Source of the DNA: Undaria pinnatifida
Lineage: Eukaryota; Sar; Phaeophyceae; Laminariales; Alariaceae
Assembly: GCA_012845835.1 (NCBI GenBank)
Contig: JABAKD010000003.1
Location: 3,344,212-3,408,211 of the forward strand
Length of the DNA stretch: 64,000 bases
Direction: 5' to 3'
How positions within the stretch are numbered: the first letter of the stretch is position 1; the number at the start of each line of letters is the position of its first letter. Positions 1-64,000 of the stretch are shown here, piece after piece. Below the pieces are notes generated by a model that was given only the letters and a program-made list of their open reading frames with translations, was not told the origin of the DNA and ran no database searches. Both the position numbers and the translations under genes were made by a program.

Positions 1-960
1 TCCATTCTTCGCAGTCGAGCGCTATAATAATACGTAGCTGTCGTATCCTTCAGTTCCCAGCGTGGTAGTGACAGCACGAACTCGAGCAGTCCCTACCGGC
101 GGTCACCGATATACTGTTCCGGCAGCGCAAGCCGCCGCCGCCGTTGTATACGGCTTCATGCGCAAACGTTTCGACCCGTGCCTTAGTACCTGGGGATCGG
201 GTGAAGAATGAGGTGGAGATATCTTAGAGATATCATAGCACGGCAGGGGTCCGGACCAAATTATTCTGAGAGAGAGAGAGGTCACTTTGTCAGGGAGCTT
301 AGTCTAATCACACACAAACTTGTCTTCTTGGATAAACACGAAATTGCAACCATGCGACTAGCAATCAATGCCATCGTGGTCCAGGTGTGTGTGTGTGTAC
401 ACGGCACGTGCTATGCTACAGGTTTTATGGCACCACCACAGAGAATACCCCTACCCCAACGTTCACCTTTTGAGATCCGTGAATCATACGGAAACCAGAC
501 AAAAAGAAGCGTTATTAATTGTGCGATGAGTGCAGCATGTCTAGAACCGACTTATTAATAGCTTAGGCTGGGGAACTTTCCAGGAGGAGAAGGTTATTGC
601 TCGTTACTACTAATAATAGTAGTTTCAGGAGGTAGGAGGCGAAATCGTGGTCTACAGATCAGAACATTAACAAAAAAAAACGAACACAGCGCAGCCAGCG
701 CCGCGTTTCTCGCCCGTTTCTGGCCGGTTTTGGGTACGGGTTGGGGTCAGGGTCAAGTTAGGGATTGGTTTGGCTCTACGCACGCACGTGCCTTGATCCC
801 ATTATTGGGGGGGGATCCTTAGAAGCACAAAAAACCGTGGCAAACAAAAACACGATACCAGGAAAATCTCTATCGTACGTAGGTTCTATTTTGTATGGTA
901 TGTAGTATGTGGGTGCAATCTAATTAGTTTAATCGTTCCTCTGGCACAAGCTACCATGAA

Positions 961-1290
961 TATTATACTTCGAAGTATATCATAAAAATTAAAATACACT
1001 CCTCCACCAGCTGTGGGATCGAATATTTTGTCGAAACTCATCTTGTGCCAGCTGTGTGTGATACTCCGATCGCGCGTATTATGGGTTGTGTGTCCTCATT
1101 AAGGATATAGGTCAGCGACTCCCCTTGCAACTACAGTGTAGGCATCAGGGTCAGCAGGGTGATGTTAGTCAGTCTGTGCGCGGAAACTATAGAAAAAACG
1201 TTTCTGAGGGGGACAATATTTGACAGCTGGCTGCGGAAGGAAATAAATGCATCAGTTTATCAAGACTTCGTGAATCCTGTAAGTAAGTCG
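961..1290 (+). repeat. Interspersed repeat family 1 (GTGTGTGATACTCCGATCGC), longest copy
   Basis: Begins with AAAATTAAAATACACTCC, passes through GTGTGTGATACTCCGATCGC, GACTCCCCTTGCAACTACAG and CAGTCTGTGCGCGGAAACTA, and ends near ATTAAATGCATC-type AT-rich DNA and CCTGTAAGTA. Other copies lie at 1890-2222, 28200-28300, 28700-28735 and 43568-43870. No ORF; it behaves like a non-autonomous dispersed element. Confidence 0.7.
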
Positions 1291-1889
1291 AACAACCGGT
1301 GAGGGGAGGGCGGAGTTTTTAAGGACGTGGGGGCCTGATTTTGATCTAAAAAGGGGCGGGGGGGGGGAACATGTATATATAGATAACGGAGTCACACGCA
1401 GCTTGCAAGGCAGAGTTTATGTTAAAAAAGTCTTCTTGGTCGATCTCACAGCTAAAGTGTATTTTTTCATTTTTTTATTACGGTAGAGAGTACACTATTA
1501 TTAACAACGCACTGACTATTATTGTGGGTCGCAGGTACACTTTCTACCGTTCGTTACGTAGACAGATCTTCTCGTGAAGATTTGTATGAACGGTAGCCGT
1601 TCCAGAGGTATTGGATATCGTGTCTTGTTGTACTAAGAGTGGTCGTCGTGGCAGTCTCCGTAGATTCTGATGACAGAGAGGCGGGTAATTACGTTTCCCG
1701 CTGATGAGTAATCACTGTCGACTCTCTGTTTGCCACGAAGCACCTCTCGTTGCCTCGAGGCACTTCTATCGTTACCGTCGCTTGGTTCGCCGTTGAACCT
1801 TGCTCCAACCTGGCGTGTCCTTCACGCTACGAAGAACAAAAAGAGAAGTCGTTGCAAGTTGCGAGTCGAACCTGGGTTACCCCAAGCCC

Positions 1890-2222
1890 TCATTATATTG
1901 TAAAAATAAGAATACACTCCAGCTGCTACTACTACTGTGAGATCGAAGATTTCGTCGAAACTCATCTTTTTTGCAAGCTGTGTGTGATACTCCGATCGCG
2001 CGTATTACGAGTTGTGTGTCCTCATTAAGAATATAGGTCGGCGACTCCCCTTGCAACTACAGTGTAGCTATCGGGGTCAACAGGGTGATGTTAGTCAGTC
2101 TGTGCGCGGAAACTATATTATATCATGAAAAGAAAAAGTACACTCCAGCTGTGAGATCGAATATTTTGTCGAAACTCATCTTTGCAAGCTGTGTGTGATA
2201 CTCCGATCACGCATATTATATA
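1890..2222 (+). repeat. Family 1, one near-full and one partial copy in tandem
   Basis: The first copy (about 1890-2118) runs from the ACACTCC start to the GCGCGGAAACTA end. A second begins immediately (about 2119) with ACTCCAGCTGTGAGATCGAA and breaks off after ACTCCGATCACGC. Confidence 0.7.
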
Positions 2223-2496
2223 TACTTCTTGTAGTAGACTACTAGTAGTAGTGCAAACGTTAGGGGCGCGGAACTAATGTTTCTGAGGTACGTTTACAAA
2301 CAATTAACCGTGCCTCTGGCGGCACATGCTACTCTCAACAATAGTACTATATCATAACGATAATAGTAATATTAATGGTAGTACGGTTGGGGGTGCGGGC
2401 CTAATTTTTCCGAGAAAGTCGTCACTTAATCGTGAGGGAGGGAGCTTAATCGCAACACAACTACTGATATATTTCAAGTAAAATGAAAATGTAAAA

Positions 2497-2745
2497 GGCG
2501 TTCTACGGCAGCCCCCTCAACATTTCTTGAGCGAAATCGCCGGTTTTGCAATCAGCTCCCGGCCGTATCTCCTGAATAAAATACGGTGACCCTTGCCATC
2601 CCGATGGTCATGGGAAGCGCTTCCTTTGCAACCGAGAAAATCGTGAAGGTTACGTTTTCATACCACCTTTCCTTGTGCCGAGAAGCCGTGAAACCTTCGT
2701 TAAAGAAAATCGCTGGTTTGGGGGGGACTATCGTAGAGTCAGTCA
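2497..2745 (+). mobile_element. MITE family F copy
   Basis: Inverted ends: TTCTACGGCAGCCCCCTCAA at the left, and at the right GGTTTGGGGGGGACTATCGTAGA, its near complement. Just inside are CGAAATCGCCGGTTT and AAAATCGCTGGTTT, also inverted. Other copies are at 40612-40855 and 44126-44446. Small overlapping ORFs occur on both strands but are not conserved in frame. Confidence 0.65.
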
Positions 2746-3835
2746 GCAACGTGACCAGCAAGATGCCGTCATCGTGGTCTACGTGATAGAATTAGCTTTT
2801 TTTTCAAGCTAGCTGACTACCTGGTATGTATGTATGCTGTTTTCTCAAGGACTGGGCTCCTCACGACCCAGAGTCGTCAGAACTCCATATTTATTTTTGT
2901 TTGTTTTGCAATAATATTTGTTCGTGTACCTGCAGTAGGCCGTGGGTTTTGTTCATTCATCGGTTTTCCCCCGACATCAGAATTAGGGTGAGACATAGAG
3001 CTCCTTGAGCAACAGGTTATGAGCCTCGGAAACCAACGGTACACGACGCATGCCGCGATAGAGGTTCACCAGGTTCGTTTCTGGGGGCTCCTTTTTCACT
3101 TGACGGACTATATATACCTCTCCCAATAACTGACGTGTAGGGAAACATAAAAGTCCTACTCGTACGCGATAAACGATCCCCGCGACCCCCTGTATTATGT
3201 AGGTATAAAACGAAAGCTACTGGAGAAAAAAAAACTAAATCTTCGTCGATTTTGGGTTAAGGAGCCCCGCCGTGTCACCCGCAAAAAAAAATGGTCCAGA
3301 AGGGCTACCTCTACGCAGCATGTATGTGTCGCACCTCTATACTGTAATACGTATGTGTCAATAATAATGAGACTGTAACATGTACCTGGCATGTGTCAAT
3401 AATAATGAGATGGACTATTAATACGCGTACCCAGCGAACAACATTGAAGTCACCCCACGGTACCTATAGGTTGCCCTTTTAGTGGCTACTGCTGTAACGT
3501 TTCTGGTCATGGTTGGACGGGTGCTCCGATAGAGGTGCACCGCTTTTTTTCTAATACTACCCCTCAATTTGGGAGCTTAAGACATTTCTAAGGCAAAACA
3601 TGATTTGGACAAGAATGAAACTGCTACCGGGTAAAAAATTCTTTGGCCTAGGTGCACAACGATAGTCATGCATGAAAAACGGCCTGTTTCCGGCGGTTTT
3701 GGGTTAAGGAGTGTCTTGAGTCGTTCAGAAAACATTTCAGACGAAAATTGCTCTTACCTCTATGGCAGCGCGCGTCGTTGAATGGTTGAAACGGTCGAAC
3801 TCCTCAAGTAAGGGGCCTCAGAAAACACACAATGG

Positions 3836-4118
3836 TTGGAGCCACCCCACGGTAGGGGTGCAGCAGATTCTAAGAATTTTATGAGCTCCTAACATGAGGA
3901 GCTCGATATCTCACCCGGAAAATGACTTCGAAGGCGTTCGTTGGCACAACAAGCCGACCAAGCTTCTATTATTATGCCTTTGACTTGAAACAAGTATGCA
4001 CTCGTGAAGTTACTTGATCAATGACTAACCGCTAGTTCCTCACTTGAGATGAGCTTAATCGGACAGGTACATTATTAGTTAATCCAACAACTGCAACCCT
4101 TACCGTGGGATGACTCTT
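3836..4118 (+). mobile_element. MITE family A copy (TIR CCCACGGTAGGGGTGCAGCA)
   Basis: Starts GCCACCCCACGGTAGGGGTG, then CAGCAGATTCTAAGAATTTT; ends CAACTGCAACCCTTACCGTG GGATGACTC, an inverted match. The subterminal words GAGCTCCTAACATGAGGAG and TCGAAGGCGTTCGTTGGC are family marks. A further reversed end, CTTAGAATCTGCTGCACCCC, follows at about 4.26-4.30 kb, so two copies may overlap here. Confidence 0.65.
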
Positions 4119-4599
4119 AGTCTTACGCTTCTACGAATATATATGCATTCGGCTCATGACTGGCGCGTAGAAGCGTTGGTCGGATTGCGCAATTTAATAC
4201 CTTCGAAGGCATGCTTCTTTGGTGATATATTATTGAGCTTCCCATGTTAGGAGCTCAGAAACTACTTAGAATCTGCTGCACCCCTACCGTGTGGGATGGC
4301 TTATTCGTAAAGCACAAGGGAAGTTGGGTGTAGTAGGTCTTCAGTAGAGGACAGTAGCCTTTGCGATGTTCTCAACCGACGAATCATACCAGATAAAGTA
4401 CCGAATACATTTCGATGTGCGAGGTGGTCCGCACATTTATTATCAGTATTTCCGAATCGCGCGGCGAAGCCGCGCTCGAGTCGGAGCCCTAGCCTGGGTT
4501 AGGGTTAGGGTCAGGGCTAGGGTGGGTCGACGCCCTCTCGCGATTTGGCAAAAAAAAAGCACAAAAACACAAAAAAATAGCTTAAAAACCCTTTCGCGC

Positions 4600-5470
4600 A
4601 AGTGTTCAAACGGACTAATACAAGTGCCGTCGTCGACAGATCATGGGTTTTGGGTCGTGGGTTCGAATCCCGCAACCCATCAGTAATAACATTTTGGGAG
4701 TTTTCCCGTGTCGAACTTGAAAAATACCCTCTCAGGTATCCCCAGGAAATGAAACCGCGTGGATATTGACACGTCCGCCCTTACACCCGACCGACCTGCT
4801 ACCCCGCCGTTCCAGGAGGGGAGAGTGTTGCAAGGCTTCGTCTGGGCAGGCAATTGGTTAACGGTTTGCAAGTGGTCAAACGGACTAATGCTCTGTAAGT
4901 CCTCAACAAATGTCATCGTCGGCACCTTAACACTCACCCCCTGGACCTGAAACCTGCTGCGGAAACGCAGGGGGGTGAGATTCGAACCAACGAACCCACG
5001 GTCCTGCCGACGCGTCATTCGTTAAGGTATTGTTATGGAAATCCCCTCTCTCTTGTTGCGGCGTTATGGATTATAGTCGGTTGTCCCCTTTACAGCTAGC
5101 AGGCGTTATCGCCTGCCTTAATGAACGGCTCGGACCCCCCCTCTGTCAGAAGGTGTGAGGGGGACAGCAAGCAACTAATACCAGAGATGTAACGTCCGAA
5201 CAACCCTCGTGTGAGTGTCCAGTACAGGGCCAGAGGCATCTTTGCATAGCAGCAGTCGGTCCCTAGGTCCCTATTGCTCCAATACTGCCCAACTAATCCT
5301 CTGTTTTTATGGGGTATTAGTCCGTTGACCACTGGTACAAGGTTAACCGGTTGACTATCCGAAGCAAGAATTATAACACTCTTCCCCCCTGGACCGGCGG
5401 AATAGCTGGAAGTTGAGATTCGAGCAAAGGGCCCGAAAACCCATGGTCTTGCCGACGACGCCATTAATAA
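4600..5470. repeat. Cluster of tRNA-derived fragments
   Basis: Box A-like TTCAAACGGACTAATAC and GGTCAAACGGACTAATGC occur at about 4.61 and 4.87 kb, with AGTGGTCAACGGACTAATAC on the minus strand near 5.33 kb. Box B-like GTGGGTTCGAATCCC occurs at about 4.66 kb and GGTTCGAATCTCACC on the minus strand near 4.98 kb. No full cloverleaf is intact, so these look like remnants of a tRNA-derived SINE family. Confidence 0.5.
5085..5290 (+). repeat. Repeat family C copy
   Basis: Shares with 62509-62695 the words GGCAGCAAGC-type TAATACCAGA, GATGTAACGTCC, AACCCTCGTGTGAGTG and AGCAGCAGTCGGTCCCTAGG. The two copies lie 57 kb apart in the same orientation. Confidence 0.7.
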
Positions 5471-6024
5471 AGGAATTCGAGGATGTTGTTAGTCTATTCG
5501 ACCACTGGTAAAATATTGACAAATTGCCTACGGCACACAGATCCTACCCCAGTAGCCCGGGCTGCTTGGTGTGGTCGGTAATACAATCAAACCGTACTGT
5601 ATCGTCACTTGTTTCGAAAGGTTCTCCCTCTGCAATTCCAGAGGGGGCAATATGTGCCTGCCATATATCTACCGGTATACCCCAGCCCCCATCCACTCCG
5701 CCTCTCGCACAACGCATCATACGCACCTGGTACTATGCTGGTACGTATCAGTACGTGAACGCGTGATACGCTAGAGGTGTGCACCAACTTGTTCCCGACG
5801 CTCCTAACATCTTCACCAAAAACGGGTTATTTGGGGGGAAACATAGGTGCTGCCCGATGAATGATCCCTTGGCCTAGGTATACAACGAAACTTACGGCTG
5901 AAACACCATGAGATTCCGACGATTTCAACCGTTTTTGGGGTCCAGATATGATGTCCTCAACATGAAGCGCGAGCAAGTGCAGCAGTACCAGCATGGTGTG
6001 GCGACGTCGTTCAGTCATGAATTC

Positions 6025-6330
6025 ATTAACTCATTCATTGATTCATCCATTTGTTAATGCAGTCATACTGACGAGTGCCTTAGATCCTTCATTTACTATT
6101 TATAATACGGATTGAGTGATTGATTCATTCATCGTTCATTCATTCATTCGTTCATTCATTTATCCATTCGTTCATTAATTCATTCGTTCTTTCATTTATT
6201 CATTTTGTATTCATTTATTAATTCGCACGTTCAGTCATTCATTCATTCATTCATTGGCACGTTCAGTCCTTTATTCATCAATTCATCCATCCACCCGTCA
6301 ATGCATTCACTCATTCATTCATTCGGTATT
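6025..6330. repeat. (TTCA)n microsatellite
   Basis: Imperfect ATTCATTC/GTTCATTC repeats with TTCATTTATT variants. Confidence 0.85.
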
Positions 6331-6424
6331 CCTCAATTGCATTGCGTTTGTCTGGAGAATCCGGAGCACTGCTATTGGTAACACACAACAACCAAGTGAA
6401 AATATTCGTTTGTACTGAATCCCC

Positions 6425-6840
6425 CTGCGGGTGATGTGAGTGGGGGTGGGGCGTGGGTGGGGGGGTGAGAAGCGCTGTAGGGAAGTGGGGGGGGAAGTGT
6501 CGGGAGATTGTAGCGGCTAAGGGAGGATGGAGGGGGGTGGAGGGCAGAGGGGAGGGTGGAGGGTGGGAGGGGTGGAGCGGGGTGATGAGGTGTGGGGGGG
6601 GGGTGCGCGAATGAGGTTGTGGGGGGGGGGGGGTTAGATGGGGGGGGAGGGATGTAGGTGGGGGGGGGGAGTGTAAGTGTGTGGGGGGGGTGTAGGTTGG
6701 GGGGGGGGGGGGTGTAGGTGGGGGGGGGGTGTAGGTTGGGGGGGGGGGGGGAGGTGGGGGGGGGGAGGCGTAGGTGGGGGAGGGGGGTGTAGGTGGGGGG
6801 GGGGGGTGTAGGGGGGGGGGGTTGAGGGGGGGGTGTACTC
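6425..6840. repeat. G-rich low-complexity tract
   Basis: Runs of G separated by single T or A (GGGTGTAGGTGGGGG type). It ends in a family G repeat at about 6.82 kb. The proline-rich ORF on the minus strand is a by-product of composition. Confidence 0.85.
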
Positions 6841-7000
6841 AGTTTGTGCATGGCCGTAGTCGTACCATGAACCCTCGCATCCCTACTATGCCGGGACGGA
6901 GCACGTCGAGTTTTCACCGACCAGGCATACATTGCCTGCACCAAGCGGGAAGCACCGTGAGTTGTTCGGAGAGTCACATCAAGGGCTAACTGCATCCTTC
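6820..7000 (+). repeat. Family G repeat with poly-G head
   Basis: A G run, then TGTACTCAGTTTGTGCATGG, CCCTCGCATCCCTACTATGC, CGGGACGGAGCACGTCGAGT and GAGTCACATCAAGGGCTAAC. Copies or fragments lie at 17.64-17.75, 18.55-18.63, 20.62-20.70, 52.08-52.20, 55.82-56.03 and, reversed, 63.44-63.60 kb. Confidence 0.65.
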
Positions 7001-7399
7001 TAAGAACCGATCGCAAGACGGACTTCGGCACCTTGTGCCTAATTTCTTGCTTATGGGTGACAGCGCCCATGAGTTACTTGTTTTCTGGTGTGGCCACTCC
7101 AGAGACAGCAATGGGTATTACTATGTAACTGCCTCGTGGGTGCCTTATCATATTCATACTACGCGATACGACCATTTCCCTTGTGCGGAGTTAGGGTTCT
7201 TCACCCCGCACAACATGATCTAACTCGATAACCAACATGGTGACCGCCCAAATAAAAAAAAACGGTACCCTAGTTGTCTGGCTCACGCAGTGACTGACAT
7301 GTATTACAGCGCCGTTGCTAACCAACGCCAATCCCAATATACATATAATGTTTTACAGCGTCGGTGCCAACCGAGGCCAACTATGATATATATATTAAT

Positions 7400-8100
7400 G
7401 GGGTTTGAGGGAATGGGGTGAGGTGGAGAGGGGGGTGGTGGGGGTACGGGGGGTGTGGAGTGCGCGGGGGGTGGAATTCGTTGTGACGGGGTGGGGGTGG
7501 GGTTGGGTGATGGTGGGGGGGATGGGGGGCGGATCGGGGTGGGGTGTAGAAGTTCAAGAGGGACGGTGGGTAAGTAGGGAGTTGGAGGGAGAGGAGGGCG
7601 AGAGGGCCGAAGCGGGTCGGAGCGGGTCGGGGGGTGGTGGGGTGAGGTGGATGGGGGTGGGGGAGTGGGTGGGAAGGGGCGAGTAGGGTAGGGGTAGGGA
7701 GAGGGTGAAGGAAGGTGGGGGTGGGGTAAGAGTGTGGGAGGTAGGGGTGGGCGGTGAAGGGGGTGGGGTGGGGTGCGGCGGTGTGGTGTGGCGTGGGGGT
7801 GGGGGGAGATGACAGGAGGGCAGTGACGGGCGGCCGGAAGAGGTGAGGGGGGTATGAGATGGTTGGGTGGGGGACAAGGGGTGGTAGTGGGGGAGTAAGG
7901 AGAGGTGGGGAGGAGTGGAGGGGTGAGATAAAGAAGCTTTTGAGGTGGGGTAGGGAAACGTTGGGGGGAAGGAGGGGAGTGGATCGAGTGAGCGGGAGTG
8001 GAGAGTGGTAAGGTGGGTTTGAGGAGGTTGGGGGGGAGTGGGAGGTAGGTAGAGGTAGTGAGAGGGGTGAGAAAGGGCGGGAGGGGGGCGGGGGGGGTGC
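7400..8100. repeat. G-rich low-complexity tract, second
   Basis: About 700 bases of GGGG/GTGG/GAGG-rich sequence with no regular period. Long ORFs on both strands encode only Pro/Ser or Gly/Arg/Val-rich peptides. Confidence 0.85.
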
Positions 8101-8529
8101 ATGGTGACCACTTGGACGCAGTCAGTTTCCGACAACGATGGCCACCGCTCCACCGCACATGGCAGCACGGCAAACACCGCTTTCCCATTTTTGCAAAATT
8201 GAAGTACGTTATGTTTTGAGAAGATGCTGAGTAGACTATCAATACCAAGCACATACTTGGAATATATTTTGTCATTTTGGACGATGGCGGGGTACACAAA
8301 ACTACGAGAAAATATGGTGATGTGTAAGACGGTTATATTATAGGGTACGAGTATACCACCAGGTACCAGGCATTGAAATGGTGTTCGATACCGTTAATGA
8401 CAGATACTTGATTGTAACATGGTTCGAGTATCAGTATTGTGTTTCACTGGCGGTACGGCCGCGGCTCTGTCCGCGGCGCTAGATCTGCTTTGCCTGTCTT
8501 ATAGTAAGTGTTATAATGGGGTAGGGCAT

Positions 8530-8935
8530 GGAGTTATTCGTAGTATTAATGGTGGGCCGCGGTGTGCCTGGTACCACTCTGAACAAAAATGTACGGACCA
8601 TTGGAGTAAAAATCCAAAGTTTAGCCAAGGGCATCGTAGTACTCGTCGTATTTAAAGTGTGCTGTGGTGTATCTACCACCACCCTGAACGAAATGTGCGG
8701 ATCATTCGGTGTATATAGAAGAAAATGTCCAAGCGCTCCTTTCAATTCCGTCCGTACTCAATGAGCGGTAGCACTACCACTCAGAAAGGAAATGTGCGGA
8801 CCATTGAGGCAATACACGCACAGCTTCGGGAAGGGCATCGTGGCGCTCGTCCTATTTACAGTCATACTCGTCCTATTTGCGGTGCTCTGTGGCGTGTCTG
8901 GTACCACTGAACGCAAGTGTACGGACCGTTGGGGT
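8530..8935. repeat. Tandem repeat, unit about 117 bases, 3-4 copies
   Basis: The words GTACCACTCTGAACAAAAAT, GTACGGACCATTGGAGTA and AAGGGCATCGTAGTACTCGT recur with changes (ACCACCCTGAACGAAATGTG, GGAAATGTGCGGACCATTGA). Confidence 0.7.
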
Positions 8936-9027
8936 ATAGACTAAATAATGTGAAGTCCAAAAGTGGTCCTCGGACAGTTCGGACAGTTTATTTTGTCCGT
9001 AGTCAAGGAGTAGAACCATTTTACAAA

Positions 9028-9186
9028 AAATATTTCAAGGACGTCAGCCGTGAGTTCGACGAATTTCAGGTCAATACTCAAAGCATTATATAGAAATATT
9101 TCAAGGACGTCAGCCGTGAGTTCGACGAATTTCAGGTCAATACTCAAAGCATTATATAGAAATATTTCAAGGACGTCAGCCGTTTA
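9028..9186. repeat. Tandem repeat, unit about 71 bases, 2.3 copies
   Basis: ATATTTCAAGGACGTCAGCC GTGAGTTCGACGAATTTCAG and TACTCAAAGCATTATATAGA repeat without change, so the duplication is young. Confidence 0.9.
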
Positions 9187-9399
9187 TAGCGTTCATACGG
9201 CATGAAGTGCATATACATATCATTAGCAGTAGTAGAGCAACGTGGATGATTCTATTCCACCACGTACAAACATTCGTATTGCCAATACTACCAACACTGT
9301 ACTACAGGAGTTACATAAACTACACCCACTGCTACTTATCAGTTCCGAGTTGGGAATTTTCCGCAGTTCCCACAGTGCGCAGATGTAAGGCACACCGGA

Positions 9400-10800
9400 C
9401 AGCCACCCATCAGCCAATGGGGGTGGAGTGTCCACGCTGTGTGGGGCGGTATCGATCCGGGAAATCACCGTTTTGGTCCGGAAATTGTCGGAATTGTCCA
9501 TATATGAGAGGCTTTCTGATCCGGGGATGACATGTATCACCCCCGGGTGCGGTAGAATCTCGACGTTGTCCCGAGGGGCAGCTCTGGCGGCGCGCTGGCT
9601 TCATGAGTCTCAGAGAATCAGTAATCAGCGGATGGCGATGGGGTTTCCACACCGTGCGCGGGGCGATATCGACCTGGGGAATCACTGCTTTTGTCCCCAA
9701 GTTGACCCAGGCTACTGGAGGGGGGTAACTTTTGGGGATCTATTTTGTGCAGTTGCACGGGAACGGGGTCAATCGCGCGAGTAACCCCCCTGTTCCTTCG
9801 CGGTCTTCAGCTTTGGCGCTGCTGGAATGCTGTTGGAATCGTACGGCATGAATCCCCAAAGGAACGGTAAGCTACGGTGCGCCAAAACATCGCCTGAAAA
9901 GTATTTTTGTCCGTGAGGTGCGGAGTCGCTGGTGCGAGTATGACATGGTATGATAGCTCAAACCATCTAGCGAAAATGGAGGTAACCCCCCCTTCCGTAG
10001 CCTTCGGTAGTTGTTGGGGTTGTACACGTATGTCCAGAGGTATTTCTGATCCGGGGACGGGACTCCCCGCGTGCAGATGGACGTCTACGTTGTCTGGAGG
10101 GGCAACTCTCACAGCGCGCTGGATTCATGAGCCCCGGCCAATCAGCAACCAGTGTATGGGGTTGGGGTTTCCACACCGTGTTGGGCGGTATCGACCCGGG
10201 GGATCACCATTTCCCCCCCGGGTTGTTAGAAGTGTAGATGTATGGAAGGATCTCTGATCCGGGGATGGTACCCTATCTTTTCGGGGTGCGGCTCAATGGG
10301 GGTGAGCTTCCACACCGTGAGATGTGGTATCGACCCGGTGGATCACTGTTCTCATCCCCGGTTGTTGGAGTTGTAGATGTATAAGGATTTATGGTCTGGG
10401 GATGGGACCTTAGTCTTCTCCCGGGTGCGGCGGGACCTCGACTTTGGCCCGAGAGAAAATCTCGCAGCGCGCTGGATCTATGAGCCCTAGCCAACCAGCA
10501 ATCAGCCGATGGGGGTGGGGTTTCCACATCGTGCGGGCCGGTATCGACCCGGAGGTCATTTTTTTTGTCCCCGGGTTGTTGTAGTTGTAGTTGTTTAGAA
10601 GGCTTTCTGATCCAGGGATGGGACTATCTCCCCGAGAGCCGTGGCTTCACGAGTCGCACCGTATCAGCGAGCAGCCGATGGGATCGGGGTTTCTACACCG
10701 TGCGGAGCGGTGTTGATCCGGGGGATCGTCGTTTTTGTCCCCGGCTGGTCGGATTTGTAGCGATACAGCGGGGTTCCTGAACCAGGGATGCGATCCTTTT
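9400..10800. repeat. Degenerate satellite, about six units
   Basis: The word ATGGGGGTGGGGTTTCCACA, followed by CGTGCGGGGCGGTATCGACC, GGGGATCAC and TTTCTGATCCGGGGATG, recurs at about 9.41, 9.63, 10.15, 10.30, 10.50 and 10.67 kb. Units are about 140-220 bases and diverged. A family D MITE interrupts it at 9710-10002. Confidence 0.75.
9710..10002 (+). mobile_element. MITE family D copy inside a satellite
   Basis: Left end GGCTACTGGAGGGGGGTAAC, right end GTAACCCCCCCTTCCGTAGCC, a terminal inverted repeat of about 20 bases around 293 bases. Inside are TCGCGCGAGTAACC and GTGCGAGTATGA, found in the other copies at 29.1-29.4, 46.4-46.7 and 48.6-48.9 kb. It splits the 9.4-10.8 kb tandem repeat. Confidence 0.75.
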
Positions 10801-11414
10801 CTGCGGCGGAACCTTGATAAGTCTCTGGCTGGAATATTCCTGTTCAGCATCAACCTTCTAGAAAAGAGTCAGCGGCGTCTGGCAGGGATTTGATACGCCA
10901 ATTGGCAGCCAGAATCGTAATTCAAAATTGTTTTGCAGCAGCAAACCCGGGTTGATGACTGTCAGCACTACCTCGGGATGATTGTCGGGAATGCTCAGCA
11001 GGCCACGACCACGGCTCGGTGCGGCACGAGACCCGATGTTCTGCGGTTTGTGCCACCCACCCTCCCTACCCCTACGGCAAGACGCGGCTGAAGCACTCTG
11101 AGTGGCGAGACCACGGTGACAGACAGACAAGACAGACAGGCAGACATGTTTTCTGTATACAATAGGGATGTTGGGCCATGCCGTGTTATGTAAAACGCGT
11201 AGACTATACCTACAAGGTTTCTTCCCGCCCAAGAAGCCATTCCAAGATTCATGACGCTTATACGAATAGTATAGAGCAGTTCTGGCGGACGTCTTTAGGT
11301 AGAATAAACGGTTTAACGTATAGACGAAGGGGCATTTCTTTGGGTAACAGTTGACTGGCAGAGAGCGCGAAAGTGTGGGTTAGCACAATTCGTCACACTA
11401 GTTCTATCGTAGAT

Positions 11415-11684
11415 GAATGCTCCGATGGAGGTATTGGCACTTTTGGTCTGAAATGTTTTCTGAATGGTGGGGCTCTTTCACCCCATATCGTCGGAAATAG
11501 GTCATTTTGGGTTGATTATCGTTGTATACCTAGGCCATGGGATGTTTCATCCGCGATCAAGCAGGTTTGTTTTTCTCCAAATCAGTTTTTGGGTCAAGAA
11601 GGACACATGTGTAATGTATTCACCTCTTAAAGTGAGGAATAGTACTAGAAAAATCCTGGTGCGCGCCTCTATCGTAGCACGCGT
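11415..11684 (+). mobile_element. MITE family B copy (TIR GCTACGATAGAGGTGCACC)
   Basis: The left end is diverged (GCTCCGATGGAGGTATTGGC); the right end is GCGCCTCTATCGTAGCACGC. Internal family words are TCGTCGGAAATAGG, GTTGTATACCTAGGCCATGG and TTCTCCAAATCAGTTTTTGGG. Confidence 0.6.
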
Positions 11685-12759
11685 CCACAGCCGTCTCAGC
11701 TCCAACAATTCCTATCAATCTACGTGGGGTGCTCCTGCTTCTACCAGGTACGCAACGACTCCTGACGCAGAGCAGCCCTTTCCGTCTTCTGCGTCTTCGT
11801 TGCATGCTGGCCCCGTGGTCACGCATCTGTTTAGACAAGGAAGAGTCCAGTCGTGGACCTATACAAATCATCGTGTTCTCTGATGACACACCAATTTGGT
11901 TGTTCTCCTCTGCTGACAAATGACCCAATCGGCTCCTCTGCAGTGTCCTCTGCTAACCAAATTGGGTCGCTATCAGGGCGGGTTTCCCTTTGGCAGGCAA
12001 ATCCGCCGGGCGTGTACCTGCAATTCCATACGTTTCCGGTATCGTTCTGGTAGTCGTCTCCTTTGTGAAATAAATGTACCTGCGTTAGCTTTTGATTCCA
12101 TCCCGTTCCTGTGTGAGCTTCACGCTTCCGCGGTCCACCGTCTAGTCCGTTCGCAGCTCAGCTGGCGTATATCGGATTTCATTCGACCTTCCGGTTGCGG
12201 AGCTGTCAAATTGAATTGTTCGCCCTTTTTGTAAGCTCCTCCGCTGGCTCTTTCATAGCGAGAGGGCGACAAGGACCCACTCTTCCGTAAATGTACCAGT
12301 GTCCACCGCTGTGTGGGATCATATGTCGTCACGTGACTTCTCTATTGTAATATGGACTCTGCAGTCCATTAGTACCTATTTGATTCGTAGTCCCCACAAC
12401 CTTAAGTACACCAAATATCTTCATATAGATGCAGAGAAGTACAATACGCGGGGAATCTCGGTTTGTTAGTTCCCGTCGATATGTTGTATATTCAAGTTGT
12501 TACTATTATAATTTCCCACCATAAGTATCTGGGAACGATGCAGGGGATGTTGCAAGGAACTTTACAATAGGACGGTTTGCCGGTAAGTACCACTACCCGT
12601 AGAGTACATCTGCCCGTAACAGGGGCATTGTGCCGTATTGATCAGGTGACGGCAAGCCCCACCTTGATCACTCGTTGCAGCTCCTTCCTCTTCTTACATC
12701 TTCTTACATCACCTTCGTTTCCATGTCTTGGCCATATAAGCGCCACTTTCAACCATATT

Positions 12760-13330
12760 ATTTCTTCTTCACAAGTGATCCTAACAGACAATTTGGTGCC
12801 GCCTATGTAACTCCAAGCACTGAGGCAGAGCCTCGAGGCGTGTCAGTGTTTCGTTCTCGTGTTCATTCAACAGCTCTCGTAGGAAAAACGCCCGTGGATA
12901 TTCCATTGAAGCGGGACACGCTTTGTTACCGCCGCGTGAAACAGGAGGATAAGTCATTGGGTCCATGTTCACTCGCTTCCCGCGGAGCGCTCCGACCGAT
13001 AACACACTTGCTCTCGAAAAAAAAAATACTTCGGGGTGGATCGGTACCAAACTCACCTCGGTCATTCCGTCCACGAAATGCGGAAGTAGCTTTGGTCCTT
13101 GCTGTAGTCAGGCCGCACGACCCTTTGACACGCATACAGCAGTCGATCTTGTTGACCACACATCTTGGCAAAACTTACACTCGGCGGGTACCATATGATT
13201 TGATGCTGCTGTGTCGATTATAACTTTGTCACCGGCGAGGTTGCCGCTTCCAATCTCCAGCATCACTTGGGGAGGCGGGAGCGGTCTCTGTATATCCCTG
13301 CGCCTGCGGCATGCGTACAACATAAGAAGC
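12760..13330 (-). pseudogene. Decayed Ty1/copia pol fragment
   Basis: The sense strand encodes DKVIIDTAASNHMVPAECKF, the copia aspartic-protease active-site context (D[TS][GA]AS.HM). A second frame follows with VLSVGALRGKRVNMD and RGGNKACPASMEYPR, then LTRLEALPQCLELHRRH. This resembles the 'LLSVGxL' and pre-integrase 'LWHRRLGH' region that follows protease in copia pol. Frameshifts separate the pieces; no integrase core or reverse transcriptase was seen and no LTRs were identified. Confidence 0.65.
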
Positions 13331-13429
13331 GAGCTCGTCTTACTTCGCCATCTCGAGTGCCTTCTGCAACGGCACGGGGACGGAAGCTAGTCGACCACGC
13401 CTCCCGTCGGCAATTGCAGCCACTCATCT

Positions 13430-14170
13430 CTCCGGATTTGTTGGCAGGCCAATGAGGCAGGAGTTATCATTTCATCAGGAATTCTACGACGACACAGATC
13501 GACTCTTGGGTTTGTGGTTTAACATGGTGTCGAATTCGACAAATCGAAGTCGATTGCAAACGTTTAATCGATTTTACTTTGTATCACTACGTCGAACTGC
13601 TGTGCCTCAGGAAATACCTCAAAATCAGTCCCGGTGTAAAAATAGGGGTTGAGGGACAAAATCCCGGGTGTCTCTAGGACAAAAAAAAATGATGTGGGAA
13701 GCCTCACGTCTACTGCGCTCATGTATCTTGGAAGACCAATGAGGCAGGGACTGCTGTTCCGTCAGGAAAAATTCAGGAGCAGCTCAATTCTGTAACATGG
13801 TGCCCAATCCGATTCGAACTCCCGTTTTCTATGTTTGTGTTTGTATTTGGACGTTGCACTCATCCATTGGTAGTAACATACCATTGACAGCGACCGACCT
13901 CCTTATGCTATTTGGCAACCCATGCACGGCCTATCCCTATTTTTCATGCGTGCATCCATTGGAGAGGCTGATAGTAAATATGGCAGGCCAATGAGGAATA
14001 AATTGTCAGCCCATCAGTAATTTTACACGCCCAGCTCGACTCTGTGACATGGTATTCAACCAACGAAAATAGAGATTTACACAGTTTTTTCACGTTGTTT
14101 ATCGTTTTTGATTTTGCGTTACGCCCATTCGCTGATGGGCCGACCGTTGGTAGCGACCGACCTCCTTGTA
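13430..14170. repeat. Tandem repeat, unit about 270 bases, nearly three copies
   Basis: GGCAGGCCAATGAGGCAGGA recurs at about 13.45, 13.73 and 13.98 kb; AGCGACCGACCTCCTTATGC recurs at about 13.89 and 14.15 kb. The units are diverged. Confidence 0.7.
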
Positions 14171-15267
14171 CTTGTTCAAAACGAACGCACACAACCCCCA
14201 GACCACACACATGCAGCCGTTCGAGATCGCATACGCTTTGCGATGCCCAACTCGATAGGGTTAAGACCAATGACTAGAACCAACAAAGACAAAATAAAAT
14301 ATGCGTGCCCGCAATGTATCACACTTTTATGTACAGTATGAGCGCCGAACCATCACAACGACCAGCTTCATCCTCGCGTGGGACGGCAAACACCGCACTA
14401 CTTGGCGTGAAACATGAATACACCATACCAGCCCACCTGGTAGCAGAGAGGGACCGGCGGACACACTCGAGCTAAGGGTAGCGCTACTTCCTCCTCCCCC
14501 TTTTCCTATTCCTGCCGGGTTCCCCCCCCCCGCCCTCCTGACACACGTTCGTTACATATGTGCACACTACGCATGCACAACACCTACGACGAACGCAACA
14601 GGCGAATCAGCGAACAGGCCAGCCGCGCGACCAAAGTCACGCAGGTCTGGTCCTCTCAATCGCGTATTTTACACGAACAGCAAACACTGCTTTTTGCTAC
14701 TGTATCGGGCCGCCAAGCAGACAACCAGCCGCCTGTGCCGTACGAAACAAAGGCCACCACAACAATCACAACCACCACAAACACAGCTACCACCACAGCC
14801 ACCACCAATAAAACAACAAAGAGCAGCAACGACGACACCACTTTCAGCACAGCAACAGCAACACAAACAACACATCAACAACAACCGACAACTAAGTTAA
14901 CTCGCAGCACGATCGAATCGACCCAGCAAAAAGGTCCTTCCCACGGCTAACAACTACATCCCTATGACCACCTATCTATTCCATTGCCTCCCAGGTGCTT
15001 GTCACATCGTCATACATCGGCTCACCAATCTAACAACAGAGCCTAACGCGGGTTTTAGATAGTGTGGGATACACTCTTGAACTAGAAATCAAACCCGGGG
15101 CAATACTCTGCTTTCTAGTTGAGGGCCGCTACCCTGTCAATGAAACAGATCAGCACACATAAATACGGTAGTCGTGGGCAAAATTCCATCCCGGCTTCTT
15201 GTTTGAAGACTCGTGCTCTGCTCATCCGTATATTGAGAGTTTGACTCGCTAGATGACCGGATGTCTA

Positions 15268-15343
15268 TTAGACCGTTTCGCAGAAAGGGAATCCGGAGGT
15301 TGAGTCCTCATCGAAACAAGAGTCCTTCACCAAGATGCCGTAC
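15268..15343 (-). CDS. MC5E: MC5E-like exon 12 (stop)
   Basis: Encodes YGILVKDSCFDEDSTSG, then FPFCETV and TAA. The acceptor CCCTATTGCAG joins AA|G to make Lys. The final intron (214 bases) is the shortest in the gene and contains a (GGGTT)n array on the plus strand. Confidence 0.82.
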
Positions 15344-18300
15344 CTGCAATAGGGAAATATGGGACGGGAAAGGGCAAGGGCAAGGGAAATGAGTGGGTTG
15401 GGTTGGGTTGGGTTGGGTTGGGTTGGGTTGGGTTGGGTTGGGTTGTATTCGGTGGATGGGCACCAACACCAACACCAACACCGTGAACACGACCACCACA
15501 ACCACCAACATCGACATGATCCTGGCAGCAGCGCATCTACCGCAACACTTTACTCACTTGGAGTCGTCGGTGAGCTCCGTCTCATCCGTGACGAACTCAA
15601 GCATAGCCACATCCCCCACGTCGTCGGTGTCACCGCCCTTGATGTACCACATGTTGTCTGCGTAGAGATCGTTTACGACATCGTAGAAACGGGAGAACTG
15701 GCCTTGGATGATGTTGTCCTGCGGTATCATGCAAGATAAACCATAGGGGGAGGGAGGGGGGCGGGGGGGGGCAGGGGGGGGGCGGGTTGGGAGTGGGGGC
15801 GGGGGGGGGGGGGGAGGGTGATAGTGATCGTTCTGTCTGCTGTCCCCGGTTTGATTTCGGAGGGGAGGAAGCGTGTTCCGTCGGCGCTGATGTTGCATGT
15901 TCCGTCGGCGCTGATGTTGACATTACTGCCAAGCGGGATAAAACGAGAACTCTGGGCCCGATGACCATTTGACGTTTATGCTCCCCCCCATGGTATCATA
16001 TCATAACATATGTATGAATGGTATTCATGGCAGATGCCGCAATCTTGAACCCGGCAAAGGAACGGAAATGTGCTCAATCGGCGATGATTTTGACATATGG
16101 TGCCCGATAGCATGATAGCTGTACTCGCCGTGAAAGTGTTGTCTTCGGAGCCTGAGATCTTGAGGGCCTCGATGGGGCTTCTGATGAGGTTGTCGTGGAT
16201 GTGGTTGTTCCTGATGCGCCCATCGGAGCCTTCTACCTGTGGAGCGTTGTTGCCCTGGTCTGCTCGTGGTGGCAGATGCAATACGCCGCAGGGGCACAAT
16301 GCGGGGAGGAGCAAAGTACCCAACAAAATTCCGTCGTGAGGTCCACCAGGCAAGCATGTACGACTCATTGGGTTAGTGTTAGTACACAACAAAATGTCAT
16401 GGTGAGGTCCTCCTACAAATCATGTACGACTCATTGGCCTACTTATGAGAGATTACATCCGGCAGAGCGCAGAGGAGCAAAGCAAGCACGCAACAAGGTA
16501 CCGTCCAAAGTACGACGTCTTGTTTAATCATAGTGGATACGCTCGAGGAGAAAATTGGAAACAAAAAACATCAACAGTTTTTTCGTGAGGATCTCTTCGC
16601 ACGCGCACGAACATCCGTCGCTGTGAAAACATTGTGCCATCCCGGCTACCGCCATTGTAGCTGAACTCACACATGTGTAGTGCGAAAAGGGGTTGCTTGG
16701 CAGCGTGCACGTCGAATGTGTTCTCGTAGACCTCGTTCGAGCTCGATCCCACGCTCCACCTCATGCCGTCTGTACCAGGAAGGTATCGGTCGCCAACAGT
16801 ACAGAGAAAAGTTCGTTCAGTTGTTGTTAAACATCAAGTAGATAGGCGCGCACGAAATGCATTGATTGTGAAAGGGCAACAATCACAAGCAACACAAGCA
16901 TGTTCCTTGGGGAAGAAAACAGAGTGTCAGATTTAGTTTAGTTGCGCGCGCCGTCACCTTGTGTTCACTCGAATGCACGCCAACCACCGCAAACAACGAC
17001 TACCGACACTACCACCACCACCACCACCACCACCACAAACAACAAGAGCAACCGCAGCGTGTGGGGCTCTATTTGCTGTGCGGCGCGTGTGCGGAGGCTG
17101 TGGGACACAAGGCTACAACCCGGTTCGATCGGTCATTTTCGTTTTCGTTCATTCATCAGTTATTTTCGTTTTCGTTCATTCTTGAGGTGGTGAAGGTGGT
17201 GATAAAGGCGGTGCTAGGAGGGTTGGGGGAGGTCAGAGGCGGTGCAACCAGTGTAGCGCATGGCCGCAGTGTGTGTAAGATTACAGACCCTTGCACCAAG
17301 GCTACAATCTGGGGGGTTGCGGTCGTTTTCGCCGGGGGGAGCCATAGGGTCATAGACCACTCGAGCGCATGGCTCACATCCTCACTCCAAAAACCGGACT
17401 CGAAAAAAGTTTTCTTTGTACTGACGCCAGAGCTTGCTCAAAACTATATTTTTTCCATATGGTTGGTAGCTGTTCGCACCGACGGCTCTCTTTGAGTCGA
17501 TTCAACACAAGGCCCCACACGTGCCCCGCCCCCACCGTACCCTGGACCCTTGCTATCTCCACAATATCACAACACCATAAATTCCCGAACGGAGCACGCC
17601 GAGCTTTCGCCGACCAGACCTACGCTGCTTGTACCGGGGAGATAGGGAGGGGGTGTAACTCAATTCGCATATTGGTTGCCGAGGTCGTATGTATGGCCAT
17701 ACACCCTCGCACCCCGGCAATACCGGGGCGGATGGGAGTTCTCCCACGGTAGAAAACGCCTTTTGGGGCCAAACGTTTCTGACCGGTTGAGTTCCTCGAG
17801 TGTTGAGCTATCGGTTATTTTGTAGGATAACGTTACGAACATGTTTCGTTTTTGTGAATACTATGATAGTAGTGCAGAGAAGTGTTGATCGGGGTGCCCG
17901 AACGAATGTGACTTTTCTGGAAGGCATGTTTCAGGCGGGATACTAAGCTCCGCATGTTAGAGAGGACATAAACTCCTGCTGCGCCCCCCCGTCGCGGAAG
18001 GATTCAGGGGGAAGGGTTGCGGGCGGATGGGAGGGAGTAGGAGAGGAGGCTGCGGGAGGAGGGACTCACAGGTGTTCCTCATGACGCTGTTGCCGAAGAC
18101 CTTGGTGTCCGACGTCTCAAACAGCGCGATCCCGGCGTTGTCGTTCTTGTAGATGTAGTTGTTGCTGATGGTGGAGTGGTCACTCGAACGGTGCAGAAGC
18201 ACGCCCACGTCGTCGTTGCTGTAGATCTCGTTCCCGTCGATCATCAGGTCGTTGCACCTGTCCGAGGCAACTGTGCATCAAAGATAGAAGGGGTTCAAGC

Positions 18301-21300
18301 GAGGGGAGGGGGGGCGGGGAGGGGACGGGGGCGGAGGTAGGGTGGAGGAGGGGGGTGAGGGGAGGGGGGCGAGGGGAGGGGGGTGGCGGCATTGGCGACT
18401 GGAGGGGGGTGGGGCGGGAGGGAGCCCAGAGAGTCGAGAACGCAAACGTTACCGTCGGCGCGAATCGTATTTCCGTCAATCATGAGGATTGCTGCGTCTG
18501 TCCGATACAACTGTGAAAAAGGGAAATGGGTGGGAGGGGAGGGGGGGAGGGGGGGATGCTCATTGTCATGCGTGGCCGTAAATAGCATAGACCATCGCAT
18601 CTCTACAATGCCGGGGCGGAGGCCGTAGCGGGGGGGGGGGGGGGTAATGGAAGAGGCATTGGCGGAGTGGGAGGGAGGCTACCCGCTATCCAATGGTGCC
18701 CGGGCACGAACCCTTCCGCGTTTCTACCTGAATTTGTCTTATTTTTTTTGTCTTCTGGTGGATGGGAAAAATAAAGCTTAAGCTCACCACACTTCCACGT
18801 ATTTCCATACACGTGTCAAATTATCCGAATACCCTATTTAACAAAACCTGGAGCATTGGTACAAATAAGGCCGCTGGCCGCTCCCGTATCTCTTTGGCCT
18901 CACCAACTCCGTGGCAGCCGTTGTGGTGGATTTCGTTGTCGGTGATGGTCATGAAGTCGCTGTCGTCGTGGGGGTCGAGCCCGTAGCACTTGTTGTGGTG
19001 CACCTGGCACACGTTATCAGTTGTCGTCGTCGTCGTTAGACGCTTGCGACGGTTGGGTTTGCGAGCATCTCCTTACGAAGTGCATGCTTCGCGTTGTTTT
19101 AGACCGGGGAATTGTAACGGATGGTGGTTTGTTGCGGTAGTCGTACACAGGAGACGCGTGCTACGATAGGAGGTGTCACTTTTCGTCTGAAGAAATGTTT
19201 TCCGAATGACGGGGCTCCTTAACCCAAAATAATCGGAAAACAAAAAAATAATAGGCCATTTTGTTTTGCGTGATTCTCGTTGTACAACTGTCCTAGGCCA
19301 TGAGATTTGTCATCCGGTAGCTAGAAGTTTTTATTTTTCTCCAAAAATCCTTTTTTTTGGGAGGGGCATGTCTTATGCTCCCGAAATTGAGGAAACATCA
19401 GAAAAAAGCGGTACACCTCTATCTTAGCACGCTATGGTACCATAAAGGGGGTTATGGTTTTATGCCCCTTTTTAAGGGGCTTTTTTCGCAGTGGCTCGGA
19501 GTCACTCGCGCGAGTGACCAACCCTGAGTGACAAATTTTTGCTCGTTGTTTTTTTACCAGGTGTCACCCCTTCCCCTTCCCCCCCCCCCGGTTCTTGCTT
19601 TCAATTTTTATCGCGCATAGGGTTCAGCAATCCCACTGCTCGTCGACTTTTCATCGAGGGTTGCAGACTGACGCTCTCGCAATTTCCGCAAGTCAATGTG
19701 TGCACGAGAAAATGTCCCTACGAATTTATACGAGGAGCATGCATTCGGGGGGGGTTCGAACTCACGGAGCTGACCTCTACCAGGGTCGAAGATAACCAGA
19801 TAGGCCACCGGGGGGACAGTTATGCTACTCTGCGCCAACAAAGTCCCCTAACCAAAGAGTTTTTTGTCGGCGAGGAGTAGAGTCGCCCTTGCTGTCAAAA
19901 TAGGGGTATATCATGACATAACACCCCCCTTGCCGTACGTATCCTTGGTCGACAACGGTCATTTTTGTAACTGGCACTAATGCCGCACGTTATCAGATGG
20001 AAACCCATGTCGTGATTGATAGCTGCGGGTTCACCTCTCGCTACCGCCGGTTTGCCCCGGCTGGCGTCTAAACGAATAGGGAATGTGTGTTATCCTATGG
20101 ATACAATATAAGTTTCTGGCGCTTTCCTCGGAATTTTTCAATACGTACATCATCAGAAAGTGGCGGAAGGAGGCCTTGGATGCCACACGAGGCACGCCAT
20201 CACATGGGTTTCCGCGCAATAAGAGGCATAAAACTAACCCAGAAAACAACTCTCACCTCGTTACTATCGATGATGCCGCCCTGGTGCCCGAACGAGTAGT
20301 GGCCGAAGTAGTTGTACGCTAACACGGTACCGTTGATGTCCCCCCAGACGTTCACTTCGTCCATGATGTCCAAGTTGCTGAGGTCGTCGCACAGACCCCT
20401 AACCTTGTACGACACGCCGTACGATTCAGCACCGTTGTAGCCAAGTTCTAATTCGCCAGAGTTGTGGCAGACAAGGGGATGGTTACAGGCGGGGGGGAGG
20501 GGCGGGGTTGGGCCAGTTAAAAGGAGGGTTCGTTGAGACACACGGTACCACTCGGCACCGTTGAAACCAAGGTATTTGACGAGAGCGAGGGTTTCCGCTC
20601 AGGGAAATGGAATTTAGGATGGGGGGGCGAACTCATTTGTTGCTTGCCTTGGTGGTTGAACCATTGACCACGCATCCCTCTCGAGACGCAGTACCGTTCC
20701 TATCCCCAACGTCTTATCTCTCTCCTCTGTGGCCCGCTGTTGCCACCATTTTTCTCCTAGGATAGTGATTGTATTTTTCGCTAGTATCTATTATTCCAAA
20801 CTTCTCCATGCCACATCCCTCTCCTGTTTCCCATCTTTGTACAGTTCGCATTATTCCACCAAGTGTGTGGGGGGGGGGGTTAGGCCAGCTGAGAGGAGAG
20901 TTTGCTCTGAGTTCAGTTGAGGTGCCAAATGCTCCAAAATCGAGGCCATCTAACTCTGCACCATTGTAGCCAAGCTCTTTGATTTTGCCATTCGATGCGG
21001 CGAGGGTCCCAGCCAAGGGGAAGGGTGCACGGGGAGGGTTGGAGGGGGCGGGGTAGGTCAGGCGAGAGGAGGGTGGGTTGATCGAACTTCTCACTGGGCA
21101 GGTTCGAGCTTACGTGTACATCCTCGCTGAAAAACGTCTCTTAGCTGTTAAGACCCCTGATCAGACAAAAAAACGGTGTGAGACACATGCTACAGTTTTC
21201 GTGCACCGTTCTTTTTTCTGAGACTACCTAAACAGAAAATAGTCCAATTTCTACCCTAAACTTCTACCCTAAACGTTCTACCGCATGAGCAGCCCCAAGG

Positions 21301-24300
21301 CATAGGTATACAACGAAATAATTTTGAAGAAAATAAAAAAATGGCCTATTATTTATTTTTTTCCCGACGATTTTGGGTTAAGGAGCCACGTCTCGTTGAG
21401 AAAAAAACGTTTCCGCCGAAAAGTGGTAGACCTCGATCGTAGCGCGCTTCGTGAGGCGAGGCACCGGTAAGCGACAACTCACGAGTGATTTGGCTGTCGA
21501 TGATGTCCATCCTGGCCTCGCCCATCGCGTCCTTGGCCGCGCCACTGCACGTCTGGGGGTTGTCTCCGATCACCTCGCTGATGGCACTGATGTAACTGTA
21601 GTGATGAAAGGGTAACACACGCACGCGCGACAACCGCGGATTTTGGTTTGTTGTGTTTTGTTTTGTTTGTCGATGCCATGACGGCGCACGGGGTAATACT
21701 CGTAGCTGATCTTCGCTGAAAGACGTTTAGGAGTCCCACGAAACAAACAAACGTGCGGGATGAAAAGTCGACCGCGATAAAAACTTTGTGCTTCAGATTG
21801 TTTTGCAGCGCGCGGACATACGACAGCGAACGGGGTACGGTGTTGTTTGCGCGACATGTGCACATGCGCGCATACACGTTTACACCGGTAGCCGTTCTAA
21901 ACTGAAGATAGCGTAGAGTGCGCACCTTCTCCCAATTAGGTATACGGTGTACTGACACATCTGTAGACGTATGCTTAGTTGTTATCCCGGTGCATGTGCC
22001 TCTGTGGGCGTATGAACGGGTGGGAGGAGGGGGTGGTACGAACAGCTACCGGCGACCGTCGGTGGCATTCTTGTGTGCCCCCCCCAGCACTGCCGTCGGT
22101 CAAATTCGGAGGAGTTGGACCGCACGTCTCCTGGACATTTGCAGTAGGTACTCGGCTACAGTACGGTACTGAACATTAAACAATGTATGCTGTGGTGGCA
22201 GCTACCTTCGGCCGTCGGTGACATCCTTGTCCGCCCCCCCCCCACCGTCGTTTGCGGAACGGTCCAGAGATCGGACCTTTACGCCCTTCATCATCAGCTG
22301 CCCGCCGTGAGCTCGCAAGTTGATGAACTTGTCGGCATCGCTCGTCTGCCAAAAACAAAATAAAGCGAATGACCATTGTCAGCACAGGATAGAGTAAACG
22401 AAAAGAGATAACAAAACCAACGCGTCGTTGACCAGCGGCTGGCTACAAATAAATCATCAAGGAGAAGCTATGACGTAATATATTTTTTCAAGACTGTGTT
22501 TTTGACCCTGGCTGGTGTGTTTTTTTCGAGTTACACAGGTCGATTGAATATTATATTTTGCCGACTTTTCACCTTCTTGTGTTCCCCTCAATCAAGCAAG
22601 CAACATGGTTTGGGTGAAGTATTTTGATAGAGCCCTGTGCTCGAGCGAAGACGGAACCTCGACGGTATCATCAGCTGTGCACCTTCTTCGCCGCGTGTCG
22701 AAAAAACGTACAAAAACCAAACACTACGTGGCGTCCTAACGGTATCGTCTCTCCCTTAACACCAACAACAATGGTTGTCTTGCGAACAGTATCATCAGGT
22801 ATTATAATGCGCTTTTTATTTTTGCACGACACACACTTGACAATGAATGTCATGCGAAACAGTATCAGGTATGTGCTCTTACTTCTTTTTTTTTTTTCAC
22901 CACAGTGCACACTCCCGCCATGAATTCATCGATCTCTACGTATTGCACAGTAGTATCAGGTATGTGCTCTTACTTCTTTTTTTTTTTTCACCACAGTGCA
23001 CACTCCCGCCATGAATTCATCGATTTCTACGTATTGCACAGTAAGTAGTATTCAATCTATACTATAAAAAATAAATATATACTTCGTACAATGCTAAAAG
23101 TGAAGAGCTACTATTACTTTTGATAGTTGTGGCCAAGATTACGTACGGTAGGAGGGTCCCTATTGAGGCATTTTTTATTCTTGAGGTATTTGAAAAAGTC
23201 ACTGCTGGAAACCCGGCAGAGAGTAAGGGAGAATACACCCCACGTTCCCGTTCAAAATTTACTGCCTTCTTCTTGGCAGCGTATATTGTTCACGAGCGTG
23301 CTAAATAATAAGGGCTGCAACAGTTGTGCGCTGGTGAACATGCAAAGAAGCCAAGTACGGGTGGTACGCGTGACAGCTTGACGGGTGTGATAATACCGTG
23401 GTATTGTGAAATTAAAGGTGGGGGACACAGAGTGCCCCCTGCAGGTCTGCCAATTGAGCAGGTCTTCGGAGAGTACTCACTTTCGTTCCTTCGTAGAGAT
23501 GTAGCTTTATTCGTTTCCACCAGAGCCCGGGATAGCTTCTGAGATCGGAGGCGCGTGCCTCCGATCTAAATCCTAACTTCCCCGAATATAAACCGCCAAC
23601 CTTATCATACGAAACCCATCCAAATGATCTCAAATTCGGATACTCTCAGGCCTTTCGAGGCCGTATCTTAACAGTATGATAAAGCAGGTATCTTTTGGCT
23701 AGTGTTGTCATTCTAATACTAATATCATTATTGTGCTTGCTTGCCACCCGAAACTGTGTTGTCAGCATGAGCTTCATCGTTGACCACTCTGACATTCCCG
23801 AAACAAGACCCCCCCCCGCGCCGAACGCCATCTATCTATCTAGCAGCGCCCGCCATCGTTACTGCGCGGAAACAAAGGGAAACCTATGGATAAAAGTCTA
23901 GACTAGCCCCTTCACTCTCAATATTGCCGAAACAAGGAGACCACCGAAACAAAGGAAAACCCATGCACAACGTCTAAGCTGTATAAACGTGATGGAGAAG
24001 CTTCGTCAACATGAAAATGTCTGGACCCAAAAGAGGTACTACTGCTGTACCCTATCGTGATGCTGTACCCTATCGTGATAATCGTCACAGTATATATCTG
24101 AAAATGTCTTGACAAAAAAGAGGTACTACTACTGCTGTACCCTATCGTGGCACACTCGTCATAATATCTGAAAATGCCTTGATCCGAAAGAGGTACTACA
24201 CACTGTTGTACCCTATCGTGGCACTCTTCACAGCACGGGTGATTGTCATGCTTCTCACCAGCAAGAGCCTCCTAGCGTCGCCGCCGTAGCTGGGTCCGAC

Positions 24301-26765
24301 GATATTGAGGAGGGTGTTGTCCTCGATGTACATGCTCGAGTTCAAGAAAAACGTTCCCGTGTACTCGTCCACAATTTCGTTGTCTTCCTTGTTGAAGTGG
24401 TATAGAGGACCTAAAGGGCGTGGTCGGAAGGAACAGGAACACGACGGGTGGATGCATGTAGACAAAGATGACGAGGCAATCAATAAGGTGGATGGAGTGG
24501 TGGTTTGAATTGTGGCGAAGCATCGGGTGCAGCCACATTGTTGATGTCGATTGACCCAAATACATGCTCTCGGGTATCGGAAGAACGTTCCGGTGCAAAT
24601 CGTCCACGATGTCATTCTCTTCAGGACTTGTCGACGTGGTACAGAGTACCAGGGAGGATTTTGCGGGGGGGGCAACTATATATTAATATATATTGGGTGC
24701 GACCGTAGATGAATTGACAGTTGTTGAGCGTCCGAATGCCACATTTATTGACGTTCATTTACTCGCGGCCACAAACCGCTGAGACTTTTGCTATGCATAT
24801 TCGTGCCGTGGTAAGCACCACAGGGCGAGCTCAAACCCCGCATATATAGTCTATGGCTCTGAAAACTCTTGCGGTATCTTCGATATTGACCACCTCTGCA
24901 GCTCTTGTCATAGAGCCAGAGCCTCGACTCGCATCGTTGTAAAATTCGGACAATCCCTTCCACCGAAAACAATCGCCTGCTGCCACCTACTCCCGACTCA
25001 TAGTAGCTCTGAAAGCCCTTCTTGCTGCACCTTCGGATAAAGCTCTCGCGGCCTACAGTATAGCGCATGCATCTATCTGCTGCTGCCTGCCGCCCGTCCA
25101 TAAAATGACGCGCAAACAAACACTACTTACTTGAACATGCAATAACCGCTGTTGTGAAAACAGTAGCCACCTACTACACCGACCTACAGTAGAACAGTGA
25201 TAAAACACACGCACGCCATGCAAGCGCTGCAATATGCTATGATTCGAAGTGGCTCACCTTTGTCACCCCTGTCCTCCACTATTTCCGAAAGCGTGATGCA
25301 TCCTCCGCCTTCCAGGTCTGGCAAAGGAATATCCAGACGGACACATCGAGAGGGAAAATGGACCAAAAAATAGGGAGAGGACAGTTCACAAGCGACCACG
25401 TATGTATTAGATGTTTAGACACACTGCTGCTGAGTGCATGCATGGCGATGCGATCAAATGAGGTAAAGTGGTATGTTTATGTTTGCGATACACAATGCGT
25501 ATAGACTATTATGGTCTAGCCCTTTGTACTGCTGTAGGCAGTGCCCGCATGAAACGATGAAGAGTTTTTTATGTCGTTTTTCGTTAGCATACTCGAGTAT
25601 ATTCTAAAGAATGAGGGTGTTTGGTTTTAACAGAGTTTTCAGAAAAATGGGAACGGAGCCTAAAATGAGAACCAAGCGTTATCTCCAGAACCATGTGGTG
25701 TATCAGAGAACCGAAATGATCCTGCGAAACCCCTTGGCCAGCCCTGTGAGAGGAGCTCGTCAGAACGGTCATGCTCCATCTCATGCCTTCGGATGGGCGC
25801 AAAAAGCGATATACGCTGGCTCTATGGTGATTTCTCTAGATGCTGGCTACCGAGGCGATGCCGAGGACTTCCAGCCTGAGCGACAGCTCATTCGAAGGCT
25901 GGTGTACAGCCCCACAGGACTGTCATTTTTTTTTTTTTAGTTGTACATAATTGGTTTGCTTTCTAAAAAAAACCGTCGGTTCTCATTTTAGGCTCCGTTC
26001 CCATTTTTCAGAAAACTCTGTTTTTTCAGGTAGGGTTGCGAGAGCTGTCCTCGTTACTATACGAGTGGGCACAGACAGCAAGGCGTTCTTCATGAAGATT
26101 ATTCTAAATGCGTCAGATGCAAGCTCGATAAAACTAGGGCCGATGCTCATCTTTGCAAGCTGGGGGACACACCGGCCGCTCGTTTCTTGCTTCGTAGCAC
26201 AACAATAATAGTGCACACGCACAATACATTGTGATACCTCGTACCATGTATGATACGGCCTTGCGTTACTTACTAGCAGAAAACAGGGTGAGACAGTAGA
26301 CAATGGCTCCAACGGAGAAACTGTGGAGCACTCCCGCGCACACACATACTCGTACCACACACGCAAAAAAACGGCGATGCACACATCTATCCTGCATGAC
26401 GTAAAGCTGTAGTCTAACAGCAGGTCTCGCAGACGATCAGGTCACGCAATTCCAGCGAACAAACGATGGGATGGAGGAGCACTTCCGCATACACAAACGC
26501 GCATGCTACACATGTAGATTATACATACATCCTGCACAGGATGTGCTGCTGCTGCCGCAGGTACGTGCGAGAACTCACAAAGGCGGTCAGAAGAAGAAGA
26601 CCAGCGGATGGTCGTCTCCAAGGAACAGTCCGCGTCCTCAATCGCAGAGGATGCTCGAGCGGCCAGAAGCAAGGCGACCGCCGAGCTAGCACAAGCAGTC
26701 CAGCTACTCTTCTTGCTGTTGGAGGTGCTGCGGGGCCCGGTGCTGCTGCTTGCCGTAGTCATCAT
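15268..26765 (-). CDS. MC5E: Mannuronan C5-epimerase-like secreted beta-helix protein, 12 exons
   Basis: I assembled 12 exons: 26765-26579, 25317-25258, 24410-24259, 22345-22206, 21595-21483, 20447-20257, 19003-18904, 18270-18070, 16769-16650, 16232-16129, 15718-15558 and 15343-15268. They total 1605 bases, an exact 534 codons plus TAA. Family knowledge: these enzymes convert mannuronate to guluronate in alginate, outside the cell. Seen: an N-terminal hydrophobic signal segment ending near ARASSA (residues 35-41); ITLSEIVED and GPLYHF; then a parallel beta-helix of N-rich repeats (GNEIYSNDD, SNNYIYKNDNAG, GNSVMRNTYG). The catalytic DPHD motif is present as YGLDPHDDSD (D291-D294), followed by NGCHGVVASDRC, typical of AlgG-type enzymes. 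Ten of eleven introns are GT-AG; the intron 16128-15719 needs a GC donor. Exon phases agree at every junction. Several introns hold decayed exon copies. NosD-type carbohydrate-binding beta-helix proteins are the alternative, but DPHD favours the epimerase. Confidence 0.85.
15395..15446. repeat. (GGGTT)n array in the last MC5E-like intron
   Basis: About ten perfect units, followed by CACCAA repeats near 15.46 kb. Confidence 0.95.
15558..15718 (-). CDS. MC5E: MC5E-like exon 11
   Basis: Encodes DNIIQGQFSRFYDVVNDLYA, then DNMWYIKGGDTDDVGD and FVTDETELTDDS. The acceptor is GATACCGCAG (phase 0) and the donor is CCAAGTGAGT. On the sense strand the intron upstream carries a C-rich tract at about 15.74-15.82 kb. 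Confidence 0.82.
16129..16232 (-). CDS. MC5E: MC5E-like exon 10
   Basis: Encodes GSDGRIRNNHIHDNLIRSP, then IEALKISGSEDNTFT. The acceptor CACAGGTAG joins exon 9 as NGE-GS. The only donor that keeps the frame into exon 11 is ACG|GCGAGT, a GC donor. The overlapping A|GTACAG donor four bases further on would shift the frame and meet a stop in exon 11. Confidence 0.72.
16650..16769 (-). CDS. MC5E: MC5E-like exon 9
   Basis: Encodes GMRWSVGSSSNEVYENTFDV, then HAAKQPLFALHMCEFSYNG. The acceptor is CCTGGTACAG and the donor is GCGGTAGCC, in phase 1. It continues the helix coils from exon 8. Confidence 0.82.
18070..18270 (-). CDS. MC5E: MC5E-like exon 8
   Basis: Encodes ASDRCNDLMIDGNEIYSNDD, then VGVLLHRSSDHSTIS, NNYIYKNDNAGIALFE and TSDTKVFGNSVMRNT, three consecutive beta-helix coils. 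The acceptor is TGATGCACAG and the donor is CCTGTGAGT (phase 1); its last T plus AC of exon 9 makes Tyr. An acceptor-side copy lies at 18426-18514. Confidence 0.87.
18426..18514 (-). pseudogene. Acceptor-side copy of MC5E-like exon 8
   Basis: A good acceptor (CCTTTTTCACAG) leads into TTGTATCGGACAGACGCAGC and CTCATGATTGACGGAAATAC, against TTGCCTCGGACAGGTGCAAC and CTGATGATCGACGGGAACGA in the exon. One extra base shifts the frame. C-rich DNA follows instead of the HRSSD region. Confidence 0.8.
18904..19003 (-). CDS. MC5E: MC5E-like exon 7 (catalytic DPHD)
   Basis: Encodes VHHNKCYGLDPHDDSDF, then MTITDNEIHHNGCHGV. DPHD (residues 291-294) is the catalytic motif of AlgG/AlgE-type C5-epimerases. 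The acceptor is GTGTGCCAG in phase 0; the donor is TTGGTGAGG in phase 1, giving the family's HGVVAS junction with exon 8. Confidence 0.88.
19154..19433 (+). mobile_element. MITE family B copy
   Basis: Left end ACGCGTGCTACGATAGGAGG, right end TACACCTCTATCTTAGCACG, clear terminal inverted repeats around 280 bases. It lies in the MC5E-like intron 19004-20256 and abuts a family D element. Confidence 0.7.
19440..19945 (+). mobile_element. MITE family D copy split by a SINE
   Basis: The left half has TAAAGGGGGTTATGG and GTCACTCGCGCGAGTGACCA. The right half, after the SINE, has AGTAGAGTCGCCC and AACACCCCCCTTGCCGTACG. Together they match one family D element. Confidence 0.6.
19555..19820 (-). mobile_element. 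tRNA-derived SINE copy
   Basis: The minus-strand head has a box A-like GTGGCCTATCTGGTTATC and a box B-like GTGAGTTCGAACCCC about 35-40 bases later. The body continues through ACTTGCGGAAATTGCGAGAG to GTGGGATTGCTGAACC. It is nested in a family D MITE. Confidence 0.7.
20257..20447 (-). CDS. MC5E: MC5E-like exon 6
   Basis: Encodes LGYNGAESYGVSYKVRGLC, then DDLSNLDIMDEVNVWGDI and YFGHYSFGHQGGIIDSNE. The GHYSFGHQGG segment packs against the active site in AlgG-like enzymes. The donor is GAGGTGAGA, phase 0. Two decayed copies of the exon's acceptor end lie upstream at about 20.55 and 20.96 kb; only this copy reads through to a donor with full family similarity. Confidence 0.85.
20530..20590 (-). 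pseudogene. Acceptor-side copy 1 of MC5E-like exon 6
   Basis: The sense strand encodes YLGFNGAEWYRVS, against ELGYNGAESYGVS at the start of exon 6. The rest of the exon is absent. Confidence 0.75.
20900..21075 (-). pseudogene. Acceptor-side copy 2 of MC5E-like exon 6
   Basis: The sense strand encodes KELGYNGAELDGLDFG. Its upstream side also keeps the C-rich tract (plus-strand GGAGGGTTGGAGGGGGCGGGG) seen before the real exon. The copy diverges after about 45 bases. Confidence 0.75.
21182..21449 (+). mobile_element. MITE family B copy
   Basis: Left end GACACATGCTACAG, right end TAGACCTCGATCGTAGCGCG. It contains GGCATAGGTATACAACGAAA and CGACGATTTTGGGTTAAGGA. It lies immediately downstream (in sense direction) of the exon 5 donor of the MC5E-like gene. 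Confidence 0.6.
21483..21595 (-). CDS. MC5E: MC5E-like exon 5
   Basis: Encodes YISAISEVIGDNPQTC, then GAAKDAMGEARMDIIDSQIT. The acceptor is CATCACTACAG (the preceding AG plus T gives Ser) and the donor is CTCGTGAGT. The GEARMDIIDS motif is characteristic of the brown algal family and precedes the LGY repeat strand. Confidence 0.85.
22040..22115 (-). pseudogene. Donor-side copy of MC5E-like exon 4
   Basis: The plus strand reads CAGCTACCGGCGACCGTCGG, then GGCATTCTTGTGTGCCCCCC, matching the exon's donor side CAGCTACCTTCGGCCGTCGG and ACATCCTTGTCCGCCCCCC. The similarity fades towards the exon centre; the C run is eight long here and ten in the exon. Confidence 0.7.
22206..22345 (-). CDS. MC5E: MC5E-like exon 4
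   Basis: Encodes TSDADKFINLRAHGGQLMM, then KGVKVRSLDRSAND and a Gly run from a G10 homopolymer, ending VTDGR plus two bases. Family members usually read VxSWD where this has RSLD. With ten Gs the frame continues to the donor AGGTAGCT and the phase matches exon 5. A donor-side copy lies at 22040-22115. Confidence 0.75.
22861..23043. repeat. Tandem duplication, 91-base unit
   Basis: AGTATCAGGTATGTGCTCTT through CTACGTATTGCACAGTA occurs twice with one substitution. It is in an MC5E-like intron. Confidence 0.9.
23408..23670 (-). repeat. Repeat family E copy
   Basis: The inverse of 29538-29800 over about 260 bases, sharing GAGATCGGAGGCGCGTGCCT, CACAGAGTGCCCCCTGCAGG and the end CCTTTCGAGGCCGTATCTTA. 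An ORF starting MRSFGW(V/I)S(Y/F)DKV is open in both copies for about 40 residues before a frame change. Confidence 0.75.
24259..24410 (-). CDS. MC5E: MC5E-like exon 3
   Basis: Encodes PLYHFNKEDNEIVDEYTG, then TFFLNSSMYIEDNTL and GGDARRLLL, the first beta strands of the fold. The acceptor is CCCTTTAG and the donor is CTGGTGAGA (phase 0). A full-length decayed copy lies just upstream at 24530-24665. Confidence 0.8.
24530..24665 (-). pseudogene. Decayed copy of MC5E-like exon 3
   Basis: Sense-strand words CTCTGTACCACGTCGACAAG, GAATGACATCGTGGACGA and GAGCATGTA follow the order and spacing of exon 3 (CTCTATACCACTTCAACAAG, CAACGAAATTGTGGACGA, GAGCATGTA). The frame is broken by small indels. Confidence 0.75.
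25258..25317 (-). CDS. MC5E: MC5E-like exon 2
   Basis: A 60-base exon encoding LEGGGCITLSEIVEDRGDK, bounded by the acceptor CCTTTGCCAG and the donor GGTGAGCC. It is in phase 1 at both ends. The ITLSEI stretch is the usual start of the mature domain in brown algal C5-epimerases. The closing G completes GPLYHF of exon 3. Confidence 0.75.
25629..26022. mobile_element. Foldback/MITE-like element in MC5E-like intron 1
   Basis: Arms 25629-25673 and 25978-26022 are near-perfect inverted repeats of 45 bases (AACAGAGTTTTCAGAAAAAT against ATTTTTCAGAAAACTCTGTT, then GGAACGGAGCCTAAAATGAG). The 300-base centre shows no protein family. Confidence 0.8.
26579..26765 (-). CDS. MC5E: MC5E-like exon 1 (start and signal peptide)
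   Basis: Starts with a double Met (MMTTASSSTGP), followed by a basic stretch and the hydrophobic run ACASSAVALLLAARASSA, a secretory signal, then IEDADCS. The first of the two ATGs was taken as the start. It ends with T in phase 1 at the donor GTGAGT, which joins exon 2 in frame to make a Tyr codon. A small exon between exons 1 and 2 cannot be excluded, because this part of the protein is poorly conserved. Confidence 0.65.
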
Positions 26766-28500
26766 GCTGCTGCTTGATCTCGAGAGATGACAGACGGATG
26801 CGGTGTACCTGGTACTCGAAAGAGGGAGGGAAGTTGTGTACTCTACCAGTACCCGGTGCCAGTGGTAGCTGTGTATGCGCGTTGTATGCGCGTCCCTGGT
26901 GCTGGCTCACGATGTAATCTCTTATTTATACAGTGTAGGTTTGATCGCGGTGGTCAGTAAGCGATGCTGCTTGCTCAGGTGTTCCTTGGGTCAGATGGGG
27001 AGAGGGAGAGGTAGTGTGCGGTGTGGGCAGTGTGGGGCTTATACGAGTCGTATATCTCGTGTGTCAGACATTTACTTCCTGTTTTCTTCTGTCTATCCGG
27101 CGCATTTGTTGCGATTGAATTGTTCAATTTTTTTCATTTTTGTTTTTCAACAGTCCGTTTGTTATTTTTTCCGGCGACGGGGTTGTTGATATACTTGCTA
27201 GACCATCGACTAAAATATACGGAAAAATAATGACCGTTTCCCTTTTAATATTACTGATGAACGGTATGTACATTTATGCCCATATTGGTCCTGATTCTGA
27301 TCCTTTCACGTATCATATGACACGAGCATCATCATCACCAATCATCATGGTATCACTCACAGTAACTTAACAGTTGCAGTGACATGTTATAAAGAGTACT
27401 CGTCGAGTGGTCCCCGGTACTGGTGTAGACTATATCTTCTAGCCGCCGTAGGCACCGGCACTACAGAAGCAACCGTCACACTACTCCTCGTACTGCGCCG
27501 CAGCTGGTTGTTCTCGTCTGTGCCAAGCGATTTTACAGGCGATATATAGAGCGGGCATACCGGCAATATAATAGTACTGACTGAAGAGGGACCACTATTA
27601 CGGAGGGCGATAGTATATAGGACCAAATATCGTTAGTAAAAATATATTAATATATAGGTTTTTGTGACCACCGTAGGTCCTATTTACTAGGGACCCCGTA
27701 ATACTACGCCCTGTTGTTGCAGCACTCTGCAGATAGATATGCACAGCCAGAAGACGCGTGATCGCCATGCCGGACGCTTCGTGCAGAATATGGTAAACAC
27801 GAGTTCGTACCAGGTATACTACTTACGCATAGATAGCTCTTCGTTCGGTGGAACGAGGCTGAATCTCTTGACTGTGTGAGCTATTATCGACGCGCATTAA
27901 TACCCCGCTGTTACACCTCGTGTAACACGCAAAAAAAGAAGACAACACATACAACAAGCCCTCTGACGAATATACCGGTCAATTCAGATTGTCTCGATCC
28001 CAAGCGAACGTATACATCGGCCATGTGGGTGGGATTTTTCGCATATGCATTGGGTTGAACCATCAATCAGTTTTTTTCTCAAACTAGTTTTCGGGATGGC
28101 TGTATAGTCTATATAGAGCTCTCCTCATGTGACCAATAGACCCAAAAAAACAAGGGCATAATACCTCTCCATGTAGTCTATAGATAGACTATATACCTCG
28201 CAAGTATTAAAAATAAAATACCCTCCAGCTGTGAGATCGAAGATTTTGTCGAAACTCATCATTGCAAGCTGTGTGTGATACTCCGATATATAGTATGTGT
28301 GTGCCAATAATGGGCAGAGTATGCAACCGGCGAGCGATGCGTGTTGTTTTTTTAAACGTTTTGAAGTGTTGTTCTCGCAATCGTAGAAAATCGGTTTTAT
28401 TATTGTCAACAAAAAAAGTGTGTATTATGTTGTCTATATGGACGAAAAAAAAAAAAAAATAGACAAGCCTAAACCGGGGATGGTAGTCGCACATCCCGTG

Positions 28501-28589
28501 TTAACCCCTTTACAACTGGAAACCCGTTTTTGGGAACAAAATTACTTGGATTTAGTATAGGGAGGGGTTCGGGGCTCTAAAGGGGTTAA
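28501..28589 (+). mobile_element. piggyBac-like TTAA mini-element, about 90 bases
   Basis: Bounded by TTAACCCCTTTACAAC and TCTAAAGGGGTTAA: inverted ends starting CCCCTTTA directly inside TTAA, as in piggyBac-type elements that target and duplicate TTAA. A second copy, inverted, is at 33092-33181 and a diverged one at 44887-44980. Confidence 0.6.
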
Positions 28590-29104
28590 AATACCGCCTT
28601 TTTCCCTTCCTCGCTTTGTGATATATATGAACACGTATACTCCTGCTTCTTTGCCAACAGCCAGCGTCATGTACATATGGCGCCAAACGTGACATATATA
28701 TATTATAAAAATTAAAATACACTCCAGCTATATATATATTATGTGTTGTAGAGACAATGTTCCTGGCTAACCCAATGTACCTACACAGTAACATTCCTGG
28801 ACAGAGTGTGATTATACTTCTTTTTTTTTTCAAGAACACTTTCTGAGTGACGGGGCTTCCTAACCCATTTCCACCTCCTAACATTATTCTATCATAGTCT
28901 AACTCCAAGTGTTTTGTCCCCATGTCGGGACTGCGGTGCTGAAAAAACGGTTAAATTAACCCCAAATCGTCGGAATTTCTGCTTTTTTGTGTTCGCAACA
29001 CGAACAAACATGTTCTATATCCCTCTGGCCACATGTGTGTGGGCTTGGTCATCTGGTTGCTCTTAATTTTCGACTTACTCATGAAAAGAGTTTTGGGACC
29101 AAAG

Positions 29105-29405
29105 CTACGGCACAATAAAGGTTATGTTGATGTTATGTTGTTTTTAGGTCCCTTTTAAAGTTTTTAATTGTTGCAGCTGCTCGGGTTAACTCGCGCGAGT
29201 GACGCCCCCCGTTGTATGCGGTCATAGGCTTTCGTGCAGTTATATTTTTTCGATATGAAGCCTTGTGATGGGATGGTTAGCTAACGTTGCGCCCAACTAA
29301 CCACCTCACGTGCTTTGGTCGGTGAGCGGTACAGAGTCACTCGTGCGAGTATGATAGCTCAGACCTTGTAGTGAAAAAAGCGGGAGTACTCCCTACCGCA
29401 CGTAG
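29105..29405 (+). mobile_element. MITE family D copy
   Basis: Contains the palindromic AACTCGCGCGAGTGACG, then ACAGAGTCACTCGTGCGAGT and TATGATAGCTCAGACC, and ends CTCCCTACCGCACGTAGCG. It lies in the intergenic region between the two genes. Confidence 0.6.
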
Positions 29406-29537
29406 CGTTACCCTATCGAATTAGCAAGCACGTGTTTGGATTGCATGCCAGGGAGTGACGCGCGCGCTACGATAGAGGCATACCTTTTTTTGGCTATTTT
29501 GTTTTTCTGAATGACGGACGCTCCTTAACCCAATGTT

Positions 29538-29800
29538 AAGATACGGCCTCGAAAGGCCTGTAATTATCCGAATTTGAGATCATTTGGATGGATTTCGTTT
29601 GATAAGGTTAGCGTTTTATATTTGGGAAATTTAGGAAGTAGACCGGAGGCACGCGCCTCCGATCTCAGAAGCTATCCGGGGCTCTGGTGGAATCGAATAA
29701 AGCAACGTCTCTACAAAGGAAAAGAAAGTGAGTACTCTCCGAGGACCTGCTCAATTGGCAGACCTGCAGGGGGCACTCTGTGTCCCCACCTATAACTTTA
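29538..29800 (+). repeat. Repeat family E copy
   Basis: Starts AAGATACGGCCTCGAAAGGC and ends GGGGGCACTCTGTGTCCCC. The pair at 23.4 kb is in the opposite orientation. It contains a palindrome around GGAGGCACGCGCCTCC. Confidence 0.75.
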
Positions 29801-30076
29801 CATGTATGTGGCGTCGATGGCAGGACGCTTCTGGTGGAGGCATGAATTGCGTCAGCTGTGATATATGCGTGTACCGCCTTTTGGTTTATTTGTGTTTTTT
29901 CCCTGGGGTATTCCTCAGCTCTAGAGTGACTGAATGGAGCCTGGCCTGTGACCACGGGCTTGATTATGCGAGTTAATGTGAGAACAGCAACCCAAAACCG
30001 TCGGAAAAAAGTAGGACATTTTTCTTTTGCCTGATTCTCGTCGCGTACCTAGGCCATGGGATTTTTTTCATCCGGT

Positions 30077-30332
30077 GACACATGCTACGATAGAGGTGGA
30101 CCCCTTTTTTTCTGTGGCTCTTCACTTTAGGAGGTTAAGACTCGTCCTTCTTAACCCCAAAACTGATTCTGGAAAAAAAAACTTCTTTATCGTGGATGAA
30201 AAACCCCCATGGCCTAGGTATACAACGAGAATCAGGCGAAACAACTAACCTATTTCCGACGATTTTGGGTTCACAAGCCCCGTCATTCAGGAAACAAAAT
30301 AGCCAAAAAAAGGTATACCTCTATGATAGCAT
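30077..30332 (+). mobile_element. MITE family B copy
   Basis: Left end ACACATGCTACGATAGAGGT, right end GTATACCTCTATGATAGCAT. It contains CCATGGCCTAGGTATACAAC. Further partial copies crowd 29.44-31.02 kb. Confidence 0.7.
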
Positions 30333-31067
30333 ACTTTTTTTTTCTCCAAATCAGTTTTTGGGAGAGGTCTTAAGCCCCCGAATCGAGGAAATCTCAGAAA
30401 ATAGTGGTGCACCTCTCTATCTATCGTTGCGCGCGCGTCGAGCGTATATTTTTTACTACGGACACACGCCAGCGTTTTAAAAGGCGAAGCTTTTTTTTCT
30501 AGCTGTGCAAGGCTCTTTTGGCTTGAGGACATCTATACTCCACCCCAAAAAGGCATTCAGAGTCAACCCGATGTCCAAACCCACCTCCTATGTATGGACT
30601 ACAGTAGGACGCATGCTGACGGTACAGGTGCACCATCCATTGTTTTTGCCTTCTGGGGGTGGTGGCTTGATAAAACATGTTGTTGGTATACCTCACCCAA
30701 AAACTGATTTTTGGGAGAATACTGAAATTCCAACCGGATGAACGCCCCATGGCCAAGTTAAAAAAGGAAACATATCGCAAAAAAGGAACGAACTTCCTAC
30801 GAATTTGGGTTAAGGAGCCCCGTCATAGTCAGAAAAAAATCAGCCGAAAGTGCAAACTCTATCGTAGCACGCGTCCTAGTAGGATTACAAAAAAATGAAC
30901 ATCTGGTAAGACAAGAACAGTGAAATTTCCACGAGTTTGGGACTAAGGAACCCCCTCGTTATTCGAAAAAATAGTTTAGCAATTAAGTTTTATATAGCTC
31001 TATCTTACCACGCGCCTACAAAAGCATACAGTGAACCGTACGTACGTGTACTTGCAGCGTAAATGAC

Positions 31068-31270
31068 AGGACAAATAACGTCGAAAACAAAGACGGAGGC
31101 TACGGTGGGGACGAATAACGTCGAAAACAAAGACGGAGGCTACGGTAGGGACAAGTAACGTGGAAAACGAAGACGGAGGCTGCGGTAGGGACGAATAACG
31201 TCGAAAATAAAGACGGAGGCTACGGTAGGGACGAATAACGTCGGAAACAATGACGGAGACTACGGTAGGG
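31068..31270. repeat. 40-base minisatellite, five copies
   Basis: The unit ACGAATAACGTCGAAAACAA followed by AGACGGAGGCTACGGTAGGG. Confidence 0.9.
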
Positions 31271-32750
31271 CAGGGGTAGACATATTCTGCGGTGATATAG
31301 AGGAGCACAGACTTTCGGGTTGCATTCTTGTACGCCCACACCAAAAATTTGTAGCAAGTAGTTGAATTAGATTAGGCCTCTTGCCCCAGCCCGTGGTGCC
31401 CCTACCCCTTTTTCAATGTTTTCCTGTACTCTCCATTCTCCGCTGGATTGGGGTTGGCTGTTTCTTCCAATCTTTCTTTAACTCTACCACACCGCAGCGT
31501 GCAGGCGGCGAAGGACCGGGGAGAGCTGTACATCGATACCTGTCGCGTGGTAGGCCTTGCGCTTCCGCGTAAAGGCACGGGCGCCCTTCGGCTCAGCGGC
31601 CCCCGCAGGGACACTGTTAGTAGTAGCCACCTTAATATGATACCGTGGTACGCGTGTTCGGCAATCTGCTCCCCATCTCCATGATCTCATCACCGCGTTC
31701 GGTGGCGATTGCTGTGTGAGCCTCCTACGAGTACTCGAAAGGAGTGCATCGCATTCCACAGCGAAATGGTCTACCAGCACTCGTGCCTGTGCTAATGACC
31801 CTTCAAGAGCGCCTGCCGACGCGACGCTGGCTGCCATGGCATAGCTCTTCTGTTGAAACGTGTACTCTGGGGTAGTAAGTGTTGCTCTCTACGAGAGTTT
31901 TACGTTGACCAATGAACTGGGGTCAAATGCCTACCCTGTTACAATCGTTTCGCCCAAAGTAGCTCCACCGTCAGCCGATTGCGGAGTGGGAATATCAGCA
32001 GCGGATCTTGCATCGGGTTTTAAGCATCGTCTGCCTGAACCGGCGACTCGGAAAGGGCGGCGGACTGCGCGCTGTTGCTCATCCACTCGCTTCTGCGGCG
32101 GACGAAGCTGGCGCAGCGGTAGCATCAGCCGCACGTGCGCCATGCGCAGTCTAGGTACCGAATCCATGCGTCCTAGACAACCTACCGCGTGCCTACCAGG
32201 CAAACCTGGATGTAAATCCACAGCATCTAAAATTGTATTTTGAGGGGTTTGATTGAACATCGCCCCAACTTAATAGCAGCAACGTGAGATAACCACGCGT
32301 CCGAGCGATGCTGTGTTTCCAGGCAAGCCGTCGAGAAAACTTGACGGTAGCGCAGATGTCAACAACGTGAGTCCGCGCTGAGCTCCTACCTACATATCAG
32401 CGAAATTGGTACACAATTGACAGTATGTCATAAAAAGTAGGAATATGCCGCAACGAGTTGCATGTGTGTCTGCAATATCGGGGGGGGGGGTCGTCATACA
32501 TTAGCGCTGTAAGCCGTTTCCTAGTAAGGCTTTCCAACATCATGAAGCCGTATCCAAAAGGGATCCGCGTCTTGGGAAGTGCGCCAACCCACAGCGTACT
32601 CAATCGACACGTCCCGCGACAGAAAAAAAACGGAAGATTGAACACCTCACAGCTGCCATGCATCATTGCTGTTTCTTGTACGTGTATCGCCGGCAGCACA
32701 CACGCCTGTCGTTAGGAAAACCGTAAAACATCAGCCGTCGACGCCAACTA

Positions 32751-33031
32751 CGACACATGCCACGGTAGAGGTGGCGCCCCGTTTTTTTCTTTCTGAGGGG
32801 TCCTCACTTTAGGAGCTCTGTGCCTGATCCGCAATCAAGCTGGTTTTGAGTAAACTAAACGTGCGACCCGATGCTCAATTTCCATGGCCTAGGTACTGTA
32901 CACAAAATACCCATCATAATAGCTGAAATAAAATGAAATTTTCTGACGATTTGGAGGGTTAAGGAGTTCCTATCTCTGTCACCAAGAAAAAAAGAGCCGA
33001 TAAGTGATACGAGTACCTCTACCCCAGCACG
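32751..33031 (+). mobile_element. MITE family B copy
   Basis: Left end GACACATGCCACGGTAGAGG, right end GAGTACCTCTACCCCAGCAC. The centre keeps CCATGGCCTAGGTACTGTAC and the GGGTTAAGGAG word. Confidence 0.65.
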
Positions 33032-33091
33032 AATCGTTACCTGAGGGTCTAAAATACCCTCTGCCGCATTGTACGACTCGGGCACTTCGAC

Positions 33092-33181
33092 TTAACCCCT
33101 TTAGAGCCCCCGAACCCCTCCCTATACTAAATCCGAGTAATTTTCCCCCCAAAACGGGGTTTCCAGTTGTAAAGGGGTTGA
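33092..33181 (-). mobile_element. piggyBac-like TTAA mini-element, second copy
   Basis: Begins TTAACCCCTTTAGAGCCCCC and ends CCAGTTGTAAAGGGGTTGA, the reverse complement of the 28.5 kb copy. One flanking TTAA has become TTGA. Confidence 0.6.
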
Positions 33182-34839
33182 GGTCGCATGGACCCTGCCA
33201 CTGCTACATCCTGAGCACTGGGTGTGCTATACCGTCCCGATGCAGTGTTGGGGGTGCCCCAGTGAAGGCGGTCCGAGCAAGGCGGCATCCCGATACAAGG
33301 CGGTCAAAAGCGCTTGGCGCGTCTAGGGAGTTGCACTCGTAACCCGGCATGAATATGGCGGCTTTCTCCAATCAGGCAGCCATATTGCTCGGGCACACCA
33401 CCGCCTTTATTGGGGCACCCCTACTGTATCCTATATTACCATCCAGGATATCGGTACTGAGGTCGGTGAGGACAAGCGAGGGTGCCGTGACAATCCCATA
33501 CGAACGCAGAAATACTTCATCCAGGGCGAGTGATCCTTCGGGCCGTCCATAAAATGTAACAAGAGGTACAGTTTATTAGTAGTGGAGTCTGGTGTGTCCG
33601 GCCCGCTTCCACCCGACCGAACCCTGCGTGGAAAACCAATCGTCTGCACGTGTTTGTCCTTTTGCTCCCTACGATTTTTCACTGTGGTGCAGCGACGATT
33701 TTATGCGTTCGCGCGCTGCTCCCCAATGTACTGTGTGAAGAGATGGGTTGGATTACGTGCGGTAGGAGGTTGTCGACTTCAAGATAAAGGAGAGTTAACG
33801 ACGTGTTTGTAATAGATGGCCGCGGCAGGCGGGGTGGCTGCTTTCTAAGAGTGCGTGTGTTGCTGTCGGTTGCCCGTCTCGTGGCCGTCGCGCGACTAGC
33901 TTCAGGCGTTTACGAGAGGGCGCTGATGATCGAGATCAATTGGCTCGCGCATGCACGCATGCATGCATACCGTTTTTTTTTCGTAGAGAAGCCCAAGGCA
34001 TGGGCTGGAGGACGAAGGAGATAATTCAACATTTAGAAGTGTGAACGAGGTGTGTTGCAGTTGTTTCGACAGCGGGAGCGAAGTACAATTATTACCCTGA
34101 CGTATTTCATGCACAGTATATTCCGAGAGAGCCTCTGTCCGCTCGGAAATGTGCCGAGGCGGATGGTGCTATGTTGGCACAATTGCCGCCTCTGTTGTTC
34201 CCCGCGCATTTCGATCTTGGCTCGGAGATTGCACAGGAGGACGCAAAGTATTCCAGTAGGGGATTCCAACATACACCGAGGCGTTTTCCACCAAGGGTTA
34301 GCACAAAATCCCGAAGCCGCATCATGCTTGCAACCTACATGTGATTTTGAGAATCACCGAGAAATTGGTACCGGTGTTACGCATCCTTGACAGAAACGCG
34401 ATGCATTTGCAAGTCACGCCAGGTAGTTAGAAGATAAATCTTGACTCGTTTTTATTTTGGAACACACTCCTAGCCTCAAGTTGTGAGCACTCGACTTTTT
34501 TTCGCACCTCGCACCCAACCCCGAAAACCCTACACTGCATGCATATAACGCAGCAAAATCTAACAATGTATTCACCCGCGTTGCCCCCCCCCTCTCCGGC
34601 ACATCCTCAACTGGTTGTTTTTTCGAGGTCAAAAACATAGAGTGCCGGTAAGTCGACAGCCTTCTCGCGTGATATTACCTCACACCCCGCTCCACTCACA
34701 GGCTATCAACAGTGGTTCACGACCCGGGGTTTCTCGACTCTACCTCATAGATGCCCTGTCGACGGGGACGGTGCACAATAACTTCGCGTTCGTTGCTCAT
34801 CAAGCAACAAGCTAGCTCGTCACTTGCTTGAACTACGTC

Positions 34840-35350
34840 CGCTGCTGCCAACGACTCGCCGTCACGTACAGCATTTATTTCGTCAAACGATAAACCGAAA
34901 GTAGCTAAAGTAGCCTGCGAAGAGACTGCCTCCGATACTCGATGCTGCCAACGATGGGCCGACACGGACAGCATTGATGTGTTCCAGCGACCCACGAAGA
35001 TAAACCGAAGTAGACCACGAAAAGAGCCTACTTCCGCTACTCCGCGTGCTGCCAGCGACTGCCGGCCGTCTAGTATAGCCTTTCGCCAAGCAAGACAACA
35101 AAAATGGCAACTGTTGCGCACGAAGACACCCTTTCTGTTACTCTGTGCTGCCAACAACTTGTTGTCGAGTACACACAGCGTTTCGTCAAGCGACAAGCCA
35201 AAGAGCAACGAAAAGGAGAGCCCAACAAGAAACCGATTCCACTTCTCAGCACCAGTACTGCTAACGGCGGGCTGTCCATGCCATTTAGCATTTCGTCATG
35301 CGACGAACTAAAAGTAGCAAACGTAGCCCACGAAAGAAAAGCCCACGAAC
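34840..35350. repeat. Degenerate tandem repeat, about 115 bases, 4-5 copies
   Basis: GCTGCCAACGACTCGCC, CAGCATTTATTTCGTCAAAC and GATAAACCGAAAGTAGC recur with changes up to AGCATTTCGTCATGCGACGA. One more unit lies apart at about 37.72-37.80 kb. A 163-residue ORF on the minus strand follows the repeat period. Confidence 0.7.
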
Positions 35351-36979
35351 AATAAAAAGTAGAAACATACGGTGATTACGTCGGGTTATCCGACAGGAAA
35401 TTGCGGGATATTGTTGTATGGGAATGATACGTGGAACATTCCTTTGGGTCCTTGTGGACTGCTGAAAACAACCCTAGGAACATTCTGGTGTTAGCAATAT
35501 GAAATTTTAGTGCTTCGAAAGAGTACCCCGTGATTCGTCGAGCCGAGCACGTAGGCTTCGCACACCGGCGCCTACCAGCTCACTCCATCTCTTCCCCTCG
35601 GATCAGCATCTGGGACAAGTTGATAAAGGCATCTACATACCATCCTCTTCAAACTGTGTGTTGCAGTGAAGCTACCGCCCCGAGACTGGTGTGCTGGAAG
35701 CAGATTATTCTTCACATAATGGATTGATTTCAACATCGTCGTGAAGCATTATAATTGCCGTCCCATCCCGTCGCGAATATATATACATATATATATCTGT
35801 ATACCTTCCCGTGCCGCCGTCAAAATCTATACTTGCCGTCCCGCCATGCCGACAAAACCTAACGTTAACGTCCCGTCCCGCCGCCACCGACATTTCCGTC
35901 ACGTCAAGATGCCGTGGCGGTCACTCCGCTGTCTGATGGCTGCTGTCGTCTCCCGCGATATAATTACGTTTTTATTCGAACATTGCTGTTTTAAAAAACA
36001 AAAAAAAATCACAATTCATTGTTCGTACGGTTTTTCGTGATTACGTTTTTGGCATTCTTGTAGTTACAAAAAAAAAAAGAAGCGAAATACGAAAAAAAGA
36101 AGCACGAAATGCGAAATACCGGGTAGGAGGTACTACAGCAGAGTCGACCTGAAAGGCATCAGACACCACACCACACCCTACACCTCAACACCGCCGCCAC
36201 CGCCACGAGCAACCGAACACCGCCACGGGACGATGAGTGCCTTCCTAACAAGCGTGGCAGACCAATCAGCACCAGAACCAGCACCAATACCAACACCAGC
36301 GCCAGCACCAGCACCAGCATCAGCACCAGCACCAGCACCAGCACCAGCACCAGCGCTGGCATCACCACCACCACCAGCACCACCGCCCACCACCCCGGCC
36401 ACCTCCACCACAGCACAAGAAACGCAGCCATCAGTACAGCCAACCACCAGCACCACACCGCCAGCGCAGCCACCAGAAAAGGGACGAGCCGGCACGGTAA
36501 CATTCTGGGGGAAGGGTGCGGAAGACTCCAAAAGGCGTCGCTCGTGTGGCAAAACTTCTCGGAGCTTCGAGGCGGCATCGTGCTCGAAAAAACGATGTGA
36601 AGTGCACAGTCAGCCACAAAAGTTTCCCGCCAAAAGAAAAATATACACGGTCCCGTCCTGCTGTAAAAAAAACGGTACCATCCCGTCCCATCGTGAAAAA
36701 AAAAGTACCGTCCCGTCCCGCCGTGAAAACTTATATGTACCGTCCGTTCCCGAAAAAACAAGTCATTGTACGCTACCGTCCCGTCCCGTGGAGAATTTTC
36801 ACACCCACAGCCCAGTCCCGCCCATATTTGATGTTTATAACGTCCCGTCCATGTTTCAATTGTTTTCTCGCCAGGTGGGTTAAAACACTCCAGTTCCGTT
36901 CCGTCTCGATCCTTGCCCACTGTGATAAAACTTGGAAATGCCCAGGACTTTTTGCGGGTTTGATCACTTCTCACGGGCC

Positions 36980-37580
36980 GGGTCAGGGTGATCCGACCCG
37001 ACCCGACCCGACCCCACTCGTGATATTGGAACACGTCTTGACCCGACCCTACCCAGCCCATCAGGTTTTCGAACACTTCCTGACCCGTCCCGACTCGAAC
37101 CGTGATATTTTGAAGCCTCCTGACTCGTACAAGTCGCTGGTAATTTCCAGGACGTTTTGCGGGTCTGGCCACTTTTCCCACGTCTGGCCGGGTAAGGGTG
37201 GCCCAACCCGACCCGACCCGGCCCGGCCCGGCCCGACCCGGCCCGGCCCGACCCGATCCGACCCGGCCCGACCCGACCCGACCCGACCCGACCCGACCCG
37301 ACCCGACCCGACCCGACCAGACCCGACCCGACCCGACCCGACCCGACCCGACCCGACCCGACCCGACCCGACCCGACCCGACCCGACCCGACCCGACCCG
37401 ACCCGACCCGACCCGACCCGACCCGACCCGACCCGACCCGACCCGACCCGACCCGACCCGACCCGACCCGACCCGACCCGACCCGACCCGACCCGACCCG
37501 ACCCGACCCGACCCGACCCGACCCGACCCGATCCGACCCGACCCGACCCGACCCGACCCGACCCGACCCGACCCGACCTG
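36980..37580. repeat. (ACCCG)n pentanucleotide array
   Basis: An isolated run near 36.99 kb, and a long near-perfect array from about 37.20 to 37.58 kb with a few ACCAG/ATCCG variants. A matching array in the opposite orientation lies at 39.49-39.81 kb. Confidence 0.97.
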
Positions 37581-38749
37581 ACCCGCCCGTGGTATTTTTC
37601 AATCTTCTGATCCCACACGACCCAACCCGTGGGATTGCGAAGACCCCTTTACCCGACGCGATTTGAGCCGCGGGATGTAGGAAACCTCTTGATCCGAACC
37701 GGCCCGTGAAAAAAAAGGTTATATTTAAGCATTTCGTCGAGCGAAAAATCAAACACACAGTAGCATAAGTAGTCCCTGACGAGACTGCTCCCACCAGCTG
37801 CGCGTGTACTCACGTTCGATTTTTCTCACGGCAAGGCGCTCGTCGTCTACCGTGACGTGGCGAACAGAGTGTTTTTGGTCGTTGTTCGCTGCGTACTGCA
37901 GACGCACAAAAACTGAGCCATGGTCAAGGTTTCACTCAACGTTAATCAATCGGCGTTGTTTACTCTCCTCGAGTGTGGTTGTCGCCGAGGTAAAAAAACA
38001 ACAAGGTGCCGGGGCTGGTGGCTACGTAATAGCTCTCAGTAGCAGCACTAGGCTGCTCCTCTGAACAAATAAACTCGACGTTGAGACATGTGCGGCAAAC
38101 ATCGAAACACCACACCATGCTATGCACCGCTCTTCACAACCCACCCACCCACCCACCCACCCACACAACGTCATGGATGCCATCGCACCACCCGGGTCAA
38201 CGATTTAAAAAACGGCAAAAACGAGCACTGGCTCAAGAGAAATCGACGCGACGTTCCACGAAACTCTTTAGCGGTACGTGGCTTCCCATCGTAAATAAAG
38301 CTGGCCCTCAAACCACGCCAAAACGACACACATCCTGGCAAGGTATAACGCCCGACCCGTCAGATCACCAAAACCAACCCTTAACAGGTACGTGGCGTTC
38401 CCGTCGAAAATAACCCAACTGTCAAAATCAACTCAAGAAAAAAATGAGCTGTTGTACGTGGCCTCCCATAGTCAAGCTGGCCCTTGATCCAACCCACGAA
38501 AAAAAACGGGTGCGTCCCGGCAGGGTTCCACGCCCGACCCGTCCGGTCACGCAATACCAACTCTTGGTAGGTTGCCAGCGGCTCCACAGATCAGCGCCAA
38601 AATACTTGAGAAACGTAGACCGCGCATCCCAATGCATCAGGATTTAGACCCGGCCCAGTCACCCAAAAAGAATAGTCATCGCTACATTCGAAAAAAAAAA
38701 AACATCCGCTTCTTTCTCCGCGGTTTCCATCCGCCCCGGTCGAGCTAGA

Positions 38750-38830
38750 GGCGTCTCATCACCCCCCCGAAAGTCTAGTAATAATCGATCTCCCCAGACC
38801 ACGGATCGTGCGCGCCCCTTCGCTCTTCCT
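38750..38830 (-). pseudogene. Copy of the UNC119 last-exon end including stop
   Basis: The sense strand reads HDPWSGEIDYY and TAG, against [11 protein letters not shown] and TAG in the real exon about 210 bases upstream. The similarity continues a short way past the stop (ACTTTCG against CCTTCGG). The acidic coding part is not recognisable here. Confidence 0.75.
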
Positions 38831-38987
38831 CGGCCTCCTTCAACCCATCCGGTCAATCAAATTTACCCATCAGTACAAAACAACCACCGCCTTCTTTTGG
38901 GTTTCAATCTTCCCCCCTCGCCCCCCCCATCCCCGAGTTGGATCTGTCCCAGCTGCTGAGAAGGTATCAGGTGTCAGCACCGAAGGC

Positions 38988-39184
38988 CTAGTAGTAATCG
39001 GCCTCCTTGGACCACGGGTCATGTGCGTTCCCTCGCCCGTCCCCAGCTTCCTGCCTCCTCGCGAGCTCGTCGTCGTCCTCCTCCTCGTCGTACTTCCCCC
39101 CCGCCTTTTGTTCTCCGCTTCTGGACCCACCGCCTCCGCTACCGTCCACGTCGTACTCCTCGGCGCCACCGTCTTCCCCGTCAT
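38988..39184 (-). CDS. UNC119: UNC119 exon g (acidic tail and stop)
   Basis: Encodes [20 protein letters not shown], then [18 protein letters not shown] and the terminal [11 protein letters not shown] with TAG. The acceptor is CCTGAACAG, preceded by CTTCATC. The tail is acidic, Gly-rich and probably disordered. A decayed copy including the stop lies downstream at 38750-38830. Confidence 0.78.
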
Positions 39185-42100
39185 CTGTTCAGGATGAAGT
39201 TTTTTTCGGCACAAATAAGTCCAGTTCTACTACGATCGTATTCATTCGTGTAGTATGAATACACGAATGTCTTCTCGTCTCCAGTACGGGCACAAACGTT
39301 TTAATGAATTTGTTTGGATCATCGCAACGCACGGGCACGCACACAAGTTGGCCACAGTTACGAATACCCTGCTGCGCGAGCTCCTAGCTACAGCTAAAGC
39401 TATCTTTAATCATGCGAGCGGGTCCGAGGATCTAATTTTGAAGGCACCAAAAAAACAACAGGGGTTTCCACGGGTCATGGACCGCCCCCCGGGTCGGGCC
39501 GAGTCGGGTCGGGTCGGGTCGGGTCGGGTCGGATCGGGTCGGGTCGGGTCGGTCGGGTCGGGTCGGGTCGGGTCGGGTCGGGTCGGGTCGGGTCGGGTCG
39601 GGTCGGGTCGGGTCGGGTCGGGTCGGGTCGGGTCGGGTCGGGTCGGGTCGGGTCGGGTCGGGTCGGGTCGGGTCGGGTCGGGTCGGGTCGGGTCGGGTCG
39701 GGTCGGGTCGGGTCGGGTCGGGTCGGGTCGGGTCGGGTCGGGTCGGGTCGGGTCGGGTCGGGTCGGGTCGGGTCGGGTCGGGTCGGGTCGGGTCGGGTCG
39801 GGTCGGCCAGAAGGTTTCGAATCTCAAGGGCCGGATCGGGTCACCCCGACCCGATCCAACCCGCGAGGGGTGACCCGACCCGTGAAAAAGCCGGAAAAAA
39901 ATAGGGCCTTGGTTTCCGAGGTGGGTAATCCCCGGATTGGGTTTTATTCTAGAGGGATACTTTATCAACCAAATTTGCTAGGGCTTTGGAGGGGTGCTAT
40001 CGGATGGAGTCATCCGTCGATAGGGGCTGCACATTTTTCGCCATAAAAAGGTATACCTTACCGGTTGGTATGAGGATTTTACGAGTACTGTAGTTGTTTT
40101 GGGACCAGCGCGTAGGACCGTTGATCGAGGTACGCGAACGAATGTCTTGCTTAGAAGTAGTGCTTCGGGTGGTGTGGTTGGTATTGAGCTCTTCATGTTG
40201 CTTGGGAGCTCAGAAAGTTCTTAGAATCTGCTGCACCGCTCGCGTGGGACGACTTTACTACAGTACGACCATCCACGATAAAATTATCGACGAGCACCAT
40301 TTGACACCAGTTGCAAACAATCTTGCCGCCACCATGGCTACGGAAAGGGCGGGTACCCCTTGTTTCTACCGTGTCTACCGTGTCGGAGCCACTCGGCCAG
40401 ATGACAGCTGCACCTCAATGAAAACAAGCCTTCCGACGATTGGTTTTTGGCGCGGTGCTAACAAACGATGACCGTTCTGTGGCGGCTTCATGCGGCAAAA
40501 AGAAAACAGCACGAAAAGTTTAGACCGCGAAGGAATAAGGGCGAAACTTGCGCGAATGAACCCGAGCCACTAAAAAACGATGCCCGAAACAAAATCGATC
40601 CCGGTGCCTGGTCGTTCTACGGTAGCCTCCCCAACATTTCTTGAACGAAATCGCCGGTTTCGAAACCAGCTGCAGGCCGCATCTCCTGAAACACGGCACG
40701 CCTTGCCACCCCGATGTCGTCGTTCGATAATCCTTTGCAAAGAAGACATGGAGATAGGTTTTTCAAAGCATGCTTCCTCGTGTCGAGCAGCCATGAAACG
40801 TTCGTCAAAGAAAATCGCTGGTTTGGGGAGGGGGCTATCGTAGAATCAGTCCACCGTGGCCGAGGTGCCGCGCATGCTTCCAGCGACAGCTATGCTACAG
40901 TTACGAAACAGGCCAGCCGTACTCGTAGTGTTAGACCGGGCATACGAGCAAGCAAGTGGGGAGCAGTCGTCGCAGGGTGTGCGAAGCGCGCCCAACTGCA
41001 TGCTGGTATAGACTAAACTTTAATGGTAAACTCGTTTTAGCTATGAACAGTCCGGTGTTACGTTGCCGGGGTACTTGCGCGGTGGCTAATTATTTTTTGC
41101 TTCAGTTGAAGAAAAAAAAAAATGTGTTTTGCTCCCCTTTTCGACAACTCAACTCACGACACCTCGCCTGGAGTTCAAGAACGCCATTTACATCCCAAAG
41201 GGGATCCTTGTATTTTATCAGGAGAAATGAAAACAAAACCAAAGACGGTTAGTTCCGCAAGAAATGTTCCGCACGAATTCCCATTCGTTTTGTCCCAAAA
41301 CACGCGCTAGTAATGTTGTATGCGTTATAGCTTGTTTACTTCACGTACCCTACCAGGAAGTGGCTTTACTCTCATGTCCACGCGACACTCGGAACATTTC
41401 GCGTGTTTTCCGAGATACCAACTATGGTTGAGAGTCATCCGATGCCAGGGGTGCAGCAGATTCTAAGAAATTTCTGAGTTCCCAACATGAGGAAATCTCG
41501 ATGTCTCACCTGCTCACTTGAAACATGGCTTCGAAGACATTCGTTCCCGCGACCCGACCCGACCAACCAACACTTCCGTGCGCTAGTCCGCAAAACAAAC
41601 ACACTCGTAAAATGACCATGCCGACCGATGATTCAATGCTCGAGGAGCTCAACCGTAACGTCATCAGAAAAAAAGCACTTGGCCATAAACGTGTAACCGC
41701 TACCGACGGAAGGCTCTCAACGACGACACGTGCGTGGTTTAGCGACGACACGTGCGTGGTTTAGCGACGACACGTGCCTGGTTTAGCGACAATACAGCTG
41801 AGAAGCGGCACATGCTGCTGTACGGTGGACGCGCAACGTCTTCTTATTTTCTGAGGCTCTTAACCTGTTGAGAAGCTCTTTCTTTTTTTTTTTAGCCTTT
41901 CTCAGAGGTAAGAACTTGATTTAGAAGAAAACCGAAGTGCAACCCGATGAAAAAAAAACCCATGGCCTATACATGGATATACCAAAGACTTATATATCAC
42001 ACTAACAAAAAAAAATAAGAAAACCATTCGCACGATTTTGGGTCACGGAGCTAACTTGCTCACAAAAACGACCCGACCCGACCCGACCCGACCCCTCCCG

Positions 42101-45100
42101 TGAGATGTCAAACACTTCCTGACCCGGCCCGACTCGTCCCGCGAGGTTTTGAAAACCTCCTGAACCGACGACCCGCGGGTCGTGTCATGACCAGCGGGAA
42201 GCCCTGAAAAATACGACGCACCTCTATCATAGAAGGCGCGTTTTTTAATAGTGATATAGTGTGCAGCATACGGTAGCTGCCGCTAAACGCGTGTCTTCCG
42301 ACTGCTTGCTATAGGACCCCGGCCTTCAAATCACCACCTTCTTTTATCTAGCAGGCCGCGTTGCTTCGCTTCATCGTATTTGATGCTGCGATCGTCATTT
42401 ATATATAGGTCAGACAGACATGAACGCAGGTACCCGGGGGGGGGGAGAAGGGAAGACACCTGTGACCATGACCTTGTCCGGACGGTGGCTGAGGGTAAAA
42501 AAAAACTCTACTAATAGTACGAGATGAAGCTGAAGAATAAAATGAGCAGAAAGACAAGAAAAAATATGTGTGCGGCCGCCTCCTGTGGCTCCCAAAACGA
42601 AAAAAAACTAAAGGCATGTTCGCCGGAGGATAAGCCAACAAACACGCACACACAAACGACGGCATGCACCCGTCGTGAAAAGCTCACCAGAATCGTATTT
42701 CGCCGCCTTTTTCGCCCCCTTCGCCCCCGCGTATCGGTCCTGCGGGGAGGAGAGACCATACAACAGAGGTGAAGGGAAGGAGGGGGGGCGAAGGGGAGGG
42801 GGGGGGTAGGGGAGGGGAGGGGAGGGGAGGGGGGGGGAGGGCAGGGGAGGGGAGGGGAGGGGAGGGGAGGGGAGGGGAGGGGAGGGGAGGGGAGGGGAGG
42901 GGAGGGGAGGGGAGGGGAGGGGAGGGGAGGGGAGGGGAGGGGAGGGGAGGGGAGGGGAGGGGAGGGGAGGGGAGGGGAGGGGAGGGGAGGGGAGGGGAGG
43001 GGAGGGGAGGGAAGGGGTGGAGGGAGGAGCAATGAGTTTGGTATGCATCGCGGGTGGTTCGCTGTGGACACGATCGATGAACGATTCCGTTAGGATCGGT
43101 GTATGGCGTCCAAAAAAACGATTGGTGCGACATAATCAATCATCTAGCAATAGCTTGCAGCAGTACGAGATATCACTATGCTACGCGAGTGTCTTAACAG
43201 CCTCGTACGGTGCAGGTCTGACCGACGCCCTGGCATAGCAGCACGGCCAAGGGGAGCGGCAGGGGATTAATTAAATACGCCTTAGCTACGTAGCGCGAGT
43301 GGCACGACCATATTTCTGTAAAAAAAATTTCTGAAGCTTTTGTGAATTTTGGTGTCGACATATGCACCAACGCCGTGGAACTGTTTTCTGCCCTGTGCCA
43401 ACAACAACTGCTTGACTATTTTTTCAACTCCCAATTCCAAGCATTTTGTCTCCATAGCGGGATGCAGGCGGCAGCCCTAACAATGTTAAGTCCGGTAATA
43501 AGCGAGACACAGGGCCACTCGCGCGAGTGGCCCGTAGCGGAGTGGCCTATATTTGCCCAGCAGGTGAACACTATATTATAAAAATTAAAATACACTCCAG
43601 CTGTGAGATCGCATATTTTGGTCAAAACTCATCTTTGCAAGCTGTGTGTGATACTCCGATCGCGCGTATTACGAGTTGTGTGTCCTCATTAAGGATATAG
43701 GTCGGCGATCCCCCTTGCAACTACATTGTGGCTATCAGGGCCAACAGGGTGATGTTAGTCAGTCTGTGCGCGGAAACTATAAAACCCGTTTCTGAGGGGG
43801 ACAAAATCCGAGACAGCTGTGAAAGGAAATAAATGCATCATTTTATCTAGTAAATCCTGTAAGTAGCTGGTAGCTCAATTTGTGCGTGGAAACTATAAAT
43901 CCTTCAAGGGGATAGATCTGACGGTTTTCGAAAGAATGCACCAGTTTATTATTTGGGGGGGGGGGGGGGGGGCGGGGCAGCTCCAATCTGTGCGTGGAAA
44001 CAAAGCCTCACCCATAGTGGGGCTAGGTCAGGCCGAGTTATTTTACGTGACCGATGCTGCAATGGACGCATGCCACGGTTTGGGTGCGAAGATAGTTTCT
44101 TGCCTCGGTTTCGTGACTTAAGACTGATTCTTACTACGATAGCCCCCCTCCCCCAAACCGGCGACTTTGTTTTTTTTAACGAACGTTTCATGGCTGCTCG
44201 ACACGAGGGTGACATGAAAAGAACATAATCTTATACCTTCGTTGTTTGCAAAGGAGTACTACTACTAGTAGTACTATCGAACCTTGCCGTAGGGGTGGCA
44301 AGGGGAACCAAAAGTAGTATTATCGAACCATGACGTAGGGGTGGCAAGGGGAACCATGTTCTAGGAGATACGGTTGGGAGGTGGCTTCAGCACCGGCGAT
44401 TTCGTTGAAGAAAAAAAGGTAAGGGGTGGGCTATCGTAGAACGACTGTTAAGAAGCTCTACACCTCAACCAAACGAAAAAAAAACGAAAAAAAGGTTGCA
44501 GCACCAAATAACAAACCAAGGGCCTACAGTAGGTATACAACGAAAGCTAAGAACAAGAGCGATGTCCAGATGATGAGAGTCATCCTACACGCTAGGTACG
44601 GGGGGGAGTGCAGCCAGATTTTCAGAACTTTTCGAGCTACTACAAAAAACACGAGGAGAGCTAGCTCAACACCTCTTACACACCGAAAAACGACTTCGAA
44701 GATGTCACGTTCGTTGGCGCAACCCGACCAACGCCTCTCTAAGCGCTCCAAAACAAATTACCGTACCAACGTCTCGCTATGCACCCTTGAGGAGCTCAAC
44801 CGCACTATAGAGGCCAGAAAAAAAACATGTAGCCCAAAAAGTGCACAGCACCTATCGCACTGTAGATGGATGACTATACGCTGGGGTTAACGCCTTCACT
44901 ACTGGAAACCCATTTCTTTTACAAGTTCACTTGAAGTTAGTATGGGAAGGGATTTTCAGGGCTCAAAAAGGGGGCTAAGTTGCCCCGTCGTTCAAAACCA
45001 ATCTTGTAGTCAAAATGTGCCACCGTTCTGTGCCGCCTTTGTCGCAGCACGCGTCAATGGTCACGTCAATGGTCACTATTATCCCTGTAAACTGAGGGTA

Positions 45101-48100
45101 GGACTACTAGCTGGTATTTTCCCGAAGGTGCCGACTATCCGGCTTATTGGGTTTCCACACTAGTAGGAAGGATTTTTTTCACTGTGGGATGCCGTTTTTC
45201 CTTGCGGGTGCCCTCCCCGGCAGAGGGAATGTAGGTTTGGCTCGCTTCGCTCGCCTGGCTTTAGTCGGTGCAAGCCGGCTGGCCATCATCTGGCTTTGCC
45301 TGCCGACTTGCTGACTAAAGTCAGTTCGCCGGCTGTCGGCATCTACCGATTATTTAGTAGTCGCGAAAGCCTACCGACTCGCGACTCTACCAAACAGGTA
45401 ACGTCTGTCATCCAACGGCTAAAAAGGAATACGGTAAAAATTCTGCATTAAAACAAAATTGTAATGGAAGCAAGCTAGCATAATGTATGCACATATCGCT
45501 TTTTCATGTGGCATAATTCACAAAAAAACGAGCATAAAGGAGAAGATTATTAGAGGTCGGGAACCGACCAAAGAATAATAATCTGGTTTTTCTTGTGAGA
45601 GAGAACTTCGGAGGCGTTTTGGTTCATAACTCGGTGATTGAAGAACTGGCATTGATTGCATCAGCATGGCAGTTTTGGTTGATCGCTTCAGTGGCTATAC
45701 CACGTGGATGCAGTATTGGACGGTGCTGGCAGACTGGTAGAACACGCGATCAGACAGTCGTGCTGTTGCTAGTAGCTGGCTGGCAGCTGCTGGGCCAAGA
45801 ATGTTCAAACACTGCTTTTTCATGTGGCATAATTAAAAAAAAAATGAGCATAAAAGGAGCAGAACAATTGGCGGAAAACAACATTACTTATGTAGCGGCA
45901 AGAGAGGTCGTCACTAAAAAAACGTAAGCTCACCATGAACTGCTTGGCCTGCGTGGTGTCCGTCGGGATGCAATTTAGGATCTAAAGGATCTAAATGATC
46001 TATGTGATCTACATGACCTATGATCTATACTGTACGGTATATCTAGTCTACATGATCTACGTGATCTATATGATCTATACGATCTATACGATCTATACGA
46101 TCTATATTATCTATATGATCTAGATTATCCATATGATCTATATGATCTATATGATCTATATGATCTACATGATCTATATCGTGAGCCGTCCGACGTGGGA
46201 GACAGTTGGCGTGTGATTACCTGATAGCTCTTCTTAGCCTGACCCGGTTCACTCCCGCATGTGCTCAAGCATCTAGAGGGTCTAGATTGCGATATGTTCG
46301 ACGGCGTAGTTCGTGATGCGATCTGTTGAATGCGTGAAGAAATTTCGTTTTCGCGGTGGGCACTGCTCACGACCAAGCCGACGATAGAGGGTTGCCTTTC
46401 GCGGCCATTCGTTTGGCGGTGGGCTCCGGGTCGCTCGCGCGAGTGAGCCAACCTCCCTGTTTCTTCTCGCGGTGTTAAGGTTTCGTTCTTTCAAAAATTT
46501 GCGATATAAACCTCGCGATGAACTGGTTAGCTACGCCGCGCCAAGAAAACCGCCTGAAGGTTGTTGTCGGTGAGGTGCAGAGTCCCTCGTGCGAGTATGA
46601 TAGCATGACAGTATGATAGTATGATAGTATGACAGTATGATAGTGTGATACCTCAAACCCGCTAGTGAAAGGCCCGCTACCGTGGCGTTTGGTCTCACGT
46701 GGTAGCTCTTCTTCGCCTGCGCTCTGTCCTCCGGCACGTACTTGAAGCTGGCCTTGTTGTGCATGATGAGCTTGTTCTGAACAAAGTAAAAGCTGTCCGA
46801 TGTCGTCTCGTATGGGTTCGCGATCATTTCCTCGACTTTTAGATGTCCATTTTCGACAGATAGAGAGAGGAAAACGCAAGAAAACGGGAGGGAGGGGAAG
46901 GGAAGGGCAGGGGAGGGAAAAGGAGGGGAGGGAAGGGAAGGGAGGGAAGGGAGGAAGGGAAGGGAAGGGAAGGGAAGGGAAGGGAAGGGAAGGGAGGGAA
47001 GGGAAGGGAGGGAAGGGAAGGGAAGGGAAGGGGAAGGGAAGGGAAGGGAAGGGAAGGGAAGGGAAGGGAAGGGAAGGGAAGGAAGGGAAGGGAAGGGAAG
47101 GGAAGGGAAGGGAAGGGAAGGGAAGGAAGGGAGGGAAGGGAAGGAGGGAAGGGAAGGGAAGGGAAGGGAAGGGAAGGGGGAAGGGAAGGAGGGAAGGGAA
47201 GGGAAGGAAGGGAAGGGAAGGGAAGGGAAGGGAAGGGAAGGGAAGGGAAGGGAAGGGAAGGGAAGGGAAGGGAAGGGAAGGGAAGGGAGGGAAGGGAAGG
47301 GAAGGGAAGGGAAGGGAAGGGAAGGGAAGGGAAGGGAAGGAGGAAGGGAAGGGAAGGGAAGGGAAGGGAAGGGAAGGGAAGGGAAGGGAAGGGAAGGGAA
47401 GGGAAGGGAAGGGAAGGGAAGGGAAGGGAAGGGAAGGGAAGGGAAGGGAAGGGAAGGGAAGGGAAGGGAAGGGAAGGGAAGGGAAGGGAAGGAAGGAAGG
47501 GAAGGGAAGGGAAGGGAAGGAAGGGAAGGAAGGGAAGGGAAGGGAAGGGAAGGGAAGGAAGGAAGGGAAGGAAGGGAAGGGAAGGAAGGGAAGGGAAGGG
47601 AAGGGAAGGGAAGGGAAGGGAAGGGAAGGGAAGGGAAGGGAAGGGAAGGGAAGGGAAGGGAAGGGAAGGGAAGGGAAGGGAAGGGAAGGGAAGGGAAGGG
47701 AAGGGAAGGGAAGGGAAGGGAAGGGGAAGGGAAGGGAAGGGAAGGGAAGGGAAGGGAAGGGAAGGGAAGGGAAGGGAAGGGAAGGGAAGGGAAGGGAAGG
47801 GAAGGGAAGGGAAGGGAACGGAACGGAAAACAACGCCTCCGTTTAGCGAAACGTTAACAACCCAACCCCGGCGGCGCGCACCACATTTCATCATCACGAA
47901 CGTGTTATTTTTTGCGCATGGTAGCAACGCCTACAGATAGCGCCGAGCACACCTTTGACCCAAGAAGAAATTTAGCTCTGGCCAATACCATGGTTTATTT
48001 CCCAGGGGGTGGCACTTTCTCTGTTTTAGTTTTGTTTTGGATCACCCTTTCCACTATCTCCGAACTTTTCCTTTCTTTTTCTCCCTCCCTAGACGTAACT

Positions 48101-51100
48101 CAGATCATCCGGTGGGGCCACTAAGCAGGCTCTTCTTCCCCGCGCCCACGATCGTACGTGCTTTCAGTGCTATCGCGAAAAGGATTTCAGCTGTGTCTTC
48201 CCTCGTCGACTCGCATCGAATTATACCGCATACTTTTAACACTTCGCCGAAACGTCGTCGACTACGGTCGTGTTCAGTCTTGCTCCGCGATAGTGCCGTG
48301 CTTCATATTAGTGCAGGCCCTCCAGTATAGTGCGGTGAAGAGTCATCTCAAGTAGATGTTGCGCATTTTGGGGACCCAGTATAGTGCGGTCGAGCTCCCC
48401 AAGTGAGGAACTGCCGGGTAGTCTCGGTACTTTTGGTCGGATTGCGCGATTGAGCTCCGTGGAAGTCATGATTCGGGTGATGATGGGTGGTGATGGGTGA
48501 TGTGTGATGGATGACGATATTGAGCTCCTCGTGTTGGGAGCTCTCGGAAAGTTCTTGGAATCCTGTGTACCCCTACCGCGTGGGATGGCGCTGAACCTTG
48601 CTTGTCGCGACCGAGCAGGCTACGGTAGGGGGGGTCGCTTGTGGGGCCTTTTTGTTTTTTTGCAGTCGCTGGTGGTCACTTGCGCGAGTGGCCCACCTCC
48701 CCGCTCCTTGGCGATCTCGAGATTTCGCACTGCGTTCTAGGTTTTCGGCATGACTCCGCTGTGGCATGGTAAGAAGCTGCTGCCAAGAAAAACGCCCGAG
48801 AGTGCTCTCCTCCGTAAAATACAGAGTCAGCCGTGGGAGTATGATATGATATGAAATCTCAAACCCGGTAGTTCAAATGGGGGTATATCGTTATATGATC
48901 ATAACATCATCGTAACATCATCATAACATCATCATAACATCATCATAACATCACCATAACATCATCGTAACATCATCCTAACATCATCGTAACATCATCA
49001 TAACATCATCGTAACATCATCATAACATCATCATAATATCATCGTAACATCATCATAACATCATCGTAACATCATCATAACATCATCGTAACATCATCAT
49101 AACATCACCATAATCATAACGTCATCATAACATCATCATAACATCATCATAACATCATCATAACGTCATCATAGCATCATCATAACATCATCGTAACATC
49201 ATCATAACGTCATCATAACATCATCGTAACATCACCACAACATCATCGCAACATCATTATAACATAATCGTAACATCATCCCAACATCATCGTAACATCA
49301 TCATACCATCATCATAACATCATCGTAGCATCATCACAACATCATCGTCACATCATCATAACGTCATCATAGCATCATCATCACATCATCATAACATCAT
49401 CATAACGTCATAACATCATCATAACATCTCCCCTAAGGTGCCCTTGGTCATCATGGGATAGTTCAGCGTCCCGTCATAGTGCCGGTGGTAATATCTGGCA
49501 AGGCACCACACTAAGGAAGGCGTCTCGCCATAGTGCCGGTGTTAATATCTGGCAAGGCACCGCACTAAGGAAGGCGTCCCGTTATAGTGCCGGTGTGAAC
49601 ATCTGGCAAGGCACCGCACTAAGGAACTAAGGAAGGCGTCCCGTTATAGTGCCGGTGTGAACATCTGGCAAGGCACCGCACTAAGGAAGGACCGCGACTG
49701 TGTATTAATTCGTCCAAAACGTTGTAGTGCCTCCTCATGTCTTCGTCAAGCGGCGGGACTCGATGTATACCGACGAGCGATTGTCACCGCACTAAAGTGG
49801 GACCTCGCACTAAACGAACCCACCCGCTTTACCATGGAGGGCGATCGAAACTCGCCGAAAGGGTGGTACTCACTTAGGTCGTCGTCGAGCCGGGGAGGTG
49901 GGTTGGTATTCTGAATTGCGATTTTGATCGCACTTGCCCACACCATATGGGTTAGGCACTAACGCGGGACTATGACTCTGCTTCGGCAAAAAGGCGGTGC
50001 TCACTTGGATCGCCGTCGAGCAGGGGGAGCTGGTATGCTGGATTTCGATTTTCACCGCATTAAACTGGGAGACCCGCACTAAAGACTGAAAAGGACCACC
50101 GCAGAACCATGACTACTGTTGTATCTCGACAAAAGTAAAAGTTCTACTCACTTAGGTCGTCGTCGAGCGCGGGGACTTGGTACACGGCGTCCCAAGTGTT
50201 GGTGCTCCCGGGGATGCAAAACCCAAAGTTAAAGTCGTAGCTCTTCACCAACTATCGGTACGGCACGTTACGACGCAGCACGGCACGGCATGGAACATTT
50301 CACACGGCGAGCGCACGAAACGAGTGTTGGGCGTTCATGTCGTTCTCATGTCGTCTCGGGCTCAGGTGTGGGAAGCCTGATACATTCCTTGCACAATTAG
50401 TATTAAAACAAAGTAGTGGTAATCACTGAATAAGGCGGTGGTGCGCACAATCGACCCCCATCCCCTCCCTCTCAGGAGCAACCGCCTTTTCCGCTAGTAG
50501 GAAGGATAGCGCAATTGTGGTATTGGATTTGCTAGCTACAGGCTCAAGCGTGTCTGCACAGACGTGGAGGCCCCAGCTTCCCTCAATTGGGCGGTAGACC
50601 ACGCTATTGAGGGGCCGGCTGTGAGCAAGATGGTCAATACCGTTCTGCGGGTTTTCGTGGTGGCTGAGGCGTTTTTTTACTGTCTTATACAGGGACACCA
50701 CGATGTTAATACCGCCTTATATAGGGACAACAAGATAGTAATACCGCCTTATCCGGGGACCGTTATTGTGTACGCTTACATCCTCTCCTGAAAACAAAAA
50801 CAGAAAAGAGTCGCACCCGTGCAGCGTTAGAACCTGGTCCACGGTCACAAGGCGGACTCCGGCAACTCTCGAGTGGAAGATTCACCCGCGCTGGGTGGCC
50901 CGATTTAAGAGCGCCCCGTGACAAGCCGAAGCAAGCGCTCTTAACCCTACGTAGCTTTTTTATCTGTAGTGGGAAATATATAGCTTTTAGCATAGGCGGG
51001 ACATGCCGATGTAACCGCTCGTAAGTCCTGAATGCTCCTATCCTTGGCGCTAATAAATCGGGGTACTCATTTCGTAGAGAAAAATCAATACATCTTGTGC

Positions 51101-54100
51101 CAGACACCAGGCCCTCACGCGAGGAGCGAAGCAGGGGGGGACGCGGGAGGGGAGAGTGATCAGATACCCGGAATTGTTTCACTTGTCTCCCGTGAAACGA
51201 TTTTCTCTCTATACTCTTATCATGTTTCGACAAGGGTATTTGTGTTGTATTTTTCTCTCTACTTGTAATCACGCCGCAAAAGAGCGTTACCCTATTGCGT
51301 TTGTCTCTCTGCACTATAAACCAATCGCCAAATGGGAGCGTGCTGCTTACCTTGTTCCTGAAATAGTGCCTCTCCACCATTCTGAAGCCCGCGATTTCCA
51401 CCTCGCCGACAGAAAAGACCAGAGACGTCTGTCCCCAAGTATCAACGAATAAAGAAAGCGCGACGCGTGCGTAGCGTAGGCGACGAAGATGTACTGTTAT
51501 TTTTGGACAAGACGACGCCAAATTTATAGATCTATTTCGACTAATACGGGCGAATTTTGTGAATAGACAGATTTCCTTTCGTTTCTTCCCGTGATTTTCG
51601 TTCTTCGGGGGCACTGTGAGTTATCAACGTTGAAACTCATATAATACCGCACATTTTCGGCGGCAAACAAGCACAAGCATTATAACTGGGGGGGGACCCG
51701 CGACAAACACAAGAACCTATAGACTATACGAAGTATATATATATATATATATTTTTTTTCACACACATCTACTTCCCAGCTTCTGGACAAAAGCCGTGGT
51801 CACAGGTGTCGTCCCTTCTCCCCCCCGGTTCTTGTTCTCGATTTTGTTATCGCGCATAGGGGTTCAGCAATCCCACCGCTTGTCGATTTTTCATCGAGTG
51901 TTGCTGACTCACGCTCTCGCGCTTTCTGCGAGTCAGTTTGTGCACAAGAAGAAGTCCCACACGAATTTATACGAGTAAGCACTCGGGGGGACTCGAACTC
52001 ACGAAACTGATCTATTCCAGGCTTGAGAATAACCTGATACGCCACCGGGACGACCACCTCATATATATTCGACCACGGCTGCGGGAGGGAGGGGGGGCGT
52101 ACTCATTTGCTGCTTGCCTTAGTCATTTGACGCTTGACCACGCATTCCTTTCGAGACGGAGCACCGTTCTCTACTCCTAGTAGAGACACCTCCAACATTT
52201 GGGCGCTCAATACGATTCTTCTATATAGTACGAGTACATAGAAATTGTTTGCCTATCCTATGCCCTTCTTGTTTCGCCGTTTGTGGCCACATGGCAGGGA
52301 GGTTGCCCTACTTTGTGCTTCCGGATTTGAGCCCCTCGCACGAGTGACGCTGTACGTCGACGACAAAACTACTGTGTGCGGTCTGCTTGGCGCAGCGTAG
52401 CTGGCCGCTCCATTGCTGATTTGTATCGACAAAAACGCCTCGACGTCGTCTCACACCGACCACGGTGGAACACTTCCAACATCTCCTTGCAACGACCACG
52501 ACGACGAAACACCTCAACTTCTCCTCAGAGCGACCACAACGACGAAACGCTTCAGCCTCTCCGTAGAACGACCACGACGCACGCAACGCGCCAAACATCA
52601 ACATCTACCCGAAACAACCACACACGACGAAACGCTTCAAATTCTCTTCACAAACACCACGAGGAAATGGCAACCACGACGAAACACGTCAACAACTCTT
52701 CACAACGACCACGACGAAAAACCTTAACATATCTTCACAACGACCACGACAAAAAACCTCAACATTTCCTTACAACGGGCATGACGATTCAACTTTTTTT
52801 TTTTCTTTTAATCCTCCAGCGAATGGCGAAAAATAAGCTTAAGCTCACCACACTTCCGCGTGTGTTTTCATATTTGTCGCGCATCAATTTAACTCAAATG
52901 TATCCGCAATCCAGCTGGTTTGCTTGCGTACCCGCCGTTCCCCGTGGTCACGACAGCTCGAGCTGTCCCTACCGGCGGTACCGGTCCAGCAGATTCGAAC
53001 CCCCCGCAGCGACCACGGCGAAAAAACGTCACCATCTTCCCACAACGACTACGACGAAAAGAAACAACTTTTTTCTCCTCACAGCGACCACGACGAAGCA
53101 CTTCACCATCAAGATCTACACACAGCAATCGCCAGAAGAGAGAGAAAAAAAAAACACTTCAGCTTCAAAACATCTCCTCACAACGACCACGACCGTTAAT
53201 TCTAACTCTTAAGTGATATGGAAAAGTTGTGGTCACAAAATACGACACACACATTAATTAGGGGTTCGGAATACCTCGTACAACAATCGGCTGGGAGGGT
53301 GGGCAAATGAATACACGATAATATTCTTGAAACCGACGAACGTCAGACCCCTAGGCCCGCCCAACCCACGAAAAAACATCTAAACCCGACCCATAGGGCC
53401 CTTTATGCCCACAGCCCTGAAGAAAAAAAATGTTGGGTTGGTCGGGATAACTCCAACTCAACTGGCCAACAAAAGTCCACCAGAATTTGAGCAACACCCA
53501 ATCAGGTCTTGATGATTAACGTTTCGTTTTTCTTTCCTCTGACCCAACATAATTTTGGTAATATGCGTAGGCTGTTTGCGATGTACCAACTTTGGCCGGG
53601 TAGGAATTTGGGCAGAAAAACATGTATATAATACTACTGACAGTATTGAAAATGCCGAACGTCACAAATCCGAGGGAAAACAAGTCCACGAAAATCAGTA
53701 AAAAACTTAGCTTAGAAATACGTTTACGTACCTACCATTCGTTTATTTTTTCCCTTTGAAGCATATTTTTTTCTCGTGGATTGATTGGCCTTGGGTTATA
53801 TACGACATTCGTTCGGCTTCCATGCTTTTGTTTTTCTTTGTTCCACCCCAAACGAATCTGGAAATCGCAAACATCCTAGTCGCAAACACCCTGTTCACGC
53901 ATGTACTCACCTGAATGGACGGTAACCGCAGGACATCCTCTGAAAACTCGTACTTGATTAGGCGGTACGCGTTCTCGTCCAGGTTTCCCAGGTCGAGATC
54001 GAGGTCGATTGGCGGCGGGTAGTCTCTCCCCACCTTTTCGTTGCAGAATAAATACAGATGGCACAAGTCAGACAGATCATCGCACAGATCAGACGAATCA

Positions 54101-57100
54101 CCGTAGGGATCAGACAGATCATCGCACATATCAGAGATGTCGTGGCACATATCAGACATATCATCGCGCATATCAGACATATCACCGTACAGATCGGACA
54201 GGTCATCGAACATATCAGACAGATCATCATCGCACAGATCAGACGGATCATTTTGTCCCACAATAGTGCCGGTGCCCTGAATAGCACTGAAATGTTGGGC
54301 TGGGGCACAACAGGTCATCGAACATATCAGACAGATCATCATCGCACAGATCAGACGGATCATTTTGTCCCACAATAGCGCCGATGCCCTGAATAGCACC
54401 GAAATGTTGGGCTGGGGCACATGTCTGTACACTTCCGGGAATCCCCCCACGACTGCTGTAGCGCGTTTCGGCCGAAACCGTGCCGACCGACAGAGACTAC
54501 TCAACCGAAGAACCGAGGAAATACCCACAATATCATAACATCAGTGCACAGGACCAGCTATTGACCGAAATCTCCCTTTGTTCGAAGCTATCCTGTTCAC
54601 TGTTCACTGTTCACCGTTCACTGTTCATTGGCAAAACCGAGGGGGGTTACATGTCTTCAAAAGAGTAAAATACACATCTGGAAAAAAAAAAAATACGCGC
54701 GCAGCCGGAGTATGTATGTATCACGCGCATTGCAATCGATGGAACTCACAGCTTGACGTATTTCAAAACAAATCGATAATAAATACCCATAATCATCATG
54801 GCCTTCACACGGGTCGGATCTAGTCAAGGTGACCCGACCCGACCCGACCCGACCGGACCGGACCCGTGAGATTTGGAGACCTGCTGACCCGACCCATCAA
54901 CCCGACCCATGAAATTTCCAACACATCCTGGCCCACAGCGCTCGACCCGTTGAAGCCTTCCTGACCCGACATGAAGGCCCAATCGTGACCCATGGAAAGC
55001 CCTGATCCTTAATCATTGAGACACGATTGGGAGGAGTTGCCCGCTGAATCGCCCCACACGATCTGAGAATAAGGGGCGTCGTCCTACGATGGGGGGCAGC
55101 AGTTTTTGCCGACAAGTGTTTCTTTGGCTGGCGAGGCCTACTCAACTGAGTCGAGGAAGACTCATCCCACAGCAGCAGGGGTACAACGGAAGTTTTCCGA
55201 GCTTGTAACGCGAGACCCTCAATATCTCACCCGAGGCGGCATGAACTTCGAAGGCAATTCGTTCGCGCAATCCGACCAAACCCCTCCTTTCCGCTACTGT
55301 AGTCCCAGAAGCAAAACACGACGCTCGTAGAATATCAGGCTTAACAGGTGGTTCCTTGCCCGAGGAGTTCAAACCAACCAGTACGCCAGAATCGCTCGGT
55401 CCATAAAGCGTAACACCCCCTGTGGGATGATTCGAAAGCTACACCCGGCAGCAATGTGTTTTACGTTCTACACGTACGTAAGGTTGTCGCATGGTTCATC
55501 GTGGTGGGCGCGCTTTCGTTCTCCCCTCGAAGCCAGCGGATAGGGTGAGGCGAAGAGCTCTTCCGATGAGGGTCCACAAAAACAAAAACACCAGTGTCAG
55601 GTGCTACCGCCCTCTCTCGCAACGTGCTTCAGGATTAGGCTCGAAGATACCGGCGAGTTACCCCACGCGTACAGCCAAGGGAAAATGAACGTTACATGCT
55701 TCCCCTAGCCGTTAGATGCTAACAGACAGGCGTTGCCAAGAGGAGCCAAGGTCTGGTCCACCGAAACTAAAATTGACGGGCATACCTGGTGGTATTCGAC
55801 GTATACCGATCGCGGGGGGGGAGGGGGGGGGGGGGGGTGTACTCATTTCATGCATAGCTTTAGTCTTTATTTATACCATTGACCCTCGCACCCCTATATT
55901 GTCGGGACGGAGCACGTCGAGTTTCCACCAGCCGGGCAGGCAGGAATTTCTGGCACCAAACGCGAAGCGCAGTTTGAGGTGTTCGACGAGTCGCATGAAG
56001 GGTGAGCTGCATCCTACCACGAACAAGTTGTGAGGCTACCACCGGGCGGAGGGGGGGGAAACATAGTCACCAGAACAAGATGTGGCTACTTCGGAGTTCC
56101 ATAGTTAGCGTAGGACGAAATACTAAACATGAAAAAAAAGGGGGTGGGGGGAAAAAAACACCCTCGTCTTTTTGTAGCGGTTCATTGGAGAAAACTGTTG
56201 CCTGGCCTACATACACACTGTACAGATACTTCCTTACGCGAACGCCGTCGGAACACAGAAGAGTTTGGCTGCTGTTTCCGGTTGGGGTGTTCGTTTGATC
56301 CTGTAAAAAAAACGGATCTCCGTCGTAATAGTAGAAATCGGAGAACACATATATACGTTTGATGTGTAACTTGGGCTCTGTCTAGTACTTTTTTTCTTGT
56401 TATCAATCACCATTTTTGCTTTCCAGCTCAACCCGGAAGAGTTACATTTACCCTTAGCGACGTTCTTCAGGACAAGCCGTGATCACAGGCGTCTTCCCCT
56501 CTCCCCCTCCCGGTACTTGCCTTCGTTTTTATCGCGCAAAGGGTTCAGTGTTCCCACCGTTCAGCTTACTATGCTCGTTGAGTTTCATCGAGTTTTGCTA
56601 ACTTACGCTCTAGCGTTTCACGCTCGTCATTGTTTTACGCGAAAAAGGCCCCTACGAGCACGCGTATGCACTCGCTGAGCCTTGAACCCACGGCCTTGAT
56701 GTTACTGGCGACGAGATTCAACCATTGGTACTATTGTTCGACCATTGGTACTGCTCCTCCGTCGGGAACGCCGACTTCGGTCCCCCACAATGGGCCATGA
56801 AAATGCTCAAACTTACGCTCTAGCGTTTCACGCTCGTCATTGTTTTACGCGAAAAAGGCCCCTACGAGCACGCGTATGCACTCGCTGAGCCTTGAACCCA
56901 CGGCCTTGATGTTACTGGCGACGAGATTCAACCATTGGTACTACTACTCAACCATTGGTACTATTGTTCGACCATTGGTACTGCTCCTCCGTCGGGAACG
57001 CCGACTTCGGTCCCCCACAATTGGCCATGAAAATGCTCATCAGGTTGAACTTTCATGTTATTAGTAAAAATCGGGGCTTGAGGTAGATATGGAGAGCCCT

Positions 57101-57527
57101 TAGTCAGGAGCCTCGGAAAAAATCTAGGGCTGTCTTCAGCGTAAAGCGCTGATACGGTAGATAACGGCACGGTCACTCGCGATCAAAGTATTTGCACGAC
57201 AAGCTTCCGCACTAAGCTGAAACCACGGCAGTCGAGGTACAGTAATCAGAAATCACGGTATTCGCACGGCACGCTTCCGCGGTAAGCGAAAACCGCGGGA
57301 ATTCACGGTTTCGCGGCATTTACCACCAGCCGTGGTTTAACCGCGGTAATTTTACCGCGGTAGAATTGCCGAGGACGGCCCTGAAATGAACACAGGGTCA
57401 CCTTTACCCTGCCGTAGAATGGAATTTTCGCTCACCATAAAAATAACGTTCTTGGTGGCGTAGTCGCTGATGGTGAACTCGATGAACTCGAGCTGGTGTT
57501 GGTTCGCGGACAGCGCGCACAAAAAGT
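38988..57527 (-). CDS. UNC119: UNC119 / PDE6-delta-like lipid-binding chaperone, 7 exons found, N-terminus missing
   Basis: Exons 57527-57436, 54033-53911, 51428-51351, 50251-50152, 46835-46699, 42739-42688 and 39184-38988 join in frame: 258 residues plus TAG. Family knowledge: UNC119 binds myristoylated proteins in a beta-sandwich pocket (GMP-PDE delta domain), delivers them to cilia and releases them to ARL3-GTP. Seen in order: [62 protein letters not shown]; the diagnostic [13 protein letters not shown] and NKLIMHNKA. Animal UNC119 ends soon after this; here an extra tail follows of about 100 residues, first Lys/Ala-rich, then acidic and Gly-rich, ending [10 protein letters not shown]. All junctions are GT-AG and phase-consistent. 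The first found exon opens in phase 1, so an upstream exon with the start codon must exist; I could not find it up to 64 kb. Introns are 1.1-4.0 kb and full of repeats and exon copies. Confidence 0.88.
39490..39806. repeat. (GGGTC)n pentanucleotide array
   Basis: About 60 near-perfect units, inverse to the 37.2 kb array. It lies in the last UNC119 intron, about 300 bases upstream (sense) of exon g. Confidence 0.97.
40040..40255 (-). mobile_element. MITE family A copy, reversed and partial
   Basis: Ends with GGGAGCTCAGAAAGTTCTTA GAATCTGCTGCACC and CGTGGGACGAC, the family end in reverse orientation. The other end is degraded. Confidence 0.5.
40612..40855 (+). mobile_element. MITE family F copy
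   Basis: Left end TTCTACGGTAGCCTCCCCAA, right end TTTGGGGAGGGGGCTATCGTAGAA. It lies in the UNC119 intron 39185-42687 and is the best preserved of the three copies. Confidence 0.7.
42688..42739 (-). CDS. UNC119: UNC119 exon f (52-base mini-exon)
   Basis: Encodes [17 protein letters not shown] plus one base. The acceptor TCCCCGCAG and the donor TGGTGAGC are both strong, and the phases (0 in, 1 out) fit exon e and exon g exactly. On the sense strand a (CCCCT)n array begins about 60 bases upstream of the acceptor. Confidence 0.78.
42775..43018. repeat. (GGGGA)n array
   Basis: A near-perfect GGGGA run; on the UNC119 sense strand it reads (TCCCC)n and leads into the acceptor of exon f. Confidence 0.97.
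43568..43870 (+). repeat. Family 1 copy
   Basis: Same order of words as the copy at 961-1290, including the downstream half (CGTTTCTGAGGGGGACAA, GAAAGGAAATAAATGCATCA). It lies in the 42740-46698 intron of the UNC119-like gene. Confidence 0.7.
44126..44446 (-). mobile_element. MITE family F copy, reversed
   Basis: Begins with TACTACGATAGCCCCCCTCC followed by ACCGGCGACTTTG, and ends with CACCGGCGATTTCGTTGAAG and GGGCTATCGTAGAA. The centre differs from the other copies. Confidence 0.55.
45925..46270 (-). pseudogene. Two donor-side copies of UNC119 exon e
   Basis: The 3' end of exon e (AQAKKSYH then GTGAGA) recurs as GQAKKSYQ then GTAATC at about 46.22 kb, and as TQAKQFM then GTGAGC at about 45.93 kb. 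The conserved NPYET core is absent from both. A GATCTATAY minisatellite separates them. The 45.93 copy has an AG upstream and could be a weak alternative exon, in phase 0. Confidence 0.65.
45970..46185. repeat. GATCTATAY minisatellite
   Basis: A 9-base unit GATCTATAT/GATCTATAC with ACGTGATCTA variants, many copies. Confidence 0.9.
46385..46690 (+). mobile_element. MITE family D copy
   Basis: Contains GTCGCTCGCGCGAGTGAGCC, GATGAACTGGTTAGCTACGC, CAGAGTCCCTCGTGCGAGTA and TGATAG repeats. Its right end touches the donor of UNC119 exon e. Confidence 0.6.
46699..46835 (-). CDS. UNC119: UNC119 exon e
   Basis: Encodes [18 protein letters not shown], then [15 protein letters not shown] and [12 protein letters not shown]. 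NPYETxSDSFYFV is the most diagnostic UNC119 motif. The acceptor is CATCTAAAAG, preceded on the sense strand by about 0.9 kb of (TTCCC)n. The donor is CACGTGAGA (phase 0). Decayed donor-side copies lie at about 46.22 and 45.93 kb. Confidence 0.92.
46880..47822. repeat. (GGGAA)n array, about 0.9 kb
   Basis: Mostly perfect GGGAA with scattered GGAAGG and GGGAGG interruptions. On the UNC119 sense strand it is (TTCCC)n and ends about 40 bases before the exon e acceptor. Confidence 0.97.
48400..48595 (-). mobile_element. MITE family A copy, reversed
   Basis: Carries AGCTCCCCAAGTGAGGAACT at one side and GTTGGGAGCTCTCGGAAAG, then CCCCTACCGCGTGGGATGG at the other. A GATGGGTGATG-type short repeat fills the centre. 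Confidence 0.55.
48615..48890 (+). mobile_element. MITE family D copy
   Basis: Starts GCTACGGTAGGGGGGGTCGC, contains TCACTTGCGCGAGTGGCCCA and AGAGTCAGCCGTGGGAGTAT, and ends near CCGGTAGTTCAAATGGGGGT. It is in an intron of the UNC119-like gene. Confidence 0.6.
48893..49430. repeat. 11-base minisatellite (ATCATCATAAC)n
   Basis: About 45-50 units with GTAAC and GTCATC variants. It lies in a UNC119 intron. Confidence 0.92.
49460..49690. repeat. About 57-base tandem repeat, four copies
   Basis: The unit GGCGTCCCGTTATAGTGCCG GTGTGAACATCTGGCAAGGC ACCGCACTAAGGAA, with one ACTAAGGA expansion. Confidence 0.9.
49858..50151 (-). pseudogene. Two donor-side copies of UNC119 exon d
   Basis: Near 49.87-49.93 and 49.99-50.06 kb the sense strand repeats the exon's last coding stretch (CTCGACGACGACCTAAGTGAG in the real exon; one copy keeps it, the other reads CTCGACGGCGATCCAAGTGAG). 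A diverged version of the ATTTCGATTTT region precedes it. Both lack the GFCIPGST codons and an acceptor. Unit spacing is about 130-145 bases. Confidence 0.75.
50152..50251 (-). CDS. UNC119: UNC119 exon d
   Basis: Encodes [18 protein letters not shown], then [15 protein letters not shown]. FDFxFGFCIPxS is the conserved beta strand of the lipid pocket. The acceptor is ACCGATAG and the donor is CTAAGTGAGT, phase 1. Two decayed donor-side copies lie downstream at 49.87 and 50.0 kb. Confidence 0.9.
51351..51428 (-). CDS. UNC119: UNC119 exon c
   Basis: Encodes [19 protein letters not shown], then RHYFRNK. FRMxERHYFR is a signature of UNC119 proteins. The acceptor is GGGGACAG and the donor is AAGGTAAGC, phase 0 at both ends. 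Confidence 0.88.
51790..52052 (-). mobile_element. tRNA-derived SINE copy
   Basis: Head on the minus strand: GTGGCGTATCAGGTTATTCT (box A-like), then GTGAGTTCGAGTCCCCC (box B-like). Its body matches the 19.6 kb copy (GCGCATAGGGGTTCAGCAAT in plus orientation). The tail ends near ACGACACCTGTGACCACGGC. Confidence 0.75.
52440..53195. repeat. CGACCACGACGA minisatellite, about 38-45-base unit
   Basis: AACGACCACGACGACGAAAC followed by ACTTCAACWTCTCCTCACAG-type words repeats through 52.44-52.79 kb and again from about 53.01 kb. Confidence 0.75.
53911..54033 (-). CDS. UNC119: UNC119 exon b
   Basis: Encodes [18 protein letters not shown], then [20 protein letters not shown]. It aligns to the family's 'LDPNAGRFVRYQF.. 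FLRL' region. The acceptor is AACGAAAAG and the donor is CAGGTGAGT, phase 0 at both ends. The acceptor lacks a strong pyrimidine tract and sits next to a minisatellite; the frame is open through it, so the exact 5' edge is less certain than the 3' edge. Confidence 0.8.
54058..54421. repeat. ATCAGACAGATC minisatellite with a 110-base duplication
   Basis: A 15-base ATCAGACAGATCATCGCAC-type unit, then two copies of a 110-base block (CAGACGGATCATTTTGTCCC through GAAATGTTGGGCTGGGGCAC). It starts about 25 bases upstream (sense) of the exon b acceptor. Confidence 0.85.
55075..55435 (+). mobile_element. MITE family A-like copy
   Basis: Left end CGTCCTACGATGGGGGGCAG, right end CACCCCCTGTGGGATGATTC. 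It contains AATATCTCACCCGAGGCGGC and TTCGAAGGCAATTCGTTCGC, the internal family words. More diverged than the 60.6 kb copy. Confidence 0.5.
55825..56030 (+). repeat. Family G repeat with poly-G head
   Basis: A G run at 55.81-55.84 kb, then TGTACTCATTTCATGCATAG, CCCTCGCACCCCTATATTGT, GACGGAGCACGTCGAGTTTC and GAGTCGCATGAAGGGTGAGC. Confidence 0.7.
56475..56720 (-). mobile_element. tRNA-derived SINE copy, diverged
   Basis: Plus-strand words CCGTGATCACAGGCGTCTTC, TATCGCGCAAAGGGTTCAG and TTCATCGAGTTTTGCTAACT match the SINE body. The head is overrun by the 210-base tandem duplication at 56601-57040. Body fragments also occur at about 48.09-48.25 and 61.15-61.30 kb. Confidence 0.6.
56601..57040. repeat. 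210-base tandem duplication, nearly identical copies
   Basis: ACTTACGCTCTAGCGTTTCA through GGCCATGAAAATGCTCA occurs twice (from 56601 and from 56811). The second has about one more ACCATTGGTACT unit. Confidence 0.93.
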
Positions 57528-58440
57528 CTGCACAGGCCGAGGGCATAAGAACAGCGAAGGGGAGGATGCACGGTAACACGGGATGGATTAGCGGGGATAT
57601 GGATCATGCTCTTAGTTTCCGCGCTCGCCACTGCCACAGACTCCCCACCCCCGTGTTTATTTGATTATGTTGACCGTTTCAATGGAACTGGTGTGTTGTT
57701 GGTGGTTTCGACAAAATATTAAGGGGTTTGAGCAGATGTTTGTTGGCGGCCAGCGCTCACAAAAAAGTCCGCACTATCAAAACGAGCGGCCGCGGAAGGG
57801 AGGGAAGAAGGGCACACGGCATCGGACATCGATCGGGAGCTGTTGGTGATTGAGCCATATGTTTCCGTTCACAAGATGTTTGATGGTGGTGATGCCTTTG
57901 ATGGGCTTGACGATTCTGCGTTCATGGTTTTGATGGCACTATGGAGTCGGATCTGGTGGTTGTTGACGAGCAGCGCGCACAACAAACGTCAGCACCACCA
58001 AAAGGCAAACAACAGCGAACGGGAGAGGACACACGACAGCCCGGGATAGGTCAGCGGATACGAAGCATATACTCTTAGTTTCCACGTACCTATCGTCACA
58101 GGCATCCGTATTTGATTGTGTTGAGGGTTTTCGTGAGAATTTGCTGATGGTTTACACGGATTTTACGAAACTTTGAGCTGGCGTCTTTCCGCGGACAGCG
58201 CACACAAATTGTAACGAAGGACAACTGAGGGAAGGAAGGAAGGAAGGAAGGAAGGAAGGAAGGAAGGACACACGCCATTGGGCATCGATCGGAAGCAGAT
58301 ATTGGTCGGCACATACTTGATTTCCCCCACAGTAGTCATCGGCGTTTGATCGTGCTGATCGGTTTTTGATTTTTCATGTTAACTGTTTCGATGGCACTAT
58401 GGAATAGGATCCGGGTTAGCTCACGGAGGTGGAAACGAAG
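57430..58440 (-). repeat. Tandem array of decayed copies of UNC119 exon a and its flank
   Basis: Units of roughly 200-250 bases. The plus-strand marker CAGCGCGCACAAAAAGTC of the real exon (about 57.51 kb) recurs in altered form near 57.75, 57.98 and 58.19 kb. Shared flanking words are ATCGATCGG, GAACGGGAGAGGA/GAAGGGGAGGA and ACTCTTAGTTTCC. The copies keep the acceptor side of the exon and lack an open frame and donor. A (GGAA)n run interrupts the unit near 58.23 kb. Confidence 0.75.
57436..57527 (-). CDS. UNC119: UNC119 exon a (first found)
   Basis: Encodes [19 protein letters not shown], then [12 protein letters not shown]. It matches the family's start of domain (FLCxxxxN...F..F.IRD). The acceptor is GCCTGTGCAG and the donor is ATGGTGAGC (phase 0). 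It needs one base from an upstream exon, predicted to be G. It is the lowest-coordinate unit of a tandem array at 57430-58440. Confidence 0.85.
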
Positions 58441-58914
58441 CTCTGACCGTGGGGTAGTCACGTGGCAGGTGGGCGGGGGGGGTCGATGATCCTGGAAGTG
58501 TGGCTTCAGGTACTGTTCAGAAAAACCCTAGCCAGAAGGGCGGCCCCACGGTTTCCAGCGGAGGCGGTGGCGCACCAATGACGGTTCCGGAGAAAAAAAA
58601 AAGAAGAATCCGACGAAAATATGAGGAAAGGCTAAACACTGCGCCGACAATGGTGGGCAATGGGGAGGACGATGGGCGGCCTAAAAGCCGATTTAGCGGG
58701 AGCTCCATCGTCTACGGCGCCTTTCTCGGAGCTGGGTAGCGAACCGGAGTGCGATGTTGTGTGTGGCCCGAAATAGACCCTGCGAAGGGTTTGGGGCGGA
58801 GAAGGGCTCGATGGTGCCTTGCGGTGGTCCGCGACGGTGAAATTTTCCGAAGGTATCGTCAGTGAGAGGATATCATCCCGCGGTCGGGGTTACGCTTTTT
58901 GCGCCAAGAGGTTT

Positions 58915-59150
58915 CTGGTAATGTTCCTGGTAATGTTCCTGGTAATGTTCCTGGTAATGTTCCTGGTAATGTTCCTGGTAATGTTCCTGGTAATGTTCCT
59001 GGTAATGTTCCTGGTAATGTTCCTGGTAATGTTCCTGGTAATGTTCCTGGTGATGTTCCTGGTAATGCTCCTGGTAATGCTCCTGGTAATGCTTCTGGTA
59101 ATGCTCCTGGTAATTGTTCCTAGTAATTGTTCCTGGTAATTGTTCCTGTT
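58915..59150. repeat. 12-base satellite (GTTCCTGGTAAT)n
   Basis: About 19 copies; the right end shifts to GCTCCTGGTAAT and then GTTCCTGGTAATT variants. Confidence 0.96.
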
Positions 59151-59164
59151 TATGTTCCGGTTGA

Positions 59165-59388
59165 CCTCCTCAAAGTGAGGAACTACGGGTTTTCCTGACA
59201 CTTTTACGAGTACAACGGTTGTTTTGAGGACTAGCGTATAGAAGTGTTGGTCGGATTCGCGCGAACGAATGCCTTCGACGTCATGTTTCGGGTGATGTTG
59301 ATGTTGATATTGAGCTAGCTTCTCATGATAGGAGCTCAGAAGTTTCTTAAAATCTGCTGTGCCCCTGTGGCGTGGGAGGACTCAAAGA
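59165..59388 (-). mobile_element. MITE family A copy, reversed
   Basis: Carries CTCCTCAAAGTGAGGAACTA near its left and GATAGGAGCTCAGAAGTTTC, TTAAAATCTGCTGTGCCCC and GTGGCGTGGGAGGAC at its right. It follows the GTTCCTGGTAAT satellite directly. Confidence 0.55.
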
Positions 59389-59394
59389 TGTTGT

Positions 59395-59900
59395 GGTGCA
59401 TGGGACAGGAGGGGGAGGTTTTTGTGCCCACTCAAGTCGATGAGCCGCACGGGAGGTACGCGGTTTTGCGCGTCGTCGGTAGAGGCGAGCGGGTGGTAAT
59501 TTTGGGTCGGAAGAGAGGGAGAACTAGCCCACACAAAAATCGATACCCCGTGTAGTATGCTCGCACTTTTTGCGTACCCGGCGAAAAGGCGGTGAAGGGG
59601 TCCGATTTCTGGCTTTAACGGTGCCCGTATCAGGTTCGGAATGTTCGAGAACCTGAATAAAAACACAAACTTCGAAGAGGGGAGCGGTGGAATGGTAGAG
59701 GTGGGGCGGGATGGAGGAGGAGGAAGCGAGCCCATCGAAAACCGATACTCGGTTCGGAAAACTCACACCAGGAAAAAAGAAAAAACAATAACCCTAGCTC
59801 AGAAGTCGGGACCGACGAGATGTGGTGGAGGGTCTGGGAAGGAAGGGGGAACGAGCCCACCCAAGCCGATGCCCTTCTCGAAGAGAAAACACCCCACAGG
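59395..59900. repeat. Degenerate tandem repeat, about 120-140 bases, four copies
   Basis: GCCCACTCAAGTCGATGAGC, GCCCACACAAAAATCGATAC, GCCCATCGAAAACCGATACT and GCCCACCCAAGCCGATGCCC mark successive units, each preceded by a GGAGG-rich stretch. Confidence 0.65.
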
Positions 59901-60234
59901 TTCAGGTGGAAACCCTGCAAGGATATCGGGGCAAGGGGGTAGTGGTGGTGGCGTAAAAGGCGTATCTTCAATAACGGATAGGGGATGCCTAGGTTAGGTC
60001 AGATGGTAAACCTATAAGCATGGTTAGGATAACGAGGGTGGCGGCATTGGCATCACAGATGTGCCTTCAGGGATGGATAGGGAGCTAGGAATCATCGAGT
60101 TGGAGATTAACTGTTTTCAGTTCATTGGCAACGGAAAAATCGATCGGCGGTCGAAAAACAAAAAAGAAAAACGTACCGCAAAATAATAATAATAATAAAA
60201 AATCCACCGGGAACTAGTACGCTGTGGTGGCGAA

Positions 60235-60560
60235 CCGAGGCGGACAAGAGAACGGCGCTGCAGACGGAAGCAGGACGAGCGAGCGCCGGTGAACCGGGAC
60301 TATAAAGCAATCGATGGTTGTGTCGTTGAGGGAGGCTGAAAGGCCGTTGGCGGTTCGGGTGCGGGTAACGGGGGGGCAGCTGCCGGGGTGGATACGAGGA
60401 CTACCGTGTAGACGGAATCCATGATGCGCGAGCGCCGTTGAAAATGGGTTGGAAAGGTCACCCGTGATTGCTTCATCAAGGAAGGCTGAAGGGTCGTTGG
60501 TCGTTTGGGTCCGGACAATGGGGGACGAAGCTAAAGAGCTGGGTTGGAAACGGTAACCAG
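60235..60560. repeat. Tandem duplication, about 180 bases
   Basis: GAGGGAGGCTGAAAGGCCGT and AAGGAAGGCTGAAGGGTCGT, each followed by a GGTTCGGGT/GTTTGGGTC word and a GGGG run. GCGAGCGCCGGTGAACCGGG recurs as GCGAGCGCCGTTGAAAATGG. Confidence 0.65.
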
Positions 60561-60609
60561 TGGGTTGGGAACGTCATTGGGGGAGATGGAAGGGTCGTCG
60601 TTTGGCCTG

Positions 60610-60885
60610 GATCCGATGGTGACTCATCCCACGGTAGGGGCGGGTGCAGCATCAGTCCCTGAGCTCCTCACATGAGGAACTCAATATCTCACCCGGATAT
60701 TTACTTGGAAGGCGTTCGTCCGCACCAACCCGACCAAGCTTCTGCGCCTTAGTTCTACAAAATACAATGTACCCGTGAAAAAGACATCATTGACCGGCAG
60801 TTCATCACATGAGGAACTCAATCGCCCAGGAACTTTTTGGCGCAATCACGCAACTGCAACCCCTACGGTGGGATGACTCTGAGTG
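60610..60885 (+). mobile_element. MITE family A copy
   Basis: Left end GACTCATCCCACGGTAGGGG, right end CAACCCCTACGGTGGGATGACTC: inverted repeats around 275 bases. It carries the subterminal words GAGCTCCTCACATGAGGAAC and GGAAGGCGTTCGTC. It is the cleanest copy in the window. Confidence 0.75.
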
Positions 60886-61416
60886 GGTGAACTGAAAAGC
60901 TTGCCGGGAGTTATCGTTGGTGGTCTGGTAAAGGCGGCGTCATTTTGGGGTAGGGTAGCCTTGTAAGAGGGGCGGTAATGGCGCTACCGAAGCGAGAGTT
61001 AACAAGACCTTGGTGAGGAGAGCGGCTGCTATCTCCTAAAGGGCGGCGGCCTCAGGGGAGCGGTTGCTATTTCCCCAATGGTCGGCGTCGCCCGCGTAGG
61101 TGGGGACCTTTTTTTCATGTATCCCATTTATTGTCCTCGCACTACTCTCGCGCTCCCTCCCAGTAGTAACTCAGATCCGGGGTCGCATAGCGGGCCCTCC
61201 TCTCCCCTCCCCACTTCGGTACGTGCCTTCATTTCTATCGCGAGGATAGTTCAGCATATCTTCCTCCTTCGTCGACTCGCGTCGAATTGTACCTATCGTG
61301 GGAAACCCTTGATGCGGACTCGATTTAAACGAGTATCCTACCACCTGTACCTCCCGTCCATCTACTGCAGAATAATTTATTCTGTTTTCACGCTCGGCGA
61401 CCGTCTGAACCAAATA

Positions 61417-61956
61417 TGTCGGTTGACGGCACTCTTGCCCCTTGGTGGACAGCCCCTTGATGGACAGCCGTCAAGGAACTCCATACACTACTATTAACAC
61501 TAGCATTGTAACTCCAAAGACGCCTTGACGGGTCATAACTAGACAACTCGACACACTAAAACTATTATGATAAGCCCAAAGACGCCTTGACGGGTCATAC
61601 CTAGACAACTCGATACACTAAAACTAGCATGGTAAGTCCAAAGACGCCTTGACAGGTCATACCTGGACAGCTCCACGCACTTAAAATAATATGATAAGTC
61701 CACAGACGCCTTGACGGGTCAAACCTAGACCGTCACCGGACATCTTCAGTCTGAACCAGCCGTGGTCACCGGCGATGGGGAATGGCGTGCTACAACTCGT
61801 GGGTTGTCATTAGTGCGGTGCCACGCCAGGTCAAAGGCGTTGGTTGACCGTCTAGTTTTGACCGGTCAAGACGTCTTTAGACTTGTCATACTATTTTTAG
61901 TGTGTGGAGGTCCTTGACGGTTGTCCGTCAGACGTCAAGAGTGCCGTCAACCGACA
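61417..61956. mobile_element. Long-armed foldback element with internal 62-base repeats
   Basis: The left end reads TGTCGGTTGACGGCACTCTT and the right end AAGAGTGCCGTCAACCGACA. The inverted similarity extends inward for about 130 bases (CCGTCAAGGAACTCCATACA against the complement of TGTGTGGAGGTCCTTGACGG). The left half holds about four copies of a 62-base unit (ACGCCTTGACGGGTCATACC). Confidence 0.75.
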
Positions 61957-62316
61957 CCTTTGCTCTAGATGACAATAACCCGACTGAGACAGAGTTTGTA
62001 TCGACTCGTGATATTTGTCGCGATCCCCTGATCAAGATCTTTTTCTTTGATTTTTGTTCATAAAAAATGATGTCAGGATTCCTGACAAAAAAAAAAAAAA
62101 AGTTGAGTTGATTTTGTTTTAGAAAAAATGGCATTTCAGAATTTTCATATGTCAGGAATCACGAATTTTTTGGTCGGCAATCGTTTTTTTTTTGTGTGCA
62201 TTAGGAAATACCGTAAGCTAAGGGATTTTCTGCTATCTCGGCGCTTTGATGCAACGCCTTGCCCCAGATAATATATACTCCGGAGTATGTGGTATATATT
62301 ATCGCGATTTGTTCAG

Positions 62317-62393
62317 GGACCTGCTCTCCGACCTCGGCCCCACCGGGAGCGTCCGTCGCCTTTTCGGCGCCGCCGCCGTGTGGGCCTGCGCGG
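62317..62393 (+). CDS. Possible exon of an unrecognised gene
   Basis: A GC-rich island between an AG (TTTGTTCAG) and a strong donor (GCGGGTAAGC). It encodes DLLSDLGPTGSVRRLFG, then AAAVWACAG. No family is recognised and no partner exon was found nearby. On the minus strand the same DNA is also open, so strand and reality are uncertain. Confidence 0.25.
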
Positions 62394-62508
62394 GTAAGCC
62401 ACGAGATGGAGGCTACGACATGTTTCCCACGCCCGGCACAAACACGCCATGTTATGGCATATATCACTTTTTCCCCGCTGTGGCGCTATGATTTGTGGCA
62501 CTAGTCCT

Positions 62509-62695
62509 GATTATACCTGGCAGGCGTTGCCGCCCGCCTGAACGAGCGCGTCCGCCCCCACCCCCTCGGTCAAACGGCATTGGGCGGGCAGCAAGCAGTT
62601 AATACCAGATATGTAACATCCAAGCAACCCTCGCGGGAGTGACCAGTGCAGAGCCAGAGGCAACCCTGCATAGCAGCAGTCGGTCCCTAGGTACA
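62509..62695 (+). repeat. Repeat family C copy
   Basis: Starts CCTGGCAGGCGTTGCCGCCC and ends AGCAGTCGGTCCCTAGGTAC, matching 5085-5290. Short ORFs are open here, but no protein family is recognised. Confidence 0.7.
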
Positions 62696-62929
62696 TCCTG
62701 GCCCATACCACCACGAGTACAGCCATCCATGTTTCGCTGCGATGACGTACGAAATGACACGTGCCACAATGTTTGACCGTTTCGTTTTCTCCTTTTGTGG
62801 CAAGCGCTAGGCCGTACGTACATTGACGCCGTCGAAACAAAATACAAAATAGTAGTACGAGTACGTGTTGGGCCATGTTTTTAACGCCACGCTTCGCAGG
62901 CCGCAGCCGGAGGCTCTACAGTGTCTGAT

Positions 62930-63085
62930 CAGATGGTACCGGCTGGAGTTGCGGCGGTGGGCTCGTTTGGAGCATTGCTTTTTTGCAAGATTGAACTCAC
63001 GAACCCCACGGTTGGTGGCCTCGTTGTGTGGAACACCTTTCGCGCGTCTATGGTTGGGGCGCGGCTGTTGTTGTCAAGGCTCCCC
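62930..63085 (+). repeat. Repeat family H, inverted with 63700-63872
   Basis: ACCGGCTGGAGTTGCGGC, GGCTCGTTTGG, TTTTTTGCAAGATTGAACTC and GTTGGTGGCCTCGTTGTG reappear in reverse orientation near 63.70-63.87 kb. Confidence 0.7.
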
Positions 63086-63439
63086 ACTTGACCCCATACT
63101 GCGTCGGGTCGATAATCGATTCCCACTTGATGACCTAGCTCTTTCAGGCAAGATCTGTATGATTTAGATCCAAGCCGAGGAACATCTGCTAGACCAATGA
63201 ATGCTGCCATTATGAATATATTGTGAGCCCCCCCCCTCCATAGAGCGTGGTGAAATATACAAAGAGGAGGAACGGGATGTTTTAGAGGAGGAGATGAGGA
63301 AATTAGACAAATGTGACATGGGAGAGTTTGGTAGACTAGAGAGTAGCGAGAAAACGATCGCTATCCTGGGAGACAGTTGGCGGCCGCAGACGGCGAAACA
63401 GGAAGGGGATAGGGGAAGTTAACAGTTTCTATGAAATCT

Positions 63440-63566
63440 ATGGACGAAGCCTAATGAGCGCCCAGATGTTGGAGGTGTCGCTATTAGGAGAAGGAAAGGT
63501 GCTCCGTCTCGAAAGGGATGCGTGGTCAATGGCCTAATGACTAAGGCCAGCAACAATGAGTACGTC

Positions 63567-63602
<36 letters not shown>
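63440..63602 (-). repeat. Family G repeat, reversed, ending in 35 Cs
   Basis: GTGCTCCGTCTCGAAAGGGA, TGCGTGGTCAATGGCC and AATGAGTACGT lead into an uninterrupted run of 35 C (63568-63602). Confidence 0.75.
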
Positions 63603-63605
<3 letters not shown>

Positions 63606-63699
63606 AGAGTGTTGTGTGCTTCGTCCCACTAACAATGCTTCTCCGTAAGAGTACCTGACAAAGCTTCCAACGTGCCAAAACGGTTACAGCAATCCTCGT

Positions 63700-63872
63700 G
63701 CGAGTAAGCGTCAACAAAAACAGTTGCTGCCCCTAGCACAACACGCGCGAAAGGTGTTAGACATGAAGAGGCCACCAACCGCGGGGTTCGTCTTGCAAAA
63801 GTGAGTTCGATCTTGCAAAAAAAAAGCCGTCCCAAACGAGCCATGGCAGCAACTCCAGCCTGTATCGTTCCG
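63700..63872 (-). repeat. Repeat family H, reverse copy
   Basis: GAGGCCACCAACCGCGGGGT, GAGTTCGATCTTGCAAAAAA and GCAGCAACTCCAGCCTGTA complement the 62.9 kb copy. Confidence 0.7.
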
Positions 63873-64000
63873 TCAGATTCTCGTACGTAGTCGTCGAACG
63901 TTGATCAAAAACCGCACCAGAATCCCAATAATATTTGCACAACGCGGGGCACTTTCCATCAGACGCGGTGCGAGTAGACAAGACAAGGAAGGGCTGAAGT

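Follow-up and report, generated by a model that had tools for sequence, protein, structure and literature searches.

Partial exon copies in a brown algal genome support a general short-range duplication process and do not support a preference for exon edges

Two genes on the minus strand of the 64,000-nt stretch of DNA analyzed here (C37:3344212-3408211, hereafter the window), an MC5E-like gene (alginate C5-epimerase) and UNC119, lie among what look like decayed pieces of their own exons. This raises the question of how such copies arise and whether exon edges are a preferred target of the process that makes them. An earlier note had reported copies for at least eight of 19 exons, namely MC5E exons 3, 4, 6 and 8 and UNC119 exons a, d, e and g, and had proposed a general short-range duplication process that catches exon edges repeatedly.

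With AG/GT borders and consistent phase, 15 exons were modelled instead of the 19 counted before, ten for MC5E and five for UNC119. A single open frame runs through MC5E exons 1 to 9, and another through the five UNC119 exons; the last UNC119 exon was modelled without a donor and its 3' end is not fixed. The spliced UNC119 protein belongs to the GMP_PDE_delta family (Pfam 187 bits, cut-off 25), and the nine PDB sequences that match it best are all UNC119 A or B. The spliced MC5E protein matches Beta_helix with 84 bits, a right-handed beta helix resembling C5-epimerases, and all eight of its PDB matches are C5-epimerases (best E 5e-17). By sequence similarity the MC5E-like gene can be assigned to the mannuronan C5-epimerase type.

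Copies were searched by local alignment of the exon alone to the sequence within 3 kb on either side; dinucleotide shuffles and distant blocks of the window served as controls. Matches were left uncounted if p exceeded 0.01 without an aligned flank, if distant blocks equalled them or if they lay on another beta-helix coding exon. Local same-strand partial copies were found for seven of the 15 modelled exons, MC5E exons 3, 4, 6 and 8 and the UNC119 exons at 57.5, 50.2 and 46.8 kb, which confirms the observation of partial exon copies (Table 1). The four MC5E exons reported before were thus recovered, as were three of the UNC119 exons. The fourth was not: the UNC119 exons had been given letters without coordinates, one of them was assumed to be the 51.4-kb exon, and for this exon no significant copy was found within ±3 kb by exon-only alignment or in the edge test described below.

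The exon-only p values in MC5E are 1e-8 for exon 3 (94 of 126 exon bases identical, only about 10 intron bases included), 9e-5 for exon 4 (exon bases 95-140 of 140), 0.013 for the exon 6 copy found in this way and 0.009 for exon 8, in which about 200 intron bases are included; the far copy of exon 6 was spotted by eye and scores 233 with its flank. In UNC119 they are 6e-5, 1e-3 and 1e-3 for the 57.5-kb exon, whose three copies have all lost AG, 0.002, 0.03 and 0.13 for the 50.2-kb exon (GT kept in two of three copies, steps of about 130-150 bases) and 4.5e-4 for the 46.8-kb exon. Where such p values are weaker among the counted copies, support comes from the intron flank, which aligns too. With the flank included, the counted copies score 131-459, compared with a maximum of 126 for shuffled 100-base segments (n=1070); as the flanked queries are longer than these segments, 126 is only a rough yardstick for the lowest scores (131, 134, 147). 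All window copies lie beside their parent on the same strand, at offsets of -685 to +478, and their exon parts are 67-93% identical (58-93% over all rows aligned). This range excludes a match of MC5E exon 9 at -1194 (p 1e-4), which is doubtful as a copy.

Table 1. Parent exons and their partial copies in the window (positions counted from the first base of the window).
Feature	Position	Strand	Remarks
MC5E-like exon 3, parent	24259..24410	-	AG/GT borders, frame
Exon 3 upstream copy, acceptor side, exon bases 1-128 of 152	24514..24656	-	offset -239
MC5E-like exon 4, parent	22206..22345	-	exon model
Exon 4 downstream copy, donor edge and intron start, GT kept	21932..22096	-	offset +155
MC5E-like exon 6, parent	20257..20447	-	exon model
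Exon 6 near upstream copy, acceptor edge, AG lost	20537..20626	-	offset -126
Exon 6 far upstream copy, acceptor edge, AG kept	20943..21117	-	offset -537
MC5E-like exon 8, parent	18070..18270	-	exon model
Exon 8 upstream copy, acceptor edge and intron end, AG kept	18437..18714	-	offset -240
MC5E-like exon 9	16673..16769	-	exon model
Exon 9 uncertain copy, no edge, no flank homology	17869..17955	-	58/82 identical, offset -1194
UNC119 exon at 57.5 kb, first modelled, parent	57436..57527	-	exon model
Array, three upstream copies of 57.5-kb exon acceptor side	57728..58398	-	steps about 230 bases
UNC119 exon at 51.4 kb, no copy found	51351..51428	-	exon-only search and edge test
UNC119 exon at 50.2 kb, parent	50152..50251	-	exon model
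Array, three downstream copies of 50.2-kb donor edge and intron start	49735..50035	-	offsets +147, +279, +415
UNC119 last modelled exon (46.8 kb), parent, 3' end not fixed	46691..46835	-	exon model
One downstream copy of 46.8-kb exon 3' part	46114..46270	-	offset +478

The geometry of the copies was then compared over 28 aligned rows, which include copies at other loci of the genome. These rows are matches already judged real, so that the count is descriptive and not a blind test, and for the MC5E paralogs L039, L024 and L036 the exon length was set to a nominal 150 bases. The script for the 28 rows missed the start of exon 2 of the Ras locus L069, and its two copies were added from a separate alignment. 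With these, 29 edge copies are present, and MC5E exon 9 is the sole exception among the 28 rows. The 18 upstream copies begin at exon base 1 and extend into the intron end (acceptor edge), while the 11 downstream copies stop at the last exon base and extend into the intron start (donor edge). This side rule is the mark that a tandem duplication leaves when it spans one edge of an exon: such duplication must give it, whereas dispersed insertion, retrocopies and decayed gene duplicates need not. The claim that most copies retain one edge with the adjacent intron holds in 27 of the 28 rows. That they lose the rest is mostly true as well, except for three rows (the 57.5-kb exon at -240, L070 exon 1 and L036) that align across the whole exon length at 60-71% identity.

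In 20 of the 27 rows having both parts, the exon part is more alike than the intron part; the seven rows with the higher identity in the intron include the four of L039, L024 and L036. The homology block is as long as the offset in the arrays of the 57.5-kb and 50.2-kb exons, in L069 exon 2 and in L070 exon 1. It is shorter than the offset for exon 3 (138 bases, offset 239), the far copy of exon 6, L050 and L051, and we put the missing remainder of the tandem unit in such old copies down to decay. Selection against duplications of whole exons, which we do not claim, was considered from expected counts. If the unit is set equal to the offset, about five of 19 duplications would be expected to span a whole exon and none is seen (p 0.0015, with lengths and blocks partly estimated); if it is set equal to the visible block, the expectation is 1.5 of 19 (p 0.13), and the three low-identity alignments do span the exon.

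How common local duplication is in the window was determined with masked 100-base segments (n=1070), for which a local match scoring at least 120 was sought within 1.5 kb; for the control the sequence was shuffled within 500-base blocks. Direct matches were obtained for 202 segments, inverted matches for 63 and direct matches after shuffling for two, showing that the matches exceed those of shuffled sequence. In 131 of the 202 segments with direct matches the offset is below 300 bases. Direct matches occur in 10 of 53 exon, 65 of 332 genic non-exon and 127 of 685 intergenic segments, and inverted ones in 0 of 53, 4 of 332 and 59 of 685, respectively. For genic segments together this amounts to 75 direct against 4 inverted matches in 385.

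Other regions of the genome also show more direct than inverted matches overall. For the MC5E-type loci and other fetched pieces, direct matches were obtained in 146 of 2013 segments and inverted ones in 21, and for exon centres in 4 of 137 and none; here and in the count of near-perfect duplications given below, ten loci that fell within the window or overlapped other loci were excluded. For the AAA-ATPase loci the values are 95 of 1072 direct and 12 inverted, with exon centres at 10 of 119 and none; overlaps among these 22 loci were left in (L046/L055, L054/L063, L061/L062), so that some segments are counted twice. In L022 and L024 inverted matches are as common as direct ones, and the region of a UNC119 paralog (L040, C52:606000-615999), unlike the window, has no local direct repeat in 142 segments. 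The duplication load across the genome is uneven. A general short-range duplication process, as proposed in the earlier note, is thus upheld by the excess of direct matches, their short offsets and their presence in other genes.

Exon copies were also found outside the two genes. The Ras loci comprise nine regions, corresponding to 17 of the 66 matches listed, which were picked before their sequence was read. Clear edge copies are present for eight of 39 AAA and Ras exon matches (L046, L050, L051, L058, both exons of L069 and both of L070). A score of at least 105 was reached in 13 of the 39, five of which were dropped (L042, L043, L045, L053, L060), these being long coding-coding alignments of 60-70% identity whose best inverted scores were 83-106% of the direct ones. 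L069 exon 2, the clearest case, gives a younger example: its donor half and the following intron are repeated head to tail in two copies as a full tandem block, in which 88 of 97 bases are identical in the exon part and 222 of 293 outside it; the exon part of the second copy has 80 of 97. GT is kept in both copies, and the first contains frame-breaking gaps.

MC5E-type genes are clustered at C37 3.28-4.01 Mb, C19 2.97-6.02 Mb and C26 6.11-6.65 Mb, and most of the 89 genomic matches of MC5E exon 6 lie on these three contigs. Upstream copies of exon 6 are present in four of the seven genes examined in the C37 cluster (the window gene, L039, L024 and L036); the other three, L023, L027 and L041, yielded none. 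In a tree, the two window copies group together (93/92) and then with the window exon (87/88), both with moderate support, and the copies of L024 and L036 group together (99/99); the placement of L039 is without resolution. The tree indicates that the exon 6 edge was probably duplicated separately in different paralog lineages. The near copies of the window (20537-20573) and of L039 (about 1014-1090) both read YR..QRT, encoded by different codons, and the exons read YG..YK. A common ancestry of these two copies is hinted at by the shared residues, but the tree, which joins the window copies to the window exon with moderate support and leaves L039 unplaced, does not bear it out. L015, an MC5E-type locus on C32, has two matches to the latter half of the exon 6 homolog (at about 770 and 1501 in gene orientation), which may represent a further exon copy.

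If exon edges were a duplication hot spot, for instance through R-loops or splice-related breaks, they should be hit above background. The repeated hits at the exon 6 acceptor, with at least two and probably three events in the C37 cluster, speak for such a preference. The edge counts of the window do not: 7 of 28 edges have a local match at score 110, compared with 60 of 300 random intron positions of the same genes, and 5 of 28 compared with 56 of 300 at score 120, where the 28 edges leave out the acceptor of exon 1 and the 'donor' of the last UNC119 exon. Two of the seven edge matches, at the exon 3 donor and at the acceptor of the 54.0-kb UNC119 exon, are moreover mostly intron sequence. 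Exon segments in the window resemble genic non-exon and intergenic segments in their match frequency, and neither the exon centres outside the window nor those of the AAA loci rise above the overall values. No preference for exon edges was found in these two window tests or with the exon centres elsewhere, and we regard such a preference as very improbable. Copies are thus no commoner at exon edges than elsewhere, and the claim that the process catches edges repeatedly is true, separate events at one MC5E exon included, at about the background rate only. Since the parent is conserved, old copies are easier to see at exons, and the true duplication rate there may be lower than elsewhere. Overall, the proposal is partly supported, in its general process; a preference for exon edges is not supported.

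Some of the copies could instead be maintained by selection, as alternative exons with a function or as regulated alternative splice sites. Among the upstream copies, 9 of 18 keep AG at the homologous place, and among the downstream copies 7 of 10 keep GT; the 46.8-kb exon is left out for its lack of a modelled donor, and the copies of L024 and L036 are counted apart though resembling one event. Such retention, the residues shared by the exon 6 copies of the window and L039, and the copy of L070 exon 1, which keeps AG and aligns over the whole exon at low identity, would fit a function. These values are, however, near what decay alone is expected to leave (about half, as a rough estimate), so that the tally gives no sign of selection on copied splice sites either way; frame-breaking gaps occur in the copies, those of L024 and L036 contain stops, and the tree places the window copies of exon 6 with the window exon and leaves L039 without resolution. 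We therefore hold a selected function for some of the copies to be very improbable. Still less credence is due to the reading that the copies are remnants of tandem gene duplication, exons of decayed neighbouring MC5E or UNC119 paralogs left in introns, which we take to be extremely improbable. The MC5E paralog cluster on the same contig is in its favour. The copies, however, alternate with the exons, each lying next to its own parent, with one edge kept and their own flanking intron carried along, and the AAA and Ras genes show the same pattern; lying between its parent and the neighbouring exon, each copy points to a separate event and not to one gene duplication.

We consider it highly probable that frequent short-range tandem duplication produced the copies. 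Units ranging from about 60 bases up to a few hundred would be duplicated, and a unit straddling one exon edge would leave the exon whole and place spare copies of the edge with adjacent intron in the neighbouring intron. The edge continuous with the rest of the exon would stay in use, and the spare edges would presumably be ignored by the spliceosome. With selection holding the parent exon while copy and intron drift, old events would remain recognisable mainly over the exon part and would resemble decayed half-exons. Weighed against a simple tandem reading were the long offsets of L069 (1675 bases) and L046 (681 bases) and the intergenic inverted matches (59, compared with 127 direct), together with the short homology blocks of several old copies, the seven rows in which the intron part is the more alike, the equal frequency of inverted and direct matches in L022 and L024, and the uneven duplication load.

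The duplications themselves may arise during break repair, by staggered breaks or nicks, fill-in and end joining, and arrays may grow later through slippage or unequal exchange; for the repair step we infer this from other organisms. Among 30 near-perfect duplications, the excess is at most a tenth of the unit in 12, and 10 of these have -2 to +1 bases beyond two units, which argues against long microhomology, although few cases are available and the size of the excess is restricted by the cut applied. In this small sample the slight excess would fit staggered-break fill-in and end joining better than long-homology slippage. A near-perfect two-copy tandem duplication of 91 bases in an MC5E intron (window 22861-23043) is likely a recent example of the process.

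To our knowledge, only a few single cases of intron gain or exon-edge change by tandem duplication are known. In the case of the potato RdRp intron, a tandem duplication crosses from an intron into the following exon and duplicates the acceptor signals (PMC4974935). There a single event gave a new spliced intron, while the copies described here represent many, mostly old events in several genes, seen in the DNA. The AGGT-segment model (Rogers 1989; Hellsten 2011; cited in PMC4974935) likewise derives splice sites from local tandem duplication; its unit is exonic, whereas the units here straddle exon edges and their copies lie in introns. In Drosophila, tandem duplication is reported to have given novel intron positions and so altered gene structure (PMC2891723), whereas exon structure appears unchanged here. 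Small tandem duplications made by staggered-break fill-in and end joining are described for mouse and human cells after Cas9 cuts (PMC8355091). They are short and head to tail, mostly without the microhomology of theta-mediated joining, as would suit our case; they stem from mammalian Cas9 cuts and not from algae, and the units here reach several hundred bases. In the brown algae themselves, a report on ROCO genes describes within-gene shuffling of LRR exons (PMC11378527), in which tandem exons are spliced and used, unlike the partial, decaying, single-edge copies found here. The open-access literature searched yielded no account of single-edge exon duplication on a genome-wide scale in brown algae.

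As many copies keep AG or GT, spare edges could possibly serve as cryptic splice sites or seed new exons. Roughly one exon in five or more may carry a spare edge, judging from the eight of 39 AAA and Ras exon matches and the seven of 15 window exons. That these make up a large reservoir of half-exons whose splice sites are still live, and that some of them are already used or have founded introns and exons, is a speculative and rather unlikely extension; if true, edge duplication would be one of the main ways in which gene structure changes in this brown algal lineage. Copies at many stages of decay are available in the genome, the freshest fairly young (91% in the exon part, L069) and the oldest nearly erased, and could show how often duplicated splice edges are ignored, used or turned into new introns. 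Its intronic half-exons can also mislead gene prediction.

Other repeats are present in the window. Long pentamer arrays of CCCGA and CGGGT at 37202-37589 and 39490-39806 are mutual reverse complements about 2 kb apart. A dispersed repeat of 270 bases with about 90% identity lies at 23405-23673 in an MC5E intron, inverted at 29534-29802, and near the UNC119 paralog (L040 4848-5118). A further dispersed family, mostly 80-92% identical, is represented at 976-1285, 1894-2219, 28205-28287 and 43572-43865.
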